The position numbers and the translations under genes were made by a program. From NCBI RefSeq assembly GCF_017916365.1, contig NZ_JAFMSU010000003.1, positions 1,116,001 to 1,180,000 on the forward strand: a DNA stretch of 64,000 nucleotides, read 5' to 3'. Position 1 is the first letter of the stretch, and the number at the start of each line of letters is the position of its first letter. The stretch comes from Rufibacter roseolus (GTDB lineage: Bacteria; Bacteroidota; Bacteroidia; Cytophagales; Hymenobacteraceae). Below, in pieces: positions 1 to 64,000 of this stretch. The notes under the pieces were generated by a model. It saw only the letters and a program-made list of their open reading frames with translations. It made no database searches and was not told the origin of the DNA.

Positions 1-1
1 T

Positions 2-1480
2 GTTCTTCTGGACAACCCGGTATCATTTGCCCCCCAGCAGCAGATACAGGTACAACAGGAATTGGGCAGTTTCGGGCATCAACGGACCGCCGCGGGCGGA
101 TCTTTCTCCAACGGCCGTTTAGCCCTCACCTCCTCTTTCACCCGCACCGCCGGCGACAATGATTTCTGGTTTAAAAACACCACCGCCTTTGGGTCACCGT
201 GGGAAACGCAGCAGAACGCCGCCTTTGCGCAAACCAGCCTGGCGCAGGAACTACACTACAAACTGGCCCCGGAACAGCGGCTCACCGTGAGGGGCTGGTA
301 CGTGAAGACGCATCGGCAGATACAGCCTTCCATGGGCAGCGCCAACACCCACGCCCAGCAGGACGATGAGAACCTGCGCCTCATGGGCGAGTGGCAGGGC
401 CAGTTAGCCGACGGCACCACCACCGTCCGGACCGCCTTTTTCAACGATGTGCTCAATTATAAAGACGATGGCGTCCTTTCCCTCTCCAAGGTGAACACCT
501 ACCAGAGCCAGGTGGAGCATGAACGGGCTTTGCTGCCCAACCTGCTGCTGCAAATGGGCGGAGAAGGACAGCTGTTCAAAGCCGATGTGGGCGGCTACGC
601 CGGGAAAGTACAGGAACAAAGATTCTCGGCTTACGGTTGGCTCCGCTATGACCCATTACCCATGCTGCAGTTGAGCCTCAACGTGCGCCAAGCCTGGGTG
701 CAGGGCTTCAATCCGCCGCTTACGCCTACGCTGGGCGCCAACCTCCAAATCCTGGAACAGGGCGGCAATACAATAACGGCCAAAGCCAATGTCTCACGCA
801 GTTACCGGGTGCCCACGCTCAATGACCGTTTCTGGCGCCCCGGCGGAAATCCGGCCCTGAAACCCGAGAGTGGCTGGGGTTACGAGGGCGGTCTGGTGCA
901 CCAGCATAAAAACGGACCCTTGACGGGCACCACCGAACTGACCGGCTATGCGCTGCAGGTAAAAGACTGGATTCAATGGCAGCCCTCCGCCACCGGCGGT
1001 TACTCAGAGCCAGTAAACCTGCAGCGGGTAAAAGGCAATGGCGCCGAGCTGGACAGCAGGTGGCAGTACAGACTGGATGAAAACCGGTCCCTATCAGCCG
1101 GACTGGCTTACGCCTACACCATCTCCCAGCAGAAACTCCCCGATGAACGGGCGCAGCTACAGAGCCGGCAGCTGTTTTATGTGCCCAAGCACAAGGTGGC
1201 TACCTGGACCGAGGTCCGCTACCGCAGCTGGTGGCTTTCTTCTGATGCTACGTTCACCGGCCGCCGCTTCACAGACAATGACAATAACAACTGGCTGCCG
1301 GCCTATGCGCTGGTGAACTTCGGGCTGGGGAAAACCTTTGCCTGGCGTTCCTTTGAGACCCAGCTTATGGCCCAGGTGCAGAACCTTTCCAACACCGTGT
1401 ACCAGACCATGGCGTACCGGGCCATGCCGCCGCGCAATTTCAGAGTATCCCTGGCCCTGAGATGGGCCACCCAACCATAA
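2..1480 (+). CDS. TonB-dependent outer-membrane receptor, 3' part
   Basis: The frame is open to the window edge, so the signal peptide, plug and first strands lie outside; a TTG at 62 is not a credible start. The visible part of about 490 residues is barrel-like, with alternating aromatic strands. It ends in FRVSLALRWATQP; the last strand is typical of an outer-membrane barrel. A motif SRSYRVPTLNDRFWRPGGNP near the middle is characteristic of TonB receptors of the BtuB/FepA type. It imports a ligand across the outer membrane using TonB energy. The next gene, 28 bp downstream, is a beta-propeller lipoprotein, a pairing seen in Bacteroidota corrinoid uptake (BtuB with BtuG). The ligand cannot be settled here because the upstream region, where a cobalamin riboswitch would lie, is missing. 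Confidence 0.9.
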   Translation, partial: VLLDNPVSFAPQQQIQVQQELGSFGHQRTAAGGSFSNGRLALTSSFTRTAGDNDFWFKNTTAFGSPWETQQNAAFAQTSLAQELHYKLAPEQRLTVRGWYVKTHRQIQPSMGSANTHAQQDDENLRLMGEWQGQLADGTTTVRTAFFNDVLNYKDDGVLSLSKVNTYQSQVEHERALLPNLLLQMGGEGQLFKADVGGYAGKVQEQRFSAYGWLRYDPLPMLQLSLNVRQAWVQGFNPPLTPTLGANLQILEQGGNTITAKANVSRSYRVPTLNDRFWRPGGNPALKPESGWGYEGGLVHQHKNGPLTGTTELTGYALQVKDWIQWQPSATGGYSEPVNLQRVKGNGAELDSRWQYRLDENRSLSAGLAYAYTISQQKLPDERAQLQSRQLFYVPKHKVATWTEVRYRSWWLSSDATFTGRRFTDNDNNNWLPAYALVNFGLGKTFAWRSFETQLMAQVQNLSNTVYQTMAYRAMPPRNFRVSLALRWATQP

Positions 1481-1508
1481 TTCACATTTTTACTCTTTTA
1501 CCAACTCT

Positions 1509-2564
1509 ATGAAAGTTAATACCCTTAAGAAGTACTTCCTGTATGTATTGCTGGGCAGCAGCAGCCTACTCACCACCTCCTGCGACTCAGATTCTGAAGA
1601 CTCTACTCCCAAAGGCGCCTACGAGCACGGTGTATTCATTTTGAACGAAGGACAGTTTGGCACTCCTACCGCTGAGGTAAGCTTCCTCTCTCCAGAGACC
1701 AAAACCCTGATCCCTGACTTGTTCAACAAGGTGAATAATCGCCCGCTGGGCGATGCCGCGCAGTCCATTACATTCATAGGGGACAAAGCTTACATTGCGG
1801 TGAACAACAGCGAAAAGATTGAAGTGGCAGACGCTTATTCCTTTGCCTCCAAAGGAGTCATTAATGGCCTGAAAATCCCGAGATACGTGGCGGCCCTTAA
1901 CAACAACAAAGCCTACGTAACCGAGTATGTAGGCTACGCTTTCTCTGGCTACACAGGCACCGGTCGGGTTTCTGTCCTGGACCTCACCACTAACAGCGTG
2001 ACCAAAACCATCAACGTGGGACTGCTGCCTGAGGGCGTTTTAATGTACAACGGCAAACTGTACGTAGCCAACAGCGGCGGCAATACCATCTCGGTGATCA
2101 ATACCACCACCGATGCCGTGGAAAGCACCATTCTGGTGGGTGAATCTCCTAAGCACCTGGTGCTGGATGCGAACAACAAGATTTGGGTTCTGCGGGGCGG
2201 TTATGGTACACCAGGCGCTTTGGTGAAGATTGATCCGGCCAACAACAACGCCATTACCTCCTACGGCTTCCCGCTGGGCACCAGCGGACCAGGCTACCTG
2301 ACCATCAACGGCGCTAAAAACACGCTGTACTTCACCTACAACGGCAGTGTGTACACCATGGCCACCACTGCAACTTCCGCACCTACCACCGCGCTCATCC
2401 ACCGCGATGCGTATGGTTTGGGCATTGATCCGCAATCTAACACCCTGTACCTGGGCCTGGGAGGCTATACTTCCAACGGCTGGGTAGTGCGTTACCAACC
2501 AACCGGCACGGCTATTGACTCTTTCCAGGTGAGAATCCTGCCTAACGGTTTCTCCTTCAGATAA
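1509..2564 (+). CDS. YncE-like beta-propeller surface lipoprotein (possible BtuG-like)
   Basis: 351 residues. An SPII signal peptide ends in the lipobox LTTSC (Cys about 25) followed by DSDSEDS, an acidic stretch like the lipoprotein export signals of Bacteroidota. The rest shows propeller repeats such as GNTISVINTTTDAVE and GRVSVLDLTTNSVTK, each followed by a strand with LVLDANNKIWVLRGG-like spacing, typical of YncE/DUF5074 proteins. It probably sits on the cell surface and passes ligand to the receptor encoded 28 bp upstream. BtuG of Bacteroides, which binds vitamin B12 very tightly and caps BtuB, has this fold and this neighbour, so a corrinoid role is a reasonable inference but not proven. 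A strong terminator follows at 2601-2644. Confidence 0.8.
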   Translation: MKVNTLKKYFLYVLLGSSSLLTTSCDSDSEDSTPKGAYEHGVFILNEGQFGTPTAEVSFLSPETKTLIPDLFNKVNNRPLGDAAQSITFIGDKAYIAVNNSEKIEVADAYSFASKGVINGLKIPRYVAALNNNKAYVTEYVGYAFSGYTGTGRVSVLDLTTNSVTKTINVGLLPEGVLMYNGKLYVANSGGNTISVINTTTDAVESTILVGESPKHLVLDANNKIWVLRGGYGTPGALVKIDPANNNAITSYGFPLGTSGPGYLTINGAKNTLYFTYNGSVYTMATTATSAPTTALIHRDAYGLGIDPQSNTLYLGLGGYTSNGWVVRYQPTGTAIDSFQVRILPNGFSFR

Positions 2565-2565
2565 G

Positions 2566-2605
2566 CAGTTTCAAGGCCGTTTTCTGTAAAACGGTCATAT
2601 AACAG
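2566..2605. repeat. 40-bp palindromic element, copy 1
   Basis: Directly after the stop of the propeller gene. The core CCGTTTTCTGTAAAACGG is a perfect hairpin. The right outer arm AACAG is also the base of the terminator stem at 2601-2644. Confidence 0.7.
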
Positions 2606-2644
2606 AGAGCCGCCAGCTTCTATTGAGGCTGGCGGCTCTCTGTT
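2601..2644 (+). terminator. Terminator after the propeller lipoprotein gene
   Basis: A 17-bp perfect stem (2601-2617 with 2628-2644), GC-rich in the middle (GCCGCCAGC), with a 10-base loop and ending in TGTTT. It follows the receptor-lipoprotein pair. Confidence 0.85.
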
Positions 2645-2669
2645 TATAGGGGCTAGAAATCCTTACTTG

Positions 2670-2708
2670 CGTTTAGAGCCGGTTTTCTGGGAAATGGGCC
2701 AAAAACAG
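2670..2708. repeat. 40-bp palindromic element, copy 2
   Basis: Outer arms CGTTT and AAAACAG, middle arms GAGCC and GGGCC, inner GTTTTC and GAAAT. It abuts the hairpin at 2711-2736, giving the minus-strand transcript its T-rich tail. Confidence 0.7.
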
Positions 2709-2710
2709 AA

Positions 2711-2736
2711 AAGCCTGCCTTTTTGAGGGCAGGCTT
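2711..2736 (-). terminator. Terminator for the small lipoprotein gene
   Basis: Stem AAGCCTGCC (2711-2719) with GGCAGGCTT (2728-2736). On the minus strand it is followed by TTCTGTTTTT, which comes from palindromic element copy 2. It sits 17 bp after the stop of the lipoprotein gene at 2754-3086. Confidence 0.8.
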
Positions 2737-2753
2737 TCCGGGAGGTATGTCTT

Positions 2754-3086
2754 TTAATTATTGTCTCGGTCTTGCTTCTGCTCAGCTGCGCCGCCTACAC
2801 CCTGGTTGCTTACCCCGGAGTTGCGCTCTCTTACCTTGTCTTCCTGCTGGTCGTAGATTTTCTGATTGGTAGAGTCGGTGGCATTGGTGTTCACGGGATC
2901 CTGGGTCTCATCAGACACGCCGGGCGCGTTGTTTTCAGTAGGGCTTTTGTCTTTGAAGTCACTTTCCTCTACGTTCACCTGGCCTTCGCTGGTGCCGGTG
3001 CTGCAGGAGGTGGTGCCCAAAAGTAATGCGCCTCCCAACAGAAAGGCACAGGAAACTTGTTTTATAGAAACGATTCGCTTTTTCAT
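2754..3086 (-). CDS. Small hydrophilic lipoprotein of unknown function
   Basis: 110 residues. An SPII signal peptide with lipobox GTTSC (Cys about 28) is followed by a low-complexity polar chain rich in Asn, Asp, Glu, Gln and Thr, with no predicted hydrophobic core and an ending QDRDNN. I do not recognise a family. It is probably membrane-anchored and unstructured. It is divergent from the 181-residue disordered protein at 3325, and the two share a 238-bp promoter region and a similar Asn/Asp/Gly-rich composition. This hints at a common, possibly stress-related role, which is inference only. Confidence 0.7.
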   Translation of the reverse strand: MKKRIVSIKQVSCAFLLGGALLLGTTSCSTGTSEGQVNVEESDFKDKSPTENNAPGVSDETQDPVNTNATDSTNQKIYDQQEDKVRERNSGVSNQGVGGAAEQKQDRDNN

Positions 3087-3324
3087 AGGTCTGGTTCAAT
3101 AGGTGACGTTTTCCGGGCTCGGCTAAAAACCTTCAGGCCCACACTTGAGGATAGTACGCGCATGACTGTATTTGAGTTAGCCCGCAGGCGCCTTTCCGGT
3201 ATTATTTGCCATCGGGCCCGGTCTGGCTAATCTTAACTAATCCGTCTCCGTACAACAGTACACGCCAGGGTATCCTGGCAGAATCATTTGTTTAAGTTTC
3301 ACCTCAAATAAAGGAGAAAGAACC

Positions 3325-3870
3325 ATGACCAAAGGAAAAGGCGATAATAGCCCTAAGCAGCATAGACCAGACCAGGACAGAAGCTGGCGCGATATCAACA
3401 GCCAGGATGATCAGCTCAACAACAGTAACCGCCATAACAACAACCCGCCGTACGAAGGCTCTCCGGAAACCCGGTCTAACCCTAACACATCGGGCAGCGG
3501 AAACCAGAAATCCAGCAACAATGACCAGGGAGGCATGAACACCGGTGCCGGCGTGAGCGGACAGCCTAACAATGAGCATAACCACAACCGCGACCAAGGC
3601 ACCAACGATCCTAAATTCCAGGATGGTCCGGTAGCCGGCGGTGCCGATAACACCCGCGGCGAGAACGTACCTTCCAGAGAAGGCCACGGCGGCGGCGCCA
3701 AGAAAGGCAAGTTTGACCCAGAGCAACACTCACCGCAGGGATCAAACTCTAACCCATCAGACACCCGTGGTTCAGACTCCTCAGATAAGGAGTTCATGAA
3801 TAACCAGCCAAACGCCAGTACCCTCAAAGGCCACAAAGACAAAGAAGGCCTGGGCAACGAGAAAGAGTAA
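3325..3870 (+). CDS. Very hydrophilic, intrinsically disordered protein
   Basis: 181 residues, almost entirely Asn, Gly, Asp, Ser, Lys, Pro and Gln, with no cysteine and almost no large hydrophobics. No signal peptide and no membrane segment. A clear Shine-Dalgarno-like stretch, AAAGGAGAAAG, lies just upstream (3309-3319), unusual for this phylum, and suggests high expression. Composition resembles cytosolic stress or desiccation proteins (hydrophilins), but there is no sequence motif I can name. A terminator follows at 3931-3961. Its coding reality rests on the ribosome binding site, the even composition and the clean 3' terminator. Confidence 0.75.
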   Translation: MTKGKGDNSPKQHRPDQDRSWRDINSQDDQLNNSNRHNNNPPYEGSPETRSNPNTSGSGNQKSSNNDQGGMNTGAGVSGQPNNEHNHNRDQGTNDPKFQDGPVAGGADNTRGENVPSREGHGGGAKKGKFDPEQHSPQGSNSNPSDTRGSDSSDKEFMNNQPNASTLKGHKDKEGLGNEKE

Positions 3871-3909
3871 TCCTTCTCTTGATTTCATGACACAAGAAGG
3901 GGCAGCAGG

Positions 3910-3948
3910 CGTTTCAAGCCTGTTTTCCGCAAAAGACCCGGGAAAACG
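3910..3948. repeat. 40-bp palindromic element, copy 3
   Basis: Arms CGTTTC and GAAAACG with inner TGTTTTCCGCAAAAGA. Its right half is merged into the terminator at 3931-3961. Confidence 0.65.
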
Positions 3949-3961
3949 CCCCGGGTCTTTT
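3931..3961 (+). terminator. Terminator after the disordered-protein gene
   Basis: Perfect 12-bp stem AAAAGACCCGGG / CCCGGGTCTTTT around AAAACGC, followed by GTTTT. It is A-tailed on the left as well, so it could work in both directions. Confidence 0.85.
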
Positions 3962-4067
3962 GTTTTAGGCATCTGGGGAAGTTACGTTTGGGCAGAAAAC
4001 CAGCTTTGCCGTATCTTAGCGGAAGCATCTGCCTGGGCAGGCTCCAACCATTTTTTTCTAGCGTACC

Positions 4068-4400
4068 ATGGCCAAAGAGGTAAAAAGACATCCGTTCCAG
4101 CGTGACTGGCGCCGCGACCTGCTCATTGTCGCGCTCATCAGTATGCTGCTGGCCATGACGCTGCTGCTGTACGCCTTCGGGCTCACCAGCGATTTTATCT
4201 ACCGGCTGTTCAACGCGTTCCTGGGTATTTTCATCATGGTGGCCGGCACCGCCTTCGTGATTGTGCCCGCCGTGAACTGGGTTTTCATGCGCTTATCCGG
4301 AAAACTGCCTAGAAACGCCCCTAAGTCTCCTAAGTCTACCTCGCCCCGGCCAGCGGCCCCTAAAAAGAACGTGCCCAAAGCCAATTGGCCGGAAGACTGA
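4068..4400 (+). CDS. Small inner-membrane protein, two membrane segments
   Basis: 110 residues. A basic N-terminus (KEVKRHPFQRDWRRD) precedes two hydrophobic segments, about residues 18-40 and 45-68, separated by a short LTSDFIYRLF loop. The C-terminus is a basic, Pro/Ser/Ala-rich tail (PKSPKSTSPRPAAPKKN). By the positive-inside rule both ends should be cytoplasmic. I do not recognise a family. It stands alone between the disordered protein and the metal island. Confidence 0.7.
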   Translation: MAKEVKRHPFQRDWRRDLLIVALISMLLAMTLLLYAFGLTSDFIYRLFNAFLGIFIMVAGTAFVIVPAVNWVFMRLSGKLPRNAPKSPKSTSPRPAAPKKNVPKANWPED

Positions 4401-4532
4401 AGGAGTCCTGAGTTCTGAGTCTTGGGTTCTGAGTTGTGGCAGGTGGATTACACTCTTTTAGCGTTTTCTTTGTTACCAGGGAGAATCATTAGCAATCAGC
4501 ACATTTTCTAATTAGCACATTACCTTAGCACC

Positions 4533-5102
4533 ATGGAACATCACCTGTATATCAAAAACATGGTTTGCCCGCGTTGCATTGCCACCGTGACCGAGGTGCT
4601 GCAACAGCAAGGTTTAGCGGTGCAGGAAGTGAAACTTGGTGAGGCCGTAGTGACCGGAAACCAGGAACCAGACATAACTACCATCTCTCCGGCGCTGGAG
4701 GCCCACGGCTTTGAGCTGCTGCAGGAGAAAGACGAACAGCTCACCGATCTCATCAAGACCACCCTGCTGGAGTACCAGCGCCACCTGGAGGAAGAATACC
4801 AGCCTATCACCACCTCGGTGTACCTGGCAGAGAAACTGGGCATGTCTTACCAGCACCTGAGCAAGGTCTTCTCGCAGCACACCGGCACCACTATTGAAAA
4901 ATACCTTATTCGGCTCAAGATTGAGCGCGTGAAGGAACTCATCTCCTACGGTGAGCTTACCCTCAGTGAGATTGCCTTCAGGTTGCAGTACAGCAGCGTG
5001 CAGCACCTTTCCAACCAGTTCAAGAAAGTCACCGGCATCTCCGTGACAGACTACAAGAAGAACCCCATCATTGCCCGCACCCCGCTGGACAACCTGTCTT
5101 AA
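4533..5102 (+). CDS. HMA-AraC fusion transcriptional regulator (metal-responsive)
   Basis: 189 residues. The N-terminus (about 1-65) is a heavy-metal-associated fold carrying MVCPRC, an MxCxxC metal site. Residues about 85-180 are an AraC-type double helix-turn-helix (VYLAEKLGMSYQHLSKVFSQ and LTLSEIAFRLQYSSVQHLSNQFKKVTGIS). This suggests a regulator that binds Cu(I), or another soft metal, through the same type of domain found in CopA and CopZ. It is the first gene of the metal island. The likely targets are the TGTAAC promoters at 5799-5854 and 8994-9050, by inference from location. No terminator is evident directly after it. Confidence 0.88.
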   Translation: MEHHLYIKNMVCPRCIATVTEVLQQQGLAVQEVKLGEAVVTGNQEPDITTISPALEAHGFELLQEKDEQLTDLIKTTLLEYQRHLEEEYQPITTSVYLAEKLGMSYQHLSKVFSQHTGTTIEKYLIRLKIERVKELISYGELTLSEIAFRLQYSSVQHLSNQFKKVTGISVTDYKKNPIIARTPLDNLS

Positions 5103-5172
5103 ACAGGAATTACATAAAACTCACCGTCTAATTTTATAAGAACCGCCCGTCCAAGTGGGCGTACTAATACTA

Positions 5173-5218
5173 TGCCCGACCGGGCCGGAGAAAAACAAAT
5201 CATTTTCTGCCCGACCGG
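5173..5218 (+). promoter_or_regulatory. Paired TGCCCGACCGG direct repeats upstream of Csp gene
   Basis: Two identical 11-bp direct repeats at 5173-5183 and 5208-5218, start to start 35 bp, lie 51-96 bp before the first copper-storage-type gene. A separate small hairpin, GCCCGTCC-AAGTGGGC, lies just upstream. Such spaced direct repeats are typical of operator pairs, but no regulator can be assigned. Other copies are not visible in front of the second Csp gene. Confidence 0.4.
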
Positions 5219-5268
5219 CGAAATAGCGTGTGCATGTGAATGTATGTTGTACCCCTTAACCCAACCCT

Positions 5269-5598
5269 ATGCACAATTCCCCAATAAGACATGTATTAGA
5301 CGCACTCTATGAGTGTATCCTGGCCTGTGAGCACTGTGCCACCTCTTGCCTGCAGGAAGAAAACGTTAAAATGATGGCGCGCTGTATCCAGACCGACCGT
5401 GACTGCGCCGATGTCTGCCGCCTGACTTTGACGCTTTTGGCCCGGGGCTCGGCGCACGGCAAGCACCTCTTGCGCGAGTGTATTGAGGTCTGCGAAATCT
5501 GCGCCACCGAGTGCTCCAAACATGACCATGCCCACTGTCAGCAATGCGCCGAAGCCTGCCGCCGCTGCGCCGAGGCCTGCAGGTCGGTGACGGTTTAA
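5269..5598 (+). CDS. Four-helix-bundle copper-storage-type protein (Csp3-like, DUF326)
   Basis: 109 residues with 16 cysteines in CxxxC, CxxC and CxxxxxxC spacings (CILACEHCATSC, CIEVCEICATEC, CQQCAEACRRCAEAC) along four amphipathic helices. Family knowledge: Csp proteins fill a helix bundle with Cys thiolates that hold many Cu(I) ions. No signal peptide is present, so it is cytosolic, like Csp3. A paralogue with the same 16 cysteines lies at 6997, on the other side of the CDF gene. It probably buffers excess copper for CopA to export. Confidence 0.9.
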   Translation: MHNSPIRHVLDALYECILACEHCATSCLQEENVKMMARCIQTDRDCADVCRLTLTLLARGSAHGKHLLRECIEVCEICATECSKHDHAHCQQCAEACRRCAEACRSVTV

Positions 5599-5623
5599 AC
5601 CAGGGAAAGCCCCAAGAGTAGAG

Positions 5624-5650
5624 CAGCCGGTATTCCCGGCTGTTTCTTTT
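5624..5650 (+). terminator. Terminator after first Csp gene
   Basis: Stem CAGCCGG / CCGGCTG around TATTC, followed by TTTCTTTTT. Confidence 0.75.
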
Positions 5651-5673
5651 TATTCCCCAATAAGTTTGCTCCT

Positions 5674-5711
5674 CATATAAGGCTCGTTTTTAGAAAATCG
5701 GGCTTAAAACC
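5674..5711. repeat. 40-bp palindromic element, copy 4
   Basis: Inner arms CGTTTTT and GAAAATCG and right arm GGCTTAAAACC are clear; the left outer arm is weak. Lies 24 bp after the Csp terminator. Confidence 0.6.
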
Positions 5712-5798
5712 TTCTCTTCTCCTGTTATTTCCTGGGCACTTGGCAACCTCATTGGCTAGAGTTCTTGCGCTCTGAAGACGGCAGTTACTACCCAATTT

Positions 5799-5854
5799 TG
5801 TAACTCCGGGGCCATAAAATGTAACAGGGCGATTCTCCATTTGGCTTTTATTTG
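5799..5854 (+). promoter_or_regulatory. TGTAAC double operator and promoter of the CDF gene
   Basis: TGTAAC at 5799-5804 and again at 5820-5825 (21 bp apart, two helix turns), the first followed by TCCGG. A -7-like box, TTTATTTG (5847-5854), begins 27 bp after the start of the second site and 33 bp before the ATG. The same arrangement, with the same 27-bp distance, occurs in front of copA. No -33 TTTG is present at the usual place, so activator-dependent transcription is likely. Confidence 0.6.
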
Positions 5855-5886
5855 CCTCTCATGCCAGCTTCTCCTGCCGGCTACGT

Positions 5887-6867
5887 ATGAAAGAAAATCA
5901 AACGCACTTTGCCCCTATGGCACATTCACATTCCCACGGATACGGACACACACACGGGCACCACGGACACCAGCATGGTCATAGCCTGCCTGCCTCCGGT
6001 CACCTGAACAAGGCTTTCCTGCTGGGCATCGGGCTGAATATCCTGTATGTGGTAGTAGAGGCCGGAGCCGGCTGGTGGTACAACTCCCTGGCGCTCCTCA
6101 CCGATGCCGGCCATAACTTCACCGATGTCATTAGTCTGCTGCTGGCTTTCTTGGCCTTGAAAATGGCGCAGCGCAAACCCACTGATCGGTTTACCTACGG
6201 CTACGGCAAAAGCACCACGCTGGTCTCTTTGCTCAACGCAATGTTGCTGCTTTTGGCAGTGGGCGCCATCGGCTGGGAGGCCATCAATCGGCTGGGCACC
6301 GCGCCAGCCCTCAACGGAACGGCCATCTCGCTCATCTCTGGCGTAGGTATCCTCGTCAACGCGGGTACCGCACTGCTTTTCTTCCGCGACAAAGACCATG
6401 ACATCAACGTGAAGGGCGCCTACCTGCACATGGCCGCCGATGCCCTGGTGAGTCTGGGCGTGGTGGTAGCCGGACTGGTCATGTACTACACGGGCTGGTA
6501 CTGGGTAGATGCCGTCATGAGCCTGATCATTGTGGCTGTGATTGTTTGGGGAACCTGGGGGCTGCTGGTAGAATCGCTTCGGCTCACTCTGGACGCCGTG
6601 CCGCACGGCATTGACTTAGCCGCCATCAGGACCTATCTGCAAGAGGTGCCCGGCGTGGCCGAGGTCCATGACCTGCACGTCTGGGCCATGAGCAGCACCG
6701 AGAACTCCCTCACTGCCCACTTGGTGGTGGAAGACGGTTACACCGATATCCAGTTAACCCAGATCAGAGCCGGCCTGCGCGACCATTTCCACATTCCGCA
6801 CGTGACACTGCAGGTAGAGCGCGGTGCCGAGGGGCATGCCTGCACAGAGGCCGGCGTGTACCACTAA
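5887..6867 (+). CDS. Cation diffusion facilitator (CDF) metal exporter
   Basis: 326 residues. The N-terminus is a His-rich tail (about 12 His in the first 40 residues), a usual metal-collecting loop. Six membrane segments follow. The two transport-site motifs are visible: LLTDAGHNFTD in TM2 and HMAADALVSLG in TM5 (HxxxD pairs). The His/Asp site is that of the Zn-type CDF proteins such as ZitB/CzcD. The C-terminal domain has VAEVHDLHVWAMSSTENSLTAH, the conserved cytoplasmic ferredoxin-like fold. It exports Zn(II), perhaps Co or Cd, in exchange for protons. It lies between the two Csp genes, and its promoter resembles that of copA, so it may be induced by the same signal. Confidence 0.93.
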   Translation: MKENQTHFAPMAHSHSHGYGHTHGHHGHQHGHSLPASGHLNKAFLLGIGLNILYVVVEAGAGWWYNSLALLTDAGHNFTDVISLLLAFLALKMAQRKPTDRFTYGYGKSTTLVSLLNAMLLLLAVGAIGWEAINRLGTAPALNGTAISLISGVGILVNAGTALLFFRDKDHDINVKGAYLHMAADALVSLGVVVAGLVMYYTGWYWVDAVMSLIIVAVIVWGTWGLLVESLRLTLDAVPHGIDLAAIRTYLQEVPGVAEVHDLHVWAMSSTENSLTAHLVVEDGYTDIQLTQIRAGLRDHFHIPHVTLQVERGAEGHACTEAGVYH

Positions 6868-6894
6868 GCAAACTACCTGGGTATGGTGACAGGC

Positions 6895-6922
6895 AGAGCC
6901 CAATTGATTTAGGGCTCTTTTC
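6895..6922 (+). terminator. Terminator after CDF gene
   Basis: Stem AGAGCCC (6895-6901) with GGGCTCT (6912-6918), followed by TTTCTC. Confidence 0.65.
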
Positions 6923-6996
6923 TCAAAAGCAAGGCAAAAACCCCAACCCCATTCTTTTTCAATCGCGTATAGAAGAGGAGACCAAACCTCAAGCCT

Positions 6997-7365
6997 ATGC
7001 GTACCGAGTATAAACCGGCCATTGATGCGTTGTTGGCCTGCATCGCGGCCTGCGACCACTGCGCCACCGCCTGCCTGCAGGAAGATGAAGTCAAGAAAAT
7101 GGCGCGCTGTATCCACCTGGACCTGGACTGCTCCGCTTACTGCAGCCTCACCGCCTCGTTTCTCTCCAAGGGGTCTGAGCACGCCCGGCTGGTGCTGCGC
7201 CAGTGCGTGGAGATCTGCGAGGCCTGCGCCGTGGAATGCGAGCGCCACGCCCACGATCATTGCCAAGCCTGCGCCGCTGCCTGCCGACGATGCATTGAAG
7301 TTTGCCAGGAACTGATTCCTAAGTCAGACGCGGTGGCTGATCTGCTTTACGCCTCAGCGCCATAA
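6997..7365 (+). CDS. Second Csp3-like copper-storage protein
   Basis: 122 residues, 16 cysteines at positions matching the 5269 paralogue (CIAACDHCATAC, CVEICEACAVEC, CQACAAACRRCIEVC), with a 12-residue longer C-terminal tail (KSDAVADLLYASAP). Cytosolic, with no signal peptide. The two proteins align over the whole bundle, and both keep MARCI and GSEH/GSAH turns, so they arose by duplication around the CDF gene. The shared promoter motifs seen at 5173-5218 are missing here, so the two copies may be induced differently. A strong terminator follows at 7411-7458. Confidence 0.9.
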   Translation: MRTEYKPAIDALLACIAACDHCATACLQEDEVKKMARCIHLDLDCSAYCSLTASFLSKGSEHARLVLRQCVEICEACAVECERHAHDHCQACAAACRRCIEVCQELIPKSDAVADLLYASAP

Positions 7366-7377
7366 TATGCCTGTATA

Positions 7378-7415
7378 AGTTTTCGGCCTGTTTTCACCAA
7401 ATGGGCCCCAAAACG
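7378..7415. repeat. 40-bp palindromic element, copy 5
   Basis: AGTTTTC-GGCC left, GGCCCC-AAAACG right, inner TGTTTTCACCAAAT. The right arm AAACG is the foot of the terminator at 7411. Confidence 0.7.
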
Positions 7416-7458
7416 AAGAAGCTCCCTTATCTGCCTTAAGAGGGGAGCTTCTTCGTTT
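7411..7458 (+). terminator. Terminator after second Csp gene
   Basis: 16-bp stem from AAACGAAGAAGCTCCC (7411-7426) and its complement (7443-7458), then TAT. Long and stable; its foot is shared with the palindromic element. Confidence 0.85.
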
Positions 7459-7467
7459 ATACCAAAC

Positions 7468-7496
7468 TGTAGGGGCAATCCCTTTTGATTGCCCTT
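7468..7496. repeat. REP-like hairpin, copy A
   Basis: TGTAGGGGCAATCCC then TTTTGATTGCCCTT; GGGCAATC pairs with GATTGCCC. A second copy at 12598-12626 differs at two bases, one of which changes a T-A pair to T-G and so keeps the stem. The rest of 7500-7700 holds the GC-rich CGCTGGCGCTAGCCTCCGGC stretch, another REP-like piece, and no gene. Confidence 0.6.
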
Positions 7497-7708
7497 CGCT
7501 GTTTGGCACCTAAAAAGCTATTACAACAGATTGCCTGCTCCCACGCTGGCGCTAGCCTCCGGCTCGTGTCCGCACGCATTCCTGACACTCTTCCCCGGTA
7601 TGCACCTTCGCTACTGAAAGTCGAAATCTTGCACCTCTTCCATATAATTGTGTAAAGCCTCCGGGCGGGCCAGTTTCTAGCTTTGCCTCTCCACACAGAT
7701 GAAAAGAG

Positions 7709-8767
7709 ATGCAGGAAACTTGGCAAAAGCAGGAAATCTACGACGTTCTGGTGATCGGGGCTGGTCAAGCAGGACTGGCCTTGGGCTATTATCTGCACCA
7801 ACGGAAAAAGAACTTCCTGCTACTAGACGCCTCCCCAAGAGTGGGCGACTCCTGGCGGAACCGCTATGATTCCCTGCGTCTGTTCACCCCTGCCCCCTAC
7901 TGCAACTTGCCCGGCTGGCCGCTGGATCTACCCAAAGACCATTACCCCACCAAAGACGAGATCGCCGGTTACCTGGAACAATACGCTCAACGTTTTCAAT
8001 TGCCTTTGGCCTTGGAGCAGAAAGTAGTGGCATTAACTAAAGCCAGCGGCATTTTTCAGGTACAAACCCAAAAGCAATTGTTTCAGGCCAGGCAAGTAGT
8101 CATCGCCACCGGGCCTTTCCAGACGCCATTTGTACCCAACTACGGCACAAACCCTACTGATAGTGTTCTGCAACTGCACAGCTCCCAATACCGCAACCCG
8201 GTGCAAATCCCTGCCGGGAAAGTATTGGTAGTGGGAGCAGGTAACTCTGGGGCGCAGCTTGCCGTGGAACTGGCCCACACGCACGAGGTGCACCTGTCCG
8301 TGAAAAAGCCACCGAGGTTCTCCTCCCTCCAATTGCTGGGCCGAAGTGTTTTCTGGTGGGCTACCAAGACCGGAGCCATCTACGCGCCGCCCACTTCCGT
8401 CCTCGGGAAAAAGATGCTCAAACAAGCCGAAGTGATCTATAGCCGTGAGTTAGAAATGCTGCTACAAAAAGGAGAGGTTCCACTCCGCCCGGAGATCAGA
8501 GCATTTGACCAGGAGCAAGTCATTTTTCAGGATGGTACCCAAACTTCCTTCACCAGTATTCTTTGGGCAACGGGTTTCAGACCAGATTACAATTGGCTAC
8601 AGATCCCCGGGGCAATAGCGGAAAACGGTGCTCCTGTGCACCAGAACGGAATCAGTCCATTAGCGGGATTATTTTACCTGGGCCTTTCCTGGCAACGGAG
8701 CCGAGGCTCTGCCCTGCTATTAGGCGCGGGCAGAGATGCCCAGTTCATCGCGCAACAGTTAAGCTGA
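7709..8767 (+). CDS. FAD-dependent monooxygenase of the CzcO type
   Basis: 352 residues. Two nucleotide-binding folds: FAD motif VLVIGAGQAGLALGYYL near residue 15, and NAD(P)H motif VLVVGAGNSGAQLAVEL near residue 175. The stretch PRVGDSWRNRYDSLRLFTP is the class signature of flavin-containing/Baeyer-Villiger-like enzymes (COG2072), and ILWATGFRPDY is the usual ATG motif. It is soluble and cytosolic. The family name CzcO reflects neighbourhood with metal exporters; the real substrate is unknown. Its position between the second Csp gene and copA is the only hint of a metal link. Confidence 0.85.
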   Translation: MQETWQKQEIYDVLVIGAGQAGLALGYYLHQRKKNFLLLDASPRVGDSWRNRYDSLRLFTPAPYCNLPGWPLDLPKDHYPTKDEIAGYLEQYAQRFQLPLALEQKVVALTKASGIFQVQTQKQLFQARQVVIATGPFQTPFVPNYGTNPTDSVLQLHSSQYRNPVQIPAGKVLVVGAGNSGAQLAVELAHTHEVHLSVKKPPRFSSLQLLGRSVFWWATKTGAIYAPPTSVLGKKMLKQAEVIYSRELEMLLQKGEVPLRPEIRAFDQEQVIFQDGTQTSFTSILWATGFRPDYNWLQIPGAIAENGAPVHQNGISPLAGLFYLGLSWQRSRGSALLLGAGRDAQFIAQQLS

Positions 8768-8993
8768 AACCATTATCTCCTGCACTTTCTTCCAACGGAA
8801 CCATGAATGAACGTCAACCTACTCCACCCAGGAGGGGAGTATCAGATAAAGTAGACCTGTCACTACACGCAAAAGCAGCTGAAAAAAATAATTACTCTCA
8901 AAAGGGTCAGGGTTGGGTTTCTCACGCGCTATGGTTCCTGTTTTCGACCTACTTTTTAGTAAACCCGCCAAAAACAACCATTCCTTAAAATTA

Positions 8994-9050
8994 TGTAACT
9001 CTGGATATACAAAGCTGTAACGACCCCGCCTCTTGCCAGCCGTATCTTTG
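8994..9050 (+). promoter_or_regulatory. TGTAAC double operator and promoter of copA
   Basis: TGTAAC at 8994-8999 (followed by TCTGG) and 9016-9021, 22 bp apart. A perfect -7 box, TATCTTTG (9043-9050), begins 27 bp after the start of the second site. Transcription should start near 9057, so the ATG at 9087 follows a leader of about 30 nt. The layout matches that of the CDF promoter at 5799-5854. The rest of 8768-8990 holds a degenerate palindromic element (about 8937-8977) and nothing else I can name. Confidence 0.65.
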
Positions 9051-9086
9051 TCATAGAAATTGAAACTGACGTTAAACCTTACCGAT

Positions 9087-11330
9087 ATGGCAACCCTTAC
9101 AAGTGAAAAAACCAAGCCTGCCATAAGGAACACCTTCCCTATAGATGGCATGAGCTGTGCCGCCTGCGCCGTGAGCGTGGAATCCATGCTGCAGGCCCAG
9201 CCCGGCGTGCAAAGTGCCGCCGTGAACTACGCCAATAAAACCGCCCTGGTAGAATACATCCCCGGCACCGATCTACATCTGCTGCAGAAAGCCATCCAGG
9301 ACATTGGCTATGACTTGTTGCTGGAGAAAGAGGAAGCCACCCAGGAAGCCCAACAGGCCCGCGAAGAGGAAGCCTACCGCCGTATCAAAACCAAAACCAT
9401 CTGGGCTGCGGCCTTGTCGCTGCCGGTGGCGGTCATTGGCATGTTCTTCCACCATATGCCCTACGGCAACTGGATCATGCTGGCCTTCACCCTGCCGGTG
9501 GTGTTCTGGTTCGGGCGCAATTTCTATGTGAACGCGTTCAAGCTGGCCCGCCACGGCAAAGCCAACATGGACACGCTGGTGGCGTTGAGTACCGGCATCG
9601 CGTTTCTGTTCAGTGCCTTCAACACCATTTATCCTGAGTTCTTCCTGTCCCGCGGGCTGGAGCCGCACGTGTACTATGAGGCCGCCACGGTCATCATCGC
9701 CTTTATTCTGATAGGGAAACTGCTGGAGGAAAGAGCCAAATCCCGCACCTCAGGGGCTATCAAGAAGCTGATGGGCTTGCAGCCGAAATCGGTGAAGGCG
9801 CTGCGCAACGGACAGGAAGTGGAACTGCCCATTGAACAAGTGCTGGTAGGCGATGTGTTGCTCATCCGGCCCGGCGAGAAGATTCCGGTGGATGGCCGGG
9901 TGGTGAGCGGTTCCTCGTTCCTGGACGAGAGCATGATCAGCGGCGAGCCCATTCCGGTGGAGAAAGCCGCCGGAGACCAGGTGTTCACGGGCACCATCAA
10001 CCAGAAGGGCAGTCTGCAGATCTCGGCGGAGAAAGTAGGCGCCGAGACGCTTTTGGCCCAGATCATCAAAATGGTGCAGGAAGCGCAGGGTTCCAAAGCA
10101 CCCGTGCAGAAACTCACCGACAAGGTGGCCGGCATCTTCGTGCCCATCGTCATCGGAATTGCGCTGCTCAGCTTCGCGGCCTGGTACTTAATGGGCGGCG
10201 ACAACAACGTGACGCACGCGCTGCTGGCTTTGATCACGGTGCTCATTATCGCCTGTCCGTGTGCGTTGGGGCTGGCCACGCCAACCGCCATCATGGTGGG
10301 CGTGGGACGTGGCGCCGAGAACGGAATCCTAATCAAAGACGCCGAGAGCCTGGAGACCGCCCATAAACTCACCGCCGTGGTGCTGGACAAAACCGGCACC
10401 ATCACCAAAGGCAAACCCGAAGTTACCGAGCTCATCTGGACTGCTCCCCAGGAAGCCCAGAACGAGTTGGCTTCGGTGCTGCTGACGTTGGAAAATCAAT
10501 CGGAGCACCCGCTGGCCGAGGCGGTTTCCAAATACCTCACGGAGCAAGGCGTGCAAGCCGCGACCTTGGAGCAGTTCGCTAGCGTGACCGGCCGGGGCGT
10601 ACAGGCGCGATACCAAGGGCAGACGTTCTGGCTAGGCAACGAGAAACTGATGCAGGAGAACGGCCTCCGTTTCTCGGCCGATTTGGAGAAAACCGCCCAA
10701 AAACTGAAATCCAAAGCTAAGACGGTGGTGTTCGCCGGAACGCAGGGCCAGGTGGTAGCGCTCATCGCCATTGCCGATGCCATCAAGGAAACCTCGGCGC
10801 AGGCTATAAAAGACATGCAGCACCTGGGCCTGAACGTCTACATGCTCACCGGCGACAACGCCCAAACCGCCGCCGCCGTGGCGCAACAGGTAGGTCTGCA
10901 ACACTTCAAAGCCGAGGTGATGCCCCAGGACAAAGCCGATTTCATCCAGGAACTGCAACGCCAGGGCCAGGTGGTGGGCATGGTGGGCGACGGCATCAAC
11001 GACTCACAGGCCTTGGCCCTGGCCGATGTAGGCATCGCCATGGGCCGCGGCACCGACATCGCCATGGACGTGGCCAAAATCACGCTTATGCACTCAGACC
11101 TGCGGGCCATTCCTAACGCCATCAAACTGAGTAAAGCCACGGTACGCACCATCCACCAGAACCTGTTCTGGGCGTTCATTTACAACGTGATCGGGATACC
11201 GGTGGCAGCGGGTCTGCTCTACCCCATCTGGGGCTTCCTGCTGGACCCCATGCTGGCGGGAGCGGCCATGGCCCTGAGCTCGGTTTCTGTGGTTACCAAC
11301 AGTTTGCGCCTTCGGTCGTTAACTTTGTAG
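9087..11330 (+). CDS. copA: Copper-exporting P1B-type ATPase CopA
   Basis: 747 residues from ATG 9087. The TTG at 9060 lies at the predicted transcription start and is rejected. Order: one HMA domain with GMSCAAC (about 20-85), four membrane helices, actuator domain with SGEP, the CPC motif [14 protein letters not shown] in TM6, phosphorylation site DKTGT, the SEHPLAEA nucleotide-binding His-Pro, GDGIND, then TM7-8. TM7 carries [14 protein letters not shown] and TM8 [11 protein letters not shown]; these Asn-Tyr and Met-Ser-Ser residues define the Cu(I)-selective P1B-1 class. It pumps Cu(I) from cytosol to periplasm. Next comes a small HMA protein that can deliver copper. Confidence 0.97.
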
Positions 11331-11400
11331 GATTGCTGATTGATGATTGTCCTTTGCTGATCCTTCCGATTCCTAATTTTTACTTCTTAATTACTCCCAT

Positions 11401-11613
11401 ATGAGCACCCTTAAATTCAAAACCAATATCAAGTGCGGTGGCTGCATCAGCGCCGTGACTCCTGCTTTAGACAGCACCTCCGGTATCCAGAACTGGGCCG
11501 TTGACACCGCCAACCCAGACAAAATCCTGACCGTGGAAGGTGATGTTACAGCAGAGAAAGTGATCCAGGCAGTAACCAAGGCTGGCTATACTGCCACCCC
11601 GGTGCAGGCTTAA
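11401..11613 (+). CDS. Small HMA-domain copper chaperone (CopZ-like)
   Basis: 70 residues, one ferredoxin-like HMA fold with metal site KCGGC (Cys 12 and 15). The usual Met before the first Cys is replaced by Lys, which is seen in Bacteroidota members. The ending KAGYTATPV is typical. Cytosolic. It follows copA by 70 bp and precedes a terminator, so it is likely co-transcribed and hands Cu(I) to CopA or takes it from the Csp pool. Confidence 0.88.
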   Translation: MSTLKFKTNIKCGGCISAVTPALDSTSGIQNWAVDTANPDKILTVEGDVTAEKVIQAVTKAGYTATPVQA

Positions 11614-11632
11614 TTTCCTGCTCGGCTTAACA

Positions 11633-11666
11633 AAAAAGGCCGCCTGAAAGATCAGGTGGCCTTTTT
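11633..11666 (+). terminator. Terminator after the HMA chaperone gene
   Basis: Stem AAAAAGGCCGCCTG / CAGGTGGCCTTTTT (one G-T pair) with loop AAAGAT, then GTTTCT. It ends the metal island. Confidence 0.85.
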
Positions 11667-11744
11667 GTTTCTGGGGCTGGCTACTCCTTGTTCTTTTCCT
11701 TGGGAATGCAGTTTTCCAAAGCGGAATTCGGGTTTGAAGCGTGG

Positions 11745-11782
11745 CAGCTTTAGGCTTCTTTTTCAGAAATCGGCTTTAAAAC
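11745..11782. repeat. 40-bp palindromic element, copy 6
   Basis: AGGCT-TC-TTTTTCAGAAAT-CGGCTTTAAAAC. Lies between the metal island terminator and the next gene. Confidence 0.6.
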
Positions 11783-11874
11783 ATGGAGGCATTGTTTGCC
11801 CAAACAGATAAGTAGTCAGATTTATGAATAAGTTTGCGGGCACATCGTTTACAGGTAACTTCCCCCCCATCGGC

Positions 11875-12417
11875 ATGGCAAAATATCTTCTGTTAGGGTT
11901 CTTTCTCTTTTTAGGCTTCACCAGTACTTGCCAGGCTCAGACCGGAGATTCGCTCAAAACCCAGACGGGCACACACCGGTACCTGCTGCTATCCAAAACC
12001 GGAACCCTGACCCGGTTCAGAATCTACCCTGGCGAGACGATCACCTTTAAGCGGTTCAAGGACGAAGGCCTGCGCACCCAGACCGTATTGGATATCAGGG
12101 GGAATTCTTTCTATGTGGAGGGGCTTGAAGTTCAGCTGAAAGACGTGGAAAAAATCAGACTCCGGAACCATACCGGCGGCCGGAAAGTAGCCAACTTTGC
12201 CGGGCTGTTCCTCAAGACCGCGGGCACCATCTTCACCCTAGTAGGCGCCATCAATACCCTCACCAACCTCAATGACAAAGCTGACCGGCAGGATGGTTTA
12301 CAGACCATGGGTACCGCTGTGGTGCTATATGCCGCCGGAGAAGGCCTGCACGTATTAAGAAAAGGTACTTATACTATTAATGAAAAATGGACCCTGAAAG
12401 TCATGGAGATGTACTAA
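11875..12417 (+). CDS. Secreted protein of unknown function
   Basis: 180 residues from ATG 11875. This start gives a clean signal peptide, MAKYLLLGFFLFLGFTSTCQAQ, with cleavage after AQA-like QAQ. An in-frame ATG at 11824 would add 17 residues before it and overlaps a TAAGTTTG that could be a -7 box. The mature part has beta-strand character (LSKTGTLTRFRIYPGETITFKRF, VQLKDVEKIRLRN) and a hydrophobic stretch near the C-terminus (FLKTAGTIFTLVGAINTL), which may insert into a membrane. I do not recognise a family. The terminator stem begins inside its last codons. Confidence 0.75.
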   Translation: MAKYLLLGFFLFLGFTSTCQAQTGDSLKTQTGTHRYLLLSKTGTLTRFRIYPGETITFKRFKDEGLRTQTVLDIRGNSFYVEGLEVQLKDVEKIRLRNHTGGRKVANFAGLFLKTAGTIFTLVGAINTLTNLNDKADRQDGLQTMGTAVVLYAAGEGLHVLRKGTYTINEKWTLKVMEMY

Positions 12418-12454
12418 CCTCTCCTTTCTTCCAGGGTCCATTCCCTGTTTTTGT
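12386..12454 (+). terminator. Probable terminator overlapping the gene end
   Basis: AATGGACCCTG (12386-12396), inside the coding region, pairs with CAGGGTCCATT (12432-12442), followed by CCCTGTTTTTGTT. The loop is long (35 nt) and contains the stop codon, so efficiency is uncertain. Confidence 0.45.
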
Positions 12455-12485
12455 TGGGCTTTCCTGAAAACAGCCTCTAAATAGA
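12450..12485. repeat. 40-bp palindromic element, copy 7 (degenerate)
   Basis: TTGTTGGGCT-TTCCTGAAAACA-GCCTCTAAATAG keeps the inner and middle arms; the outer arms have decayed. Confidence 0.45.
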
Positions 12486-12530
12486 ACTGATCCTTCCTTA
12501 CCAAGCCATATTCAAGCAGTAATTACCAGT

Positions 12531-12705
12531 CACGCATATCGTCCCCTTTGAAGGGGGTAGGGGGATGATTACTCGTGCAGGTCACGCATTCCCGAAATGT
12601 AGGGGCAATCCCTTGTGGTTGCCCTTGCACGGTAGCAAGAGATGGACGGTTCTTCAAGCGCCTTTGTCATCCCCCTACCCCCTTCAAAGGGAGACGGAAT
12701 GCGTG
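12531..12705. repeat. Nested inverted repeat with REP-like core
   Basis: The arms at 12544-12568 and 12667-12691 match over 25 bases (CCCTTTGAAGGGGG then TAGGGGGATGA). Similar flanks, ACGCAT, extend them to about 38 bp. Between them, 12598-12626 is the second copy of the REP-like hairpin found at 7468-7496. No gene is visible; the element fills the gap between the secreted protein gene and the 3' end of selO. The composite looks like a small non-autonomous palindromic element that others could move. Confidence 0.65.
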
Positions 12706-12728
12706 TACTTTTAAATTGTGCTGTCTAC

Positions 12729-14288
12729 TTAAGAACTGCAGGAGAGCATGGAGCAACCGGCTTTCTGGCTGGCCCAGTCGGGGCGTTTGGCGAAGAGCTC
12801 GTCGTGGTGGCGGGAGTATGGGTCTTTCATGGCTTCCTGCAGTTTCAGGAAGAGCTTGTTCTCGCCGCGTTCCAGTTCTTCTATGGCTTGGTGCAGAAGG
12901 TAGTTCCTCAGGATGATTCTGGGGTTGGCTTTCCGCATGCGATCCTTTGCTTCTTCACGGGTGCCAGTGTTGGCTTTAAGGCGGGTGGCGTAATCCTGCA
13001 TCAGGGTGAACAGCGTGGCGCGCTCGCCTGCTTCAATTTCCCGGTAGAAGCTATCCTGGAAATGCGCGGTCACCTCGGCTTCGGTGCCTACCTCCTCTGG
13101 CAGGTCCATGAGCAACTGGAAGAGGATGGTCATGTCCAGGTTAAGGGTGTAGAGGGTATCGGTGAAGCGGGTGATGAGTTCCTGGTCGCCTTCTTTCACC
13201 TGGTCCAAGCCCAGTTTTTGGGCCATCATGGCGTAATACTTCTCGTGGAAGATGTCGCTGTAGGTTTCCAGCACGGCGACCAGTTCCTCGGTGCCCGGCA
13301 ACAGAGGCGCGATGGCGCTGGCCAGGCAACCCAGGTTCCAGTACGCAATGGAAGCCTGCTTCCCGAAAGCATAGCGGCGGCCCGGCAAATCGGTGGTGTT
13401 GGGGGTGAAATCGGGGTCGTAGTCGTCCAGGAACGAGAATGGACCATAGTCAATGGTGAGGCCCAGGATAGACATGTTGTCGGTGTTCATAACGCCGTGC
13501 ACAAAGCCTACGCGCATCCACTCCACCATGAGCGCAGCTGTTTTCTCCATGATTTCCTTAAACCAGGCCAGAATCCGGCCCTCTCCCTGTAAATGCGGAT
13601 AGTAGCGGTCAATGGTCCAGTCTACCAGTTTTTGGAGGTTCTCGTTCTCTCTTCTGGCGGCCGGCATCTCAAAGCTCCCGAAGCGCAGGAAACTAGGGGC
13701 TACCCGCATCACAATGGCACCGGGCTCAAAAGCAGGGTTGCCGTTGTAGAACATATCACGCAGGACCTGGTCGCCGGTAGACACCAGGCTCAGGGCGCGG
13801 GTAGTGGGCACACCCAAATAGTGCATAGCCTCGCTCATAAGGTATTCCCGCACCGAGGACCGCAATACGGCCCGTCCATCGGCCCGGCGGGAATAGGGCG
13901 TGAGGCCTGCGCCTTTCAGCTGAAGTTCCCAGGATTTCCCGTCTGGTGCCACCCACTCGCCCAGCGTAATAGCCCGACCATCGCCCAACTGTCCGGCCCA
14001 GTTCCCGAACTGGTGTCCGGCGTAACAGGCAGCGTACGGGTACATGGAAGGCGCTACGTGGTTTCCACCCAGAATGTCGATGTCCTTCTGATCAGTGGGT
14101 TTCTCAATGCCCAGTTCCTGCGCCAATTCTTCTGACCAGGCCAGTAACTCCACTTTCCTGACCGGGGTGGGCAAGGCTTTGCTGTACAGGACGCCCGGTG
14201 TCTGGCGCGGTTTCACGTTGCCGCTGTCATCACCGTCAAAGGCCTGAACAAACTCATTTTTATATTCTTTTTCGCTTAAAGACTGCAT
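12729..14288 (-). CDS. selO: Protein adenylyltransferase SelO (YdiU)
   Basis: 519 residues, the usual length. A pseudokinase fold that transfers AMP from ATP to Ser, Thr or Tyr of target proteins (known from E. coli and human SelO; role in oxidative stress). Visible: GAGLTPYSRRADGRAVLRSSVREYL (nucleotide loop), HGVMNTDN and IDYGPF with the metal-binding Asn and Asp. The C-terminus is GCSMLSCSS: the Cys before the final SS stands where human SelO has selenocysteine, and can form the regulatory disulfide. Single gene, read leftward, ending 24 bp from the inverted repeat. 14289-14500 upstream has no other gene. Confidence 0.95.
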   Translation of the reverse strand: MQSLSEKEYKNEFVQAFDGDDSGNVKPRQTPGVLYSKALPTPVRKVELLAWSEELAQELGIEKPTDQKDIDILGGNHVAPSMYPYAACYAGHQFGNWAGQLGDGRAITLGEWVAPDGKSWELQLKGAGLTPYSRRADGRAVLRSSVREYLMSEAMHYLGVPTTRALSLVSTGDQVLRDMFYNGNPAFEPGAIVMRVAPSFLRFGSFEMPAARRENENLQKLVDWTIDRYYPHLQGEGRILAWFKEIMEKTAALMVEWMRVGFVHGVMNTDNMSILGLTIDYGPFSFLDDYDPDFTPNTTDLPGRRYAFGKQASIAYWNLGCLASAIAPLLPGTEELVAVLETYSDIFHEKYYAMMAQKLGLDQVKEGDQELITRFTDTLYTLNLDMTILFQLLMDLPEEVGTEAEVTAHFQDSFYREIEAGERATLFTLMQDYATRLKANTGTREEAKDRMRKANPRIILRNYLLHQAIEELERGENKLFLKLQEAMKDPYSRHHDELFAKRPDWASQKAGCSMLSCSS

Positions 14289-14538
14289 ACGTTTCTGGAT
14301 ATAAGTGCGCTTCCGGCTAGTTGTCCTTTATTTCACAAAAGATACCAGCGGAGCTTTCTTTTAACAGAAATAAAGAGAAAGTAGTTGAGTTTAGCCCTCA
14401 ATCTTTTTCAAAGAACGGGTTTCTGTTAGAAGATCCTATCCCTACCCTATTGCGGCTCTGGTTTACCAGATGATACTCTCTTCACCAGAAGCATCTCCGC
14501 CTTACAAACACAGGCAAATTCGTCCTCAGGCATCTATT

Positions 14539-14574
14539 GATGGGCTCATATCCAATGATGGGCTCATATCCAAT
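14539..14574. repeat. 18-bp perfect tandem duplication
   Basis: GATGGGCTCATATCCAAT occurs twice head to tail (14539-14556, 14557-14574) in the 443-bp gap before the Anbu gene. It could be a doubled operator or a recent slippage event. The rest of 14289-14731 is AT-rich and holds no gene. Confidence 0.8.
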
Positions 14575-14731
14575 TGGCTTCGGCAAAAACATGGTGTTGC
14601 GGCAAATACCTACGTTAATCTTTCCTATCTTTAAATCCATTACTTACCTTATTTACAATATTTTAACTATAACCAGTTTAGAATATTACTTTGTTTACAC
14701 CAGGTACTTATTGGCAGAAGGGAGGCTTATT

Positions 14732-15475
14732 ATGACTTACTGTTTAGGAATAAAAGTGAAAGAGGGGCTGGTTGCCATAGCAGACACCAGAATTACCGCG
14801 GGCTCTGACACCACAGAGAAAAAGAAAATATACATTCAGCAACATGGGCAGCATTCGCTCTTCATCATGACCAGCGGGCTCAGGTCGGTGCGGGACAAAG
14901 CGGTGCTCTACTTCCAGGAGCTCATGGAAAGCGGGCCCGGGCACAACAAGCTGTACAAAGCGGTCAATGACTTTGGGGCGCAGGTAAAACGGGCAGCCAA
15001 AGAAGACAAAGAAGAGCTGGAACAGGCGGGCCTCAGGTTTAACCTGCATACCATTATTGGCGGGCAGCTGAAGGATGACGATGAGCACAAACTCTTTTTG
15101 CTGTACCCAGAGGGCAACTGGGTAGAACTGGGCCAGGGCGCCCCGTTTGTGGTGATTGGCAACTCCGGCCACGGCAAAGCCATCCTGAACCGCACCCTAA
15201 CCGATGATTCTTCTATGCAACTAGCCCTGAAAACCGGTTTTTTATCGTTTGACTCCACCCGCGTCAGCGCCAATGACGTAGACTTTCCCATTGATGTCGT
15301 GCTCTACCGTGCCAACAGTTTTGAGATGGTAGAACACCGGTACACCAAAAAAGACCTGGAAAGTATCTCTGAACAATGGGCCTCTGAACTGAAATCTGCC
15401 TTGAACAAAATCCCGGACACCTGGATGGAGGCTGCTTTCAACAAGATTCCCGTGCCTACTGAAGACCACCTATGA
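14732..15475 (+). CDS. Anbu, ancestral-beta-subunit proteasome homologue
   Basis: 247 residues from ATG 14732, chosen because AGGGAGG lies 6 bp upstream and because Thr2 then becomes the N-terminal nucleophile (M-TYCLGIK). The longer frame from 14537 has an unrelated prefix. Counting from that Thr, Asp17 (VAIADTR) matches the proteasome catalytic Asp, and Lys29-31 follow. The C-terminal two-thirds keep the family features GNSGHGKAIL and SFDSTRVSANDVDFPIDVVLY. Anbu forms open spiral particles; its substrates are unclear. Known Anbu loci also encode a transglutaminase, an alpha-E protein and an ATP-grasp enzyme. Here only the transglutaminase is adjacent, overlapping by ATGA. Confidence 0.92.
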   Translation: MTYCLGIKVKEGLVAIADTRITAGSDTTEKKKIYIQQHGQHSLFIMTSGLRSVRDKAVLYFQELMESGPGHNKLYKAVNDFGAQVKRAAKEDKEELEQAGLRFNLHTIIGGQLKDDDEHKLFLLYPEGNWVELGQGAPFVVIGNSGHGKAILNRTLTDDSSMQLALKTGFLSFDSTRVSANDVDFPIDVVLYRANSFEMVEHRYTKKDLESISEQWASELKSALNKIPDTWMEAAFNKIPVPTEDHL

Positions 15476-16314
15476 AATTAGCGGTAACTGTCAAGATGAA
15501 GTATGACATCATTTCTTCTTCGTCGGTCATCTTGAGCATTTTACCCTTCAAATCAGAAACGCAAACTGTAGGGGAGGAGGTCTTTGAGGCGGTGCCCGGC
15601 GTAACCATGCAGGAAGTACTCGCGGCGGCCGGCGAAAAGCGCATGAAAATCCTTGACGTGCCAGACGCCGGCACGGTCACGTTTGCCTTCTCAGCCAAGG
15701 TGGAGAATGAGATGAAAACCATCGCTGCCGAACAGCTGGCAGATGTGGCTATCCCGATGATGCCTGCCTCGGTGCTGCGGTACCTGCACCCCAGCCGGTA
15801 TTGCCAGTCAGACCGCCTGTACAAGTTTGCGCACCATAAATTCGGGCACATTTACCACGGCTTTAACAAGGTCATGGCCGTGCGCGACTGGATTCATGAA
15901 AACGTGGAATACAGCGGTGGTTACACTACGCCGCATACCTCGGCCTTTGACACCATCACCGAACAGGTGGGCGTCTGCCGTGATTTCGCGCACCTGGGAG
16001 TGGCCCTGTGCCGCGCGCTCACCATTCCGGCCCGTTACGTGACCGCGTATTCTTACAGATTACAGCCCCAGGACTTCCACGCCTGTTTTGAGGCCTACCT
16101 AGGCGGCCACTGGGTTCTCTTGGACGCTACTAAAATGGCACCCCTCAACGGAATGGTGAAGATAGCCTCCGGCGCCGATGCCACCGAGACCGCTTTCGCC
16201 AGCACTTTCGGCAACCTCCAGTTCCAGGACCATGAAGTAAGCGTCACCCTGCTAGATTCTGATTTTGAAGCAGTAGACAGTGATAGCACCTCACAAGGCT
16301 ACTCGTTTTCCTAA
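15472..16314 (+). CDS. Transglutaminase-like cysteine peptidase of the Anbu locus
   Basis: 280 residues. Overlaps the Anbu stop by 4 bp (ATGA), so translation is coupled. N-terminal strand-rich domain (1-120), then the transglutaminase core: Cys169 in VGVCRDFAHL, His203 in DFHACFEAYLGGHW and Asp218 in VLLDATKM form the triad. No signal peptide, so it is cytosolic. Known Anbu operons pair a protein of this type with a circularly permuted ATP-grasp enzyme, and a peptide-tagging or cleaving system has been proposed. The ATP-grasp and alpha-E partners are absent from this window. Confidence 0.92.
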   Translation: MKLAVTVKMKYDIISSSSVILSILPFKSETQTVGEEVFEAVPGVTMQEVLAAAGEKRMKILDVPDAGTVTFAFSAKVENEMKTIAAEQLADVAIPMMPASVLRYLHPSRYCQSDRLYKFAHHKFGHIYHGFNKVMAVRDWIHENVEYSGGYTTPHTSAFDTITEQVGVCRDFAHLGVALCRALTIPARYVTAYSYRLQPQDFHACFEAYLGGHWVLLDATKMAPLNGMVKIASGADATETAFASTFGNLQFQDHEVSVTLLDSDFEAVDSDSTSQGYSFS

Positions 16315-16341
16315 AGGCAAGACAGCGTTTTAGTGAGTGTT

Positions 16342-16379
16342 TTGTTTAGAGGGCAATTTCCTGAAAACAGGCTAAAACC
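16342..16379. repeat. 40-bp palindromic element, copy 8a
   Basis: First of a pair filling the gap between the converging transglutaminase and ATPase genes. Its core (16356-16373) is an exact reverse complement of that of copy 8b (16397-16414). Confidence 0.7.
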
Positions 16380-16389
16380 AGAGCTAAAC

Positions 16390-16427
16390 TGATTTAAGCC
16401 TGTTTTCAGGAAATCGATTAGGAATCA
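16390..16427. repeat. 40-bp palindromic element, copy 8b
   Basis: TTTAAGCC-TGTTTTCAGGAAATCG. With copy 8a it can form an 18-bp hairpin across 23 bases and is the only candidate transcription end signal in this convergent gap. Confidence 0.65.
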
Positions 16428-16467
16428 GATGCACTTGTTTCTGAAGCCTTTCCCAGCAACTTTCATC

Positions 16468-19113
16468 TTATTTATTTTTCCTGGATACCCACGGCATCAG
16501 CTTCCAGACTTCCATCAAGGTCACGGCGCCAAAGGCCAGACCGGCGGCTTTCTGCCATTCTTCCCACCCGAAATCCGCGGGAATGGAGAAGATAGGCCGA
16601 AGCGCCGGCAGCACCGTAAGCCCGTACAGTCCGAAGCAGAGCAGCACCGCGCCCCACAGGTATTTGTTTTGGAAGAACCCGGCCCCGAAGGCGGTTTGGG
16701 TGTTAGAACGGGCCGCAAAGGTCTGCAGCGTACGGGCTAGGATCAAGGTGGTAAAGGCCATGGCCACGCTCATCTCCGGCGATTGCTGCAAGCCCAGCCA
16801 CTGCGAGACAATCACCGCCGTACCGATGAGCAGCCCCCGCATGAGCACCGAGCGCAGGGTATCGCCGGCGAAAATGCCTTCGTTGATGTCCCGGGGTTTG
16901 CGCTGCATCACGTTAGGTTCCGGCTTTTCCACGCCCAACGCGATGGCGGGCAAAGAGTCATTGAGCAGGTTGATGAACAGCAACTGAATGGGCGTGAACG
17001 GGTTGATCCAGTCCAGGGCCAAAGCAAACAGGATGGCGATGATGGCGCCCAGGTTCCCGGCAAACAGGTAAGCAATGGCTTTCTTGATGTTGTCAAACAC
17101 GGTCCGGCCCACGGCCACGGCACTCACAATGGACACGAAGTTGTCATCCGTGAGGATCATGGCGGAAGCGTCTTTGGCCACATCGGTGCCGCTGCCCATG
17201 GCAATGCCAATGTCGGCTTGTTTCAGGGCGGGGGCATCGTTCACGCCGTCGCCGGTCATGGCGGTGATCTTACCTTTCCGTTGCCAGGCGCGCACAATCC
17301 TGATCTTGTTTTCCGGCGACACGCGGGCGTACACGGCAATGTGCTCCAGTTTCTGGTCCAGCTCTTCTTCAGAAAGGGCATCAAGTTCCTGGCCGGTCAA
17401 AGCGATATCGTCCTCGTCCATTAACCCGATGTCCCTCCCAATGGCCTGCGCGGTGGTCTTGTGGTCGCCGGTGATCATGACCGTGCGGATGCCGGCGCGT
17501 TTGGCTTCCTCAATGGAAGAGTACACGGCCTCGCGCGGCGGATCAATCATGGCTTTCATGCCCACCAGCACCAGGTCGTTTTCGTCTTCAAAGGAAATGG
17601 AGGCCCCATTAGAAAGCGGTTTGTAGGCGAAGGCCAGCACACGGAGCGCCCGGTTGGAGAAGTTCTCGTTCTGCTCCCTTACCTCTTCTTGGAGTTCCGG
17701 GGTGAAGGGCTGCTCCTCGCCGTCAATGAGCACGCGGGAACAGCGGGAGAACACCACATCGGGGCCGCCTTTGGTCAGCATCAGCCGTTGCCCTTCAATA
17801 GTGTGCACGGTAGACATGAGTTTGCGGTCAGAGTCAAAGGGCAACTCGTCTTCGCGCCCAAATTCCTCCCGCAATTGCTGGTAAGGCTGGTTTTTCTTGT
17901 TGCTGAAGGCGATAAGGGCCACCTCCGTGGGGTCGCCCAGTTCGGCGCCGTCTTCGTTGATCTGGGCATCGTTGGAGAGCACGGCCACCTGCATGAGCCT
18001 TCGTTCCTCGGCTGTCCACCGCGAGGGGTCATCAGGGAATTCGTCTTCTGATTTGCCGGGCACATAATAGTCTACCACCGTCATTTTGTTCTGGGTGAGC
18101 GTGCCGGTTTTATCGGTGCAGATGACGCTGGTGGAGCCGAGGGTTTCCACGGCGGGCAGTTTGCGGATGATGGCGTGGCGCCGGGCCATTTTGTTTGTGC
18201 CCACCGCCAACACGATGGTCACGATGGACGAAAGCGCCTCGGGGATGGCGGCCACTGCCACGGCTACGGCAAACATGAAGGCTTTGAGCAAGGCTCCGGT
18301 GGTGTCCTGGGCCGCGGTACCAGTCCAAACGCGGAAGGCCTCCACCCCGAAGATGACGATACACAGCGCCAGAATGACCCAACCTAATTTTTTGCTGAAA
18401 TCGGCGAGTTTGCGCTGTAGCGGGGTTTGCTTTGACTCGGCGGTGGCCAGCAGATCAGCTATTTTCCCAATCTCGGTTTTGGTGGCAGTAGCGGTGACCA
18501 CAAACGCACCCCGGCCGTAGACCACCAGCGCGCCGCTGTACACCATGTTTTTGCGGTCGCCCAGGGCCACTTCCTCCGGAATGGGGTTCACGTGTTTTTC
18601 CACGGGCAAAGACTCGCCGGTGAGCATGCCTTCATCGGTGCGCAGGGAGCCGCTCTCCAGCAAGCGCCCGTCGGCGGAGACGTAATCGCCGGCCTCCAGC
18701 ACTACCAGATCGCCGGGCACCAGTTCGCGGGCCGGAATGGTGTTGGTGACGCCTTCGCGCAGCACTTTGGCCGAGGGGGCTGACATCTGGCGTAGGGCAT
18801 CCAGGGCGCCCTCGGCTTTCTTGGTCTGTACCACACTCACAATGGCGTTGAGCACCAGCACGGCAAAGATGATGACCGCTTCTATAACTTCGCCCAAGAC
18901 CAACTGCACGGCGGCGGCAAACAGCAGCACAATCACCATGGGGTCTTTGAAAGTCTCCAGCAGTAGTTTCAGGACAGAGTCTTTCTCGGCCTCTTTGAGT
19001 TCATTGTAGCCGTGGGTCTGGAGCCGGGCCTGGGCCTCGGCGGCGGTGAGTCCCTGGGGAGAAGATTGAAGTTCCCGCAAAATCTCCTCTGTGGGGCGTT
19101 GGTAGAAATCCAT
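16468..19113 (-). CDS. P2-type cation-transporting ATPase (calcium ATPase family)
   Basis: 881 residues from ATG at 19113; the longer frame starts at a TTG and adds 25 unlikely residues. Order: cation ATPase N-domain with TAAEAQARLQTHGYNEL, membrane pair, actuator with LTGES, TM4 with VAAIPEALSSIV (the PEAL/PEGL ion site of SERCA-like pumps), DKTGTLTQNKM phosphorylation site, MTGDGVNDAPALKQADIGIAMG, and six C-terminal membrane segments with LFINLLNDSLPAIALG in TM6. These ion-site residues fit Ca(II), possibly Mn(II). It pumps cations out of the cytosol. It converges with the Anbu pair; the element pair 8a/8b lies between. Confidence 0.93.
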   Translation of the reverse strand: MDFYQRPTEEILRELQSSPQGLTAAEAQARLQTHGYNELKEAEKDSVLKLLLETFKDPMVIVLLFAAAVQLVLGEVIEAVIIFAVLVLNAIVSVVQTKKAEGALDALRQMSAPSAKVLREGVTNTIPARELVPGDLVVLEAGDYVSADGRLLESGSLRTDEGMLTGESLPVEKHVNPIPEEVALGDRKNMVYSGALVVYGRGAFVVTATATKTEIGKIADLLATAESKQTPLQRKLADFSKKLGWVILALCIVIFGVEAFRVWTGTAAQDTTGALLKAFMFAVAVAVAAIPEALSSIVTIVLAVGTNKMARRHAIIRKLPAVETLGSTSVICTDKTGTLTQNKMTVVDYYVPGKSEDEFPDDPSRWTAEERRLMQVAVLSNDAQINEDGAELGDPTEVALIAFSNKKNQPYQQLREEFGREDELPFDSDRKLMSTVHTIEGQRLMLTKGGPDVVFSRCSRVLIDGEEQPFTPELQEEVREQNENFSNRALRVLAFAYKPLSNGASISFEDENDLVLVGMKAMIDPPREAVYSSIEEAKRAGIRTVMITGDHKTTAQAIGRDIGLMDEDDIALTGQELDALSEEELDQKLEHIAVYARVSPENKIRIVRAWQRKGKITAMTGDGVNDAPALKQADIGIAMGSGTDVAKDASAMILTDDNFVSIVSAVAVGRTVFDNIKKAIAYLFAGNLGAIIAILFALALDWINPFTPIQLLFINLLNDSLPAIALGVEKPEPNVMQRKPRDINEGIFAGDTLRSVLMRGLLIGTAVIVSQWLGLQQSPEMSVAMAFTTLILARTLQTFAARSNTQTAFGAGFFQNKYLWGAVLLCFGLYGLTVLPALRPIFSIPADFGWEEWQKAAGLAFGAVTLMEVWKLMPWVSRKNK

Positions 19114-19228
19114 GGAAACTGGGTTTGGTTTGAAGTAAAAAGCAGAAGTCCCTGTCTGCTTACCCGGTACTACGGAAAAAAACGACAAGCCTCCGGTTTC
19201 TAGTCACTATTCTACCCTGGATTGTACC

Positions 19229-19266
19229 TGGTTCTGAGCCGATTTGCCAAAAACAGCCCTAAAACG
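19229..19266. repeat. 40-bp palindromic element, copy 9
   Basis: GAGCC-GATTTGCCAAAAACA-GCCCTAAAACG. Lies just after the stop of the YciI-like gene (minus strand). Confidence 0.6.
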
Positions 19267-19268
19267 AA

Positions 19269-19556
19269 TTACCCCAACAGGGCTTCCATACCGGCTTCGG
19301 CGCGGGACGCCACAAACTCCGCTATCCTCAATTCTACCAGATCCTGGTACACGAAGGGGTCTTCCTGCATGAATTCCTCTACCTGGGCTTTGCTGTCTGC
19401 CTTGCAGAAAATGAGGCCGCCGTCGCGGGGTACCTTTCGGCCCGAGGCCAGGAACAAGCCATTAGAAAAACCTTTCTCCACAAAGGCCATGTGCTCTGGC
19501 AGGAACGGTTCTATTTCTGAAAACGGCGCTTTATAGGTGAGTTCAATCAGGAACAT
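19269..19556 (-). CDS. YciI-like protein
   Basis: 95 residues, one ferredoxin-like alpha/beta barrel domain (COG2350). The family His is in PEHMAFVEKG and the conserved acidic turn is in FCKADSKAQVEEFMQEDPFVYQDL. Cytosolic. YciI proteins are small enzymes or enzyme-like domains of unclear activity. It is a single gene; palindromic elements lie directly on both sides (19229 and 19609). Confidence 0.88.
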   Translation of the reverse strand: MFLIELTYKAPFSEIEPFLPEHMAFVEKGFSNGLFLASGRKVPRDGGLIFCKADSKAQVEEFMQEDPFVYQDLVELRIAEFVASRAEAGMEALLG

Positions 19557-19608
19557 AGGATTAGAAAAATTAGACGCGGGTAAAACTACAGCATCTTTCG
19601 TCTACTTC

Positions 19609-19648
19609 TTGTTTTGGAGCCGTTTTCCGGAAATGGGCTTGGAAACAG
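19609..19648. repeat. 40-bp palindromic element, copy 10
   Basis: One of the best copies: TTGTTTTGGAGCC, inner GTTTTCCGGAAAT, then GGGCTTGGAAACAG. Lies after the 3' end of the FAD-binding gene. Confidence 0.75.
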
Positions 19649-19696
19649 CGCTTCAGGATTCAAGCCAGCCAAGGCGCCATCTTACAACCAGCTTGT

Positions 19697-21121
19697 CTAC
19701 AGGGCTGCCGCCAGCATGGTCTCGCCAAATAAAAGCAGGCTGGCCAGGGAAGCCGCTTGTTGCCTTATCTCGCGTAGGGCCGTGGACTCATACAACATTC
19801 CTTTCAGCGGGGGGCCTATGGCAAACAAGTTCTCCACGGGCAAACCGGCAGCATTGAGCACATTCCCCTCCTTTGTAGCCGTGATGCCCATTTTTAACTC
19901 ATCTGCCTGCATCAAACCTTGCTCCAGCAGTTGTTGAATCAGCGGGTGCTGGCTTTTTGTGTAATCACAGAGCGGCCCGGTGCAGTTGATAACCATGGCT
20001 ACCTCCAGCGTTTGGGTATCGGTGCTGTGCCTTTTCCTGATCTTTGCTTGCGCCATCTCCCCGTTGGCGTGGAGGTCTACCAGGGAGGCGGCCTTGACCT
20101 CTAACTGACCTTTCTCTTGGAGTTGCCGGAGCATGAAAGAAGAGGAAAGCGGCATGCGGTGCCGGTGGATTTCCCAATAGGGTTTTACATGACGCAGAAA
20201 CTGTTTTTTCTCTTGGAGCGAGAAATTCTGCCAGATACTGGAGAGGGAATCGCGCAGGGCATCTACCACGCTGTGCCAGGAGTATCCCTCTTGGGCGGCT
20301 TTGCTGATCTCTTTTCTGAGCAGGCGCATTGCTTTCAAAGGAGAAAGAGGATTCTGTAGACGCACCGGAGCCAGAGGGTAAGGCACCGTGTCTACCTGAT
20401 GGGCCTGCGGAAGCAAGCCATGCCGGGACACCACGTATATCTTGCCTTGGTGCCCTTTCTTGACTAGGCTGCCTACCAAATCCACCATGGTCAGGCTGGA
20501 GCCCAGGAGCAGAACAGGGGCCTGAACGGGCAGCTCATTCAAAATCTCCGGAGACCAGGGCGAGGCTTTGTACAGAGGGCTTCTGTAGAAAGGTTTGTTG
20601 GGAATGGGAATATCAGCGGGCGGCAGGTTACCCAGGGCCAGCACCACTTTCTGCACAGACAACCAACTCCCGGTATTGAGGGACACCACAAAGGAAGGGC
20701 CACTGGTTCTTCTTCCCAAAGAGATCACCTCTTGGTTTACCCGCACCAACTTCACGCCTTCACAGGCATTGGCTTCCGCGGAGGCCAGGCAATCTTCCAC
20801 GTAGTCGCCGAAAATACACCGCGGGATAAATGCATCTGGAGTCACAGGCGAAGGCAATTGACCAGCATAGGTGGTTTGGTGCTCCCGGAGCCAATCCACG
20901 AAATGATCAGGCACATCCGGAAACAAGGTCATGCGGGACGCCGGCACATTAAGGGGTTGGAAAGGCAGACTGCTGCTGTAGGCCACTCCCCGGTGCAGTT
21001 TCCGGGCCTCTTTTTCCAGCAAATACACCGTGGTGGCTTTCCGGGCTGCCTTCAACAGGTGAATAACCGTCAGGGTCCCACTTAATCCTCCTCCAACAAT
21101 GGCGATGCTTGTATGCTCCAT
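19697..21121 (-). CDS. FAD/NAD(P)-binding protein (COG4529 type)
   Basis: 474 residues from ATG 21121 (MEHTSIAIVGGGLSGT). The longer frame from 21181 adds a prefix with no family match. The FAD dinucleotide fold VGGGLSGTLTVIHLL is at the N-terminus, then GVAYSSSLPFQPLNVPASRM, the signature of this FAD-NAD(P)-binding family (PF13454). A second site VLLLGSSLTMVDLVGSL and MVINCTGP complete the fold. Cytosolic. Members are linked to hydroxyacylglutathione- or adenylyl-sulfate-like enzymes in some genomes, but no substrate can be named here. Confidence 0.85.
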   Translation of the reverse strand: MEHTSIAIVGGGLSGTLTVIHLLKAARKATTVYLLEKEARKLHRGVAYSSSLPFQPLNVPASRMTLFPDVPDHFVDWLREHQTTYAGQLPSPVTPDAFIPRCIFGDYVEDCLASAEANACEGVKLVRVNQEVISLGRRTSGPSFVVSLNTGSWLSVQKVVLALGNLPPADIPIPNKPFYRSPLYKASPWSPEILNELPVQAPVLLLGSSLTMVDLVGSLVKKGHQGKIYVVSRHGLLPQAHQVDTVPYPLAPVRLQNPLSPLKAMRLLRKEISKAAQEGYSWHSVVDALRDSLSSIWQNFSLQEKKQFLRHVKPYWEIHRHRMPLSSSFMLRQLQEKGQLEVKAASLVDLHANGEMAQAKIRKRHSTDTQTLEVAMVINCTGPLCDYTKSQHPLIQQLLEQGLMQADELKMGITATKEGNVLNAAGLPVENLFAIGPPLKGMLYESTALREIRQQAASLASLLLFGETMLAAAL

Positions 21122-21390
21122 ATGGTCTGATATAAGCTGTAAAGAGAACGCGATGGGGGTGACGTGCCGAAACTTGGCCAAAGGAGTTGGCGGAAAGAAT
21201 GCCGTTCAGCGAGTCCGTACTTATACGAGAGTTGCCGGAGGTGGTTAAGCGGCAACTGGGCTTTAATTTCAAATGCTTTTCCCTCACTTGCCCCTAGACT
21301 TTCAGCTTATTGCCCTTGTTTATGGCTTCCGGCCCCTTCCAGCGAACTCAAAGGTAAGGTCGGCTGTTTCTTAAACAAATACCCGGAATT

Positions 21391-21430
21391 CCGTTTCTAG
21401 GCTGTTTTCCAGAAATCAACCCTGAAACGG
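21391..21430. repeat. 40-bp palindromic element, copy 11
   Basis: Outer arms CCGTTTC and GAAACGG pair exactly; inner GTTTTCCAGAAAT. Here it lies in a divergent promoter region rather than at a gene end. Confidence 0.75.
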
Positions 21431-21470
21431 ACCCACCTGTGCTTAACGCAAGACTCAGCACTCCTTTCAC

Positions 21471-21478
21471 TACCTTTG
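21471..21478 (+). promoter_or_regulatory. -7 box of the radical SAM gene
   Basis: TACCTTTG matches TAnnTTTG. Transcription would start at about 21485, at or next to the TTG start at 21486, so the mRNA is probably leaderless. No -33 TTTG at 19 bp. Confidence 0.5.
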
Positions 21479-21485
21479 CCCAAAA

Positions 21486-23702
21486 TTGATACCCTTGACT
21501 TCCGCTCCTAAAATCCTGCTCATAACGCCGCCGCTTACGCAGCTGAACACGCCCTACCCTGCCACCGCCTATATCAAAGGTTTTCTGCGCGGCCGTGGTT
21601 TTGACGTGACCCAAGCCGATTTTGGTCTGGAGTTGGTACTGCGCCTGTTTTCCCGCAAAGGCCTGAACCAAGTGTTTCAAGCCATTCTGGACGGCACCTA
21701 CGAACTATCGGATAACAGCCAGCGGATGCTGTGCCTGCGCAAATCCTACCTGGACACCATTGAACCGGTCATTCGTTTCCTGCAGGGCCGCGACAGCACG
21801 CTAGCGCACCCCATCGCCATGGGTTCATTTCTGCCAGAGGCTAGCCGGTTTCTGCAGTTAGCCGATCTGGAGGAAGCTTTCGGGACCATGGGCATCACTG
21901 ATAGAGCCCGGCACCTAGCCACGCTGTACCTGGAGGATTTAGCCGATCTGATCAAGGAGACCGTGTGCCCGCACTTCGGTTTTAGCCGGTATGCAGATAA
22001 ACTGGCCCTCAGCGCCACGTCCTTTGACCCGTTGGAAGAAGAACTGCAAACCGAGCCTAATCTGGTAGACCAGATGCTACTGGATTTGCTAGCCGAACGG
22101 ATGCAGGAAGTGCAGCCCGAGGTGGTAGGTTTCTCCGTTCCTTTCCCCGGAAACCTGTACGGTGCGTTGCGGTTGGCGCAGTTCATCAAGCAAAAGTACC
22201 CGCACGTGAAAACGCTCATGGGCGGCGGTTACCCCAACACCGAACTCAGAAGCCTGCGCGAGCCCCGCATTTTCAAATACATTGATTTCATCACACTGGA
22301 TGACGGCGAAGGTCCGTGGCTCAAACTGCTGGAGTTTTTCCAGGGCCAACGCGACGTAGAGCAACTGCAACGCACCTTCCTGCTGCTGAACGGTGAGGTA
22401 CAGTATCTCAACGGCTCCACCGATGCCGACATCCCGCACATCGAGGTAGGCACGCCTGATTACAGCGACCTGAAAATCCATGAGTACCTGAGCGTGGTGG
22501 AAGTACTCAACCCCATGCACCGCCTTTGGTCAGACGGCCGCTGGAACAAGCTCACCGTGGCCCACGGCTGCTACTGGAAACGCTGCTCCTTCTGCGACAT
22601 TACGCTGGATTACATTTCCCGCTACGAGACCGCCCCGGCCACTTTGCTGGTCGACCGTATTGAGCAGATCATCGCACAGACGGGCCAAACCGGTTTCCAC
22701 TTCGTGGACGAGGCCGCGCCACCGCTTGCCCTCCGAGATTTGGCCATTGAGCTGCTGCGCCGAGGCGTGAAGATTACCTGGTGGGGCAACATCCGCTTCG
22801 AGAAAACCTTCTCCGCTGACTTATGCCGTTTGCTGGCCGCCAGCGGTTGTATTGCGGTGTCGGGTGGATTGGAAGTAGCTTCTGACCGCCTCCTGGCGAA
22901 GATGGAGAAAGGCGTGAGCATCGCCCAAGTGGCCCGCGTCACCCGCGACTTCACCGCCGCCGGCATTATGGTGCACGCGTACTTGATGTACGGTTTCCCT
23001 ACGCAGACGGCCCAGGAAACCATTGACTCTTTGGAAGTGGTGCGGCAACTTTTTGAGCAGAACGTGATTCAGAGTGGATACTGGCACCGGTTCTCCATGA
23101 CCGCCCATAGCCCTGTGGGTAAGAACCCTGAGAAATACGGCGTAGTGAAAGTGGGCCCAGAACCCGGCTTGTTTGCTGATAATGATTTGTGGCATGAGGA
23201 CCCGCAGGGCGCTGACCATGAACTCTACGGGGCTGGTTTGGCGAAAGCGCTATACAACTACATGCACGGCATCGGGTTGGAAGAACCGCTTTCCTTCTGG
23301 TTTGATTTCAAGGTGCCACGTGCCTCCCACCCGAAGAACATGATTGCGCAAGCCGTAGAAGCCATTGGCAAACCTGATTCTGAGAAGCAGAACCTCCGTG
23401 TGCTGTGGCTGGGCAATGCCCCGGAGCTAGAGGTGGTGACCAAAACGAAGAAAGGCCGCACCTTCCAAAACGCTCTGCTCACCTTCACCGAGAAAACCGA
23501 GGAGTATGAAATCCGCACCTCGCCGGAAGTTGGCCAATGGCTGCATTCCTGGCTCACCCGCCTGTCAGAAGACCTCGGCACCAAGTATTTATTGAAAGAC
23601 CTGGCCGTTGATTATCCCGAGGGGCATATGTTCACCTTCCAGGAATTCCTGATTACGGATACTTGGTTGGATATGCGGGAAAGAGGGTTGTTAGTGGTGT
23701 AA
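21486..23702 (+). CDS. B12-binding-domain radical SAM protein
   Basis: 738 residues. The start is TTG (21486, or TTG 21495); no ATG lies near and the family pattern KILLITPPLTQLNTPYPATAYIKG begins within 10 residues. Cobalamin-binding-like domain about 150-270 (EVVGFSVPFPGN, KTLMGGGYPNTE); radical SAM domain about 330-560 with HGCYWKRCSFCDI (CxxxCxxC for the 4Fe-4S cluster). The last 150 residues are a family-specific extension. It resembles the class of B12-binding radical SAM methyltransferases and PSP-type enzymes, but the substrate is unknown. Read alone, opposite the FAD gene; the REP transposase unit begins 8 bp after its stop. Confidence 0.88.
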   Translation: MIPLTSAPKILLITPPLTQLNTPYPATAYIKGFLRGRGFDVTQADFGLELVLRLFSRKGLNQVFQAILDGTYELSDNSQRMLCLRKSYLDTIEPVIRFLQGRDSTLAHPIAMGSFLPEASRFLQLADLEEAFGTMGITDRARHLATLYLEDLADLIKETVCPHFGFSRYADKLALSATSFDPLEEELQTEPNLVDQMLLDLLAERMQEVQPEVVGFSVPFPGNLYGALRLAQFIKQKYPHVKTLMGGGYPNTELRSLREPRIFKYIDFITLDDGEGPWLKLLEFFQGQRDVEQLQRTFLLLNGEVQYLNGSTDADIPHIEVGTPDYSDLKIHEYLSVVEVLNPMHRLWSDGRWNKLTVAHGCYWKRCSFCDITLDYISRYETAPATLLVDRIEQIIAQTGQTGFHFVDEAAPPLALRDLAIELLRRGVKITWWGNIRFEKTFSADLCRLLAASGCIAVSGGLEVASDRLLAKMEKGVSIAQVARVTRDFTAAGIMVHAYLMYGFPTQTAQETIDSLEVVRQLFEQNVIQSGYWHRFSMTAHSPVGKNPEKYGVVKVGPEPGLFADNDLWHEDPQGADHELYGAGLAKALYNYMHGIGLEEPLSFWFDFKVPRASHPKNMIAQAVEAIGKPDSEKQNLRVLWLGNAPELEVVTKTKKGRTFQNALLTFTEKTEEYEIRTSPEVGQWLHSWLTRLSEDLGTKYLLKDLAVDYPEGHMFTFQEFLITDTWLDMRERGLLVV

Positions 23703-23709
23703 GGCTGTT

Positions 23710-24452
23710 GGCGCAGACGCTCGCAGGTCCTCCGGACGCTACGAGGTCTTTTGAGCAAACGCTATTGGTTCTCGTATATGGGTAGATGCAGAAGACAAAG
23801 GAATTTGAGCCTTGTAAGTTCTATCATGTTTATACCCGAGGCAATAACAGCGAAACGGTTTTCGTGAATCAGGAAAGCTACTTTTACTTCCTGCAGTTGT
23901 ACCGGAAATACGTGGCTCCGTTTGTGCATACTTACTGCTACTGCCTGTTACCTAATCATGTACATTTCCTGATTCAGGTGAGGGAGGCAGAGACTCTATT
24001 TAAAAGAAGCGAGCAAAACCAGGAGTTGATACCTGTTCGCATTCAGAGGCAATGGGGACATCTCCTGAACGCTTTTACCAAAGCCATGAACGCCCGCTAC
24101 GACAGAGTAGACAGTCTGTTCCAGAAGCGGTTTAGAAGGAAAGAGGTCACCTCCGAATCATACTTTACAAGCCTTATCTTCTACATTCACTTCAACCCGC
24201 AACATCACGGGTTAATTCAGGATTTCAAAGATTGGCCTTACTCATCTTACCATAGCCTCTTATCACAAAAGCAGACTAACTTGGAACGAGACACAGTTCT
24301 CAAATGGTTTGGAGGCAAGGGCCCCCTGAAAAGTTTCCACAAAGCAAATGCTGACTTCCGCAGCATCATTCCTCTTATAGAAGAAGACGAATTGTAATGC
24401 CGTTTGCTCAAAAGACCTCGTAGCGTCCGGAGGACCTGCGAGCGTCTGCGCC
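23710..24452 (+). mobile_element. REP-transposase unit with perfect 52-bp inverted repeats
   Basis: Two exactly complementary 52-bp arms, 23710-23761 and 24401-24452, enclose one transposase gene. No mismatch is present, and the bases inside and outside stop matching at once. Each arm has an internal imperfect direct repeat, GACGCTCGCAGGTCCT and GACGCTACGAGGTCTT. The unit lies between the end of the radical SAM gene and the end of the GNAT gene, and the right arm contributes the last base of the GNAT stop codon. The exact match suggests recent origin or gene conversion. Confidence 0.85.
23786..24397 (+). CDS. REP-associated tyrosine transposase (RAYT, Y1 family)
   Basis: 203 residues, single-strand DNA transposase of the HUH superfamily. 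The HUH motif is NHVHFLIQV; the family region SYFTSLIFYIHFNPQHHG carries the YIHxNP signature with the likely catalytic Tyr, and WPYSSYHSLL follows. FYHVYTRGNN at the N-terminus is typical of this group. Family knowledge: RAYTs act on short palindromic REP sequences, usually without IS-type ends. It lies wholly between the 52-bp arms, which supports those arms as its substrate. Confidence 0.93.
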   Translation: MQKTKEFEPCKFYHVYTRGNNSETVFVNQESYFYFLQLYRKYVAPFVHTYCYCLLPNHVHFLIQVREAETLFKRSEQNQELIPVRIQRQWGHLLNAFTKAMNARYDRVDSLFQKRFRRKEVTSESYFTSLIFYIHFNPQHHGLIQDFKDWPYSSYHSLLSQKQTNLERDTVLKWFGGKGPLKSFHKANADFRSIIPLIEEDEL

Positions 24453-24985
24453 TATACTTCCCGCTGCATGTACAAATCGCGCTGCACGTCCTCGCCCAGC
24501 ACAAAAGTCAACTCCCCCGATTCCCTAAAACCGTACTTCTGGTAAAACCGGATAGCCCGTTCGTTGCTTTCCCAGACGGTGAGCCACACCACGTCATGCC
24601 CCTTTTGCTGCGCGCGTTCTAAGCTCATTTTCATCAAAGTATCGCCTAAACCGCGGCCGGTCCAGGCCTGGAGCAGATAAAGCCGGCTGATCTGAAAAGG
24701 CTTCTTCCCGGATATTCCAGTTGGTGCCGCTGCGGTGTTCCACTTCACGTAGGCCACAGCTTCTCCCTCAGCCTCCACAATCAGGAACTCCGTGTCTGGA
24801 TCGGCTAATTCTGCTGCCTGGAGTTCCGGGGTGTACATGGTGGGCTTGAACGCGGCCATGTCCTCGGGACGGTTGTAGGCTGCAAAAGTCTCGTCAAAGG
24901 TGCGCCAGCCCAGATCGGCGAGTAAGCGGGCATCGGCGGCGGTTCCGCGTCTGAAGGTGAATTGGTTTGATGGTAAAGCGGGCAT
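24452..24985 (-). CDS. GNAT-family N-acetyltransferase
   Basis: 177 residues from ATG 24985. A TATCTTTG -7 box on the minus strand (25010-25017) puts the transcription start below the TTG at 25012, which excludes the longer frame. The acetyl-CoA loop is in ISRLYLLQAWTGRGLGDTLM and the C-terminal NERAIRFYQKYGFRESG is typical. Cytosolic. The acceptor is unknown; TFDETFAAYNRPEDMAAF resembles spermidine/amine-acting members. Its stop codon TAG uses the first base of the transposon arm. Confidence 0.88.
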   Translation of the reverse strand: MPALPSNQFTFRRGTAADARLLADLGWRTFDETFAAYNRPEDMAAFKPTMYTPELQAAELADPDTEFLIVEAEGEAVAYVKWNTAAAPTGISGKKPFQISRLYLLQAWTGRGLGDTLMKMSLERAQQKGHDVVWLTVWESNERAIRFYQKYGFRESGELTFVLGEDVQRDLYMQREV

Positions 24986-25009
24986 AAAGCTTAATTCAAA
25001 ATAGGGACG

Positions 25010-25017
25010 CAAAGATA
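25010..25017 (-). promoter_or_regulatory. -7 box of the GNAT gene
   Basis: TATCTTTG on the minus strand, matching TAnnTTTG, 25 bp before the ATG. No -33 box at the standard spacing. Confidence 0.5.
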
Positions 25018-25068
25018 CGCCAGAGTTCCGCAGGAAACCGTATAGCAGTTGTTCTCCGGAAGCAGCTT

Positions 25069-25110
25069 CCTGTTTAGAGCCTGTTTTTGGGAAATCGGCC
25101 CCAAAACAGG
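25069..25110. repeat. 40-bp palindromic element, copy 12
   Basis: CCTGTTT and AAAACAGG arms, GAGCC and GGCCCC middle, inner TTTTTGGGAAAT. It lies between the divergent GNAT and paoA genes. Confidence 0.75.
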
Positions 25111-25258
25111 AACCTTGTACCGGGCAGGATCTTCAAATTCGTCTCGTTAGTGTCGCCTGCCCAACCCATCGGCAAGGCTTCCGTTTGTTATTTAAATTGA
25201 TTCTGATGCCCATTATGGGTAATATGCCTTCTTTAATCCGCAAATAATTTCTGTACAT

Positions 25259-25912
25259 ATGGCCGAAGAAAAAGACTTTACCCAGCCTCAGCCCGAGGGC
25301 GAGGAAGGGCAACGCCCGAATGAAGCCCGCCGCAATTTTCTGAAACAATCTTCTATTCTCACCGCCTTCGCGCTGACGCCGGGCGTGGCCGTGAAAGCCG
25401 CCGATCTGAAGTTTGAGGAGAAGGTGGCCGCCGCCTTTGAGAAGGTGAACGTGACGCTGGAGATCAACGGCAAAAAACGCAAGCTTTCCGTGGAGCCCCG
25501 CACCACCGTGCTGGACCTCCTCCGCGAGCAACTCCACCTTACCGGCACCAAAAAAGGCTGCGACTACGGCCAGTGCGGTGCCTGCACCGTGCACGTAGAC
25601 GGGCAGCGCGTGCTGTCTTGCCTCTCCCTGGCCGTGATGCAGGACGGAAAGAAAATCACCACCATTGAAGGCCTCGCCGACGGCGACAAACTGCACCCCA
25701 TGCAGGAGGCCTTTATCAAGCATGACGGGTTCCAATGCGGTTACTGCACGCCGGGCCAGATCATGAGCGCGGTGGCCTGCGTGCGGGAAGGCCACGCCGA
25801 TTCTGACGATGAGATCCGCGAGTTCATGAGCGGCAATATCTGCCGGTGCGGCGCTTACCCCAACATTGTGAACGCCATCAAGGAAGTTAAAAACGGAGGA
25901 CAGAAAGTATGA
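25259..25912 (+). CDS. paoA: PaoA-type 2Fe-2S subunit of molybdenum aldehyde oxidase
   Basis: 217 residues. A twin-arginine signal lies after a hydrophilic start: ARRNFLKQSSILTAFALTPG, so the complex is exported folded. Two 2Fe-2S clusters follow: the plant-type CDYGQCGAC...C (about residues 100-122) and the second GYCTPGQIM...ICRCGAYP. This matches E. coli PaoA (YagT), the Tat-exported subunit of periplasmic aldehyde oxidase. Its stop overlaps the paoB start by 4 bp (ATGA). The promoter is unclear. Confidence 0.92.
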   Translation: MAEEKDFTQPQPEGEEGQRPNEARRNFLKQSSILTAFALTPGVAVKAADLKFEEKVAAAFEKVNVTLEINGKKRKLSVEPRTTVLDLLREQLHLTGTKKGCDYGQCGACTVHVDGQRVLSCLSLAVMQDGKKITTIEGLADGDKLHPMQEAFIKHDGFQCGYCTPGQIMSAVACVREGHADSDDEIREFMSGNICRCGAYPNIVNAIKEVKNGGQKV

Positions 25913-26892
25913 ACCAGTTCCAATACGTTCGGCCTACCAAAAACAAAGCGGCCATTGACACGGTAGCCAAAGAGCAGACCGCCATGTTCATCGCCGGGGG
26001 CACCAACCTGCTGGACCTCATGAAACGCGGCATCGTGGTGCCCGAGAAGCTGGTGGACATCAACAAACTGCCGCTCCGTAAGATTGAGAAAGAAAACGGC
26101 GCAGTACGCATCGGGGCGCTGGCCCTGAACGGTGAAGTAGCCGAGGATAAACTGGTGATGGAGAAGCATCCGCTGTTGTCGCAGGCCCTGAATGCCGGCG
26201 CCTCGGCACAGCTGCGGAACATGGCCACCGTAGGCGGAAATATGCTGCAGCGTACCCGTTGTCCGTATTTCTATGACACCGCCCTGCCCTGCAACAAGCG
26301 CGAACCCGGCACCGGCTGCGGCGCGCTGCAAGGCTACAACCGCATGCACGCCATCTTCGGGCACAGCGATAAATGCATCGCCGTGCATCCTTCCGATATG
26401 AGCGTGGCCTTAGTTGCCTTGGATGCTAATGTGCTGGTCTCCGGCCCCAAAGGCGACCGTAAGATTCCGTTCTCCGAGTTCCACCGCCTGCCCGGCGATA
26501 CCCCGCAGATAGACACCAACCTGCAGAAAGGTGAGCTGATTACTGCCGTGGAGGTGCCTGAAACCGCTTTTACAAAAAATGTGAATTACCTTAAAATACG
26601 CGACCGCGCTTCATATGCTTTCGCGCTGGTATCTGTGGCGGCGGCGCTCCAGATTGAGAACAACACCATCAAGGATGCCCGTTTGGCCATGGGTGGCGTG
26701 GCCCACAAACCCTGGCGCCTGACCGATGCGGAGAAAGCCCTGGTGGGCAAACCAGCAACGGAGCAGACGTTCCGGCAGGCCGCCGAGATTGCCATGCGCG
26801 GGGCCAAAGCCTTTGAACACAACCAATATAAACTTAAACTAGGCCCTAACACCATTGTGCAGGCGCTGAAAAACGCGGCAGCTGCCGTTTAA
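25909..26892 (+). CDS. paoB: PaoB-type FAD and 4Fe-4S subunit
   Basis: 327 residues. FAD-binding CO-dehydrogenase flavoprotein fold: FIAGGTNLLDLMK near residue 30 and ATVGGNMLQRTRCPYF near 110. The insert RCPYFYDTALPCNKREPGTG, then CGAL...KCIAVHPSDM, has four cysteines that, in E. coli PaoB, bind an extra 4Fe-4S cluster absent from ordinary xanthine dehydrogenases. No signal peptide, so it travels with PaoA. The spacing to paoC is 12 bp. Confidence 0.93.
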   Translation: MNQFQYVRPTKNKAAIDTVAKEQTAMFIAGGTNLLDLMKRGIVVPEKLVDINKLPLRKIEKENGAVRIGALALNGEVAEDKLVMEKHPLLSQALNAGASAQLRNMATVGGNMLQRTRCPYFYDTALPCNKREPGTGCGALQGYNRMHAIFGHSDKCIAVHPSDMSVALVALDANVLVSGPKGDRKIPFSEFHRLPGDTPQIDTNLQKGELITAVEVPETAFTKNVNYLKIRDRASYAFALVSVAAALQIENNTIKDARLAMGGVAHKPWRLTDAEKALVGKPATEQTFRQAAEIAMRGAKAFEHNQYKLKLGPNTIVQALKNAAAAV

Positions 26893-26904
26893 CCTCTCTT
26901 CCTT

Positions 26905-29154
26905 ATGAAAGATTATTTCTTCCAAGATAACGTCGGGAAGCCGATGGACCGGGTAGACGGTCGGCTGAAGGTGACGGGCGCGGCCAAATACTCCGCGGAG
27001 TACGAGTTACCCAACATGGCGTACGGCGTGCTGGTGGGCAGTACCATCACCAAAGGCCGCATCAAGAGCATCGACACCAAAGCCGCCGAGCGCGCGCCCG
27101 GGGTGATTGCCGTGTTGCATTACCAGAACGCCCCCAAAGTACCGGGCTACATCCAGGCCGCACACCCCACGGAACCAAAACCCGTCGGGCAGCCGCACCG
27201 CGTGTTCTATGATGACAAAGTCTATTTTAATGACCAGCCCATCGCCATTGTGGTGGCCGATACGCTGGAGCGCGCCCGCTACGCTGCTAGGCTGGTGAAA
27301 GCGCAGTACGAAGAAGACAAACACGCCACTGACTTTCTTAAGCACCAGTCCAAAGCCATTCTGCCTACGCACGCCCAGCGCAACCCTAAGCACTACTTAA
27401 ATGACTATGTGAAGGGCAAAGAGGATGCGTACAAAGGCGAACCGTTGAAGGTTGAGGGCGAGTACGTCATCCCTACGGAATTCCACAACCCCATAGAACT
27501 GCAGGCTATTGTGGCCCACTGGGAAGCTGATAACCGCCTCACCGTCTATGACAAAACCCAGGCGGTGATTGGCACTCAGAACGCTTTTGCGAAGGAGTGG
27601 AACATTCCGGTGGAGAACGTAAAGGTGATTGCCACATTTGTGGGTGGCGCCTTCGGGAACGGGTTGCACACCTGGCCCCACGAAACCGCCGCCATCATCG
27701 CCGCCAAGAAAGTGAACCGCCCCGTGAAAGTGATGCTCACCCGCGAGCAGATGTTCACCATGGTGGGCTACCGCCCATTTGCGTGGCAGAAAATGGGCAT
27801 GAGCGCAACCAAAGACGGTAAAATTACCGCCATTACGCACGAGGCCATCGGGCAGACGTCTTCTTACGAGGAGTTCACGGAGTCTGTCCTGCAGCAGACC
27901 CGCATGATGTACACCAGCCCCAACATCACCACCCGCTACCGCATCCTGCCGCTGGACGTGAGCACGCCCATCTGGATGCGTGGTCCCGGCGAGGCCACCG
28001 GTGCTTTCGCGCTGGAATCGGCGATGGATGAGATGGCCTATGTGCTGAAAATGGACCCACTGGAGTTCCGCATAAAAAACCACACCGACCGTGACCCTGA
28101 GCGTAACCTGCCCTGGTCCACCAAGTTCCTGACCGAGGCCATGCAGATGGGCGCCGAAAAAATTGGTTGGAAAAACCGGAAACTAGAACCCGGCACCCTG
28201 CGCAACGGCGAGTGGCTGGTAGGCTACGGCATGGGCGTGGGCACGTTCGGCTCGCACCGCAACCGGGCCTCGGCTAGAGCGGTGCTTCGCGCCGACGGAA
28301 CCGTGCTCATCCAAAGCGCCACTACCGACATCGGGCCCGGAACGGGCACGGCCATGGTGCAGATTGCCGCCGATGCCATGGGCATGGACCCAAGCAAAAT
28401 CACCTTTGAACTGGGTAGCTCGCTTTTCCCGCCGGCACCTAGCCAAGGCGGGTCGGCTACGGTAGCCAGCGTGGGCTCGGCGGTGCAAGCGGCTTGTAAT
28501 TCCCTGAAGAAGAAGCTGGCGACTATGGCATCCGGAAACGCGGAGTCAAGTTTCAAAGGAGCCAAGTACGAGGACCTCGCCTTCAAAGACGGACAGGTTT
28601 CCCTTTCCAGCGCGCCCAATACCAAGCTGTCCTTCACCGATATTCTGAAGCAACAAAGATTGCCAGAATTGGAAGCCACCGAAGAGTCAAAACCAGACAA
28701 CCCAGAACGGAACAAATACTCTATGTACTCGTTTTCGGTGCATTTTGCCGAAGTTCAGGTGCATCCGCTCACCGGTCAGGTGCGGGTGACCAAAATGGTT
28801 TCCTGCGCAGATGCGGGTAAAATCGTGAACAAGAAAACGGCTGGGAACCAGATGATCGGCGGAGCCGTGGGCGGCATTGGCATGGCCCTGACCGAGGGTG
28901 CCGTGATTGATGACCGGTTCGGGCGCTACGTGACCAAAGATTTTGCCGATTACCACGTACCGGTGCATGCCGACTCTCCTAACATTGAGGTGGCCTTTGT
29001 GGACAAACCAGACTTCATCGGGAATCCGCTGGGTACCAAAGGCATCGGGGAAATCGCGACCATTGGGGTGGCTCCGGCCATTGCCAACGCCATCTTCAAT
29101 GCCACCGGCAAACGCATCCGGGAACTGCCTATCACACCAGATAAGTTGATTTAA
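26905..29154 (+). CDS. paoC: PaoC-type molybdopterin subunit of aldehyde oxidase
   Basis: 749 residues, usual length. It binds the molybdopterin cofactor and oxidises aldehydes to acids with water. Visible: GRLKVTGAAKYSAEY near the start, AFGNGLHTWPHE (GGAFG loop), IWMRGPGEATGAFALESAMDEMA, and the catalytic glutamate in LGTKGIGEIATIG near residue 720. No signal peptide, so it is carried out by PaoA. The PaoD-type insertion chaperone found in E. coli is not in the window. A very strong terminator follows. Confidence 0.95.
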   Translation: MKDYFFQDNVGKPMDRVDGRLKVTGAAKYSAEYELPNMAYGVLVGSTITKGRIKSIDTKAAERAPGVIAVLHYQNAPKVPGYIQAAHPTEPKPVGQPHRVFYDDKVYFNDQPIAIVVADTLERARYAARLVKAQYEEDKHATDFLKHQSKAILPTHAQRNPKHYLNDYVKGKEDAYKGEPLKVEGEYVIPTEFHNPIELQAIVAHWEADNRLTVYDKTQAVIGTQNAFAKEWNIPVENVKVIATFVGGAFGNGLHTWPHETAAIIAAKKVNRPVKVMLTREQMFTMVGYRPFAWQKMGMSATKDGKITAITHEAIGQTSSYEEFTESVLQQTRMMYTSPNITTRYRILPLDVSTPIWMRGPGEATGAFALESAMDEMAYVLKMDPLEFRIKNHTDRDPERNLPWSTKFLTEAMQMGAEKIGWKNRKLEPGTLRNGEWLVGYGMGVGTFGSHRNRASARAVLRADGTVLIQSATTDIGPGTGTAMVQIAADAMGMDPSKITFELGSSLFPPAPSQGGSATVASVGSAVQAACNSLKKKLATMASGNAESSFKGAKYEDLAFKDGQVSLSSAPNTKLSFTDILKQQRLPELEATEESKPDNPERNKYSMYSFSVHFAEVQVHPLTGQVRVTKMVSCADAGKIVNKKTAGNQMIGGAVGGIGMALTEGAVIDDRFGRYVTKDFADYHVPVHADSPNIEVAFVDKPDFIGNPLGTKGIGEIATIGVAPAIANAIFNATGKRIRELPITPDKLI

Positions 29155-29169
29155 GTTTATTACTTATAG

Positions 29170-29212
29170 AAACAGAAAAGCCGCTCTACTAGATAGAGCG
29201 GCTTTTCTGTTT
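29170..29212 (+). terminator. Terminator after paoC
   Basis: 19-bp stem (29170-29188 with 29194-29212), loop CTAGA, then TT. Its right foot CTGTTTT is also the left arm of the palindromic element at 29207. Confidence 0.9.
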
Positions 29213-29246
29213 TGGGGCCGTTTTGGTGAAATCGGCGTGTAAACGG
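29207..29246. repeat. 40-bp palindromic element, copy 13
   Basis: CTGTTTTGGGGCC, inner GTTTTGGTGAAAT, GGCGTGTAAACGG: nearly a complete palindrome. Between converging paoC and a lipoprotein gene. Confidence 0.75.
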
Positions 29247-29261
29247 CAAATCCATTTTAGA

Positions 29262-30257
29262 CTAATACCGGTAGCCGGGGAAATACTTGATATCAAACTC
29301 CATGTAGTCTTCATCATGACCGTTGCCGGTGTGGGTATCGCCGCCGTCATCCATTATGCTTTTCACCTCTATTAGCCCGTAAATGACCCAGGAATTGTTG
29401 AGGGGGTAGCGCACCCTTACTGCGTAGATATCGCCAGCCTGCACGTTTATGATTTCGGTCTTTTCCGGGCCGTATTGTTTCATGGCTGCGGCTACCTGGT
29501 TGGGCTGGCTCCAGTTCCTGGCGGCTGCGGGCACCTTTACGTACGCCACCTGTCCTGCGGCCATGCTCGGGCCCGACGTAAAAGAATGTTCAAAGCGCTG
29601 ATCGAGCCAATCTCTAGGAGGCATTTTGTTTGTAAGGAAGGCGAACGGGGTAAGTCCGGGCTCATTGACCAAAGTCTGTGGCTGGGAATCCCCAATGCGA
29701 TAGTCCAGGATGGTCAAAGAGTTTCTTTTCTCTCCCCAATAGTTGTAGAGTTTCACGCCTTTGTATTCTGAAGAGGCAGATACGGTAAACTTCACCTCAA
29801 AGGGTTTGCCGGTGGCCGGATTATGGTAAACGGCGCCATTTGCCTCCTGGGGCTCTACCGTGAGTACAATCTCCTGGCCCGGTTGCGCCTGCATTGGGCT
29901 ATCGTTGACAATGTACTCCAGCTCGTACTCATTGGAGGTTAGGCCACCAGAAACAGAAGAAGCCGTGCGGTTCACCACCAACGGAAAATCGCGCCCCCGC
30001 AGGTTGTCATAGACCTTGAGATCTTTGATACCTTGATTGGAGTCAAACCGAAAGAAATAGCGGAGGGTATCGCCGGAATAGACGCGCATTTCGCTTGCCT
30101 GTCCAGACGGGATGTAGCCGTTATTGGTGAATTTGGAATAGACCACGCTGCTGGATAAAGTGGCATAAGGAGCCGGCGTGGGTTCATCGTCATCAGAGCA
30201 GGAAGCTAATAAATAGGGAGCGGCTAGAAGCCAGAGCAGTTGGAAAAGTTTTTTCAC
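29262..30257 (-). CDS. Lipoprotein of unknown function
   Basis: 331 residues. SPII signal with lipobox LLASC (Cys about 20) and then SDDDE, an acidic stretch often seen in outer-leaflet lipoproteins of this phylum. The rest is beta-rich (YELEYIVNDS, FEVKFTVSAS, AYVKVPAAARNW), with Gly/Asp-rich ending DGGDTHTGNGHDEDYMEFDIKYFPGYRY. I do not recognise a domain. Read alone. The 30258-30542 gap holds no gene and no palindromic element. Confidence 0.75.
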   Translation of the reverse strand: MKKLFQLLWLLAAPYLLASCSDDDEPTPAPYATLSSSVVYSKFTNNGYIPSGQASEMRVYSGDTLRYFFRFDSNQGIKDLKVYDNLRGRDFPLVVNRTASSVSGGLTSNEYELEYIVNDSPMQAQPGQEIVLTVEPQEANGAVYHNPATGKPFEVKFTVSASSEYKGVKLYNYWGEKRNSLTILDYRIGDSQPQTLVNEPGLTPFAFLTNKMPPRDWLDQRFEHSFTSGPSMAAGQVAYVKVPAAARNWSQPNQVAAAMKQYGPEKTEIINVQAGDIYAVRVRYPLNNSWVIYGLIEVKSIMDDGGDTHTGNGHDEDYMEFDIKYFPGYRY

Positions 30258-30542
30258 GGTAACATAAGGGTTAGATGGAGCGATTCCTGTCTCTTAGTTT
30301 ACAACTGCACCTGATATGTCCCGACCACACTTTTTAAAGACAGGTATCTCTTCAAAGCAAAGACCATTCCAAGGGCTTTCACCCCTAGCTCCAGAAAAGG
30401 CTCTTTGCCTGCTTTTTTACCAAAGCGCTGTTGCATAAGCAGGTTGTCCCTGAGTTTTTAAAGAAAAAGTAATTCATTCTGCAACTTCTGCCCTATTGCC
30501 GGAATCTCCAATACATTACATCCCTAACAGATGGTCTCTTCT

Positions 30543-31904
30543 ATGAAATTTTTGCTGGCGCTTCTCACCGTTTTGGGCCTGTTTTTAACAAAAGCAGCCG
30601 CACAGGCTGTCTGGACTCCCAGCCCACCCCTTAGCTCCACTTTCGCCAACACCACCAGCATCGCAGTCAGTCCGGTGAATGACAGAATCTTCATTGGGTC
30701 AACCGATGGCGGTATCCTGAGTTCTGACGATGGCCGGACCTGGCAGCAGGTGTTACCGCACGCGGTGGTCAGTATCTTGGCGAAAGCAGACGGCACCCTG
30801 CTAGCCGGAGGAAAAGGAACTGTCTACCGCTCCGTGGACCAGGGCCAGAACTGGACTGCTCACCCGGTCAGCAGTGAATACTCCATCCGGAAGATTGTAT
30901 CAGACAGTGAGGGAAAACTGTATCTGGTTACCGGAGACCTGGGCGAAGACGGCAGCGAGGAGGAATTTTACGTGGGCGACGGCGTTTTCACCTCCACCGA
31001 TAATGGCCAAACCTGGACGAAGGACATCCAGGGTATGACCGGTACTTTGAGTGCCTGGAATCTGGCGGTGGGCAAGAACGATCAGGTGTACGTGGGCACC
31101 CATGACGGCAACGGGCGGCAAGACACCAGAATAGGTTTATACACGCGCCAGAAGGAGCAAACCACCTGGCAACCCGTTGACATCAAATTCCGGGAGATCG
31201 CCAACTTCAATGTGGCGTACCTGCACTCCATTGCGGTGGATGAAAACGATAGCCTCTATGTTGGCGTGGCCGGGAGCTCTGCTAGCCTGGCCGTGGAAGG
31301 AACCCTTAAATCCTCGGATGGCGGGCAGACGTGGCGGCCTTTGTACCTCACCCACAACACCACTTGGAATTACTGGCACCAACCCGTGGCCCACAGCTTT
31401 TACGTGAGCAAAGACCGCACGCTCTGGACCAGCAACTGGCCTAGCCGCGGCATTCTGGTCTCCAAAGATAAAGGAGAAACCTGGACCAGGGATATGCAAA
31501 ACATCGGGACTCCGCCTTATGCCTCCAGCCTGCAACACTTCCAGTTTGCCGAAAACAGCCAAAACAGGATTTTCGCCCTGCAGCCTTTTGACAATTATGT
31601 GTATTCCAAAATCTACCTGTTAGGCACAGATAAACCTTCTGAGAACTTCAGGTTCACGCTGGAGGCTTTCCCCAACCCGTTCCAGGATCAGTTGAGCCTT
31701 CGGTTTACCCTCTCTGCGCCTTCTGTGGTACAGATTCAGGTGGCAGATGCAAAAGGGGCATTGGTTTACAAACAAGCATATAAAGCCTCGGCCGGTGTCA
31801 ACGCCTTGCAATGGAAGTCACTTCATAATGCTCCCGGCGTCTACTATGTTTCCGTACAGACAGGCACGTATCAAAGCACCAAGAAAGTAGTCTTGTTACC
31901 CTAA
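30543..31904 (+). CDS. T9SS-exported beta-propeller protein (BNR/sialidase-like)
   Basis: 453 residues from ATG 30543 (an in-frame ATG at 30531 adds four residues). Signal peptide MKFLLALLTVLGLFLTKAAAQ. The body has Asp-box repeats (SSDDGRTW, STDNGQTW, SSDGGQTW, SKDKGETW), typical of propellers such as sialidases and Vps10-like proteins. The last 80 residues are a type A sorting domain for type IX secretion: FPNPFQDQLSLRFTLS and GVYYVSVQTGTYQSTKKVVL. So it is secreted or bound to the cell surface. No catalytic residues can be named. Copies of the palindromic repeat appear inside the signal-peptide codons and near 31541. Confidence 0.88.
   Translation: MKFLLALLTVLGLFLTKAAAQAVWTPSPPLSSTFANTTSIAVSPVNDRIFIGSTDGGILSSDDGRTWQQVLPHAVVSILAKADGTLLAGGKGTVYRSVDQGQNWTAHPVSSEYSIRKIVSDSEGKLYLVTGDLGEDGSEEEFYVGDGVFTSTDNGQTWTKDIQGMTGTLSAWNLAVGKNDQVYVGTHDGNGRQDTRIGLYTRQKEQTTWQPVDIKFREIANFNVAYLHSIAVDENDSLYVGVAGSSASLAVEGTLKSSDGGQTWRPLYLTHNTTWNYWHQPVAHSFYVSKDRTLWTSNWPSRGILVSKDKGETWTRDMQNIGTPPYASSLQHFQFAENSQNRIFALQPFDNYVYSKIYLLGTDKPSENFRFTLEAFPNPFQDQLSLRFTLSAPSVVQIQVADAKGALVYKQAYKASAGVNALQWKSLHNAPGVYYVSVQTGTYQSTKKVVLLP
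30568..30606. repeat. Palindromic element inside a coding region (signal peptide)
   Basis: CCGTTTTGGGCC, TGTTTTTAACAAAAGCA, GCCGCACAGG. It encodes the hydrophobic core of the signal peptide (LTVLGLFLTKAA). The right side is weaker than in intergenic copies, so coincidence is possible. Confidence 0.45.
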
Positions 31905-31913
31905 TCACAAAAG

Positions 31914-31978
31914 AGCCTCGCCCATTTTAAGGCCGATTTCCTAGAAACGGCTCCAAAACAGGCGAGGCTTCCTTTTTT
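31914..31978. terminator. Two-way terminator holding a palindromic element in its loop
   Basis: AGCCTCGCC (31914-31922) and GGCGAGGCT (31961-31969) enclose the 38-base palindromic element. The right side continues TCCTTTTTT; on the minus strand the stem is followed by CTTTTGT. It serves the converging T9SS-cargo and uvrB genes. Confidence 0.8.
31922..31962. repeat. 40-bp palindromic element, copy 14
   Basis: CATTTTAAGGCC, inner GATTTCCTAGAAACG, GCTCCAAAACAGG. It forms the whole loop of the terminator. Confidence 0.75.
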
Positions 31979-31990
31979 ATTAGTTAATGC

Positions 31991-34024
31991 TTAGTCGCGC
32001 TTGCTTTTCAGCAGCTTGCGCAGTTCGGCCAATTCATCGCGGTACTTGGCGGCTTGCAGGAAGTCCAGCTCTTTGGCGGCGGCTTCCATCTGCTTCTCAG
32101 TTTTCTTGATGACCTTCTCCAGTTCGTCCTTCTTCATATACTGCACCACCGGATCAGCGGCCACGGACATGAGGCTTTCATCTGGGCCGGCGTAGGCCTT
32201 CGGCTCGCGTTTGTTACTATCGGCCACCGAGGTCTGCTCCATGATCGCTTCCTTGGACTTGAGCACGGTGCGCGGCGTAATGCCATGCTCCAGGTTGTAC
32301 TCCATCTGCACGGCGCGACGGCGGTTGGTCTCGTCAATGGCGCGCTGCATGGAACCGGTCATGCGGTCGGCGTACATGAGCACTTTTCCGTTTTCGTTAC
32401 GGGCGGCGCGGCCGATAGTCTGGATGAGGGATCTCTGGTCGCGCAGGAAACCTTCCTTATCTGTGTCCAGGATGGCTACCAAACTCACCTCCGGTAAATC
32501 CAAGCCTTCACGGAGCAGGTTCACGCCAATGAGCACGTCAATCTCGCCCAGGCGGAGTTCCCGCAGAATCTCCACCCGCTCCAGGGTTTTCACCTCAGAG
32601 TGGATGTATTTCACCTTGATATTGAGGCGCTCCATGTACTTGGTGAGTTCCTCGGCCATGCGCTTGGTCAACGTGGTCACCAGGATGCGGTCGCCGGCTT
32701 TAATGCGGTTGTCCACCTCGTCCAGCAAATCATCAATCTGGTTCTGGCTGGGCCTGATCTCAATCTCGGGGTCCAGAAGACCCGTTGGGCGGATAATCTG
32801 CTCCACCACCACACCTTCAGATTTCTGGATCTCGTAGTCGCCGGGCGTGGCGCTCACGAAGATGACCTGGTGCATCACGCTCTCAAACTCATTGAAGGTA
32901 AGCGGGCGGTTGTCCATGGCGGCGGGTAAACGGAAGCCGTATTCCACCAGCGCGGTTTTACGGGAGCGGTCACCGCCCCACATGGCGCGCACCTGAGGCA
33001 AGGTGGCGTGGCTCTCGTCTATGACCATCAGGAAATCATCGGGGAAATAGTCCAGCAGACAGAACGGGCGGGCACCGGGCTCACGGCGGTCAAAGTAACG
33101 CGAGTAGTTCTCAATGCCGGAGCAGTAACCCAGTTCCCGGATCATCTCCAAGTCAAACTCGGTCCGCTCCTTGATGCGCTTGGCTTCGTTGTCGCGGCCT
33201 TCTTTGAGGAAGTATTCGTGCTGGGCCACCATGTCAAACTGGATCTCATTGATGGCTTGGTTCAGGGTGTCTTTGCCCGTCACGAAGAGGTTGGCCGGGA
33301 ACAGCGAAATGCCTTCCTCATCGGCGATCTTTTTGCCGCTCTGCGGATCAATGCGCTGGATAGACTCAATCTCGTCGCCCCAGAAGTAGATGCGGTACGC
33401 GAAATCGGCGTAGGCCGGGAATATATCCACGGTATCGCCTTTCACCCGGAACGTTCCACGTGTGAACTCCACCTCGGTGCGGCTGTAAAGAATGGACACG
33501 AACTGGTAGAGCAGGTTGTTGCGGCTCACCTTCATGCCCGGGGCCAAAGGAATCACGTTCTTCCCGAATTCCTCGGGGTTGCCTATACCGTAGATGCAGC
33601 TCACCGAGGCTACCACAATCACATCGCGGCGACCCGAGAGCAAGGCCGAGGTACAGTGCAGCCGCAGCTTCTCAATCTCCTCGTTGATGGCCAGGTCCTT
33701 CTCAATGAAGACATCAGACGAGGCGATGTAGGCCTCGGGCTGGTAGTAGTCATAGTAGGAAATAAAGTATTCCACCGCGTTGTTGGGGAAAAACTGCTTG
33801 AACTCGCCGTACAGCTGCGCGGCTAGGGTTTTGTTGTGGCAAAGCACCAGGGTGGGCTTTTTCACCTCCTGGATCACGTTGGCTACCGTGAAGGTTTTAC
33901 CCGTACCGGTGGCACCCAGCAACACCTGCGCGTGCTCACCGGTTTTTATACCACGCACCAATTCCTTGATGGCTTTGGGCTGGTCTCCGGTTGGTTGAAA
34001 TTCTGAGGTTAACTGAAAATCCAT
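31991..34024 (-). CDS. uvrB: Excinuclease ABC subunit B
   Basis: 677 residues from ATG 34024; the longer frame from a TTG is excluded by a TACCTTTG -7 box at 34043-34050. Helicase core with Walker [11 protein letters not shown], damage-clamping beta-hairpin [59 protein letters not shown], and the UVR domain at the C-terminus ([33 protein letters not shown]), which binds UvrC. It recognises damage with UvrA in nucleotide excision repair. Confidence 0.98.
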
Positions 34025-34042
34025 AGAGGAATTAAATACAAT

Positions 34043-34050
34043 CAAAGGTA
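34043..34050 (-). promoter_or_regulatory. -7 box of uvrB
   Basis: TACCTTTG on the minus strand, 19 bp before the ATG. It implies a very short leader. Confidence 0.45.
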
Positions 34051-34140
34051 ACGGATTATAACACCAGGCTTGGCAAGAGAGTTTACCTTCTTGCTAAATA
34101 TACTGGTGTTTAAAGGCTACTTTACTAAAATAACGCAAAA

Positions 34141-34164
34141 ACGCCGCTTTTGGCAAAGCGGCGT
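34141..34164 (-). terminator. Terminator after the small lipoprotein gene
   Basis: Stem ACGCCGCTTT / AAAGCGGCGT with loop TGGC. The minus-strand side is followed by TTTTTG. It lies 36 bp after the 3' end of the 34201 gene, and may also insulate uvrB. Confidence 0.75.
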
Positions 34165-34200
34165 CTCTGTTTTATATGACCAGAAAAGAATCTTCTAAGT

Positions 34201-34557
34201 TTAGTTGCAGGGCGACTCACTCACGGTGAGCACCTTTACATGCGGATAAATGATAGGAATGAAGCCGGGACAGTCAGGCGCCTCGTTCTCCGGGATGGAT
34301 TTGATGGTGATGTACAGCCTTTTGCCTGGCACCTGATAGACAGGATGCAAGTTGAAGGTGTTCACATACACCGTGTCATTACTGGGTTTGGTGTCCACTA
34401 TCTCGGCCGCGGCTGGATCCAAAACGGCCAATACCGTACCACAGCCCTGGTCTAATACCACCGCCTCAAAACAATCGCTGGTTACCTCCTCATCCTCGCA
34501 ACTGGAAAAGGTGAGCAAACCCGCAAGCCCTAATAAAGCTACTCCTCTTAAACGCAT
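34201..34557 (-). CDS. Small lipoprotein of unknown function
   Basis: 118 residues. SPII signal with lipobox TFSSC (Cys about 20), then EDEE. Mature chain has four more cysteines (DCFEAVVLDQGC, APDCPGF, SPCN) and beta-strand character. I do not recognise a family. Read alone. Confidence 0.72.
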   Translation of the reverse strand: MRLRGVALLGLAGLLTFSSCEDEEVTSDCFEAVVLDQGCGTVLAVLDPAAAEIVDTKPSNDTVYVNTFNLHPVYQVPGKRLYITIKSIPENEAPDCPGFIPIIYPHVKVLTVSESPCN

Positions 34558-34647
34558 TTATTCTATCAAACTTTTATGCTAATAATTTGACCTTGATTAT
34601 AAAGATAATGATTTTCACTATTAATTTATTTCGAATTCAATAAAGAA

Positions 34648-34863
34648 TCAAGGTAAAATCAAGGTATTTTGTTTTATCTTCTTGTCTGCCACCGCTTTCT
34701 GTACCTGGCTCTTCATAGCGGCAATTATATTTTGTTCTTTCTCACTTACAACATCCTTAATTTCTTCTTTAAGCCACAGGACGGAGGTACCAATGTACAA
34801 TGGCACAGAAAATAACAATGCCCAGTTTCTTACTACTTTGGGGAGAGAGCAAGTCTTGTTCAT
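34648..34863 (-). CDS. Small single-span membrane protein (tentative)
   Basis: 71 residues from ATG 34863. One membrane segment, about residues 14-31 (WALLFSVPLYIGTSVLW), then a charged amphipathic helix (LKEEIKDVVSEKEQNIIAAMKSQVQKAVADKKI). The longer frame from 34923 adds an unconvincing prefix. No family is recognised. The case for a real gene is compositional only; an ORF on the other strand covers the same bases but has no such structure. Confidence 0.45.
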   Translation of the reverse strand: MNKTCSLPKVVRNWALLFSVPLYIGTSVLWLKEEIKDVVSEKEQNIIAAMKSQVQKAVADKKIKQNTLILP

Positions 34864-34955
34864 AATGGTAAGGGAACTTGGTAAGCGTATGCCTGGATAG
34901 AGGAGACCACTAAAGGAAGGCATACCCCTACTGCTGTTGGTAAAAATAAACTAAA

Positions 34956-36608
34956 TTACTTGGCAAGGCGCCATCTGCCGCCTATACTAACCCCAAGCTG
35001 GTACGGATTGGCCTGTCTTTGAGCCTCCCGCAGCATAGGGCTGAGCGAGTAGGTGAATTCAGGTGCCAACAGTATACTCATCTTCTTGGTGACGTCATAG
35101 CCAACCCCAATGGAGGTAGTGGTTGCCCACTGTACCGTCCGGAAGGGGGAATCTTTGTCATTGAGGCCATATCTCACAGCCTCTACCTGGTCTGTTTCTG
35201 GCACAATGGTATTCTGCACCAGCAGGTTCATGTTCAGCCCGCCAGAGAAAAGGGCATACATTCTCTTCATGTTCAGCCGGTAAGCCAACCGCACAGGCAA
35301 ACCAACCTGTTGGTACCGGTACCTGGTGTTGTAGCGGTCTGTGCGGTCTACAGTGATGGCTCTGGCGGCCATTTCATTGTTGAAAGCGTTGGTCACCAAA
35401 GGTGCACTCTTGCCCGACGAGCTCCCCAGGTCAAACCCTACCGTGGATAACACCGACCCTCCCTGGTACACCAGGTAAGACTGCGTGGTGGTTGCCTCGT
35501 TCTGCGTGTACAAGACTCCGGTCTCCAGTTGCCATTTGTCATTGATCCGGTAACTGGCTCCCACCAGGGCCGCATAAGAATAGGTTGGGGTATAGCTGTG
35601 GTTGTATTCCTCTACCGCCTCCTTGTACTGCGCATATGCCTGGGCTTGTCCTACAGCCGGGCTGTTCATAGCAGAATTATCGCTTAGTTTTACCGGTGCG
35701 TAAGCATACTGAGGGCTATAGGCCATGGTCACGCTCCACTTGTAAACGTCACTTTCTTCGGCTTCATTGCCTTTTTTAGGCGGTGGGGTCTGGGCCAAGG
35801 CCGTCAAGGGGGCTTCCTTCTGAACCAAAATACTTCTCTCAGACGCTCCTTTAAGCGAATCCAAGCCTAACGGGAGTCCTTTAGAAAATGACAGATTATT
35901 TGTAACAGATCGGGGAAAAGCCTTGTTTTCCCCGCTGATTGGCTGGATGGTTTTGTCTGTAACCGGCCTTTCTGCCTCTGTTGTGATGGCTAATTCTACG
36001 GCAGGTTTACTTTCTTTCAGCGTTTCTACAGTGGCGGTATTTTCTTTAGGGTTTTGCTGCGCAAATGAAATGCTTAAAGCTGGCCGGTTCTCATTCAAAG
36101 CATAAGTTCTGCTATTAGAAGCAGCCCCAGTAGCATCTTCGTTTTGAGCCTGTTTCCCAGAAAACACCCTTGGAACGGAAACCAGAACTTCAGGCGTAAC
36201 GTGGCGTTCTGAAGCTTCGGCCATCTCAGGAGCTTCGGCTATCGCGGGGGCGGCATTTGCCGGAAGGTTCACATCGGCCGCAGGCCGGTTTGGCACAGAT
36301 GCCGCCGGAGCTTTCTGGCTACTTCTCTCCTGCCCGGAAGCAAGGGTATCCTGCTGGCCAACCAGAAGAGGGGAATCCTGCTGCCAAACAATGATACCCG
36401 CCGAGAGCAGGAGCAACAGCAGGGCCGCCGCCATGGAGCGGTACCATATCATCTGCTTCCTATACCGGTGCAGTTCCTGGTTCTCTATTTCGCGGTGCAC
36501 GTTTTCCCAGATTCTGGGTGGTGGAGCGCTTTCAGCTTCAGCAAAGCCATTCCGGAAGATGTCCTCCACAGACTGGCCTTTCTCTTTATCAGCCGGTGAC
36601 TTTTTCAT
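34956..36608 (-). CDS. Membrane partner of ECF sigma factor with C-terminal outer-membrane-type barrel
   Basis: 550 residues. N-terminus (VEDIFRNGFAEAESAPPPRIWENV) resembles anti-sigma cytoplasmic motifs, then a membrane span near 58-75 (MAAALLLLLLSAGIIVWQQ). A long low-complexity Ala/Glu/Pro-rich stretch follows (about 90-290). The last 240 residues look like a PF13568-type outer-membrane beta-barrel (YSPQYAYAPVKLS, YSLSPMLREAQRQANPYQLGVSIGGRW). This layout, span plus linker plus barrel-like domain, suggests a periplasm-spanning sensor. It overlaps the sigma gene by 20 bp, so it is its anti-sigma or sensor. A palindromic element is read through at residues 143-156. Confidence 0.82.
   Translation of the reverse strand: MKKSPADKEKGQSVEDIFRNGFAEAESAPPPRIWENVHREIENQELHRYRKQMIWYRSMAAALLLLLLSAGIIVWQQDSPLLVGQQDTLASGQERSSQKAPAASVPNRPAADVNLPANAAPAIAEAPEMAEASERHVTPEVLVSVPRVFSGKQAQNEDATGAASNSRTYALNENRPALSISFAQQNPKENTATVETLKESKPAVELAITTEAERPVTDKTIQPISGENKAFPRSVTNNLSFSKGLPLGLDSLKGASERSILVQKEAPLTALAQTPPPKKGNEAEESDVYKWSVTMAYSPQYAYAPVKLSDNSAMNSPAVGQAQAYAQYKEAVEEYNHSYTPTYSYAALVGASYRINDKWQLETGVLYTQNEATTTQSYLVYQGGSVLSTVGFDLGSSSGKSAPLVTNAFNNEMAARAITVDRTDRYNTRYRYQQVGLPVRLAYRLNMKRMYALFSGGLNMNLLVQNTIVPETDQVEAVRYGLNDKDSPFRTVQWATTTSIGVGYDVTKKMSILLAPEFTYSLSPMLREAQRQANPYQLGVSIGGRWRLAK
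36140..36178. repeat. Palindromic element inside the sigma-partner gene
   Basis: CGTTTTGAGCC, inner TGTTTCCCAGAAAACA, CCCTTGGAACGG. Read on the minus strand it encodes SVPRVFSGKQAQ in the low-complexity linker. Confidence 0.65.
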
Positions 36609-37164
36609 GGTATTGCTGTTTTAACCGCAACAACGCCTGCCGTAAGCTGGCGCGGGCGCGGGAATATTGTGACTTGGAGGTGCTCTCGGTAATGTCCAGC
36701 ATCTCTCCTATTTCTTTGTGCGAGAAGCCTTCAATGGCATACAGGTTAAAAACCGCCTGGTAACGTGGCGGCAGGCCCCGCACCAGCTCCAGTAGCTCCT
36801 CGTAGGCAAACTGGCTGTCTATGCTATCGTGCTCAGAGACATCGTCCCACTCCTCCTCCTGGTCTGTGACCATGAGGTGCCGGTTTGTGCGCTGGTGTTT
36901 CAGGGCCGTATTGATCACGATGCGCTTTACCCAGAACTCCAGCGGGCAGTCGCCCTTGAAATCCTGCAGATAGCGGAAGACCTTGATAAATGAGTCCTGT
37001 AAGATATCCTCGGCCTCAAAATCCGTACGGGCATACCGCTTACTCACGGCCAGCATCTTCCCCGCGTACCGCTGGTAGAGCAGATGCTGGGCATCCCGTT
37101 TGCCGGCTACCGCCCGCTTGATGAGGTCTGCCTCTGAAGGATCTTTGGGTTTAAATATCTTCAA
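36589..37164 (-). CDS. ECF RNA polymerase sigma factor
   Basis: 191 residues, sigma-70 family group 4. Region 2 has DAQHLLYQRYAGKMLAVSKRY and DILQDSFIKVFRYLQDF; region 4 has LPPRYQAVFNLYAIEGFSHKEIGEMLDITESTSKSQYSRARASL. A long acidic linker (EEEWDDVSEHDSIDSQ) joins them. It directs transcription to promoters that cannot be named. Overlaps the partner gene by 20 bp. This sigma-plus-membrane-protein pair is common in Bacteroidota. Confidence 0.93.
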   Translation of the reverse strand: MKIFKPKDPSEADLIKRAVAGKRDAQHLLYQRYAGKMLAVSKRYARTDFEAEDILQDSFIKVFRYLQDFKGDCPLEFWVKRIVINTALKHQRTNRHLMVTDQEEEWDDVSEHDSIDSQFAYEELLELVRGLPPRYQAVFNLYAIEGFSHKEIGEMLDITESTSKSQYSRARASLRQALLRLKQQYHEKVTG

Positions 37165-37285
37165 CGGAGGGTCATTAAAATGATCTTCTACAGGTAAGAG
37201 CCCTTATGGGCCGCAATGGTTGCATGGCCGCGGCGTCCACAGAAAATAATTTTACAACTTACTTGGCCACAGGTAAGATAACCAG

Positions 37286-37334
37286 AAAACAGGGTATATC
37301 CCAGCCTAAGGCACAGCGTTGCCTACCCTGTTTT
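37286..37334 (-). terminator. Terminator after aroE
   Basis: AAAACAGGGTA (37286-37296) pairs with TACCCTGTTTT (37324-37334); an inner stem-loop GGCAACGCTGTGCC forms on the minus strand. The foot CTGTTTT is shared with the palindromic element that starts at 37327. Confidence 0.7.
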
Positions 37335-37366
37335 AGGGCCGTTTTACAGAAAAGAAGTTAAAAACG
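37327..37366. repeat. 40-bp palindromic element, copy 15
   Basis: CCTGTTTTAGGGCC, inner GTTTTACAGAAAAGA, AGTTAAAAACG. It fills all the space between the aroE stop and the terminator. Confidence 0.75.
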
Positions 37367-37369
37367 AAA

Positions 37370-38107
37370 TTAGCTGTGCCAGATCTGCCAGGCGACTTCG
37401 GCCTGAAGACAGAGCATTTCATAGCCGTTGATGGTCTTGGCGCCCATCTCCTTGCCCCGTTTCATGAACATGGTCTCGGCCGGATTGTACACCAAATCAT
37501 ACAGATAATGGTGCGAAGACAGCAGCTCATATGGGATGGTTGGGGCCTCGTCTTCTTTGGGGAAAGTGCCCACCGGCGTGGTATTGACAATGAGGGAGAC
37601 CGATGCCATGATGCCGGGCGTGAGCTCCCCGTAGGTAAGCAGGCCCGGTTTCTTCTCCCTGGAGACTACTCTATAGGAAATATTAAGATACTCCAACGCC
37701 GCTATCACCGCTTTGGCTGCCCCACCCGTACCCAGCACCAGCGCCTGCGACAGCGGAAAGCACGGGTAGAAATGCTGGAGTGACTGCATGAAGCCCTGGT
37801 AATCTGAATTGTGGCCCACCAGTCGGCCGTCCTCAAACTTAATAACGTTCACTGCCCCAATGCGCGCCGCGGCCGGGTCCAGAGAGTCCAGGAAAGGAAT
37901 GACGGCTTCTTTGTACGGGATGGTCACGTTCAACCCCTTCAGGTTGGGATGCGCCTGCAGTAAACCGAGAAACTCATCGATGGTGTCCAGCTCGAAGAGA
38001 TGGTAGACGCTGTCCTTGATTCCCTCTGTGAGGAATTTCTCTGTGAAGTATCTTTGGGAGAAAGAGTGGCTAAGCTTGTAACCTACCAGCCCGTAAACAT
38101 TTTCCAT
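37370..38107 (-). CDS. aroE: Shikimate dehydrogenase
   Basis: 245 residues. Substrate-binding domain: GYKLSHSFS and NVTIPYKE (catalytic Lys), GAVNVIKF, GHNSDYQGF (catalytic Asp). NADP domain: VLGTGGAAKAVIAAL and NTTPVGTFP; C-terminus with AETMFMKRGKEMGAKTINGYEML. It reduces 3-dehydroshikimate in the aromatic amino acid pathway. It is last in a four-gene leftward operon after the TPR, ComA-like and DedA genes; the gap to dedA is 33 bp. Confidence 0.95.
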   Translation of the reverse strand: MENVYGLVGYKLSHSFSQRYFTEKFLTEGIKDSVYHLFELDTIDEFLGLLQAHPNLKGLNVTIPYKEAVIPFLDSLDPAAARIGAVNVIKFEDGRLVGHNSDYQGFMQSLQHFYPCFPLSQALVLGTGGAAKAVIAALEYLNISYRVVSREKKPGLLTYGELTPGIMASVSLIVNTTPVGTFPKEDEAPTIPYELLSSHHYLYDLVYNPAETMFMKRGKEMGAKTINGYEMLCLQAEVAWQIWHS

Positions 38108-38140
38108 ATCAGGTAATTTGCGAGTTGGCTTACTGTTGGC

Positions 38141-38785
38141 CTATTGCTGTTTGGGGCTCAGCTTCTGCTTTACTATTTCAATGATGGGCGGGATGATAGA
38201 GATAAGGATGATCCCGAAAATCACCAAGGAGAAGTTTTTCTTCACTGCCGGGATGTTCCCGAATACGAAACCTGCCACCGTGAAGCCAACCACCCACAGG
38301 AAACCGCCTATGATGTTATAGGAAAGAAACTTGCTGTATTTCATAGTTCCTACGCCGGCCACAAACGGGGCAAACGTGCGGATGATGGGAATGAAGCGGG
38401 CAAAGATGATGGTTTTACCGCCGTGTTTCTCATAGAAAGCCTGGGTTTTGAGCAGGTACTCCCGTTTCAGGAACCGGTAATCCCGCTTGAAAACCTTGGG
38501 CCCAAAGTAATCCCCGATGAGGTAGTTTAGGGTATCTCCCAGAAAAGCGGCCACAAAAAGCAGGACCAGCAATATCCAGATGTTCAGCACACCAGTGGCC
38601 GCAAACGCACCCGCGGCAAACAAAAGCGAATCGCCGGGCAGAAAAGGCATTACCACCACCCCAGTTTCTACAAAAATGATCAGGAAAAGGATAGCATAGG
38701 TCCAGGTACCGTAGTCAGAGATAATCTGGCTTAGGTGCTGGTCCAGGTGCAGAAACAAATCAATGAACTGACGGAGTAACTCCAT
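38141..38785 (-). CDS. DedA-family membrane protein
   Basis: 214 residues, several membrane segments. Family motifs: FVETGVVVMPFLPGDSLLF and GDTLNYLIGDYFG near residue 85, and the FARFIPIIRTFAPFVAGVGTM motif with conserved Arg at about 130. DedA proteins are lipid flippases/scramblases or exchange proteins for undecaprenyl phosphate or phosphatidylethanolamine. Third in the operon, 18 bp after the ComA-like gene. Confidence 0.93.
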   Translation of the reverse strand: MELLRQFIDLFLHLDQHLSQIISDYGTWTYAILFLIIFVETGVVVMPFLPGDSLLFAAGAFAATGVLNIWILLVLLFVAAFLGDTLNYLIGDYFGPKVFKRDYRFLKREYLLKTQAFYEKHGGKTIIFARFIPIIRTFAPFVAGVGTMKYSKFLSYNIIGGFLWVVGFTVAGFVFGNIPAVKKNFSLVIFGIILISIIPPIIEIVKQKLSPKQQ

Positions 38786-38803
38786 AGGGTTGTAGAATGG
38801 TGC

Positions 38804-39586
38804 TTAGATAAGTTTATCTAACATTCCCTTGTCAAGGAAATGCGTGAAAGTATCGCCTCTGAGGCCTAACCGAATAGTTTCTAGCGGCACAATCTCATTA
38901 GGCGCAATATTGCCCAGGTTCACATTGGCCCCCAGAAGTTTGATAAAGAAGACTTGCTGCGCTTTTTGCGGCGCTTCCCAGATGATTTTCTCAAAAGGGA
39001 TCTTGGTAAGGATTTCCTCTACCAGGCCGCTTCTCACCTCACCGGTAGAGCGGAAAAGCCCCACGTTGCCGCTTTCCCTGGCTTCCCCGATTACCTTCCA
39101 GGCGCCGGCATCCAACTCGGCCTGCATCAGGCTGATCCATTTGTAGGGAGGGATGATTTTTTGGTCATCTTTAGACCCTACCTCAGAGAGGACAGTGGTT
39201 TGCTCCGCCAGCGTGCGGATATACTTGCACTTGAGCTCGTGGTCCATTTCAATGGAGCCGTCTGAGATTTCGGCAAACTCCAGCTTGTATTTGTCCAGCA
39301 AACGGCGGTAATCTTCAAACTGACCGCGTACGATGAAGGCCTCAAACAGGGTACCGCCAAAGTACACCGGAATTCCCGCTGCCCGGTAGATGTCTAGTTT
39401 CTGGTCCAAGTTAGGCGTCACGAAGGAAGTTGCCCAGCCCAGCTTCACAATATCTACGTACTCACCGGCTACCTCTACAAAATTCTCAGTTTCACGTAAG
39501 CTAAGGCCTTTGTCCATGGCCATGGTAAAACCGCTGTCTCTTGGTTTGGAAGTGCGTTGGGGGAGGTGGGTAAGTTCGTAGTTCAT
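38804..39586 (-). CDS. comA: Phosphosulfolactate synthase (ComA family)
   Basis: 260 residues, TIM-barrel enzyme that adds sulfite to phosphoenolpyruvate to make phosphosulfolactate. Motifs include DIVKLGWATSFV, PVYFGGTLFEAFI, FAEISDGSIEM and EVGSKDDQKIIPPYKWI; the last two correspond to acid-base residues of the archaeal enzyme. In methanogens it starts coenzyme M synthesis. In Bacteroidota sulfolactate may feed cysteate and sulfonolipids (capnine-type), which is inference. Seven bp after the TPR gene. Confidence 0.9.
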   Translation of the reverse strand: MNYELTHLPQRTSKPRDSGFTMAMDKGLSLRETENFVEVAGEYVDIVKLGWATSFVTPNLDQKLDIYRAAGIPVYFGGTLFEAFIVRGQFEDYRRLLDKYKLEFAEISDGSIEMDHELKCKYIRTLAEQTTVLSEVGSKDDQKIIPPYKWISLMQAELDAGAWKVIGEARESGNVGLFRSTGEVRSGLVEEILTKIPFEKIIWEAPQKAQQVFFIKLLGANVNLGNIAPNEIVPLETIRLGLRGDTFTHFLDKGMLDKLI

Positions 39587-39593
39587 GAAAGCG

Positions 39594-40994
39594 TTATTTG
39601 CGATACTGGTCTATAAGGCGAGCAAGGGCTCGCTGGGACTCCAGTTCAGGAAAGAAATCGAAGAGAAGCCTATGCTTATCGAAGTCCAAAATTAAAGCAT
39701 TTTCCAAATAATTATATGCCTGCTTATACTTTCCTGCCGCCAAGCTGTAGGCACAAAGGCGATATTGGAGTTCGGCTTCATCGGGCTGCAACTCTAAAGC
39801 ATTCAGGAGTAGATCAATAGCTCCCTCATAGTTGCCTTGCTCGTACAGGATAATGGACCAGTTCAGCCAGATATCTTTGTTTTCGGGGGCCAGGGTGCTG
39901 GCCTGCTCATAGGCTTCTACGCTGGAGATGATGTTTCCCAGTTGGTATTCGGCGGCAGCCAAAGCCAGCCAGTAATCAGAGTTCTCAGCGTAGAAAGAAA
40001 TGGCTTTCTTATAAAAATGGACGGCTTCCATCCATTTCCCCTGCAAGTCTAAAATCACCCCAATGCCAAACCAAGCCTCATCCATTTCGGGGGAAAGGTC
40101 GATGGCTTTCTGGTAGTACTTATGCGCAAGGTCCCACTGGGAAAGCTTCTCATAGCACTCCCCTATGTTGCACAGGATATCGGCGTTTGGTTCTGTGTGT
40201 TCTAAAGCAGCCTGGAAAGACTCAATGGCCTTGGTGAACTCGCCCATGTACACGTAGTTGTTGGCCAGGTTCACGTAGGCTGGCGCCAGATCCGGTTGGA
40301 TAAGCGTCGCATACTCATAGGCGCCTACGGCTTTTTCATGGTTTCCCAGCCTGCTCTGCGCCAAACCCAGGTTAAACCAGGCCATGGCAGAATACGGATC
40401 TTCATCCACGAATCCCTGGAAGAAGTTGATGACGTCCTCTCCCTCGCCGGTGATCTCCAGGCAATACAACAGTTCCTGCAAGGCCAGTTCATTCTCCATG
40501 TTCAGGAGCAGGCTCTTCTTGTAGTACTTCATGGCCGCCTTGAACTTGCCCCAGCTCTGGTAAGAGAGACCTATATTGAAATAGATGTCATCCTTTACCT
40601 CAGATTGGTCTACGGCCTGCTTGAAATAGTCAATGGCCAGCGCGAAATCTCCCTTCTGGTTGAAAATAATTCCTTTAGTCAAAGGAATATCCTCATTGTC
40701 AGGCTCCATCTGGGCTACTTCCTCCACTAAGTTCAAAGCCTCATCAAACGCGCCTAACATGGCCAGCACCTGCGCCTTGTCAATGAGCAATTCCGTGGAG
40801 AAAGGATACTGCGTAATACCCACATCACAGGCTTTCAAAGCCTGGCTGTAGTTAAAGCTATTAGCATAGTAATCTATGATACTCTCATAATCTGAGAGAT
40901 CAAAGAATACAGTAGTATTAGACTCCAGCATGTTTTCGAACCTTTTTACCAGGTCCAGGTCTTCGCTGGAGAAATCTTCAAAATTATCGTTCAT
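39594..40994 (-). CDS. Tetratricopeptide-repeat protein
   Basis: 466 residues built of about ten TPR units of 34 residues (DIYFNIGLSYQSWGKFKAAMKYYKKS, AWFNLGLAQSRLGNHEKAVGAYEYA, EAWFGIGVILDLQGKWMEAVHFYKKA). No signal peptide. The N-terminus is acidic (DNFEDFSSEDLDLVKRF). A helical scaffold for protein contacts in the cytosol; partner unknown. It is the first gene of the TPR-comA-dedA-aroE operon. Confidence 0.92.
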   Translation of the reverse strand: MNDNFEDFSSEDLDLVKRFENMLESNTTVFFDLSDYESIIDYYANSFNYSQALKACDVGITQYPFSTELLIDKAQVLAMLGAFDEALNLVEEVAQMEPDNEDIPLTKGIIFNQKGDFALAIDYFKQAVDQSEVKDDIYFNIGLSYQSWGKFKAAMKYYKKSLLLNMENELALQELLYCLEITGEGEDVINFFQGFVDEDPYSAMAWFNLGLAQSRLGNHEKAVGAYEYATLIQPDLAPAYVNLANNYVYMGEFTKAIESFQAALEHTEPNADILCNIGECYEKLSQWDLAHKYYQKAIDLSPEMDEAWFGIGVILDLQGKWMEAVHFYKKAISFYAENSDYWLALAAAEYQLGNIISSVEAYEQASTLAPENKDIWLNWSIILYEQGNYEGAIDLLLNALELQPDEAELQYRLCAYSLAAGKYKQAYNYLENALILDFDKHRLLFDFFPELESQRALARLIDQYRK

Positions 40995-41068
40995 CTACAA
41001 GTAAATCTCAACATGGGCCATGGTCATGGCCCTTCTCAATACAACACCTCTACCCTATCTGGATTGTG

Positions 41069-42043
41069 CTAGACGACTCCTGCTTTTGCAAGCTCCTCAC
41101 AACTCCAACGCAAGGTATCTTGCAACGGACGGAACGTAATTCCAGTTGCCGCCTTTATTTTTGAATTAGAATAAAAGTGTTCCTCTTTTGCCATCCGGGC
41201 AGTTTCTTTGGTAATCAATGGTTTTGTGCCTGTCAATTTTCCACGCACGCTTTCTACCCGCCAGACTATCTCCGCTACCCAGGAAGGCACTTTCATGCTA
41301 GGGGCTTTTTTCCCCATCAATGATGCCACCGCCTGGAAGAAATCGTGATAAGAAGCCTGGTGTCCGTTGATGATAAAACGTTCGCCCCAGTGGTTTCCGT
41401 TCATTAACCGCCACATGCATTCTACTAAATCCCGAACATCTACGAAGTTAGCATACCCTTGGGTATAGAAGGCACGCTCATCAGAAATATATTTGAAAAG
41501 TTGGGTACTGCTCCGCGACAAATCACCAGGGCCTAGGATGACGGAAGGATTCACGATTACTGCCTGAAGGCCTTCGGAGATTCCTCGCCAGACCTCCATC
41601 TCAGCGAAATGTTTGGTAAACGCATATACTGACCTCTCTACCGCCGGATCCCATTTCATGTCTTCATGAATGAGTTTCTCGCCCTTTTTCCGGTTAATGG
41701 CCGCAATAGAACTAACATGACATAGCCTCACTCCCGGGGCTGCTAAGCAGGCATCCACTATGTTGGCGGTCCCGTCTACGTTTATCTGTTGCAGCAGCCC
41801 GGCATCCTGCGGGGCATAGGAGACAAAACCTGCGCAATGGTACACTTCCTCTACCTGCTGCAACAAAGACCGCAGAAACAAAGGGTCCAAGATATCTCCC
41901 TCCACCCATTTCAAGTGAGGATGTTTTATTTCTGAGGCAGTTTTCCTGATAATGGCCGTAACCGCACAGCCTTCTTCCAGCAGACGCTGCAAAAGAAAAT
42001 GGCCTAAAAGGCCACTGCCACCGGTTACCAGCACATGTTTCAA
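41069..42043 (-). CDS. NAD-dependent epimerase/dehydratase (extended SDR)
   Basis: 324 residues. Rossmann motif VTGGSGLLGHFLL at the N-terminus; VYHCAGFVSY; catalytic YAFTK (YxxxK). The substrate half resembles dihydroflavonol-4-reductase-like and sugar-nucleotide SDRs. No signal peptide. It lies 19 bp after the CpsB-like gene, so it belongs to the exopolysaccharide operon, perhaps making a sugar precursor. That role is inference. Confidence 0.88.
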   Translation of the reverse strand: MKHVLVTGGSGLLGHFLLQRLLEEGCAVTAIIRKTASEIKHPHLKWVEGDILDPLFLRSLLQQVEEVYHCAGFVSYAPQDAGLLQQINVDGTANIVDACLAAPGVRLCHVSSIAAINRKKGEKLIHEDMKWDPAVERSVYAFTKHFAEMEVWRGISEGLQAVIVNPSVILGPGDLSRSSTQLFKYISDERAFYTQGYANFVDVRDLVECMWRLMNGNHWGERFIINGHQASYHDFFQAVASLMGKKAPSMKVPSWVAEIVWRVESVRGKLTGTKPLITKETARMAKEEHFYSNSKIKAATGITFRPLQDTLRWSCEELAKAGVV

Positions 42044-42062
42044 AAGGATAATCAGCTTAAAG

Positions 42063-42815
42063 TTATAGCGTGGTATTTAGGAGGGGCAATTTCATCGCTT
42101 CCTGGAACAAAGGTTCATTTACCACCCGCTCCAGTACCCTAATGTGTTTCTCAGAGTGTGTATCTGTACCCAGAAACTCGACCGCTTTCCTTTTGATGAG
42201 TTGCCGGGCTACCTCTTTGGCCTGTTTAGAATAATACCCCGTCAATGAATTGGTGTTAATCTGAAACAGCACGCCAGTCTCCCTCAAGGAAAGCAGGGCT
42301 TCCATTCTCCCATAAAAGTAAGTGTACCGCTCAGGATGTGCCAAGACTGGGGTATAGCCTGCGGCCTGGGTTGCAAAAATCACCTGCCGCAGATGGGAGG
42401 GCTCATTCATATAGGAAGTCTCAACCAGAAGGAACTTACGGTCCCCTCCGAAAGTTAGGAGCTCCTCTCCCTTTTCAAGTTTAGCGGAAAACCATTCATC
42501 CAGGTAATATTCTGCCGCACAGGAAAGAGCCATCTCAAAGCCCCGAGCATTTGCTGCCTCCTGAAGTTCTTGTAGCTTAGCCCTTATAGTTTCTGGGGTA
42601 TTTTTATAAAAATCGCCCATAATGTGGGGCGTCATGCAAAGCTTCTTGAAGCCCAAAGCGGAAAGGCCTTCAAGAAGCTGCAAAGAATCGTCTAAGGTTG
42701 TAGCACCGTCATCTAACCCTGGGAGTAGATGAGAGTGCATATCGGCAAACAGATCAGCAAAAGAAGAGGTAGCAGTCTCACTCTTACCCCAGAGCTTACG
42801 AAGGTTACCCCACAT
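42063..42815 (-). CDS. Protein-tyrosine phosphatase of the CpsB/YwqE type
   Basis: 250 residues, PHP metal-dependent fold. DMHSHLLPGLDDGATTLDDSL is the signature with metal-binding His, and VLAHPERYTYF and FLGTDTHS provide further ligands. It removes phosphate from the tyrosine tail of the kinase encoded 4 bp upstream; this pair controls chain length and export in capsule systems. Cytosolic. Confidence 0.94.
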   Translation of the reverse strand: MWGNLRKLWGKSETATSSFADLFADMHSHLLPGLDDGATTLDDSLQLLEGLSALGFKKLCMTPHIMGDFYKNTPETIRAKLQELQEAANARGFEMALSCAAEYYLDEWFSAKLEKGEELLTFGGDRKFLLVETSYMNEPSHLRQVIFATQAAGYTPVLAHPERYTYFYGRMEALLSLRETGVLFQINTNSLTGYYSKQAKEVARQLIKRKAVEFLGTDTHSEKHIRVLERVVNEPLFQEAMKLPLLNTTL

Positions 42816-42819
42816 ATCT

Positions 42820-45258
42820 CTATTTGAAGATAGACTTCAACTTGCTTCCAAATGTTGGTTTTACTTCCTCATCATAGTAGCCTTGCCCGTACCCGTAACC
42901 ATAACCGTACCCGTAACCATAACCATAACCGTACATATTGGCCCCGCTTACATCATTTAAGATAGCGGCCATGTTGGAGAGGTGGTTTGTACGCACCAGC
43001 TTATCAATGCCTTTCAAGAACGCTTTTTTGGAGTAATTGGCCCGCACAATATAAAGCGGAACATCTGCCTTGCGCATAATCAACACCCCGTCTGTTACCA
43101 AACCAACTGGTGGACTGTCAATCAAGACGATATCATAGATTTGGTGCAGTTCCTCTAAAACAGCATCAAAACGGCTACCCATAATCAACTCAGACGGATT
43201 CGGAGGTGTAGGACCCGCCGAGATAAAATCCAGGTCTGGAATGGAGGTATTTTGCACGCTCTCAAGCACGGTATGCTTGTCAATGAGAATCGTGCTCATA
43301 CCCTTACTGTTGTCTCCATCCAAAGCAATATGCACCTTAGGTTTCCGCATATCTAAGTCCAGAACCACAACTTTCAACCCAGACATGGCAATGATACCAC
43401 TCAAGTTCACCGCCACAAAGGTCTTTCCTTCGCCACTTATCGTCGACGTAACTGAAATGATCCGTTTCTTCTTGGAGGCACTCATAAACTCCAGGTTAGT
43501 CCGGATGGATCGAATAGACTCGCTCAAAGCAGACTTAGGGTTCTGATTCACCACCAACTTGGAGAACGGCATTTTCTGCTTGTCATAAGATGGAACAACC
43601 CCAAGGACCGGGATGGATGTATTCCGCTCCAATTCTCTAACGTTTGTCACAGTATCGTGCATCAAATACCGCGTGGCAATTAAGCCAATGCCCAAGAACA
43701 ACCCTCCGGCAACCCCAATGGCATAGATGATAAGCCTGTTGGGAGAGATGGGGCTCGACTCATCAGGCAGGTTAGCAGGTGACAGGATTTGGAAATCCGG
43801 AGTAGTGCCTGCCATCGCAATTCCATACTCCACTCTCTTATTCAGGATTTGGGTAAAGAAGCTTTCATACAGACCAAAAATCCGCTCTAATCTGGCCCGC
43901 TCTGTTTCCTGTGAAGGAGCTTGCAGGATTTTACCTGTCAATTCACCTTGAGTTCTATCAATGTTTTGAATCTTCGTTTGTACCAGGGCTCTACTACTAT
44001 TTAGGATACCAGCAATTCTATTTTGCGAAAAAGCCAGTTTCTCCTCAAGCGCATTATCGGCGGTGGTATTGCCTCTACTGGTTAATCTAACAGTTCTAAG
44101 GCGCGCCTGCAGATCACTCAATTCTGTTAACTGTTCAGCCAGTTCAGGATCCTGATTTTCCTGTCCTTGAAGACCGGAAACAACCATGGCCAAATCTTCA
44201 TTTCTCTGAACTTTAGCTTGGATAGTGTTCAGTAGTGATAATTGAAACCTGAGTTCTAGCTTTTCCTTTTCCAATTCCTGGACCTGAGCGAGCGCTTCCT
44301 GCAGGTTGGATTTGATATCATAAGACTTAGTCTGTCTTACAAATCTTTCTATATCATTCTCTGCTTTCCGGAGGCTGTCTTCCGTGTCCTTTAACTGATC
44401 GTTTAAGAAATTAAGGGTTTGCCTGCTTGCCTGGTTGCTTCGCTCAATCTTGTGCTGCAGATAAACAGCGTCAATATTATTGACAATATCGTGTGCCTTA
44501 TACCGATTAAAGTCTTTGAATGAAATCTGAATTGTTTTAGACTCAGGATTTAGAATGGCAGTGGTTAGATTATTATCAATATAACCTTTGAGAGAACGAT
44601 TACTATGCACAATAAAGAAATACGTTTCTCCAACATTGGCAGTAGTAAAGGAAGGCAGAGCATTGATAGTAATGGTACTACCAGAAAGTGCAAAAGGAAC
44701 GCCAACTGGATGTGAAGAATGTTTTCCTCCTTCGCCTACATAAACATCGAATTTACTGGGGGAGTCAAACTTCACGTATATTTTCTGATCATACACGTTA
44801 AAGTTTGTAGAGTCATAAACTATTTCAAATGGACTGTCTTTATACAACTCTGCATCTAGCACCCGTGCCTCCACATGGTAACTCACCTGAAGAGGCATGG
44901 TTCTCTTCAGTCTTTCAAATACAATATTAGACTTGATCAGATCAACCTCTCCTTGAAGCTTTCCAATTCCAGACTCTACTTTGAGGCCATTATTCTCTAA
45001 CCCAAGCACACCCGCTTCAGACTGCTCATCCAACTTGATGGTGGAGGATGATTCATATACTTTTTTGGTATATCTTAAATATAAATAAGAGGCTGAAGCA
45101 CCCAGAATAACAAGCAGTAATACCCATGGAATGCTGCGCCGTACTACATGCAGGAGAGTAACAAAATCTATGCTTGTTCCTCCGTCATCCTCTTCATCCT
45201 CAACACTCCCCAAACGATGATCCAGTTCATCCAGATCATTGGCTGTCTTTACGCTCAT
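42820..45258 (-). CDS. Wzc-like polysaccharide co-polymerase and tyrosine autokinase
   Basis: 812 residues. Wzz domain with membrane spans near residues 35-58 and 525-545; long periplasmic coiled-coil stretch (about 280-420). Kinase domain about 590-770 with Walker A ISGEGKTFVAVNLS, Walker A' VVVLDLDMRKPK and Walker B IVLIDSPP. The C-terminal tail has ten tyrosines: eight tandem Tyr-Gly pairs, then GQGYYDEE, the autophosphorylation cluster. It controls length and export of exopolysaccharide with the export lipoprotein (15 bp upstream) and the phosphatase. Confidence 0.95.
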   Translation of the reverse strand: MSVKTANDLDELDHRLGSVEDEEDDGGTSIDFVTLLHVVRRSIPWVLLLVILGASASYLYLRYTKKVYESSSTIKLDEQSEAGVLGLENNGLKVESGIGKLQGEVDLIKSNIVFERLKRTMPLQVSYHVEARVLDAELYKDSPFEIVYDSTNFNVYDQKIYVKFDSPSKFDVYVGEGGKHSSHPVGVPFALSGSTITINALPSFTTANVGETYFFIVHSNRSLKGYIDNNLTTAILNPESKTIQISFKDFNRYKAHDIVNNIDAVYLQHKIERSNQASRQTLNFLNDQLKDTEDSLRKAENDIERFVRQTKSYDIKSNLQEALAQVQELEKEKLELRFQLSLLNTIQAKVQRNEDLAMVVSGLQGQENQDPELAEQLTELSDLQARLRTVRLTSRGNTTADNALEEKLAFSQNRIAGILNSSRALVQTKIQNIDRTQGELTGKILQAPSQETERARLERIFGLYESFFTQILNKRVEYGIAMAGTTPDFQILSPANLPDESSPISPNRLIIYAIGVAGGLFLGIGLIATRYLMHDTVTNVRELERNTSIPVLGVVPSYDKQKMPFSKLVVNQNPKSALSESIRSIRTNLEFMSASKKKRIISVTSTISGEGKTFVAVNLSGIIAMSGLKVVVLDLDMRKPKVHIALDGDNSKGMSTILIDKHTVLESVQNTSIPDLDFISAGPTPPNPSELIMGSRFDAVLEELHQIYDIVLIDSPPVGLVTDGVLIMRKADVPLYIVRANYSKKAFLKGIDKLVRTNHLSNMAAILNDVSGANMYGYGYGYGYGYGYGYGQGYYDEEVKPTFGSKLKSIFK
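42889..42942. repeat. Short tandem repeat coding for the Tyr-Gly tail
   Basis: Alternating TACGGT, TATGGT and TACGGG units (minus strand), some arranged in longer near-identical blocks. Slippage could change the number of tyrosines. Confidence 0.75.
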
Positions 45259-45273
45259 GAAATTACTTTGACC

Positions 45274-46104
45274 TTAATTGATTATATTCCGGATAACGAT
45301 ATAAGAGGTAAGCACATTTGAAAGAGCCCCTACTACTGTCAAAACATCTCGCAGGGACTCATTAAATACCCGTCGCACTGGTTCCACGTAAATGACATCA
45401 TTAGGCTGCACCTTGAGGCTCGCCCTCTGCAAACCTGCCACGGTGGAGAGGTCTATGACATGCACAATAGGTTTTCCAGAAGCCACATCCCGTATCAATC
45501 TTATATTATGCGCCTTCCCATTTTCCGGGATTCCGCCTGCCAGCGCCAGAACTTCTACCACATTGATATTTTCATTAGAAAGGGGAACCACTCTACCTCC
45601 TGTGGCACCAAGCACCACCACCCTTCTACTGATTACTTGTGAATAAACATAGGTGTCTCTATAATAAGTTTCAAATCTGCTTTGGAACAGACTATCGGCT
45701 TGGGAAACGGTCAAACCCTGTACCGGCACAAAGCCAATCATAGGAACTTTAACCTCGCCATTGGGCAGAACTGTGTATTCCTGTTGATCCTTCTGGTTGT
45801 TTTGTTGGGCTGCCACGTTTCCCCCACCTCTACCTCCTGTCTGGGTTAATTCCTGACGCAAGAAGTTGTTAGGGTCTACCAGAATCTCACCTTTGTTCGT
45901 GTAAATCCGGATGTTCAGGACATCATTTGGTTGAATCCTATAGTTTCTTCCAGCCTCGGCCGTAGAAGCCCGCAACAAATCGGCGTTTACGTCACCCTCT
46001 GTTCTGAACATGACGTTCTGCCGATAGACATTACAGGAACTGAGTTGTGAAATCCCAATCAAAAGAAGGAGATAAAAAATTGGTTTGCGGAAAGCAAAAA
46101 GCAT
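45274..46104 (-). CDS. Polysaccharide export lipoprotein (Wza/BexD family)
   Basis: 276 residues. SPII signal with lipobox LSSC (Cys about 24); polysaccharide export domain with YRIQPNDVLNIRIYTNKGEI; SLBB-like domain with TVLPNGEVKVPMIGFVPVQGLTV and VVVLGATGGRVVPLSNENINVVEVLALAGGIPENGKAHNIRLIR. A Gly/Gln/Asn insert (GGRGGGNVAAQQNNQKDQQ) lies between. It forms the outer-membrane exit for the polymer. First gene of the operon. The 370 bases upstream are AT-rich and carry a possible -7 box, TACTTTTG, at 46191-46198 (minus); no gene is seen. Confidence 0.94.
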   Translation of the reverse strand: MLFAFRKPIFYLLLLIGISQLSSCNVYRQNVMFRTEGDVNADLLRASTAEAGRNYRIQPNDVLNIRIYTNKGEILVDPNNFLRQELTQTGGRGGGNVAAQQNNQKDQQEYTVLPNGEVKVPMIGFVPVQGLTVSQADSLFQSRFETYYRDTYVYSQVISRRVVVLGATGGRVVPLSNENINVVEVLALAGGIPENGKAHNIRLIRDVASGKPIVHVIDLSTVAGLQRASLKVQPNDVIYVEPVRRVFNESLRDVLTVVGALSNVLTSYIVIRNIIN

Positions 46105-46474
46105 ACCTATACAGGAAGAGTCTTAAATACAAATTAAACATCTGCACCTCACTTAGGTTAGGTACAGACAAAGCCAACCACAAAGTAAGGCAAAAGTAAT
46201 GGCTACGCCAAAATCTTGCATAAAGGAATAGGTCTACTTCAAAAACACCCAATCAACTTTGTAGTCTTTTTCTGATAAAAAAGTTTATATAATCCTAGCA
46301 AACACTAAAAGCAGGCATTTTCATTTGGGGTAAACACCAGCTTTGCGAACACACGTAATCTTAAGAGTGACAAATTCCTCAGTTTAGAACTAGAAACCCT
46401 AACATACGTTAGGTAGGATTAAGTTTTTGTGCTACTTTTATAAAAACAAGACTAAAAGGATAACCTATACCCCA

Positions 46475-47614
46475 ATGCAACTTATCTATAACGAGAATCA
46501 GCAAATGATTGCTGATATGATCCGTGATTTTGGCGCAAAGTCCATCAAACCAGACATGATGAAGTGGGATGAATCCCAGGAGTTCCCCGTCCATGTCTTC
46601 AAGCAGTTGGGTGAATTAGGGCTCATGGGCGTACTAGTGCCACAGGAATACGGTGGGTCAGGGTTCGGCTACCTGGAGTATGTGACTGCCATTGCTGAGT
46701 TATCCAAGATTGACGGTTCTATTGGCCTTTCCATGGCCGCTCACAATTCTTTGTGTACCGGACATATCCTGCAGTTTGGCAATGAGGAACAGAAACGTAA
46801 ATGGCTTCCTAAACTAGCCACCGCCGAGTGGATTGGCGCCTGGGGACTAACGGAGCCTAACACCGGATCCGATGCAGGAAACATGCGCACAGTAGCGGTA
46901 AGAGACGGAGACCACTGGGTGCTTAATGGCGCAAAGAACTTTATTACCCACGGTAAATCCAGCAACATTGCCGTAGTGATTGCCAGAACCGGCGAGGTGG
47001 GTGATTCCCATGGGATGACTGCCTTTGTCATAGAGAAACCAACCGAAGGTTTTTCAGCGGGGCGTAAAGAAGATAAGTTAGGCATGCGTGCCTCAGAGAC
47101 CACTGAGTTGATCTTTGAGGATTGTCGCGTACCGCACGAGAATATCCTGGGAGACGTAGGCGAAGGGTTTATTCAGTCTATGAAAGTACTCGACGGCGGC
47201 CGGATCTCCATTGCGGCTTTGAGTTTAGGTATTGCCCAGGGAGCCTACGAAGCGGCTTTGGCTTATGCCAAGGAACGCCAGCAATTCAACAAACCCATTG
47301 CTCAATTCCAGGGCATCGCGTTCAAACTGGCAGATATGGCCACCGAGATTGAGGCCGCTTCCCTACTGACCTACCGGGCCGCTGATATGAAAAACCGGGG
47401 CGAAAACGTGACCAAGGAATCAGCCATGGCTAAACTGTATGCCTCGGAAGTGAGCGTACGTGCCGCCAACGAGGCCTTGCAGATTTTCGGGGGATACGGA
47501 TACACCAAAGACTACCCTGCGGAGAAATACTACCGCGATGCCAAGCTCTGCACCATTGGCGAGGGCACCTCAGAAATCCAGAAACTTGTTATCTCCAGAT
47601 CAGTATTAAAATAA
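46475..47614 (+). CDS. Acyl-CoA dehydrogenase (short-chain type)
   Basis: 379 residues from ATG 46475 (the GTG at 46427 only adds an unlike prefix). Motifs: GLMGVLVPQEYGGSG, WGLTEPNTGSDAGNMRT (FAD and substrate), LGMRASETTELIF, GYTKDYPAEKYYRDAKLCTIGEGTSEIQ with the catalytic Glu. It oxidises short acyl-CoA to enoyl-CoA and passes electrons to an ETF. Cytosolic. Alone, upstream of rpsU; no terminator separates them clearly, but rpsU has its own promoter. Confidence 0.95.
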   Translation: MQLIYNENQQMIADMIRDFGAKSIKPDMMKWDESQEFPVHVFKQLGELGLMGVLVPQEYGGSGFGYLEYVTAIAELSKIDGSIGLSMAAHNSLCTGHILQFGNEEQKRKWLPKLATAEWIGAWGLTEPNTGSDAGNMRTVAVRDGDHWVLNGAKNFITHGKSSNIAVVIARTGEVGDSHGMTAFVIEKPTEGFSAGRKEDKLGMRASETTELIFEDCRVPHENILGDVGEGFIQSMKVLDGGRISIAALSLGIAQGAYEAALAYAKERQQFNKPIAQFQGIAFKLADMATEIEAASLLTYRAADMKNRGENVTKESAMAKLYASEVSVRAANEALQIFGGYGYTKDYPAEKYYRDAKLCTIGEGTSEIQKLVISRSVLK

Positions 47615-47628
47615 TTAGGGAATAGGTA

Positions 47629-47659
47629 TTGACTGTCAATAGATTTGTCAATATCTTTG
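47629..47659 (+). promoter_or_regulatory. rpsU promoter
   Basis: TTG at 47629-47631 (-33) and TATCTTTG at 47652-47659 (-7), 20 bp apart: a close match to the Bacteroidota sigma-A consensus. Transcription start near 47666, about 33 bp before the ATG. Confidence 0.6.
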
Positions 47660-47698
47660 CACTCCTTAAAACAATTGACTTTAAAATCAATCTCTTAT

Positions 47699-47893
47699 AT
47701 GATCATCATCAACGTAAAGGATAACGAGTCTGTAGACAAAGCCTTAAAAAGATTCAAAAAGAAATTTGAAAGAACTGGCGTATTGAAGCAATTGCGTGCC
47801 AGAACTTTCTTCCAAAAGCCTTCTGTAGCCAAAAGAAAGCAGAAAGAGAGAGCAATCTATAAGCAACAGTTGTTCGCGAACGACAACTACTAG
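47699..47893 (+). CDS. rpsU: 30S ribosomal protein S21
   Basis: 64 residues from ATG 47699. Sequence MIIINVKDNESVDKALKRFKKKFERTGVL is the S21 signature, with the basic KPSVAKRKQKERAIYKQQ tail. It joins the 30S subunit near the anti-Shine-Dalgarno end of 16S rRNA. The gene order rpsU-xerC-hpf is common in Bacteroidota. Its ORF can be extended to 47645 in frame, but that prefix overlaps the promoter. Confidence 0.97.
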   Translation: MIIINVKDNESVDKALKRFKKKFERTGVLKQLRARTFFQKPSVAKRKQKERAIYKQQLFANDNY

Positions 47894-47967
47894 GCCTTAT
47901 CTTTAGAATTTACGTGGTAATTCCATAAATTAGTGCGTACCGCCCCACAGCGGCTACTTACTGATTT

Positions 47968-48846
47968 ATGGAATTATTTTTTAAGTACCTCCAGTACGAG
48001 AAGCGCTTCAGTCCGCATACCATTACCTCGTACCAAACAGATCTTCAGCAGTTCAAAGAATACCTGCAGGAGGTATATGACCTGGAGGATATTCAGGCGG
48101 CAGACCATGCCATTATCAGGTCCTGGGTAGTAACTTTGGTCCAGAAGGAACTGGACAGCCGCACCATCCACCGGAAAATTGCCTCTCTCCGCTCCTATTT
48201 CCGTTTCCTGGTACAGCGCGGCGTTTTGGATGTGAATCCCACGGTTCGTATAAAAGCCCCAAAATTAGCCAAGAAACTCCCGGCCTTCATCCCGGAGGAT
48301 GCCTTTACCCAATTACTGGACCAAAGCAAATTCTCACCTGATTTTAAGGGCCAGCGGGAAAAACTCATCCTTGAATTGCTTTATGGCACCGGCATGCGCC
48401 TGGCCGAGCTGACCAACCTCAAACTAGAAGATATTAATCTCTCCTCCAGCACTTTGAAGGTTTTGGGCAAAGGCAACAAGGAACGAATATTGCCCCTGAA
48501 CCCCTCTCTGGTCCAGGCTCTCACCGTTTATTTGCAGGAACGGCGGGCTACTTTTCCCAAAAACAATTCTCCTTTTCTCTTCGTTACGGATAAAGAAGCG
48601 CCCCTCTACCCCAAGTATGTATACCGGGTGGTGAAAAAGTACATGAGTTCTGTGTCTACTGCTATTAAAAACAGTCCGCACGTGCTCCGTCACTCCTTTG
48701 CCACCCATCTACTTAACCGAGGGGCAGATTTGGGCGCCATTAAAGATTTGTTGGGCCATGCCAGCCTGGCGGCCACGCAGGTCTATACCCACAACTCAAT
48801 TGAGAAGCTCAAAGCCGTCTTTGAGAAGGCTCATCCAAAGGCTTAA
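47968..48846 (+). CDS. xerC: Tyrosine recombinase XerC
   Basis: 292 residues. N-terminal SAM-like DNA-binding domain (KRFSPHTITSYQTDL); catalytic residues Arg in GTGMRLAEL, Lys in GKGNKERILPL, His-x-x-Arg in HVLRHSFATH, His in LLGHASL and Tyr in QVYTHNS. It resolves chromosome dimers at dif with XerD. The fixed rpsU-xerC-hpf context marks it as housekeeping, not an island integrase. Confidence 0.94.
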   Translation: MELFFKYLQYEKRFSPHTITSYQTDLQQFKEYLQEVYDLEDIQAADHAIIRSWVVTLVQKELDSRTIHRKIASLRSYFRFLVQRGVLDVNPTVRIKAPKLAKKLPAFIPEDAFTQLLDQSKFSPDFKGQREKLILELLYGTGMRLAELTNLKLEDINLSSSTLKVLGKGNKERILPLNPSLVQALTVYLQERRATFPKNNSPFLFVTDKEAPLYPKYVYRVVKKYMSSVSTAIKNSPHVLRHSFATHLLNRGADLGAIKDLLGHASLAATQVYTHNSIEKLKAVFEKAHPKA

Positions 48847-48872
48847 TTCGTAACACCCTAAAGAAGTAAACT

Positions 48873-49172
48873 ATGAAACTGCAAATCCGATCTGTACACT
48901 TCACCGCAGACCAAAGTCTGTTAGATTTCCTTCAGAGAAAATTAGACAAGTTAGATACCTTTTTTGACAGAATAGTAAGCGGCGAAGTGGCCCTGCGTGT
49001 GCAGAAGCCAGAGTCTCATGATAATAAACTGGTGGAGGTAAAAATCTTCGTTCCTGGCGCTACCCTGTACTGCTCAGAAGAGGCCGGCACTTTTGAAACT
49101 GCCACAGACAAAGCCGTAGAGGACCTCAAAAAGCAACTCATCAGGTACAAAGACAAGTTAGCCACCCATTAA
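48873..49172 (+). CDS. hpf: Ribosome hibernation-promoting factor, short form
   Basis: 99 residues, beta-alpha-beta-beta-beta-alpha fold of HPF/RaiA (YfiA) with FTADQSLLDFLQRKLDKLDTFFD and EEAGTFETATDKAVEDLKKQLIRYKDK. It sits in the decoding channel and parks 70S ribosomes in stationary phase. Short form without the dimerisation tail. 26 bp after xerC and followed by a strong terminator. Confidence 0.94.
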   Translation: MKLQIRSVHFTADQSLLDFLQRKLDKLDTFFDRIVSGEVALRVQKPESHDNKLVEVKIFVPGATLYCSEEAGTFETATDKAVEDLKKQLIRYKDKLATH

Positions 49173-49193
49173 GATAAAGACACCCTATAAAAA

Positions 49194-49220
49194 AAAAGAG
49201 CCCCACTTTGGGGCTCTTTT
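49194..49220 (+). terminator. Terminator after hpf, facing metK
   Basis: Stem AAAAGAGCCCCA / TGGGGCTCTTTT, loop CTT, then CGTT. A-rich on the left, so it may also end the converging metK transcript. Confidence 0.9.
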
Positions 49221-49246
49221 CGTTAAAACAGGTGCTAAACGCAATC

Positions 49247-50551
49247 TTATAAATTGAAGGCAGCTTTGATTTTATCTACGTAGTCCAGCTTCTCCCAGGT
49301 GAAAGTCTCGAACTCTCTGGTCTCGGCTTTACCGTTCACCTGATAAGTCACCTGCTTCAAGCCAGACTCGCGCCCCATGTGACCGTAAGCGGCGGTTTCT
49401 GAGAAAATAGGGTTCTGCAGCCCGAAACGCTTCACAATATCATAAGGACGCATCTCAAACAACTCATTCACTTTGTTGGCGATCTCGCCGTCCGTCATTA
49501 CCTCGCCATTGGCGCCTTTTACTTTGGTGGTACCGTAGGTGGTCACATATAAGCCAACCGGCTCAGCTACCCCAATCGCGTAGGCTACCTGTACCAGTAC
49601 TTGGTCAGCCACCCCGGCGGCTACCAGGTTCTTGGCAATGTGGCGGGCTGCGTAAGCAGCAGAACGGTCTACTTTAGAGGAATCTTTTCCGGAGAATGCC
49701 CCTCCGCCGTGGGCGCCTTTGCCCCCATAGGTATCCACGATGATCTTACGGCCTGTTAAGCCGGTATCGCCGTGCGGACCACCAATCACGAATTTCCCGG
49801 TTGGGTTGATGTGGTAGGTAATGTCATCCGTGAATAAATCAACGGTACGTTGCGGCAAATGGCTCTTTACCCTTGGCAACAGAATATTCAGCACATCTTC
49901 TTTGATCCTGGCCACCATCTTCTCCTCAGCCTGCTTAGAGGCAGTTCTATCAGAGGCGTCCGAGCTTTCAAACTCATCGTGCTGGGTAGAGATCACCACA
50001 GTGTCAATTTTCTCCGGCACGTGGTTGTCTGAGTAGCGGATGGTCACCTGAGACTTGGCATCGGGGCGCAGGTAGGTCATTTCTTTGCCTTCTTTCCGCA
50101 CAGCGGCCAATTCTTTCAGGAGCAAGTGAGAGATCTCCAGGGCCAATGGCATATAGCTGTCGGTTTCATTTGTGGCGTACCCAAACATCATGCCCTGGTC
50201 ACCGGCACCCTGATCTTCTGGGTTCTCGCGCTCAACGCCCTGGTTGATATCGCCGGACTGCTCATGGATGGTAGAGATCACCCCGCAGGCCTCGGCATCA
50301 AACTTATACTCTGACTTGGTATACCCAATGCGGCGGATCACCTCGCGAGCTACTTTCTGCACGTCAACGTAAGCGTCTGATTTCACCTCGCCGCTCAGCA
50401 CCACCAGACCGGTAGTTACCAGGGTTTCGCAGGCTACTTTGGACTGAGGATCTTGTTTCAGGAACTCATCTAACAGAGCGTCAGAGATTTGATCGGCTAC
50501 TTTATCCGGATGTCCTTCCGATACCGACTCAGATGTAAAAAGATAAGGCAT
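49247..50551 (-). CDS. metK: S-adenosylmethionine synthetase
   Basis: 434 residues. [27 protein letters not shown] at the N-terminus, the [12 protein letters not shown] (ATP/methionine) motif, [26 protein letters not shown] (phosphate loop), and a C-terminus in which KIKAAFNL ends. It makes SAM from ATP and methionine. Single gene, leftward, ending 27 bp from the hpf terminator. Its leader is probably structured (see 50552-50630). Confidence 0.97.
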
Positions 50552-50630
50552 TCTCTAAGGTATAATTTCTATGACAAGGCGGTCACCTCCGAGGTTTTAT
50601 GAAAAACGCATCAGGCACTTGGTCCGCAAG
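50552..50630 (-). other. Possible structured 5' leader of metK
   Basis: About 76 nt between the predicted transcription start and the ATG. GCGG...CCGC and CC...GG can pair to close a loop that includes a perfect ACCT-CGG-AGGT hairpin. I cannot match it to a known SAM riboswitch class. Covariation would be needed. Confidence 0.3.
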
Positions 50631-50633
50631 AGG

Positions 50634-50663
50634 CAAATTTAGCTTAATTGCCGAAGATGCAAA
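50634..50663 (-). promoter_or_regulatory. metK promoter
   Basis: TAAATTTG (50634-50641, minus) and TTTG (50660-50663, minus), 18 bp apart, close to the TTTG-N19-TAnnTTTG consensus. Start predicted near 50627. Confidence 0.6.
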
Positions 50664-50734
50664 AACCTTGCTTCTTAAATGCGGGGTTCTGTCTCCAATT
50701 TCTTCTGTAAGTCTCCTTATTCCGGTACCCATTT

Positions 50735-50773
50735 CTGCTTTTGCTTTGGTTTAAAGAAAACGGCCCCAAAACG
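50735..50773. repeat. 40-bp palindromic element, copy 16
   Basis: Right half GAAAACGGCCCCAAAACG is good; the left half (CTGCTTTTGCTTTGGTTT) is degenerate. Lies between divergent metK and PAP2 genes. The rest of this 323-bp gap has no gene. Confidence 0.5.
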
Positions 50774-50874
50774 AGTTTTCTCACTCTGGCCGGCTCCGTT
50801 TTGCAGGGCAGAAACCTTTTATACCTCCTCCCGTTTCAAAAACATCTTTTAATCCAAACCTACCTTCCCCAACT

Positions 50875-51684
50875 ATGAAAAGGAACCTGTTTACACTTAT
50901 CATAAGCATTTTAACTTTTACCCAGACTTTTGCCCAATCAGAATCACCCTATAATACCTCCTTCAAGGTAGATGCCCCCGTTACCGCCGTTGGCATGGGC
51001 TTAAGCGGATTAGGTCTTTACCTGATGCAGCAGAAAGAGCCTTTCACCGAGGCAGAAGCCATGAACCTGCGGAAGAGCGATGTCAACAGCTTTGACCGCT
51101 TCTCGGCCGGAAACCATAGCGAAAGCGCTAAAAAGGTAAGTGACTTCATGCTGTATGGCTCTCTGGCAGCCCCTGGGCTATTGCTGTTTGACTCCAAGAT
51201 CAATAACAACACGGGTCAACTGTTGGCATTGTATGTAGAGACCATGTCCATCACAGGAACCATTTTCACCATGAGCTCCGCCGCATTTCCCAGGGCCCGG
51301 CCTTTGACGTATAGCCCCGAGGTGGAAATGGGTCAGAAGACCCGCGCCAACTCCCAGAACTCTTTCTTTGCCGGGCATACGGCGGCAGTGTCTACCATCT
51401 CCTTCTTCACCGCCAAGGTTTTCCATGACTATAACCCAGATTCTCCCGCGCGTCCGTTTGTATGGGCTGGCGCGGCCCTTGTACCCGCTGCAGTAGGTTA
51501 CCTGCGTCTGGAGGCCGGAAAGCACTTCCTCAGCGATAACCTGGTAGGTTACGGAGTAGGCGCAGCCGTAGGTATTCTGGTGCCGCAGCTGCACAAGAAA
51601 AACAGCGGACTCTCCATCTCGCCCAGCGTGATCCCGGTACTTGGCCAGAATCTTGACGGAGTAAGCCTGCAATATAAATTCTGA
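50875..51684 (+). CDS. PAP2-family phosphatase, first of a tandem pair
   Basis: 269 residues. Signal peptide to FAQ (about residue 21). PAP2 acid-phosphatase motifs: FPRARPLTYS (motif 1), NSFFAGHTAAVS (motif 2; AGH instead of the usual PSGH) and GYLRLEAGKHFLSDNLVG (motif 3, Arg, His, Asp kept). It probably dephosphorylates a lipid or polyprenyl phosphate at the periplasmic side or outer membrane. Its TGA overlaps the next ATG (TGATG), and the next protein is a paralogue. Confidence 0.88.
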   Translation: MKRNLFTLIISILTFTQTFAQSESPYNTSFKVDAPVTAVGMGLSGLGLYLMQQKEPFTEAEAMNLRKSDVNSFDRFSAGNHSESAKKVSDFMLYGSLAAPGLLLFDSKINNNTGQLLALYVETMSITGTIFTMSSAAFPRARPLTYSPEVEMGQKTRANSQNSFFAGHTAAVSTISFFTAKVFHDYNPDSPARPFVWAGAALVPAAVGYLRLEAGKHFLSDNLVGYGVGAAVGILVPQLHKKNSGLSISPSVIPVLGQNLDGVSLQYKF

Positions 51685-52523
51685 TGAAACGCCTGCTTCT
51701 TCCATATCGGTACGTGTTGGTATTGTTGGTGCTGCTGCAGTTTGTGGCCGGCCCGGTGCGAGCCCAAAGCCAGGAACGTTTGTACCACACAGACCTGCTC
51801 CGCGATGGCTTCATCACCGCCGGCGGCGTAACCATGGCTGTGACCGGCTCCATGCTGCTCACCAACAAGAAACAGCTTACCGAGGAAGACCTGAGGAACA
51901 TTGACAAAAGCCAGGTAAACAAGTTTGACCGGTGGGCTGCGGGCAATTACAGCAAGAAAGCCAAAGACGCCAGCGATATCTTCTTCTACACCTCCTACTT
52001 TGTGCCATTACTTTTCTTGGCGGATAAAGAAGCAGGCCCACACGCCAAAGACATCTTCTTTCTCTACGCCGAGACAGTTTCCTTGGCCGGAGGAGTGTAC
52101 GCGCTGACTGCCGGACTCACTAACCGGAAAAGACCCAACGTCTATGCCACCGATGCACCGCTGGAGGAACGCCTGCACAAGTACGCTGAGAACTCCTTTT
52201 TCGCAGGCCACACGGCGGCCACGGCCAGCGTTGCCTTTTTCACCGCCAAGGTCTTTCATGACCTGCACCCAGATTCTCCCTGGCGGCCGGTGGTGTGGGG
52301 AGTAGCGGCGGCTTACCCAGCTACAGTTGGCTATCTGCGGCTAAAGGCTGGCAAACATTTCCTCAGCGATAACCTGGTGGGTTACGCCGTTGGGGCGGGA
52401 ATTGGTATTCTGGTACCGGAACTTCATAAGAGAAGCCGGGAAACCAGCTGGCGATTGGTGCCGGCCACCGAGCAGCTCCCTGGCCAGTCTCTGCAGGGCG
52501 TGGCACTCACCAGACGTTTTTAG
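51684..52523 (+). CDS. PAP2-family phosphatase, second of a tandem pair
   Basis: 279 residues; signal peptide to VRAQ. It shares NSFFAGHTA and GYLRL(E/K)AGKHFLSDNLVGY with the first copy. The N-terminal half (MLLTNKKQLTEEDLRNIDKSQVNKFDRWAAGN) also matches the first (KKSDVNSFDRFSAGN-like), so the whole protein was duplicated. The stop TAG is the first codon of a palindromic element, and a perfect terminator palindrome follows. Confidence 0.88.
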   Translation: MKRLLLPYRYVLVLLVLLQFVAGPVRAQSQERLYHTDLLRDGFITAGGVTMAVTGSMLLTNKKQLTEEDLRNIDKSQVNKFDRWAAGNYSKKAKDASDIFFYTSYFVPLLFLADKEAGPHAKDIFFLYAETVSLAGGVYALTAGLTNRKRPNVYATDAPLEERLHKYAENSFFAGHTAATASVAFFTAKVFHDLHPDSPWRPVVWGVAAAYPATVGYLRLKAGKHFLSDNLVGYAVGAGIGILVPELHKRSRETSWRLVPATEQLPGQSLQGVALTRRF

Positions 52524-52555
52524 GCTATATTTTTCAAAAAGCCCTATAAAACAGG
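52515..52555. repeat. 40-bp palindromic element, copy 17
   Basis: CGTTTTTAGGCT, ATATTTTTCAAAA, AGCCCTATAAAACAGG. It begins inside the last codons of the PAP2 gene and includes its stop codon; the right arm AAAACAGG is the foot of the next terminator. Confidence 0.7.
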
Positions 52556-52591
52556 AAAGCCAGCCTCCATGGAGGCTGGCTTTCCTGTTTT
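52548..52591. terminator. Perfect 44-bp palindromic terminator
   Basis: 21-bp stem (52548-52568 and 52571-52591) with two central bases, GC-rich middle AAAGCCAGCCTCC, A-run on the left and T-run on the right. Works for both converging genes. Confidence 0.9.
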
Positions 52592-52602
52592 AAGTTCAGA
52601 TT

Positions 52603-54990
52603 CTATTTCGGGGCCGATTGGTTTAAATTGGTTTCAAACAGCTTCAGAATACGCTTGTACTCATCGGTCCAGCTGCTTGGCTCCACGAACCCATGGTCTT
52701 CTATTGGATAAACGGCCAACTCCCAATTCTCCTTCTTCAGCTCAATCAGGCGCTGCGACAGCCGCACGATGTCCTGGAAATGCACGTTGGTGTCTACCAT
52801 TCCGTGGCACATAAGGAGGGCACCTTTCAGGCCTTCGGCGAAGTAGATGGGCGAACTGCGCACGTAGGCTAGGCTGTCATTCTGCGGTTCGTTCAAAATG
52901 TTGGAGGTATAGCCGTGGTTGTAGTGGGCCCAGTCCGTTACGGACCGCAGGGCAGCGCCCGCGGCGAAAACATCGGGCTGGGTAAACATGGCCATGAGCG
53001 TGATGAAACCGCCGTAAGAACCGCCGTAGATACCTATGCGTTTAGGATTCACTTTGTATTTCTCCACCAGCATCTTGGCGCCATCTACGTGGTCGCTGAG
53101 GTCTTTGCCTCCCATGTGCCGATAGATGCCCGTTCGCCAGTCCCGACCGTAGCCCGCGCTGCCACGATAGTCAATATCCAGTACGGTATAGCCTTTGTCT
53201 ACCAACAGGTTGTGGAACATGTATTCTCTAAAGTAAGTGCTCCACCATTTATGGGCGTTCTGCAGGTACCCCGCGCCGTGCACAAAGATCACCGCCGGAC
53301 CGCTGGCATTCGCGTTCTCCGGCTTGTACAACCTGGCATGGACATCGGCCCCGTCCGAGGCTTTGAAGGTGATCACCTCCGGCTCTCGCCAAGGATAGGC
53401 GTTGAACTCCGCCGTAGTAGATTTGGTGATCTGCACCGGTTTGGCGCCGGGCTTGTTCTCCATGAGGTACAGCTCCCAGGGCTTGTTGGAGTAGGAATAG
53501 CGGATGGCCAGGTTCTTTTCGTCCGGGGACATGGTTACCTCATGGGCGCCCGTCATGCGTGTGATCTGCTCCATTTTGCCGCCTTTCAGAGGCATCCGGT
53601 AGAAATGCTGCTCCCCCGGGTGCACCTGGTTTGTGGTGAGATACCAGTACTTTTTATCCTGGGACATCTGCAGGTTGAGCACCTCAAATTTACCGTTGGT
53701 AAGGGCAGCTTTCTTTCCTGAGGTGGCGTTGACCGTGTACAGGTGGGCATAACCGCTTTCCTCAGACAAGAACCACACGTTCTCGCTATCGGGCAACCAG
53801 CCTATCTCGCCAGCGCCATAGCCGTTGATCCAGGCCTCGTCGTGCAGGCGGTCCAGCACTTTGATGGCACGGGTAGTCGGGTCAAAGGCCATGATCCAGC
53901 GGTCTTTGTTGTCATGTGATCTGGCCACCAGCACCGCTTTCTTGCCATCCGGTGAATAATAAGGTCCAAACATCATAACCTTTCTTACCTCGGAGGCAGT
54001 GCGCGCAGAATCAGCTTTAGACTGTTTTTGGTCTTTGAGGTAAGCGGGTTTGTCCTGGATGCCAGGCAGCGATTTGAAGGAAACCAGGTAAGTGGTATCC
54101 AGCCGCGTGTCATAGAGCCCCAGTTCATACGTGGCCTGGTCATCGCCAACCTTGGTGCGGGTGGGAATCTCCTCGGTGTAGCCCGATGCCGTCACATAGT
54201 TGGGAACCTGCGCTATTTTGCCGTTCGCTGGCCTAGTTACCATACGATAGGTGATAAACCGCTCATCGGGGCTCAGAATGATATTGTCCACCGATTTATC
54301 CTCGATGTAAATCTCTTTGGGCCGGTTCCTGGCGGTTTCTTTCTGCGCCAGACGCTGCTGCCGACGTTCTTCTTCCCGTTTCTGGATGATATGCAACAGT
54401 TCTGTTTGCTGCGCCTGCAGGAAACGGTCCTGCTTGTCTTTTACCAGCTCGGGGTCCACGGGCTTTCTGCCTTTCCTGAAATCGGTGAGTTGCCGGGTTT
54501 GACCGTTACCTAAATTCCAGGCGTAGAGATTACCATCTTTCACGTAGGTGATTTCCTGCTCATCATAGGCAAACGCCGGCGATGACTCCCGCTCCACAGT
54601 TTTGGTGAGCTGGCGCAGTTTGCCGTCCTTCACGTTCACCAGGAAAAGGTCGCCGCCACGCTCATACAGCCGCATGGTGCGCTTCTGGTTAAAGACGCCA
54701 CCCGGCGTGAACAGCTTTTTCCGGTCCGCCGCCGATACTTTGCTCACTTTCTTGCTGCCCGCCTGCACCGTGTACAGCGAGTCGCGCCGGGCTTTCTCAG
54801 GATTCCACTGGAAGTAGACCTGCTTGCCGTTATCTGACCAGTAGACACTGCTGGGCGAGGTCCCGATCCACTGAGCCGGGTCTTGCATGATTTTATCCAC
54901 AGTTAGCGTAGGCTTGGTCTGGGCCTGGCTCTGTAGGAATGAAAATAAAGTTAGGGTCCCTACTACAAGGGATTTAGTGAAAGTGTGCAT
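52603..54990 (-). CDS. S9-family (prolyl oligopeptidase) peptidase, secreted
   Basis: 795 residues from ATG 54990, which gives a signal peptide ending LQSQAQ; the longer frame from 55074 has none. An eight-blade propeller (about 50-530) is followed by the alpha/beta-hydrolase domain: IGIYGGSYGGFITLMAMF holds the nucleophile Ser, and VYPIEDHGF the His. YRGSAGYGRDWRTGIYRHMGGKDL is typical of DPP-IV-like enzymes. It cuts short peptides in the periplasm. A degenerate palindromic element (52610-52642) codes for its last residues, and copy 18 starts at its ATG. Confidence 0.93.
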   Translation of the reverse strand: MHTFTKSLVVGTLTLFSFLQSQAQTKPTLTVDKIMQDPAQWIGTSPSSVYWSDNGKQVYFQWNPEKARRDSLYTVQAGSKKVSKVSAADRKKLFTPGGVFNQKRTMRLYERGGDLFLVNVKDGKLRQLTKTVERESSPAFAYDEQEITYVKDGNLYAWNLGNGQTRQLTDFRKGRKPVDPELVKDKQDRFLQAQQTELLHIIQKREEERRQQRLAQKETARNRPKEIYIEDKSVDNIILSPDERFITYRMVTRPANGKIAQVPNYVTASGYTEEIPTRTKVGDDQATYELGLYDTRLDTTYLVSFKSLPGIQDKPAYLKDQKQSKADSARTASEVRKVMMFGPYYSPDGKKAVLVARSHDNKDRWIMAFDPTTRAIKVLDRLHDEAWINGYGAGEIGWLPDSENVWFLSEESGYAHLYTVNATSGKKAALTNGKFEVLNLQMSQDKKYWYLTTNQVHPGEQHFYRMPLKGGKMEQITRMTGAHEVTMSPDEKNLAIRYSYSNKPWELYLMENKPGAKPVQITKSTTAEFNAYPWREPEVITFKASDGADVHARLYKPENANASGPAVIFVHGAGYLQNAHKWWSTYFREYMFHNLLVDKGYTVLDIDYRGSAGYGRDWRTGIYRHMGGKDLSDHVDGAKMLVEKYKVNPKRIGIYGGSYGGFITLMAMFTQPDVFAAGAALRSVTDWAHYNHGYTSNILNEPQNDSLAYVRSSPIYFAEGLKGALLMCHGMVDTNVHFQDIVRLSQRLIELKKENWELAVYPIEDHGFVEPSSWTDEYKRILKLFETNLNQSAPK

Positions 54991-55026
54991 TTTCAGCTTG
55001 TTTTCTGGAAAATGGGTTAAAATCGG
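54988..55026. repeat. 40-bp palindromic element, copy 18
   Basis: CATTTTCAGCT, TGTTTTCTGGAAAATG, GGTTAAAATCGG. It lies in the 5' leader of the peptidase gene, and its left end is the start codon. This is one of few copies upstream of a gene. Confidence 0.65.
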
Positions 55027-55150
55027 AAACGTCCCCAGAAGGCGACAAACCTCCTGCAATCCGAAGCTTGCCACAAACTGTTTTTGCCTTCTTTTTCACG
55101 AAACAAAGCAAAAATAGCCTGAGACACTTTATGGGATTGGGTCGAAACTT

Positions 55151-56854
55151 CTACAATGCGATGGAAGGATGCTTCTTGTGGAAATCGGTTTTGTCCTGGT
55201 ACTCCTTCACGAAGGCCAGCAATTCCGCCTCGCCAAACAACTTCCCGATGAAAGTGATGGTGGTGGGACGGGTTTGGTTCGTGAAGCCGTTGGGGATCAC
55301 CACGCACGGATGCCCCGTCAGGTTGGTGACCACCAAGTTGCTGCTGGCAAAGGACGGAGACACGTACACGTCTACTTTCTGCATTAGCTTATCCATTTCC
55401 TGCACCAGTTGGTAGCGGACCCGCTGTGCCTGCAGGTACTCCACCGCCGGGATAAATCGGGCGCTGCGGAAAGTGTTGGGCCAGGCGTTTCGGTCCTGGT
55501 TCACCATCTGGTCTACTTTCCCGTTCAGGGTGATCTGCTCAAATGCGGCCGCGCCCTCCACCGAGATGGTCATCACCAGATCGTTCACCGGCAGCTTGGG
55601 CAGGTCCATAGGGATAAGCTCGTGCCCTGCTTTTCTCAGTGCCTCCAGCGTGGCCTGGTCCTGGGCTTTGAACGGATAGTCTTTGCCAAAATCGTTCTTG
55701 AGGTACCCGATGCGCAGTTTCTTCACATTGATGCTAGGCGAATAGTTGAAAGGCGCCTCATACACCGACTGGTCTTTGCCGTCTGGTCCGCAGATGGCAT
55801 TGAAGACGATAGCGCAGTCCTCCACCGATCTGGCAATAGGCCCGATCTTATCCATGGACCAGCTCAACGCCATGGCGCCGTGGCGGCTCACCCGTCCGTA
55901 CGTAGGTCTCAGGCCCGTGGTACCGCAGGCGGTGGACGGTGACACGATGGAACCCAGAGTCTCGGTACCTATGGCGAAGGGAAGCAGCCCCGCTGCCACC
56001 GCAGACGCCGATCCCGCCGAGGAGCCGCTGGAGCCACGGTTCAGGTCCCAGGGGGTCCTGGTCTTGCCGCCGTACCACACATCGCCCATGGCCAGCTCGC
56101 CTAAAGTGGTTTTGGCTACGAGCACCGCCCCGGCCTCGTGCAGCCTCTGCACCACGGTGGCATCTTCGTCTATGACCTGATCTTTGTAGGGCACCGAGCC
56201 CCACGTGGTTTTATAGCCTTTGGTGCTCAGCAGATCTTTCACCCCATACGGGATGCCGTGCAGTAGACCTTTGTACTTACCGGCTTTGATCTCGGCATCG
56301 GCCAGCTGGGCCTGCTGAAGGGCCAGTTCCTCAGTAAGAGAGGTGACGCAGTGCAGTTTAGTGTCGTATTTCTTTAATCGGGCCAAAAAGAACCTGGTCA
56401 GCTCCACCGATGAGATTTTCTTCGTGCGCACCAGCTCAGCCAATTCCCGTACCGTGTAGAACGCCAGATCCTCCTGATTGGCCGGCAGGCTCACCTTCCC
56501 AGCGTCCGAGGCCTTGAAGGCTTTTGACTCCTTCTCAAACCTAAACCCAACTGGCAAAGGGTTGAACATAAGGGCCGGAGGCACGCTGTTGTCCAGTTTG
56601 GCTTCCCTTAACCTGCCATAGCTTTTCCTTAAATCAGTTAGCTCTGCCAACGCGGTATCCAGCTGCGCGGGCTTAAAGTTGAGACCGAGCAACTGCTGGG
56701 CACTCTGCACCATAGGTACCGTAATCTTCTCTAATTGGGCCTGTTTCCCGAAAAACGCCCCAGAAACGAAAAGGACTCCGCCAAAGGCCGACAGCGTTAA
56801 AATTCTATTCAGATTTCTGATCATGCTAATTTCTCTATGTGCACTTTTTGCCAT
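55151..56854 (-). CDS. Secreted amidase (amidase signature family)
   Basis: 567 residues. Signal-like N-terminus (ILTLSAFGGVLFVSGAFF). Ser-cis-Ser-Lys triad: Lys206 in YGVKDL, cis-Ser in RGSSGSSAGSASAVAAG, nucleophile Ser in GTETLGSIVSPSTACGTTGL. It is GatA-like but has an export signal and no GatB/C neighbour, so it is an amidase for small amides or peptides, substrate unknown. A second ATG (56824) would remove ten residues. A palindromic element codes for residues 29-41 just after the signal core. Separate from the SusCD cassette by a terminator. Confidence 0.9.
   Translation of the reverse strand: MAKSAHREISMIRNLNRILTLSAFGGVLFVSGAFFGKQAQLEKITVPMVQSAQQLLGLNFKPAQLDTALAELTDLRKSYGRLREAKLDNSVPPALMFNPLPVGFRFEKESKAFKASDAGKVSLPANQEDLAFYTVRELAELVRTKKISSVELTRFFLARLKKYDTKLHCVTSLTEELALQQAQLADAEIKAGKYKGLLHGIPYGVKDLLSTKGYKTTWGSVPYKDQVIDEDATVVQRLHEAGAVLVAKTTLGELAMGDVWYGGKTRTPWDLNRGSSGSSAGSASAVAAGLLPFAIGTETLGSIVSPSTACGTTGLRPTYGRVSRHGAMALSWSMDKIGPIARSVEDCAIVFNAICGPDGKDQSVYEAPFNYSPSINVKKLRIGYLKNDFGKDYPFKAQDQATLEALRKAGHELIPMDLPKLPVNDLVMTISVEGAAAFEQITLNGKVDQMVNQDRNAWPNTFRSARFIPAVEYLQAQRVRYQLVQEMDKLMQKVDVYVSPSFASSNLVVTNLTGHPCVVIPNGFTNQTRPTTITFIGKLFGEAELLAFVKEYQDKTDFHKKHPSIAL
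56731..56768. repeat. Palindromic element inside the amidase gene
   Basis: CTAATTGGGCC, TGTTTCCCGAAAAACG, CCCCAGAAACG. Read as FVSGAFFGKQAQL on the minus strand, close to SVPRVFSGKQAQ encoded by the copy at 36140. Confidence 0.65.
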
Positions 56855-56920
56855 GACAATTTAGGTCAAAGTTTAGGACTTTCTAGGCTTCCAGGGTGGT
56901 TTAGGCCTAACCTATAATAA

Positions 56921-56949
56921 AAAAAGCTGCCCCAAGGGGCAGCTTTTTT
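56921..56949 (-). terminator. Terminator after the SusCD cassette
   Basis: Stem GCTGCCCC / GGGGCAGC, loop AA; runs AAAAA on the left and TTTTTT on the right. It lies 17 bp after the end of the cassette lipoprotein gene. Confidence 0.85.
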
Positions 56950-56966
56950 CAAAGAGCTATTTACTT

Positions 56967-57605
56967 CTAGTTGGTAAGGGTCATGGTCACATAGAAAGCA
57001 TCATAGTTGGGGTTTGGAGACGCATCTGGGGCTCCAAGCAACCGTAATCCAACTCTCTTTTTCTCTCTACCAGTAAAGCTGGCAGCATTCCCTCTGAGGT
57101 AGATATACCCTACAGATGAATTTGCAGGTATTGTCACCACCTTGTTGCTGTTACCTCCTTCCAGAGTGTAATCAGTACCTTCTACGGCACCAGTAATTGT
57201 ACCGGCAGCGTTAGGAGCAGGAAAAACCTCGAATTTTACTTCGGTAGTCGTACTTCTTTGCGGACCAACTAACTGCACATAAACGGTGTCAACGGTACGT
57301 GCACTTATGTCTCTCCGGGGAGCCGTTGATGTAGCAGGAATAGTATACCCCATCAAAGAAATAACTCTTGAAGAGTCTGTCTGCCCATTTCCGGTGTTGG
57401 AAAGAATTCCTCTGAAATCCAGCCCATGTGCCGCAGTCGCTGAAGAGGCAACCATTCCCAGGGTATGGTTTTTAAATTCCACAACAGTAGGACCGTTATA
57501 TACTAAGGCTTTCTCAGCCGGATCTGGCAGACAACTGGAGAACACAACCCCAGAAGCTAAAAGCAAGAAAATATGTTTAAATGAGATTTTCATAAAGGAT
57601 GTCAT
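56967..57605 (-). CDS. Lipoprotein of SusCD cassette (DUF4843-like)
   Basis: 212 residues. SPII lipobox VFSSC (Cys about 25, or 21 from the ATG at 57593). Beta-sandwich with VTIPANSSVGYIYLRGN and C-terminal PNYDAFYVTMTLTN; these also occur in the paralogue at 63209 (TIPANSSFGYVEIP, PNYDRIGINIS). TAATG overlap with the SusD gene supports the longer start and coupling. Probably an accessory surface glycan- or peptide-binding lipoprotein. Confidence 0.85.
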   Translation of the reverse strand: MTSFMKISFKHIFLLLASGVVFSSCLPDPAEKALVYNGPTVVEFKNHTLGMVASSATAAHGLDFRGILSNTGNGQTDSSRVISLMGYTIPATSTAPRRDISARTVDTVYVQLVGPQRSTTTEVKFEVFPAPNAAGTITGAVEGTDYTLEGGNSNKVVTIPANSSVGYIYLRGNAASFTGREKKRVGLRLLGAPDASPNPNYDAFYVTMTLTN

Positions 57606-59095
57606 TAATAGCCAGGGTTTTGCTCTAAAAGTTTAACAGAAGGATCATCACCTACAGCAGGGCTTAATTGAACCTCACCAGTAGGTATCTGAGCTAGAAT
57701 TCTGAAGTCTGTTGCCGGAATAGTACCTACTCCCGTGAGGGAAGGTTTGGCAATACCTTCTCCGTAACGTTTTAAATCAAACCATCTGTGTCCTTCAAAG
57801 TACAGCTCTCTTCTTCTCTCATCTTTAATAAAGTTAATGATAGTAGCATCTGTAGGAGAAGCGGTTGGTGTGCCTGTGATGCGTTTGGCTCTTAGTTGAT
57901 CAACCAAGGTGGCGGCAGGCGCATACTGTCCTTGCATGGCCAGGGCCTCTGCCTTCATCAGGAGCACATCTGCATATCTGATGATTTTAGGATTATCTGT
58001 GAAAGTACCGTTTGAAGAGGTGTACTTATAACCCCAGGTAAACCCTGCTGCGGTATAAGAGCGGCCGTCCTCTACGCCCCAACGGGTGTCTTCAGGAGTA
58101 AACAAGGCCTGTAATTCAGCAGAAGCAGTTTGCCCGCCAAAGGTACTCAATCCTAAGGGATTGTTAAGGGTATTGTTCGTGTAAGAGAACAGAGACTCAT
58201 TACCGCCAGTTACACCCGCCATTTCAGTGGCAGCCACAAACCGTAGTTCAAAGTAGGATTCAACACTTCCAGGAGCCAAAATATCGGTGTAGGAGTTGGC
58301 CAAAGAAGCAACAGAGGTAGCCATGGCAGCATCAAACTCAGTGACCGCCTCAGCATACTTTCCAGCATACAGATACACTTTTCCTAATAAAGCGTGGGCT
58401 GCGCCAATATTCATTTTGTATTTACTAGGCGCTGTTTTTGTCGCCGCGAAAGCCGACTCAAACAATGGGAAACTAGCTTTGAAGTCAGACTCAATCTGAG
58501 CATATACCTGATCTATGGTCGCTCTAGCTCTAAAATCAGCTTGGCTTGCATCTGTAGTAGGGGTAATACGCAGGATAACACTTTTGTTGAACCCTGCTCC
58601 TTGTCCCGTTGTAGGAATGTTAGTAGGCTCATACCCATACACACGAGCCAAATCAAAATAGATCATAGCGCGTAACGCATAAGCTTCTGCCTTCACCTGG
58701 TCTCTGGCACCTACTTGAGAGGTGGGAACAGTTAACCCGTCAATGGTAGAAATAACTGTATTCAACTCATTGATGGCAGCATAAGCCGTGCCCCAAATAC
58801 CGTAGTGCGCTCCTCTACCGTTCACGTTGGCCGTTACATAACGACCACCGGCCAAGGTAGAGGCAGTGAATATATTATCACTCAAAGCATCTCCTAAAAG
58901 GGCGAAATCGCGCCCCCAGTAGTTGAAGCTTTGAAGACGGTCATAAACAGAGGTAAGCACCGCCTGGTAACTGTTCACATCTGAAAGAGCAACCCCTGTT
59001 GAGACAGAGTTTTGTGGCTCCACTTGTACTAAATCATCACAAGATGAAACAGCAAAGCTCGCCAATATTGATAATGCTATTATTTTATTTCTCAT
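57605..59095 (-). CDS. SusD/RagB-family nutrient-binding lipoprotein
   Basis: 496 residues. SPII lipobox AVSSC (Cys 19). TPR-like helical scaffold with AEAYALRAMIYFDLARVYGYEP and C-terminal RRRELYFEGHRWFDLKRYGEG, both SusD signatures. Binds the substrate over the SusC channel encoded 13 bp upstream. No glycoside hydrolase lies near, so the substrate is unknown; peptidase and amidase genes follow at a distance. Confidence 0.94.
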   Translation of the reverse strand: MRNKIIALSILASFAVSSCDDLVQVEPQNSVSTGVALSDVNSYQAVLTSVYDRLQSFNYWGRDFALLGDALSDNIFTASTLAGGRYVTANVNGRGAHYGIWGTAYAAINELNTVISTIDGLTVPTSQVGARDQVKAEAYALRAMIYFDLARVYGYEPTNIPTTGQGAGFNKSVILRITPTTDASQADFRARATIDQVYAQIESDFKASFPLFESAFAATKTAPSKYKMNIGAAHALLGKVYLYAGKYAEAVTEFDAAMATSVASLANSYTDILAPGSVESYFELRFVAATEMAGVTGGNESLFSYTNNTLNNPLGLSTFGGQTASAELQALFTPEDTRWGVEDGRSYTAAGFTWGYKYTSSNGTFTDNPKIIRYADVLLMKAEALAMQGQYAPAATLVDQLRAKRITGTPTASPTDATIINFIKDERRRELYFEGHRWFDLKRYGEGIAKPSLTGVGTIPATDFRILAQIPTGEVQLSPAVGDDPSVKLLEQNPGY

Positions 59096-59108
59096 TTTGA
59101 ATCAATGA

Positions 59109-62102
59109 TTAAAATTCTACAGATATACCGCCAGTGATGGTTCTTGGATTAGGATAGGCGTTCAGGTTCTGGCCTGTATTCTCTGGATCATCGCCCCGGT
59201 AATTTGTGAAGGTAGCCAAGTTCAAGCCCTGCACGAACATGCTTATGGACGGGATACGGATGCGTTCAGAAAGTGCTGTTGGCACTTTATAGCTTAGGGT
59301 TACTTGCTTCAAACGGATGTAAGATCCTTCCTCAATAAATCTGTTTGAGAAATCAGAATGATAGAATCCGCCTGGCTCAAGTTCACCTTCGTACGGACGA
59401 GGTACCCAAGTCATATGACCGGGTCTAATCCATCTGCTTAACTGTGAAGTAGCCTGGTTTTCATTTGCAGATCCTGCCTGCTCCAATACCTGACCGGTTT
59501 GGATGAACCCGTCTCTGCCATACTCATACTGAAATAACACATCCAATGACAAACCTTTGTAAGACAAGGTTGTTCCGGCACCACCAAAGGCATCTGCGTT
59601 CTGGTCGCCTACAAAGTCCTGGTCTGCAGTAGTTGGGCTATAGGTAATGTTTCCGTTTCTGTCATAGAACATAGGACGGCCATCTGCTGGGTTAACCCCT
59701 GCCCATTTGTAAGTGTACATCAGGTAAAGCGGTTTGCCTACTACATAGGTGTTTCCTATACGGTCTCCCACGTTCAAAGAGAGGAGCTTGTTTTCAGTTA
59801 AACCAATATTGAAAGTAGTAGACCATCTGAAATCACCTGCATCTACGTTGATAGTAGTGATCTCAAAATCAATCCCCTTTTGCTCTATTTCACCGCCATT
59901 TTCTGTGATACCAGCCGGAAACGCATCAGATGGTAACTGTCTTGACAAGATCAGGTCAGTGGTGTTTTTTCTGTAGATATCGAATGAACCAGAGACTCTG
60001 TTGTTAGCCACCGAGAAGTCTAACCCTAAGTTCACCTGCTTGGAGCTTTCCCATCCAAAATCAGCATTCGCCAATTGGGTAGGACGAATTCCTGGCTGAT
60101 CATTGTACTGGCCGCCGTTGCCAAACAGACCAAGGGAGGTGAAATCACCAGTAGGCTGAGAACCTACTACCCCGTAACTCGCTCTCAGTTTCAAGTCATT
60201 TACGAAGGCAAGATCTTGCATGAATTCCTCACCTGAAATACGCCATCCGGCAGATAGTCCGTAGAACAGACCCCATTTGTTGTTAGCACCGAATCTGGAA
60301 GACCCGTCATAACGCAGGGTGGCAGAAGCCAGGTACTTTGACTTATAGTCGTATTTGAAATTACCAAAGAAGCTGGCCACTTTGTAACCTCCAAAGACAG
60401 AACCAACAGAAGTAGGCGTGGCTGCGCTGCTGAGCAATCTAAACAAAGGACTGGCAAAACCAGATCCACCAGAGCTCAACGTAGTGTTGTCTACTTGACG
60501 ATACTCAAAACCTCCCAAAGCGCCCACATTGTGTACCTCAGCAAATTTCTTGTTGAAGTTTAAGGTATGGCTGGTAGTCCAGTTTATTCTTCTGTCAAAA
60601 GACTCATTGGCGGTACCCGTTGGAGCATAGATAGGCAGAGAAGTTGGTCTGTAGTTTCGGTTCTTGGCATCTGAGAAATCTATCCCTGCAAAAGCCCGGA
60701 AACGCAAACCAGGTACAATGTCATAATTGATGGCCATATTACTTACGGTCTGAGCAATGTCGGTCATCCTGTCCTCTTCATACAGAGACTGCACAATGTT
60801 CAGGTTGTAAGCGTTCCGGATGTTTTTATTGAAGGTTCCATCTTCGTTATAAACACTGTTATAAGGCGGGATGAACAAAGCACCTGTGAACGGAGTGTTG
60901 GTAAAGAACCCAACGTTAGTTGTAGGACCTTTAGATTTTGAACCAGTCAGACCTAAAGTGGTTTCTAAGGAAAACTTATTTGACAGTTTGTGGTCAATGT
61001 TTGCTCTTACTGTACCACGGGTAAAATCAGAATTGATGATAGTACCCTCTGTTTTGTTAAAAGAGCCCGAAATAAAGAATCTGGTCTTTTCATCACCACC
61101 ACTGGCAGAAAGATCATACTGCTGTACTTTGCCTTTTTGGGAGATGGCGTCATACCAATCCGTAGAAGGAATAGAAGTTGGCACTCCACCAGGGAAAACA
61201 GCTGCAGCAGCTGCGGCTAGACCTTCCTCACGTGTGAAACCTCTACGCAGATATTGATTAACGTAAGCTTCTTGTTTCAAAGCATAATACCATGAAGCAT
61301 CCAAGACCTCATAAGGGTTATACATTTCATTAACCCCATACTGGCCAGAAACCTTAATTCGGGTCTTGCCAGACTTTCCTCTTTTAGTGGTAATGATCAC
61401 AACCCCATTAGCTGCCTGAGAACCGTAGATTGACGCACTTGCTGCATCTTTCAACACTTCAATGGTTTCAATATCTGCCGGGTTAATGGAAGAAAGCACG
61501 TTAGCGGAAGTCTGGGAAGAAGCACCACCTGGGCTTATTTGAACCCCATCTACTACGTACAAAGGTTGTGTGGAACCGTTGATAGTAGCAGCACCTCTAA
61601 TGTTAACGCTAATTCCACCACCAGGCTGACCACTTTGAGAAGTAACCCGCACACCAGCTAAGCGGCCTTGCATGGCTCTGTCAAAGGTTTGAGTTGGCAA
61701 ACTTTCAATAGCCGCACCTTTAATAGAAGTGATAGCACCAGTTACTTCTCTTTTTTCCTGCGGAGCACCGTAGCCGGTTACTACCACTTCAGAGATTGCA
61801 CGGGAGTCAGTGGCTAAACGGGCGTTTACCGTTGAAGATGCCCCAAGCACAATTTCCTGGCTTGAATACCCAATAAAGGAGAACACCAGGGTACCGCCTG
61901 AACTGGGCACATTAATAGTGTAGGAACCGTTCACATCCGTTGGAGAGGCTGTGCTGCTCCCTTTGAGTTGAACTGTTACGCCAGGCATTCCCTCACCTGT
62001 TTGCGCGTCAGTCACTCGTCCTGTTACAGTTCGTGTTTGTGCCCACGCTTGGGTAAGAAGCGTCAGCATAAACACTAAACTAAAGAGTAGTGTTTTCTTC
62101 AT
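59109..62102 (-). CDS. SusC/RagA-family TonB-linked outer-membrane protein
   Basis: 997 residues. Signal peptide to WAQ (about 22); carboxypeptidase-D-like N-domain (VTGRVTDAQTGEGMPGVTVQLKG); TonB box region SEVVVTGYG; plug (VNIRGAATINGSTQPLYVVDGVQI); 22-strand barrel ending in ITGGISVEF. It imports substrate captured by SusD, driven by TonB-ExbB-ExbD. First gene of the cassette, with an exact consensus promoter upstream. Confidence 0.96.
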   Translation of the reverse strand: MKKTLLFSLVFMLTLLTQAWAQTRTVTGRVTDAQTGEGMPGVTVQLKGSSTASPTDVNGSYTINVPSSGGTLVFSFIGYSSQEIVLGASSTVNARLATDSRAISEVVVTGYGAPQEKREVTGAITSIKGAAIESLPTQTFDRAMQGRLAGVRVTSQSGQPGGGISVNIRGAATINGSTQPLYVVDGVQISPGGASSQTSANVLSSINPADIETIEVLKDAASASIYGSQAANGVVIITTKRGKSGKTRIKVSGQYGVNEMYNPYEVLDASWYYALKQEAYVNQYLRRGFTREEGLAAAAAAVFPGGVPTSIPSTDWYDAISQKGKVQQYDLSASGGDEKTRFFISGSFNKTEGTIINSDFTRGTVRANIDHKLSNKFSLETTLGLTGSKSKGPTTNVGFFTNTPFTGALFIPPYNSVYNEDGTFNKNIRNAYNLNIVQSLYEEDRMTDIAQTVSNMAINYDIVPGLRFRAFAGIDFSDAKNRNYRPTSLPIYAPTGTANESFDRRINWTTSHTLNFNKKFAEVHNVGALGGFEYRQVDNTTLSSGGSGFASPLFRLLSSAATPTSVGSVFGGYKVASFFGNFKYDYKSKYLASATLRYDGSSRFGANNKWGLFYGLSAGWRISGEEFMQDLAFVNDLKLRASYGVVGSQPTGDFTSLGLFGNGGQYNDQPGIRPTQLANADFGWESSKQVNLGLDFSVANNRVSGSFDIYRKNTTDLILSRQLPSDAFPAGITENGGEIEQKGIDFEITTINVDAGDFRWSTTFNIGLTENKLLSLNVGDRIGNTYVVGKPLYLMYTYKWAGVNPADGRPMFYDRNGNITYSPTTADQDFVGDQNADAFGGAGTTLSYKGLSLDVLFQYEYGRDGFIQTGQVLEQAGSANENQATSQLSRWIRPGHMTWVPRPYEGELEPGGFYHSDFSNRFIEEGSYIRLKQVTLSYKVPTALSERIRIPSISMFVQGLNLATFTNYRGDDPENTGQNLNAYPNPRTITGGISVEF

Positions 62103-62146
62103 GTGTTTTTTGGTTTGTTTGTAGAGATATGATTTTGTTTGATAAC

Positions 62147-62177
62147 CAAATATATACTTATTAGATACTTTAACAAA
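62147..62177 (-). promoter_or_regulatory. Exact consensus promoter of susC cassette
   Basis: TTTG (62174-62177), exactly 19 bp, then TATATTTG (62147-62154) on the minus strand: a textbook Bacteroidota sigma-A promoter. Start near 62140, leader about 38 nt. No ECF-type or hybrid operator is evident. Confidence 0.8.
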
Positions 62178-62686
62178 TTCTTAACATTCTATTTTTCACT
62201 AGTTTCCACCCATTTAGCAGCTACTTAACCCTGTTTAAGCAAAGGAATAATCAGGGCTTTTCTTGATTTTATAAATTCGCCTGCTTTGCACCTACAACTT
62301 TTAAATAATATCATTTAGACGCCAGATATCTTTAACAAAGTCTTAATCTATTTTTCTCTGAGTTACTATAAATAATTTTCAAATATTTTTTTTCTGAAAG
62401 GTCATATGGAAGGGGCTCAAAAGCACCCCTTAATAAATTATGCGTAAGCCTGCAAATAGATCTTTAAGTTTTGGAGTGCCCTATTTCTCACACTATATAT
62501 AATAGTGTCCGGCTGGGGCTCTCTAGTATTTTAGAAGTAAAACCCCAGAAGTTTTTATGAGCAAACCCTGATCACAGCGCGGCTTAGGCATAAACATTGA
62601 CTCGTTCAGACGGCCAAGGCCCTGCCAAAACAGACAGAGCCTTTATACAGAAAGCCTTCCTTACCTATGCATAACCTTTAAAATGG

Positions 62687-62725
62687 GTGTTTAAGGGCCG
62701 TTTTGCTGGAAATTGAGTAAAATAG
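62687..62725. repeat. 40-bp palindromic element, copy 19
   Basis: GTGTTTAAGGGCC, GTTTTGCTGGAAATT, GAGTAAAATAG. In the middle of the 1.1-kb gene-free stretch 62178-63154, which is AT-rich and shows no other feature I can name. Confidence 0.6.
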
Positions 62726-63154
62726 CATCAGTCCTGAAACTGAGGTAACCTAGGACACTGCAATAATTAAAGGCAAGCCAAGAATAGCTTTGAAATGATG
62801 AATGGCTTAAAAATTACTTACTTCCTCTTCAACCACTATGGCAGAAATCTCTAATGCAAGTGTGGATTATAAATGATACGGGTTTAGAGCACCTCTGTCT
62901 GCAATACAAGGTGGGGTATAGTAGAAGATATGAAAGAGTGCATTATAAGAAGCTATTAATCCGTAAAAACTTCAGCCAAAGCTTCTGCCTTTACCAATCT
63001 TCTAAATATTAGAATAGTGGCTTAGGCCTTTTAACTTAAATAAATAAGGAAAATGCTTTTTTTTCCTTTAATAAAAAACACATAAGTTATTACCCATCAG
63101 TAATTTATAAAAATAGGAGAAAATAAAATTCCCAATTAACATGTTATCAAAAGC

Positions 63155-63188
63155 AAAAAAGCCCCGGAATATATTCCGGGGCTTTTTT
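63155..63188 (-). terminator. Terminator after the second cassette
   Basis: Perfect palindrome: AAAAAAGCCCCGGAAT with its complement and two central bases. It follows the 63209 lipoprotein gene on the minus strand with a T6 run. Confidence 0.9.
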
Positions 63189-63208
63189 ATAATCTAATTT
63201 CTTATGAA

Positions 63209-63772
63209 TTACAATTGGCTAATGTTAATGCCTATGCGATCATAGTTAGGACTTGGCATCAGCACTTCGTTTCCGCGGAGTTCAAGCACAAGGCGTACTG
63301 CAGTTGGAGCAGTGCCAGTGGCCGGTCCTGGGTTCAGGATCGGAATCTCCACATACCCGAAGCTAGAGTTAGCAGGGATGGTAACAGTACCAGATAACGG
63401 GCCATAATGGGTTCCTTGCACAGCAGTAGTTTCATCCTGAACTACCACATAAGACACCGTCTGGGCTTCGCTTCTCTGGGCTCCTACTAAGTTCACCCGC
63501 AGTCTGAACATGCCGTTGGTAGCTGCCCAGGTTCTGGTGATTACCGTATCTGCCGCAAAGCTGGTAGTAGCAGAAGTCAAGACACTTCTTCCGTACTGTG
63601 GTCTGCGCAGCAACAGCGTGTAATCTTTAACTACTTTGTCTACTGTAGATTTAGCGTTGTATGCCGCAGCATCAAACTCCACCATGCTTTTTTCCCATAG
63701 AACCTCATCGTTCTCTATGCAGGAGTTAAGCAATAGTGTAGCAAAAGCAAAAAAATATAATAATCTCTTCAT
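63209..63772 (-). CDS. Lipoprotein of second SusCD cassette (DUF4843-like)
   Basis: 187 residues. Lipobox LLNSC (Cys about 18). Paralogue of the 56967 lipoprotein (VTIPANSSFGYVEIP, LELRGN, PNYDRIGINI). It follows the partial SusD gene by 11 bp. Likely an accessory surface lipoprotein. Confidence 0.82.
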   Translation of the reverse strand: MKRLLYFFAFATLLLNSCIENDEVLWEKSMVEFDAAAYNAKSTVDKVVKDYTLLLRRPQYGRSVLTSATTSFAADTVITRTWAATNGMFRLRVNLVGAQRSEAQTVSYVVVQDETTAVQGTHYGPLSGTVTIPANSSFGYVEIPILNPGPATGTAPTAVRLVLELRGNEVLMPSPNYDRIGINISQL

Positions 63773-63783
63773 TTTAATTTCTG

Positions 63784-64000
63784 TTAATATCCGCTGTTTT
63801 GCTTCAGATTAGGATTACCATTCACATCAATGGTTGGGATAGCAGGTAGAATCACGTCCTCAGTAAAGGCAACAGTAGTTCCTAATGCAGGCTTAGAGAT
63901 GTCCATTCCTAAACGCTTAAGATCAAAGAACCTATGACCTTCAAAAGCAAACTCTAACCGGCGCTGCAACAAGATTTCGTTTTTCAATGCCTGATCAACG
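63784..64000 (-). CDS. SusD-family lipoprotein, C-terminal part
   Basis: The frame is open to the window edge (about 71 residues). RRLEFAFEGHRFFDLKRLGMDI is the SusD C-terminal signature, and it ends NPNLKQNSGY. The rest, and the SusC that should precede it, lie beyond 64000. The TTG at 63987 is internal, not a start. Confidence 0.88.
   Translation of the reverse strand, partial: VDQALKNEILLQRRLEFAFEGHRFFDLKRLGMDISKPALGTTVAFTEDVILPAIPTIDVNGNPNLKQNSGY

What the first reader, a model, noticed from the sequence alone, without database searches (positions are those of the whole stretch)
2566..62725. An unnamed ~40-bp palindromic repeat about once every 3 kb
Seen: about 22 copies share one plan. 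Outer arms CNGTTTT and AAAACNG, middle arms GGCC and GGCY, inner arms GTTTTC and GAAAN, with 2-4 central bases. Good copies: 2670, 3910, 7378, 19609, 21391, 25069, 29207, 31922, 37327, 52515. The arms pair but individual bases vary, which suggests selection for a structure rather than recent spread. It has no orientation, being palindromic, and sits in both convergent and same-strand gaps. I know of no named Bacteroidota family like this. It could be a 3'-end mRNA element, a nucleoid or recombination site, or a REP-type element moved by a RAYT.
Basis: partly seen in the sequence, partly recalled or inferred. Interest (0 to 1): 0.82.

Follow-up and report, generated by a model that had tools for sequence, protein, structure and literature searches.

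The report
Genus-wide four-box palindromic DNA site
Bacteria of the genus Rufibacter carry many hundreds to thousands of copies of a 40-letter symmetric DNA sign, mostly between genes and often at gene ends, that stays in the same places as species diverge while its spelling drifts species by species, as if an unknown protein reads it across the whole chromosome.

Summary
The repeat is real and commoner than reported: 35 copies of at least 20 bits in the window (0 reversed), 422 against 1 in 864 kb of this 5.5-Mb genome, roughly 3,000 by extrapolation. Plan: CYGTTTT-N4-CYGTTTT-N4-AAAACRG-N4-AAAACRG, box centres 11 bp apart, so on one helix face. It occurs in 16 of 16 genomes of the genus and near control level in 104 others of the family. 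It keeps its places: 98 of 110 orthologous gaps occupied; one copy inside a fast-evolving protein linker is in 16 of 16 species. Each species has its own dialect. The two arms vary almost independently; the pairing excess sits in near-perfect palindromes (45 of 456 copies, 7.7 expected), mostly at 3' ends. G-U is not favoured over A-C on the transcribed strand. So most copies are not RNA or hairpin elements but look like sites read in double-stranded DNA by a two-fold-symmetric protein. RAYT transposases do not explain it, and sampled secondary contigs hold few copies. Best reading: a chromosomal site of gene ends with an unknown binder; a DNA-uptake-type sequence is the main rival.

The parts
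2566..2605 (.). four-box element, convergent gap
   Evidence: 30.9 bits
2669..2708 (.). four-box element, convergent gap, next to a terminator-like hairpin
   Evidence: 35.3 bits; hairpin 2708-2739
3909..3948 (.). four-box element, same-strand gap
   Evidence: 29.6 bits
4279..4318 (.). weaker element inside a predicted gene
   Evidence: 23.6 bits
5673..5712 (.). four-box element, same-strand gap
   Evidence: 27.9 bits
6904..6943 (.). four-box element; gap occupied in 9 of 9 syntenic genomes, own included
7377..7416 (.). four-box element 11 bp after a stop codon; gap occupied in 9 of 9 syntenic genomes
8938..8977 (.). four-box element; gap occupied in 5 of 10 syntenic genomes
10667..10706 (.). 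element inside the gene 9060-11330
   Evidence: 35.5 bits; orthologues of this copy not examined
11745..11784 (.). four-box element; gap occupied in 6 of 9 syntenic genomes
12445..12484 (.). four-box element, convergent gap; 6 of 6 syntenic genomes
13538..13577 (.). weaker element inside a predicted gene
   Evidence: 26.0 bits
16342..16381 (.). four-box element, convergent gap (first of a pair); gap occupied in 3 of 4 syntenic genomes
16389..16428 (.). four-box element, convergent gap (second of a pair)
   Evidence: 26.0 bits
19228..19267 (.). four-box element 1 bp after a predicted stop codon; 11 of 11 syntenic genomes
19609..19648 (.). four-box element, same-strand gap; 2 of 2 syntenic genomes
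21391..21430 (.). four-box element, divergent gap; 3 of 3 syntenic genomes
24614..24653 (.). weak match inside a conserved gene, possibly coding constraint
   Evidence: 22.6 bits
25070..25109 (.). four-box element, divergent gap; 16 of 16 genomes
29207..29246 (.). four-box element, convergent gap, its first box following a terminator-like hairpin as its T-tract (by eye); 9 of 9 syntenic genomes
30568..30607 (.). weak match near the start of a predicted gene
   Evidence: 21.7 bits
31922..31961 (.). four-box element forming the top of a longer terminator-like hairpin; 5 of 5 syntenic genomes
34106..34144 (.). 39-bp variant, same-strand gap; 12 of 15 syntenic genomes
36139..36178 (.). element inside the variable linker coding region of the gene 34956-36608 (minus strand); same frame in 16 of 16 genomes
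37328..37367 (.). four-box element 2 bp after a predicted stop codon; 16 of 16 genomes
42587..42626 (.). weaker element, same-strand gap
   Evidence: 22.3 bits
46421..46460 (.). weaker element, divergent gap, overlapping a predicted start
   Evidence: 24.8 bits
49203..49242 (.). four-box element, convergent gap
   Evidence: 33.9 bits
50735..50774 (.). four-box element, divergent gap
   Evidence: 32.3 bits
52514..52553 (.). weaker element, convergent gap, overlapping a predicted stop
   Evidence: 23.8 bits
54987..55026 (.). element inside a predicted gene near its start
   Evidence: 32.4 bits
55078..55117 (.). four-box element, same-strand gap
   Evidence: 28.3 bits
56730..56769 (.). weaker element inside a predicted gene near its start
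   Evidence: 24.9 bits
59885..59924 (.). weak match inside a predicted gene
   Evidence: 21.0 bits
62687..62726 (.). weaker element, same-strand gap
   Evidence: 22.9 bits

Best explanation
The element is a binding site in double-stranded DNA for an unidentified two-fold-symmetric protein assembly that reads four 7-bp boxes at 11-bp steps on one face of the helix (two pointing right, two pointing left). The binder would be as widespread in Rufibacter as the site. The sites occur about once per intergenic gap, preferentially just behind stop codons and between convergent genes, and are kept in place there. The most likely role is chromosome organisation or a boundary between transcription units: a bound protein that marks or insulates gene ends. 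A minority have become near-perfect palindromes at 3' ends (45 of 456 copies have 15 or more of 18 pairs where 7.7 are expected), and several of these look like bidirectional terminators. Shown: family, geometry, positional conservation, genus restriction in the sampled genomes, dialects, near-independence of the arms in the bulk. Inferred: that a protein binds, that it is symmetric, and that the role is architectural or boundary. The first part (a protein-read double-stranded site under long-term constraint) I hold at about 0.85; the gene-end role at about 0.5.
For: Geometry from raw spacing counts: GTTT-N7-GTTT 157 against 19-48 at other spacings; GTTT..AAAC peaks only at N5/6, N16/17 and N27/28; no AAAC..GTTT peak. 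Arms nearly independent: arm-swap z -0.8 to 1.6 in 7 of 8 genomes; column 11 is C or G about equally in each arm, with no significant pairing preference over all copies (z 1.5 and 0.8). In the window genome covariation is confined to convergent (combined z 6.1) and same-strand gaps (3.2) and absent for divergent plus in-gene copies (-1.4). On the transcribed strand of 223 copies in same-strand gaps, G-U and A-C mismatches are equal, 337 against 345 (my sums over the table). Conservation in place: the core T columns (5, 6, 16-18) are 0.79-0.89 identical between orthologues, against 0.54-0.69 in flanks and 0.48 in the element's own most variable columns; gaps 0.02-0.05 against 0.04-0.08. 98 of 110 orthologous gaps occupied, against 5 of 47 (gaps of 45 bp or more) where the window genome has none. 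Linker site in 16 of 16. Gene-end bias: gaps of 60-150 bp hold one in 36 of 43 convergent and 39 of 107 same-strand cases, divergent gaps under 150 bp in 0 of 17; 80 element-to-stop distances are 0-12 bp, that is 21-37 per 4 bp against 6-17 per 4 bp further out (convergent copies count towards both stops). Copies per convergent gap grow only from 22 in 23 gaps of 100-150 bp to 18 in 11 gaps above 500 bp. Dialects: in G013 the inner box reads CA or CG in 119 of 138 arms where GT is commonest in each of the other 15 genomes, while its outer box stays GT in 133 of 138.
Against: No binding protein was identified. The sites carry 31.4 bits where 10.7 would suffice to find them; this is more than a plain binding site needs and suits a drive or spreading process. 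Species-wide dialect shifts over many sites are hard for ordinary selection. 41 of 102 divergent gaps and one protein-coding linker also hold sites, which a pure gene-end role does not require. Genes were called with my own simple caller, so stop-codon distances carry some error. A covariation signal exists in the window genome (up to z 6.1 at columns 7/34), which I attribute to terminator-like copies. Other genomes also have more copies with 17-18 pairs than swapping gives (G001 11 against 4.0, G005 14 against 3.6, G010 5 against 0.6; G013 9 against 7.3 and G014 8 against 4.9 less so). The divergent copies alone show single-column values of 2.7 and 3.4 as well as -2.7 (n 45).
Confidence: 0.5

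Rival explanations
1. A DNA uptake sequence: natural transformation prefers DNA carrying the site, so copies accumulate and are kept wherever tolerated; a change in the receptor shifts the whole genome to a new dialect.
For: Resembles uptake sequences in copy number, species dialects, intergenic preference and association with terminators (passages of PMC3630211). Positions are stable. Information excess of 31.4 against 10.7 bits. Few copies on sampled secondary contigs. Neighbours closer than 300 bp are somewhat rarer than in a gap-preserving null (0.141 against 0.172, sd 0.009).
Against: Overall spacing is no more regular than that null (CV 1.03 against 1.01), stretches over 5 kb without a copy are not rarer (0.062 against 0.070, sd 0.008), and in-gene copies are not unusually far from others (median 774 against 683 bp, p 0.42). 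The four-box dyad suits a symmetric protein better than a pilin-type receptor (inference). Near-full occupancy of short convergent gaps and absence from short divergent gaps point to gene ends. One search for such sequences in Bacteroidetes gave no paper.
Confidence: 0.25
2. A REP-type mobile repeat moved by a RAYT or another transposase.
For: Size, palindromic form, copy number and 3'-end preference resemble REPs (abstract of PMC3733652). Three Y1_Tnp genes lie in the genome.
Against: PF01797 matches occur in 48 of 59 genomes across family and order, and genome G007 has 948 copies by pattern with 0 PF01797 matches. The three Y1_Tnp loci hold 5 copies in 9.7 kb, about the genome average. Sampled larger secondary contigs have few copies. 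Positions are old and shared. No GTAG or CGTC tag in the consensus. Most copies do not keep paired arms.
Confidence: 0.1
3. Bidirectional intrinsic terminators or another 3'-end RNA hairpin.
For: 27 copies with 16 or more of 18 pairs lie only at 3' ends (12 convergent, 15 same-strand, 0 divergent, 0 in genes), some with A- and T-tracts. Enriched in convergent gaps. Covariation in convergent gaps, combined z 6.1.
Against: The bulk does not conserve pairing; no G-U preference; copies in divergent gaps and a coding linker; the right end is AAAACRG, not a T-tract; Rfam 0 hits in the window.
Confidence: 0.1
4. A decaying ancestral repeat with no present function.
For: Loose in some genomes (29-32 bits in G000, G009, G015 against 54-56 in G013 and G014, from copies of 20 bits or more).
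Against: T columns 5, 6, 16 and 17 stay at 94-97% while columns 7-9, 14 and 15 are at 34-65% in the same genome (the scan itself favours copies with intact T columns). Orthologous columns differ in identity within the element. Homogeneous dialects in other species.
Confidence: 0.05

Closest known systems
DNA uptake sequences of Neisseriaceae (DUS) and Pasteurellaceae (USS)
   Same: Around a thousand or more copies, restricted to one group, species dialects, use near terminators (DUS: passages of PMC3630211); shared positions (recalled).
   Different: DUS are short words of 10-12 bases. This is a 40-bp dyad of four boxes, mostly outside genes, with no known role in uptake and no clear regularity of spacing.
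REP elements and BIMEs with RAYT transposases
   Same: Short palindromes in high copy at 3' ends and in convergent gaps (abstract of PMC3733652).
   Different: No GTAG/CGTC tag, no link to Y1_Tnp genes, fixed geometry, little arm covariation, few copies on sampled secondary contigs, stable positions across a genus.
Binding sites of OmpR/PhoB-type regulators (Pho box, PhoP box; recalled)
   Same: Boxes in direct repeat at 11-bp steps with CTGT- or GTTT-like wording.
   Different: Here two such repeats face each other, in thousands of copies, at gene ends rather than promoters; no regulator was tied to it.
Nucleoid-protein sites such as Noc-binding sites, parS and matS (recalled)
   Same: Palindromic sites scattered over one chromosome for a dedicated protein.
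   Different: Those number tens, not thousands; spacing and sequence differ (TTT-N6-AAA in parS, TTT-N4-AAA here).

Membership tests
REP/RAYT elements | unpaired GTAG or CGTC tetranucleotide at one end | tested here: not met
   Consensus ends CYG..CRG symmetrically; flanks carry at most 0.08 bits per column beyond the ends
REP/RAYT elements | linked to or flanking RAYT genes | tested here: not met
   5 copies in 9.7 kb around three Y1_Tnp genes, about background; the Y1_Tnp gene in L009 is flanked by a different palindrome (by eye); G007 has no PF01797 match
REP/RAYT elements | imperfect palindrome able to form a hairpin | tested here: inconclusive
   Consensus is palindromic, but pairing is not conserved beyond column preferences in 7 of 8 genomes
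REP/RAYT elements | location downstream of genes and in convergent gaps | tested here: met
DNA uptake sequences | hundreds to thousands of copies of one word in the genome | tested here: met
   337-2010 by pattern (up to 2 mismatches) in 16 of 16 genus genomes
DNA uptake sequences | species dialects | tested here: met
DNA uptake sequences | raises DNA uptake or transformation | not testable with these tools
   needs an experiment
DNA uptake sequences | frequent inside genes and evenly spread | tested here: inconclusive
   114 of 506 hits in predicted genes, 0.16 per kb against 1.5-4.6 per kb in gaps; no even spacing overall, but close pairs slightly rare
Intrinsic terminators | stable hairpin followed by a T-tract | tested here: not met
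   Only 45 of 456 copies have 15 or more of 18 pairs (7.7 expected); met by eye for some of these
Described RNA families (Rfam 15) | match at the gathering score | tested here: not met
   0 matches in the window

The most novel reading that the evidence does not exclude
Rufibacter has a bacterial counterpart of an insulator system: a genus-specific oligomeric protein bound at thousands of four-box sites, about one per transcription-unit boundary, whose recognition has drifted between species with the whole set of sites following it, even where the site lies in a coding sequence and dictates the peptide.
Probability: 0.35. Interest if true: 0.93.

Novelty: new variant of a known kind. Interest (0 to 1): 0.82.

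Why it matters
A chromosome-wide sequence-specific site with about 3,000 copies, conservation in place across a genus and species dialects did not turn up for this group in my six library searches (open-licence papers only, listings seen). It defines a concrete biochemical question, namely which protein reads the four boxes, and offers 16 species with different dialects as natural mutants. Either main answer is informative. A boundary protein would be a new layer of bacterial chromosome organisation; an uptake sequence would be, to my knowledge, the first in Bacteroidota.

Tried and rejected
RNA or hairpin reading: tested by pairing statistics, arm swapping, G-U against A-C, and Rfam. Rejected for the bulk, kept for the near-perfect palindromes.

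RAYT/REP: tested by a family search in 59 genomes (own included), copies near Y1_Tnp genes, and secondary contigs. Disfavoured.

Same skeleton with other letters in sister genera: the bare TTT/AAA skeleton in 120 family genomes is near control level in the 104 outside the genus. Rejected for that one spacing; other spacings were not searched there.

Even spacing as a sign of uptake drive: not found overall; neighbours under 300 bp are slightly rarer than the null.

Terminator-like hairpins beside elements: a crude scan gave no clear rule (convergent gaps of 60-500 bp with an element, 34 of 65 as they stand and 22 of 65 with the element masked, against 8 of 12 without). Not used.

ParB/Noc site: spacing differs by 2 bp from the recalled sequences. 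An exact-pattern scan of the viral collection gave one contig with one copy; not followed.

Orthologues of in-gene copies other than 36139-36178 were not examined one by one.

Papers: PMC3733652 seen as abstract, outline and three passages; PMC3630211 as passages; all other papers as search listings with abstract beginnings only. PhoB/PhoP boxes, parS, Noc and matS sites and the Pasteurellaceae USS are recalled.

Full report
What is there. The window is G000:C3:1116001-1180000 of a 5.5-Mb genome. The genus is Rufibacter: in ten of its fifteen genus mates the orthologue of one window protein has the same coordinates as in named records, nine Rufibacter and Sabulibacter ruber. A symmetric weight matrix trained on 864 kb of the genome (the window plus 40 stretches of 20 kb) finds 508 copies at 14 bits or more against 11 in the reversed sequence, and 422 at 20 bits or more against 1 reversed and 0 in a Markov simulation. 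In the window: 39 and 35, against 1 and 0 reversed. Scaling 508 minus 11 in 864 kb to 5.5 Mb gives about 3,200 copies; this is an extrapolation.

Anatomy. Spacing counts that need no matrix show the plan. GTTT to GTTT is enriched only at an 11-bp step. GTTT to AAAC is enriched at inner, middle and outer distances, each with a variant one base shorter, and AAAC to GTTT is not enriched. The element is therefore four 7-bp boxes, two forward and two reversed, with centres 11 bp apart over 40 bp, and a minority of 39-bp forms. In 361 intergenic copies of the window genome the T columns 5, 6, 16 and 17 are 94-97% T, while other columns go down to 34% for the commonest base within the arms.

Where it sits. 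With a simple gene caller of my own, 506 copies fall as follows: 241 in same-strand gaps (89.8 kb), 101 in convergent gaps (22.2 kb), 50 in divergent gaps (33.2 kb) and 114 inside predicted genes (about 717 kb). In-gene copies score lower (median 21.6 against 31.2 bits), so some may be chance or coding constraint. Gaps of 60-150 bp hold a copy in 36 of 43 convergent and 39 of 107 same-strand cases; divergent gaps shorter than 150 bp in 0 of 17. Eighty element-to-stop distances are 0-12 bp, about twice the level further out. Copies per gap rise little with gap length.

Not a hairpin in most copies. If pairing were selected, the arms of one copy should match each other better than arms drawn from different copies. 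In 7 of 8 genomes the difference is not significant (z -0.8 to 1.6; 37-85 copies each; six of seven differences positive but small), and in the window genome it is significant but small (10.97 against 10.50 of 18 pairs, z 7.0, 393 copies). In the window genome the pair-count histogram shows no excess below 14 pairs over the swapped one, and a clear one at 15 or more, 45 observed against 7.7 expected, out of 456. Copies with 17-18 pairs also exceed swapping in G001 (11 against 4.0), G005 (14 against 3.6) and G010 (5 against 0.6). Twenty-seven copies with 16 or more pairs lie in convergent (12) or same-strand gaps (15), none in divergent gaps or genes, and several extend into flanks with T-tracts. 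Column covariation follows the same line: convergent z 6.1, same-strand 3.2, divergent plus in-gene -1.4, divergent alone 1.2 with 45 copies. On the transcribed strand of same-strand gaps G-U and A-C mismatches are equally common, 337 and 345 (my sums from the table). So the symmetry is mainly that of a double-stranded site, and a minority of copies have a second life as terminator-like palindromes (inference from position and flanks).

Age and constraint. The pattern occurs in 16 of 16 genus genomes (337-2010 copies with up to 2 mismatches) and at 0-2 in the other 43 relatives searched. The bare skeleton is above control in 16 of 16 genus genomes (70-2705 against 10-27) and near control level in the 104 other family genomes. 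In a sample of 395 genomes of the phylum only the own genome has more than one match (455, up to 1 mismatch), and two others have one each. In syntenic gaps where the window genome has a copy, 98 of 110 orthologous gaps have one; where it has none, 5 of 47 gaps of 45 bp or more (genes of window 5-41 kb). Two gaps are occupied in 16 of 16 genomes. Between orthologues the core T columns are 0.79-0.89 identical, flanks 0.54-0.69 and the most variable columns 0.48, with fewer gaps inside the element (55 genome pairs, not independent). One copy lies in a coding linker that is otherwise hardly alignable. It is present in the same frame in 16 of 16 species, and the peptide follows the DNA, including the G013 dialect (that DNA and not peptide is the constrained level is inference).

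Dialects. Species differ in wording. In G013 the inner box has CA or CG at two positions in 119 of 138 arms where GT is commonest in each other genome; the outer box did not change (133 of 138 GT). In G005 column 7 is A in 67%. G014 is nearly uniform (56 bits) and G009 loose (29 bits); four genomes rest on only 10-14 copies. The inner and outer boxes thus evolve separately, which suggests two different reading domains or subunits per arm (inference).

Mobility. PF01797 matches occur in 48 of 59 genomes, and G007 has none with 948 copies. Y1_Tnp loci are not enriched for the element (5 copies in 9.7 kb), and the Y1_Tnp gene in L009 has a different palindrome on both sides (by eye). Sampled secondary contigs (60 kb of G000:C4, 80 kb of G009:C2, 100 kb of G013:C2; plasmid status not proven) have 0.1-0.7 copies per 10 kb at 20 bits or more, against 2.8 and 5.0 in samples of the G009 and G013 main contigs. 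Small contigs of 7.3 and 7.5 kb carry 5.5 and 4.0 per 10 kb; the end of the first resembles a 5S rRNA gene by eye, though Rfam and ARAGORN report nothing. In the closest pair aligned (window and R. hautae) all 11 copies of the window stretch have a counterpart; in R. hautae two further copies lack one, neither as a clean 40-bp insertion.

How it most likely works. A symmetric protein assembly reads the four boxes and stays bound near gene ends. Supported steps: site geometry, double-stranded reading, constraint in place. Inferred steps: protein identity, oligomeric state, boundary function. Against it stand the information excess (31.4 bits present, 10.7 needed) and the dialects, which are marks of uptake sequences (passages of PMC3630211). 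Against the uptake reading stand the lack of even spacing, the gene-end pattern and the dyad form.

Novelty. Searches for Rufibacter or Hymenobacteraceae with palindrome or repeat terms, Cytophagales with palindromic repeats, genus-specific or nucleoid terms in Bacteroidetes, and uptake sequences in Bacteroidetes gave nothing on point in the listings. The library holds only open-licence papers, so absence from print is not proven.

Noticed in passing
L054:1659-1683, L059:2316-2340, L116 (5 copies), L009:1186-1210, L035:7451-7475: A second, unrelated dispersed repeat (word GACGCTCGCAGGTCCTCCGGACGCT) occurs in 8 of 139 loci; with up to 5 substitutions there are 10 copies in 864 kb of the window genome.
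   Followed up: partly
L009:1290-1330 and 1990-2045: The Y1_Tnp (RAYT-like) gene in L009 is flanked on both sides by an inverted palindrome around GTGCGTAGAG..CTCTACGCAC, which may be its own REP (by eye).
   Followed up: no
L123:1273-1312: One strong copy of the 40-bp element (45 bits) lies on a 39-kb contig of the viral collection; it could be a prophage flank or a phage of Rufibacter.
   Followed up: no
window:36139-36178: A DNA site inside a coding linker seems to dictate the only recognisable peptide (about SVSxPFSxKQ) of an otherwise unalignable region in 16 species.
   Followed up: yes
L124-L128 (G013:C2): The few copies on the 155-kb secondary contig of G013 mostly lack the G013 dialect of the inner box, as if acquired from other members of the genus (read by eye from seven sites).
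   Followed up: no
window:42886-42934: Short tandem array with 6/18/24-bp periods (CCGTAA-type) inside a predicted gene.
   Followed up: no
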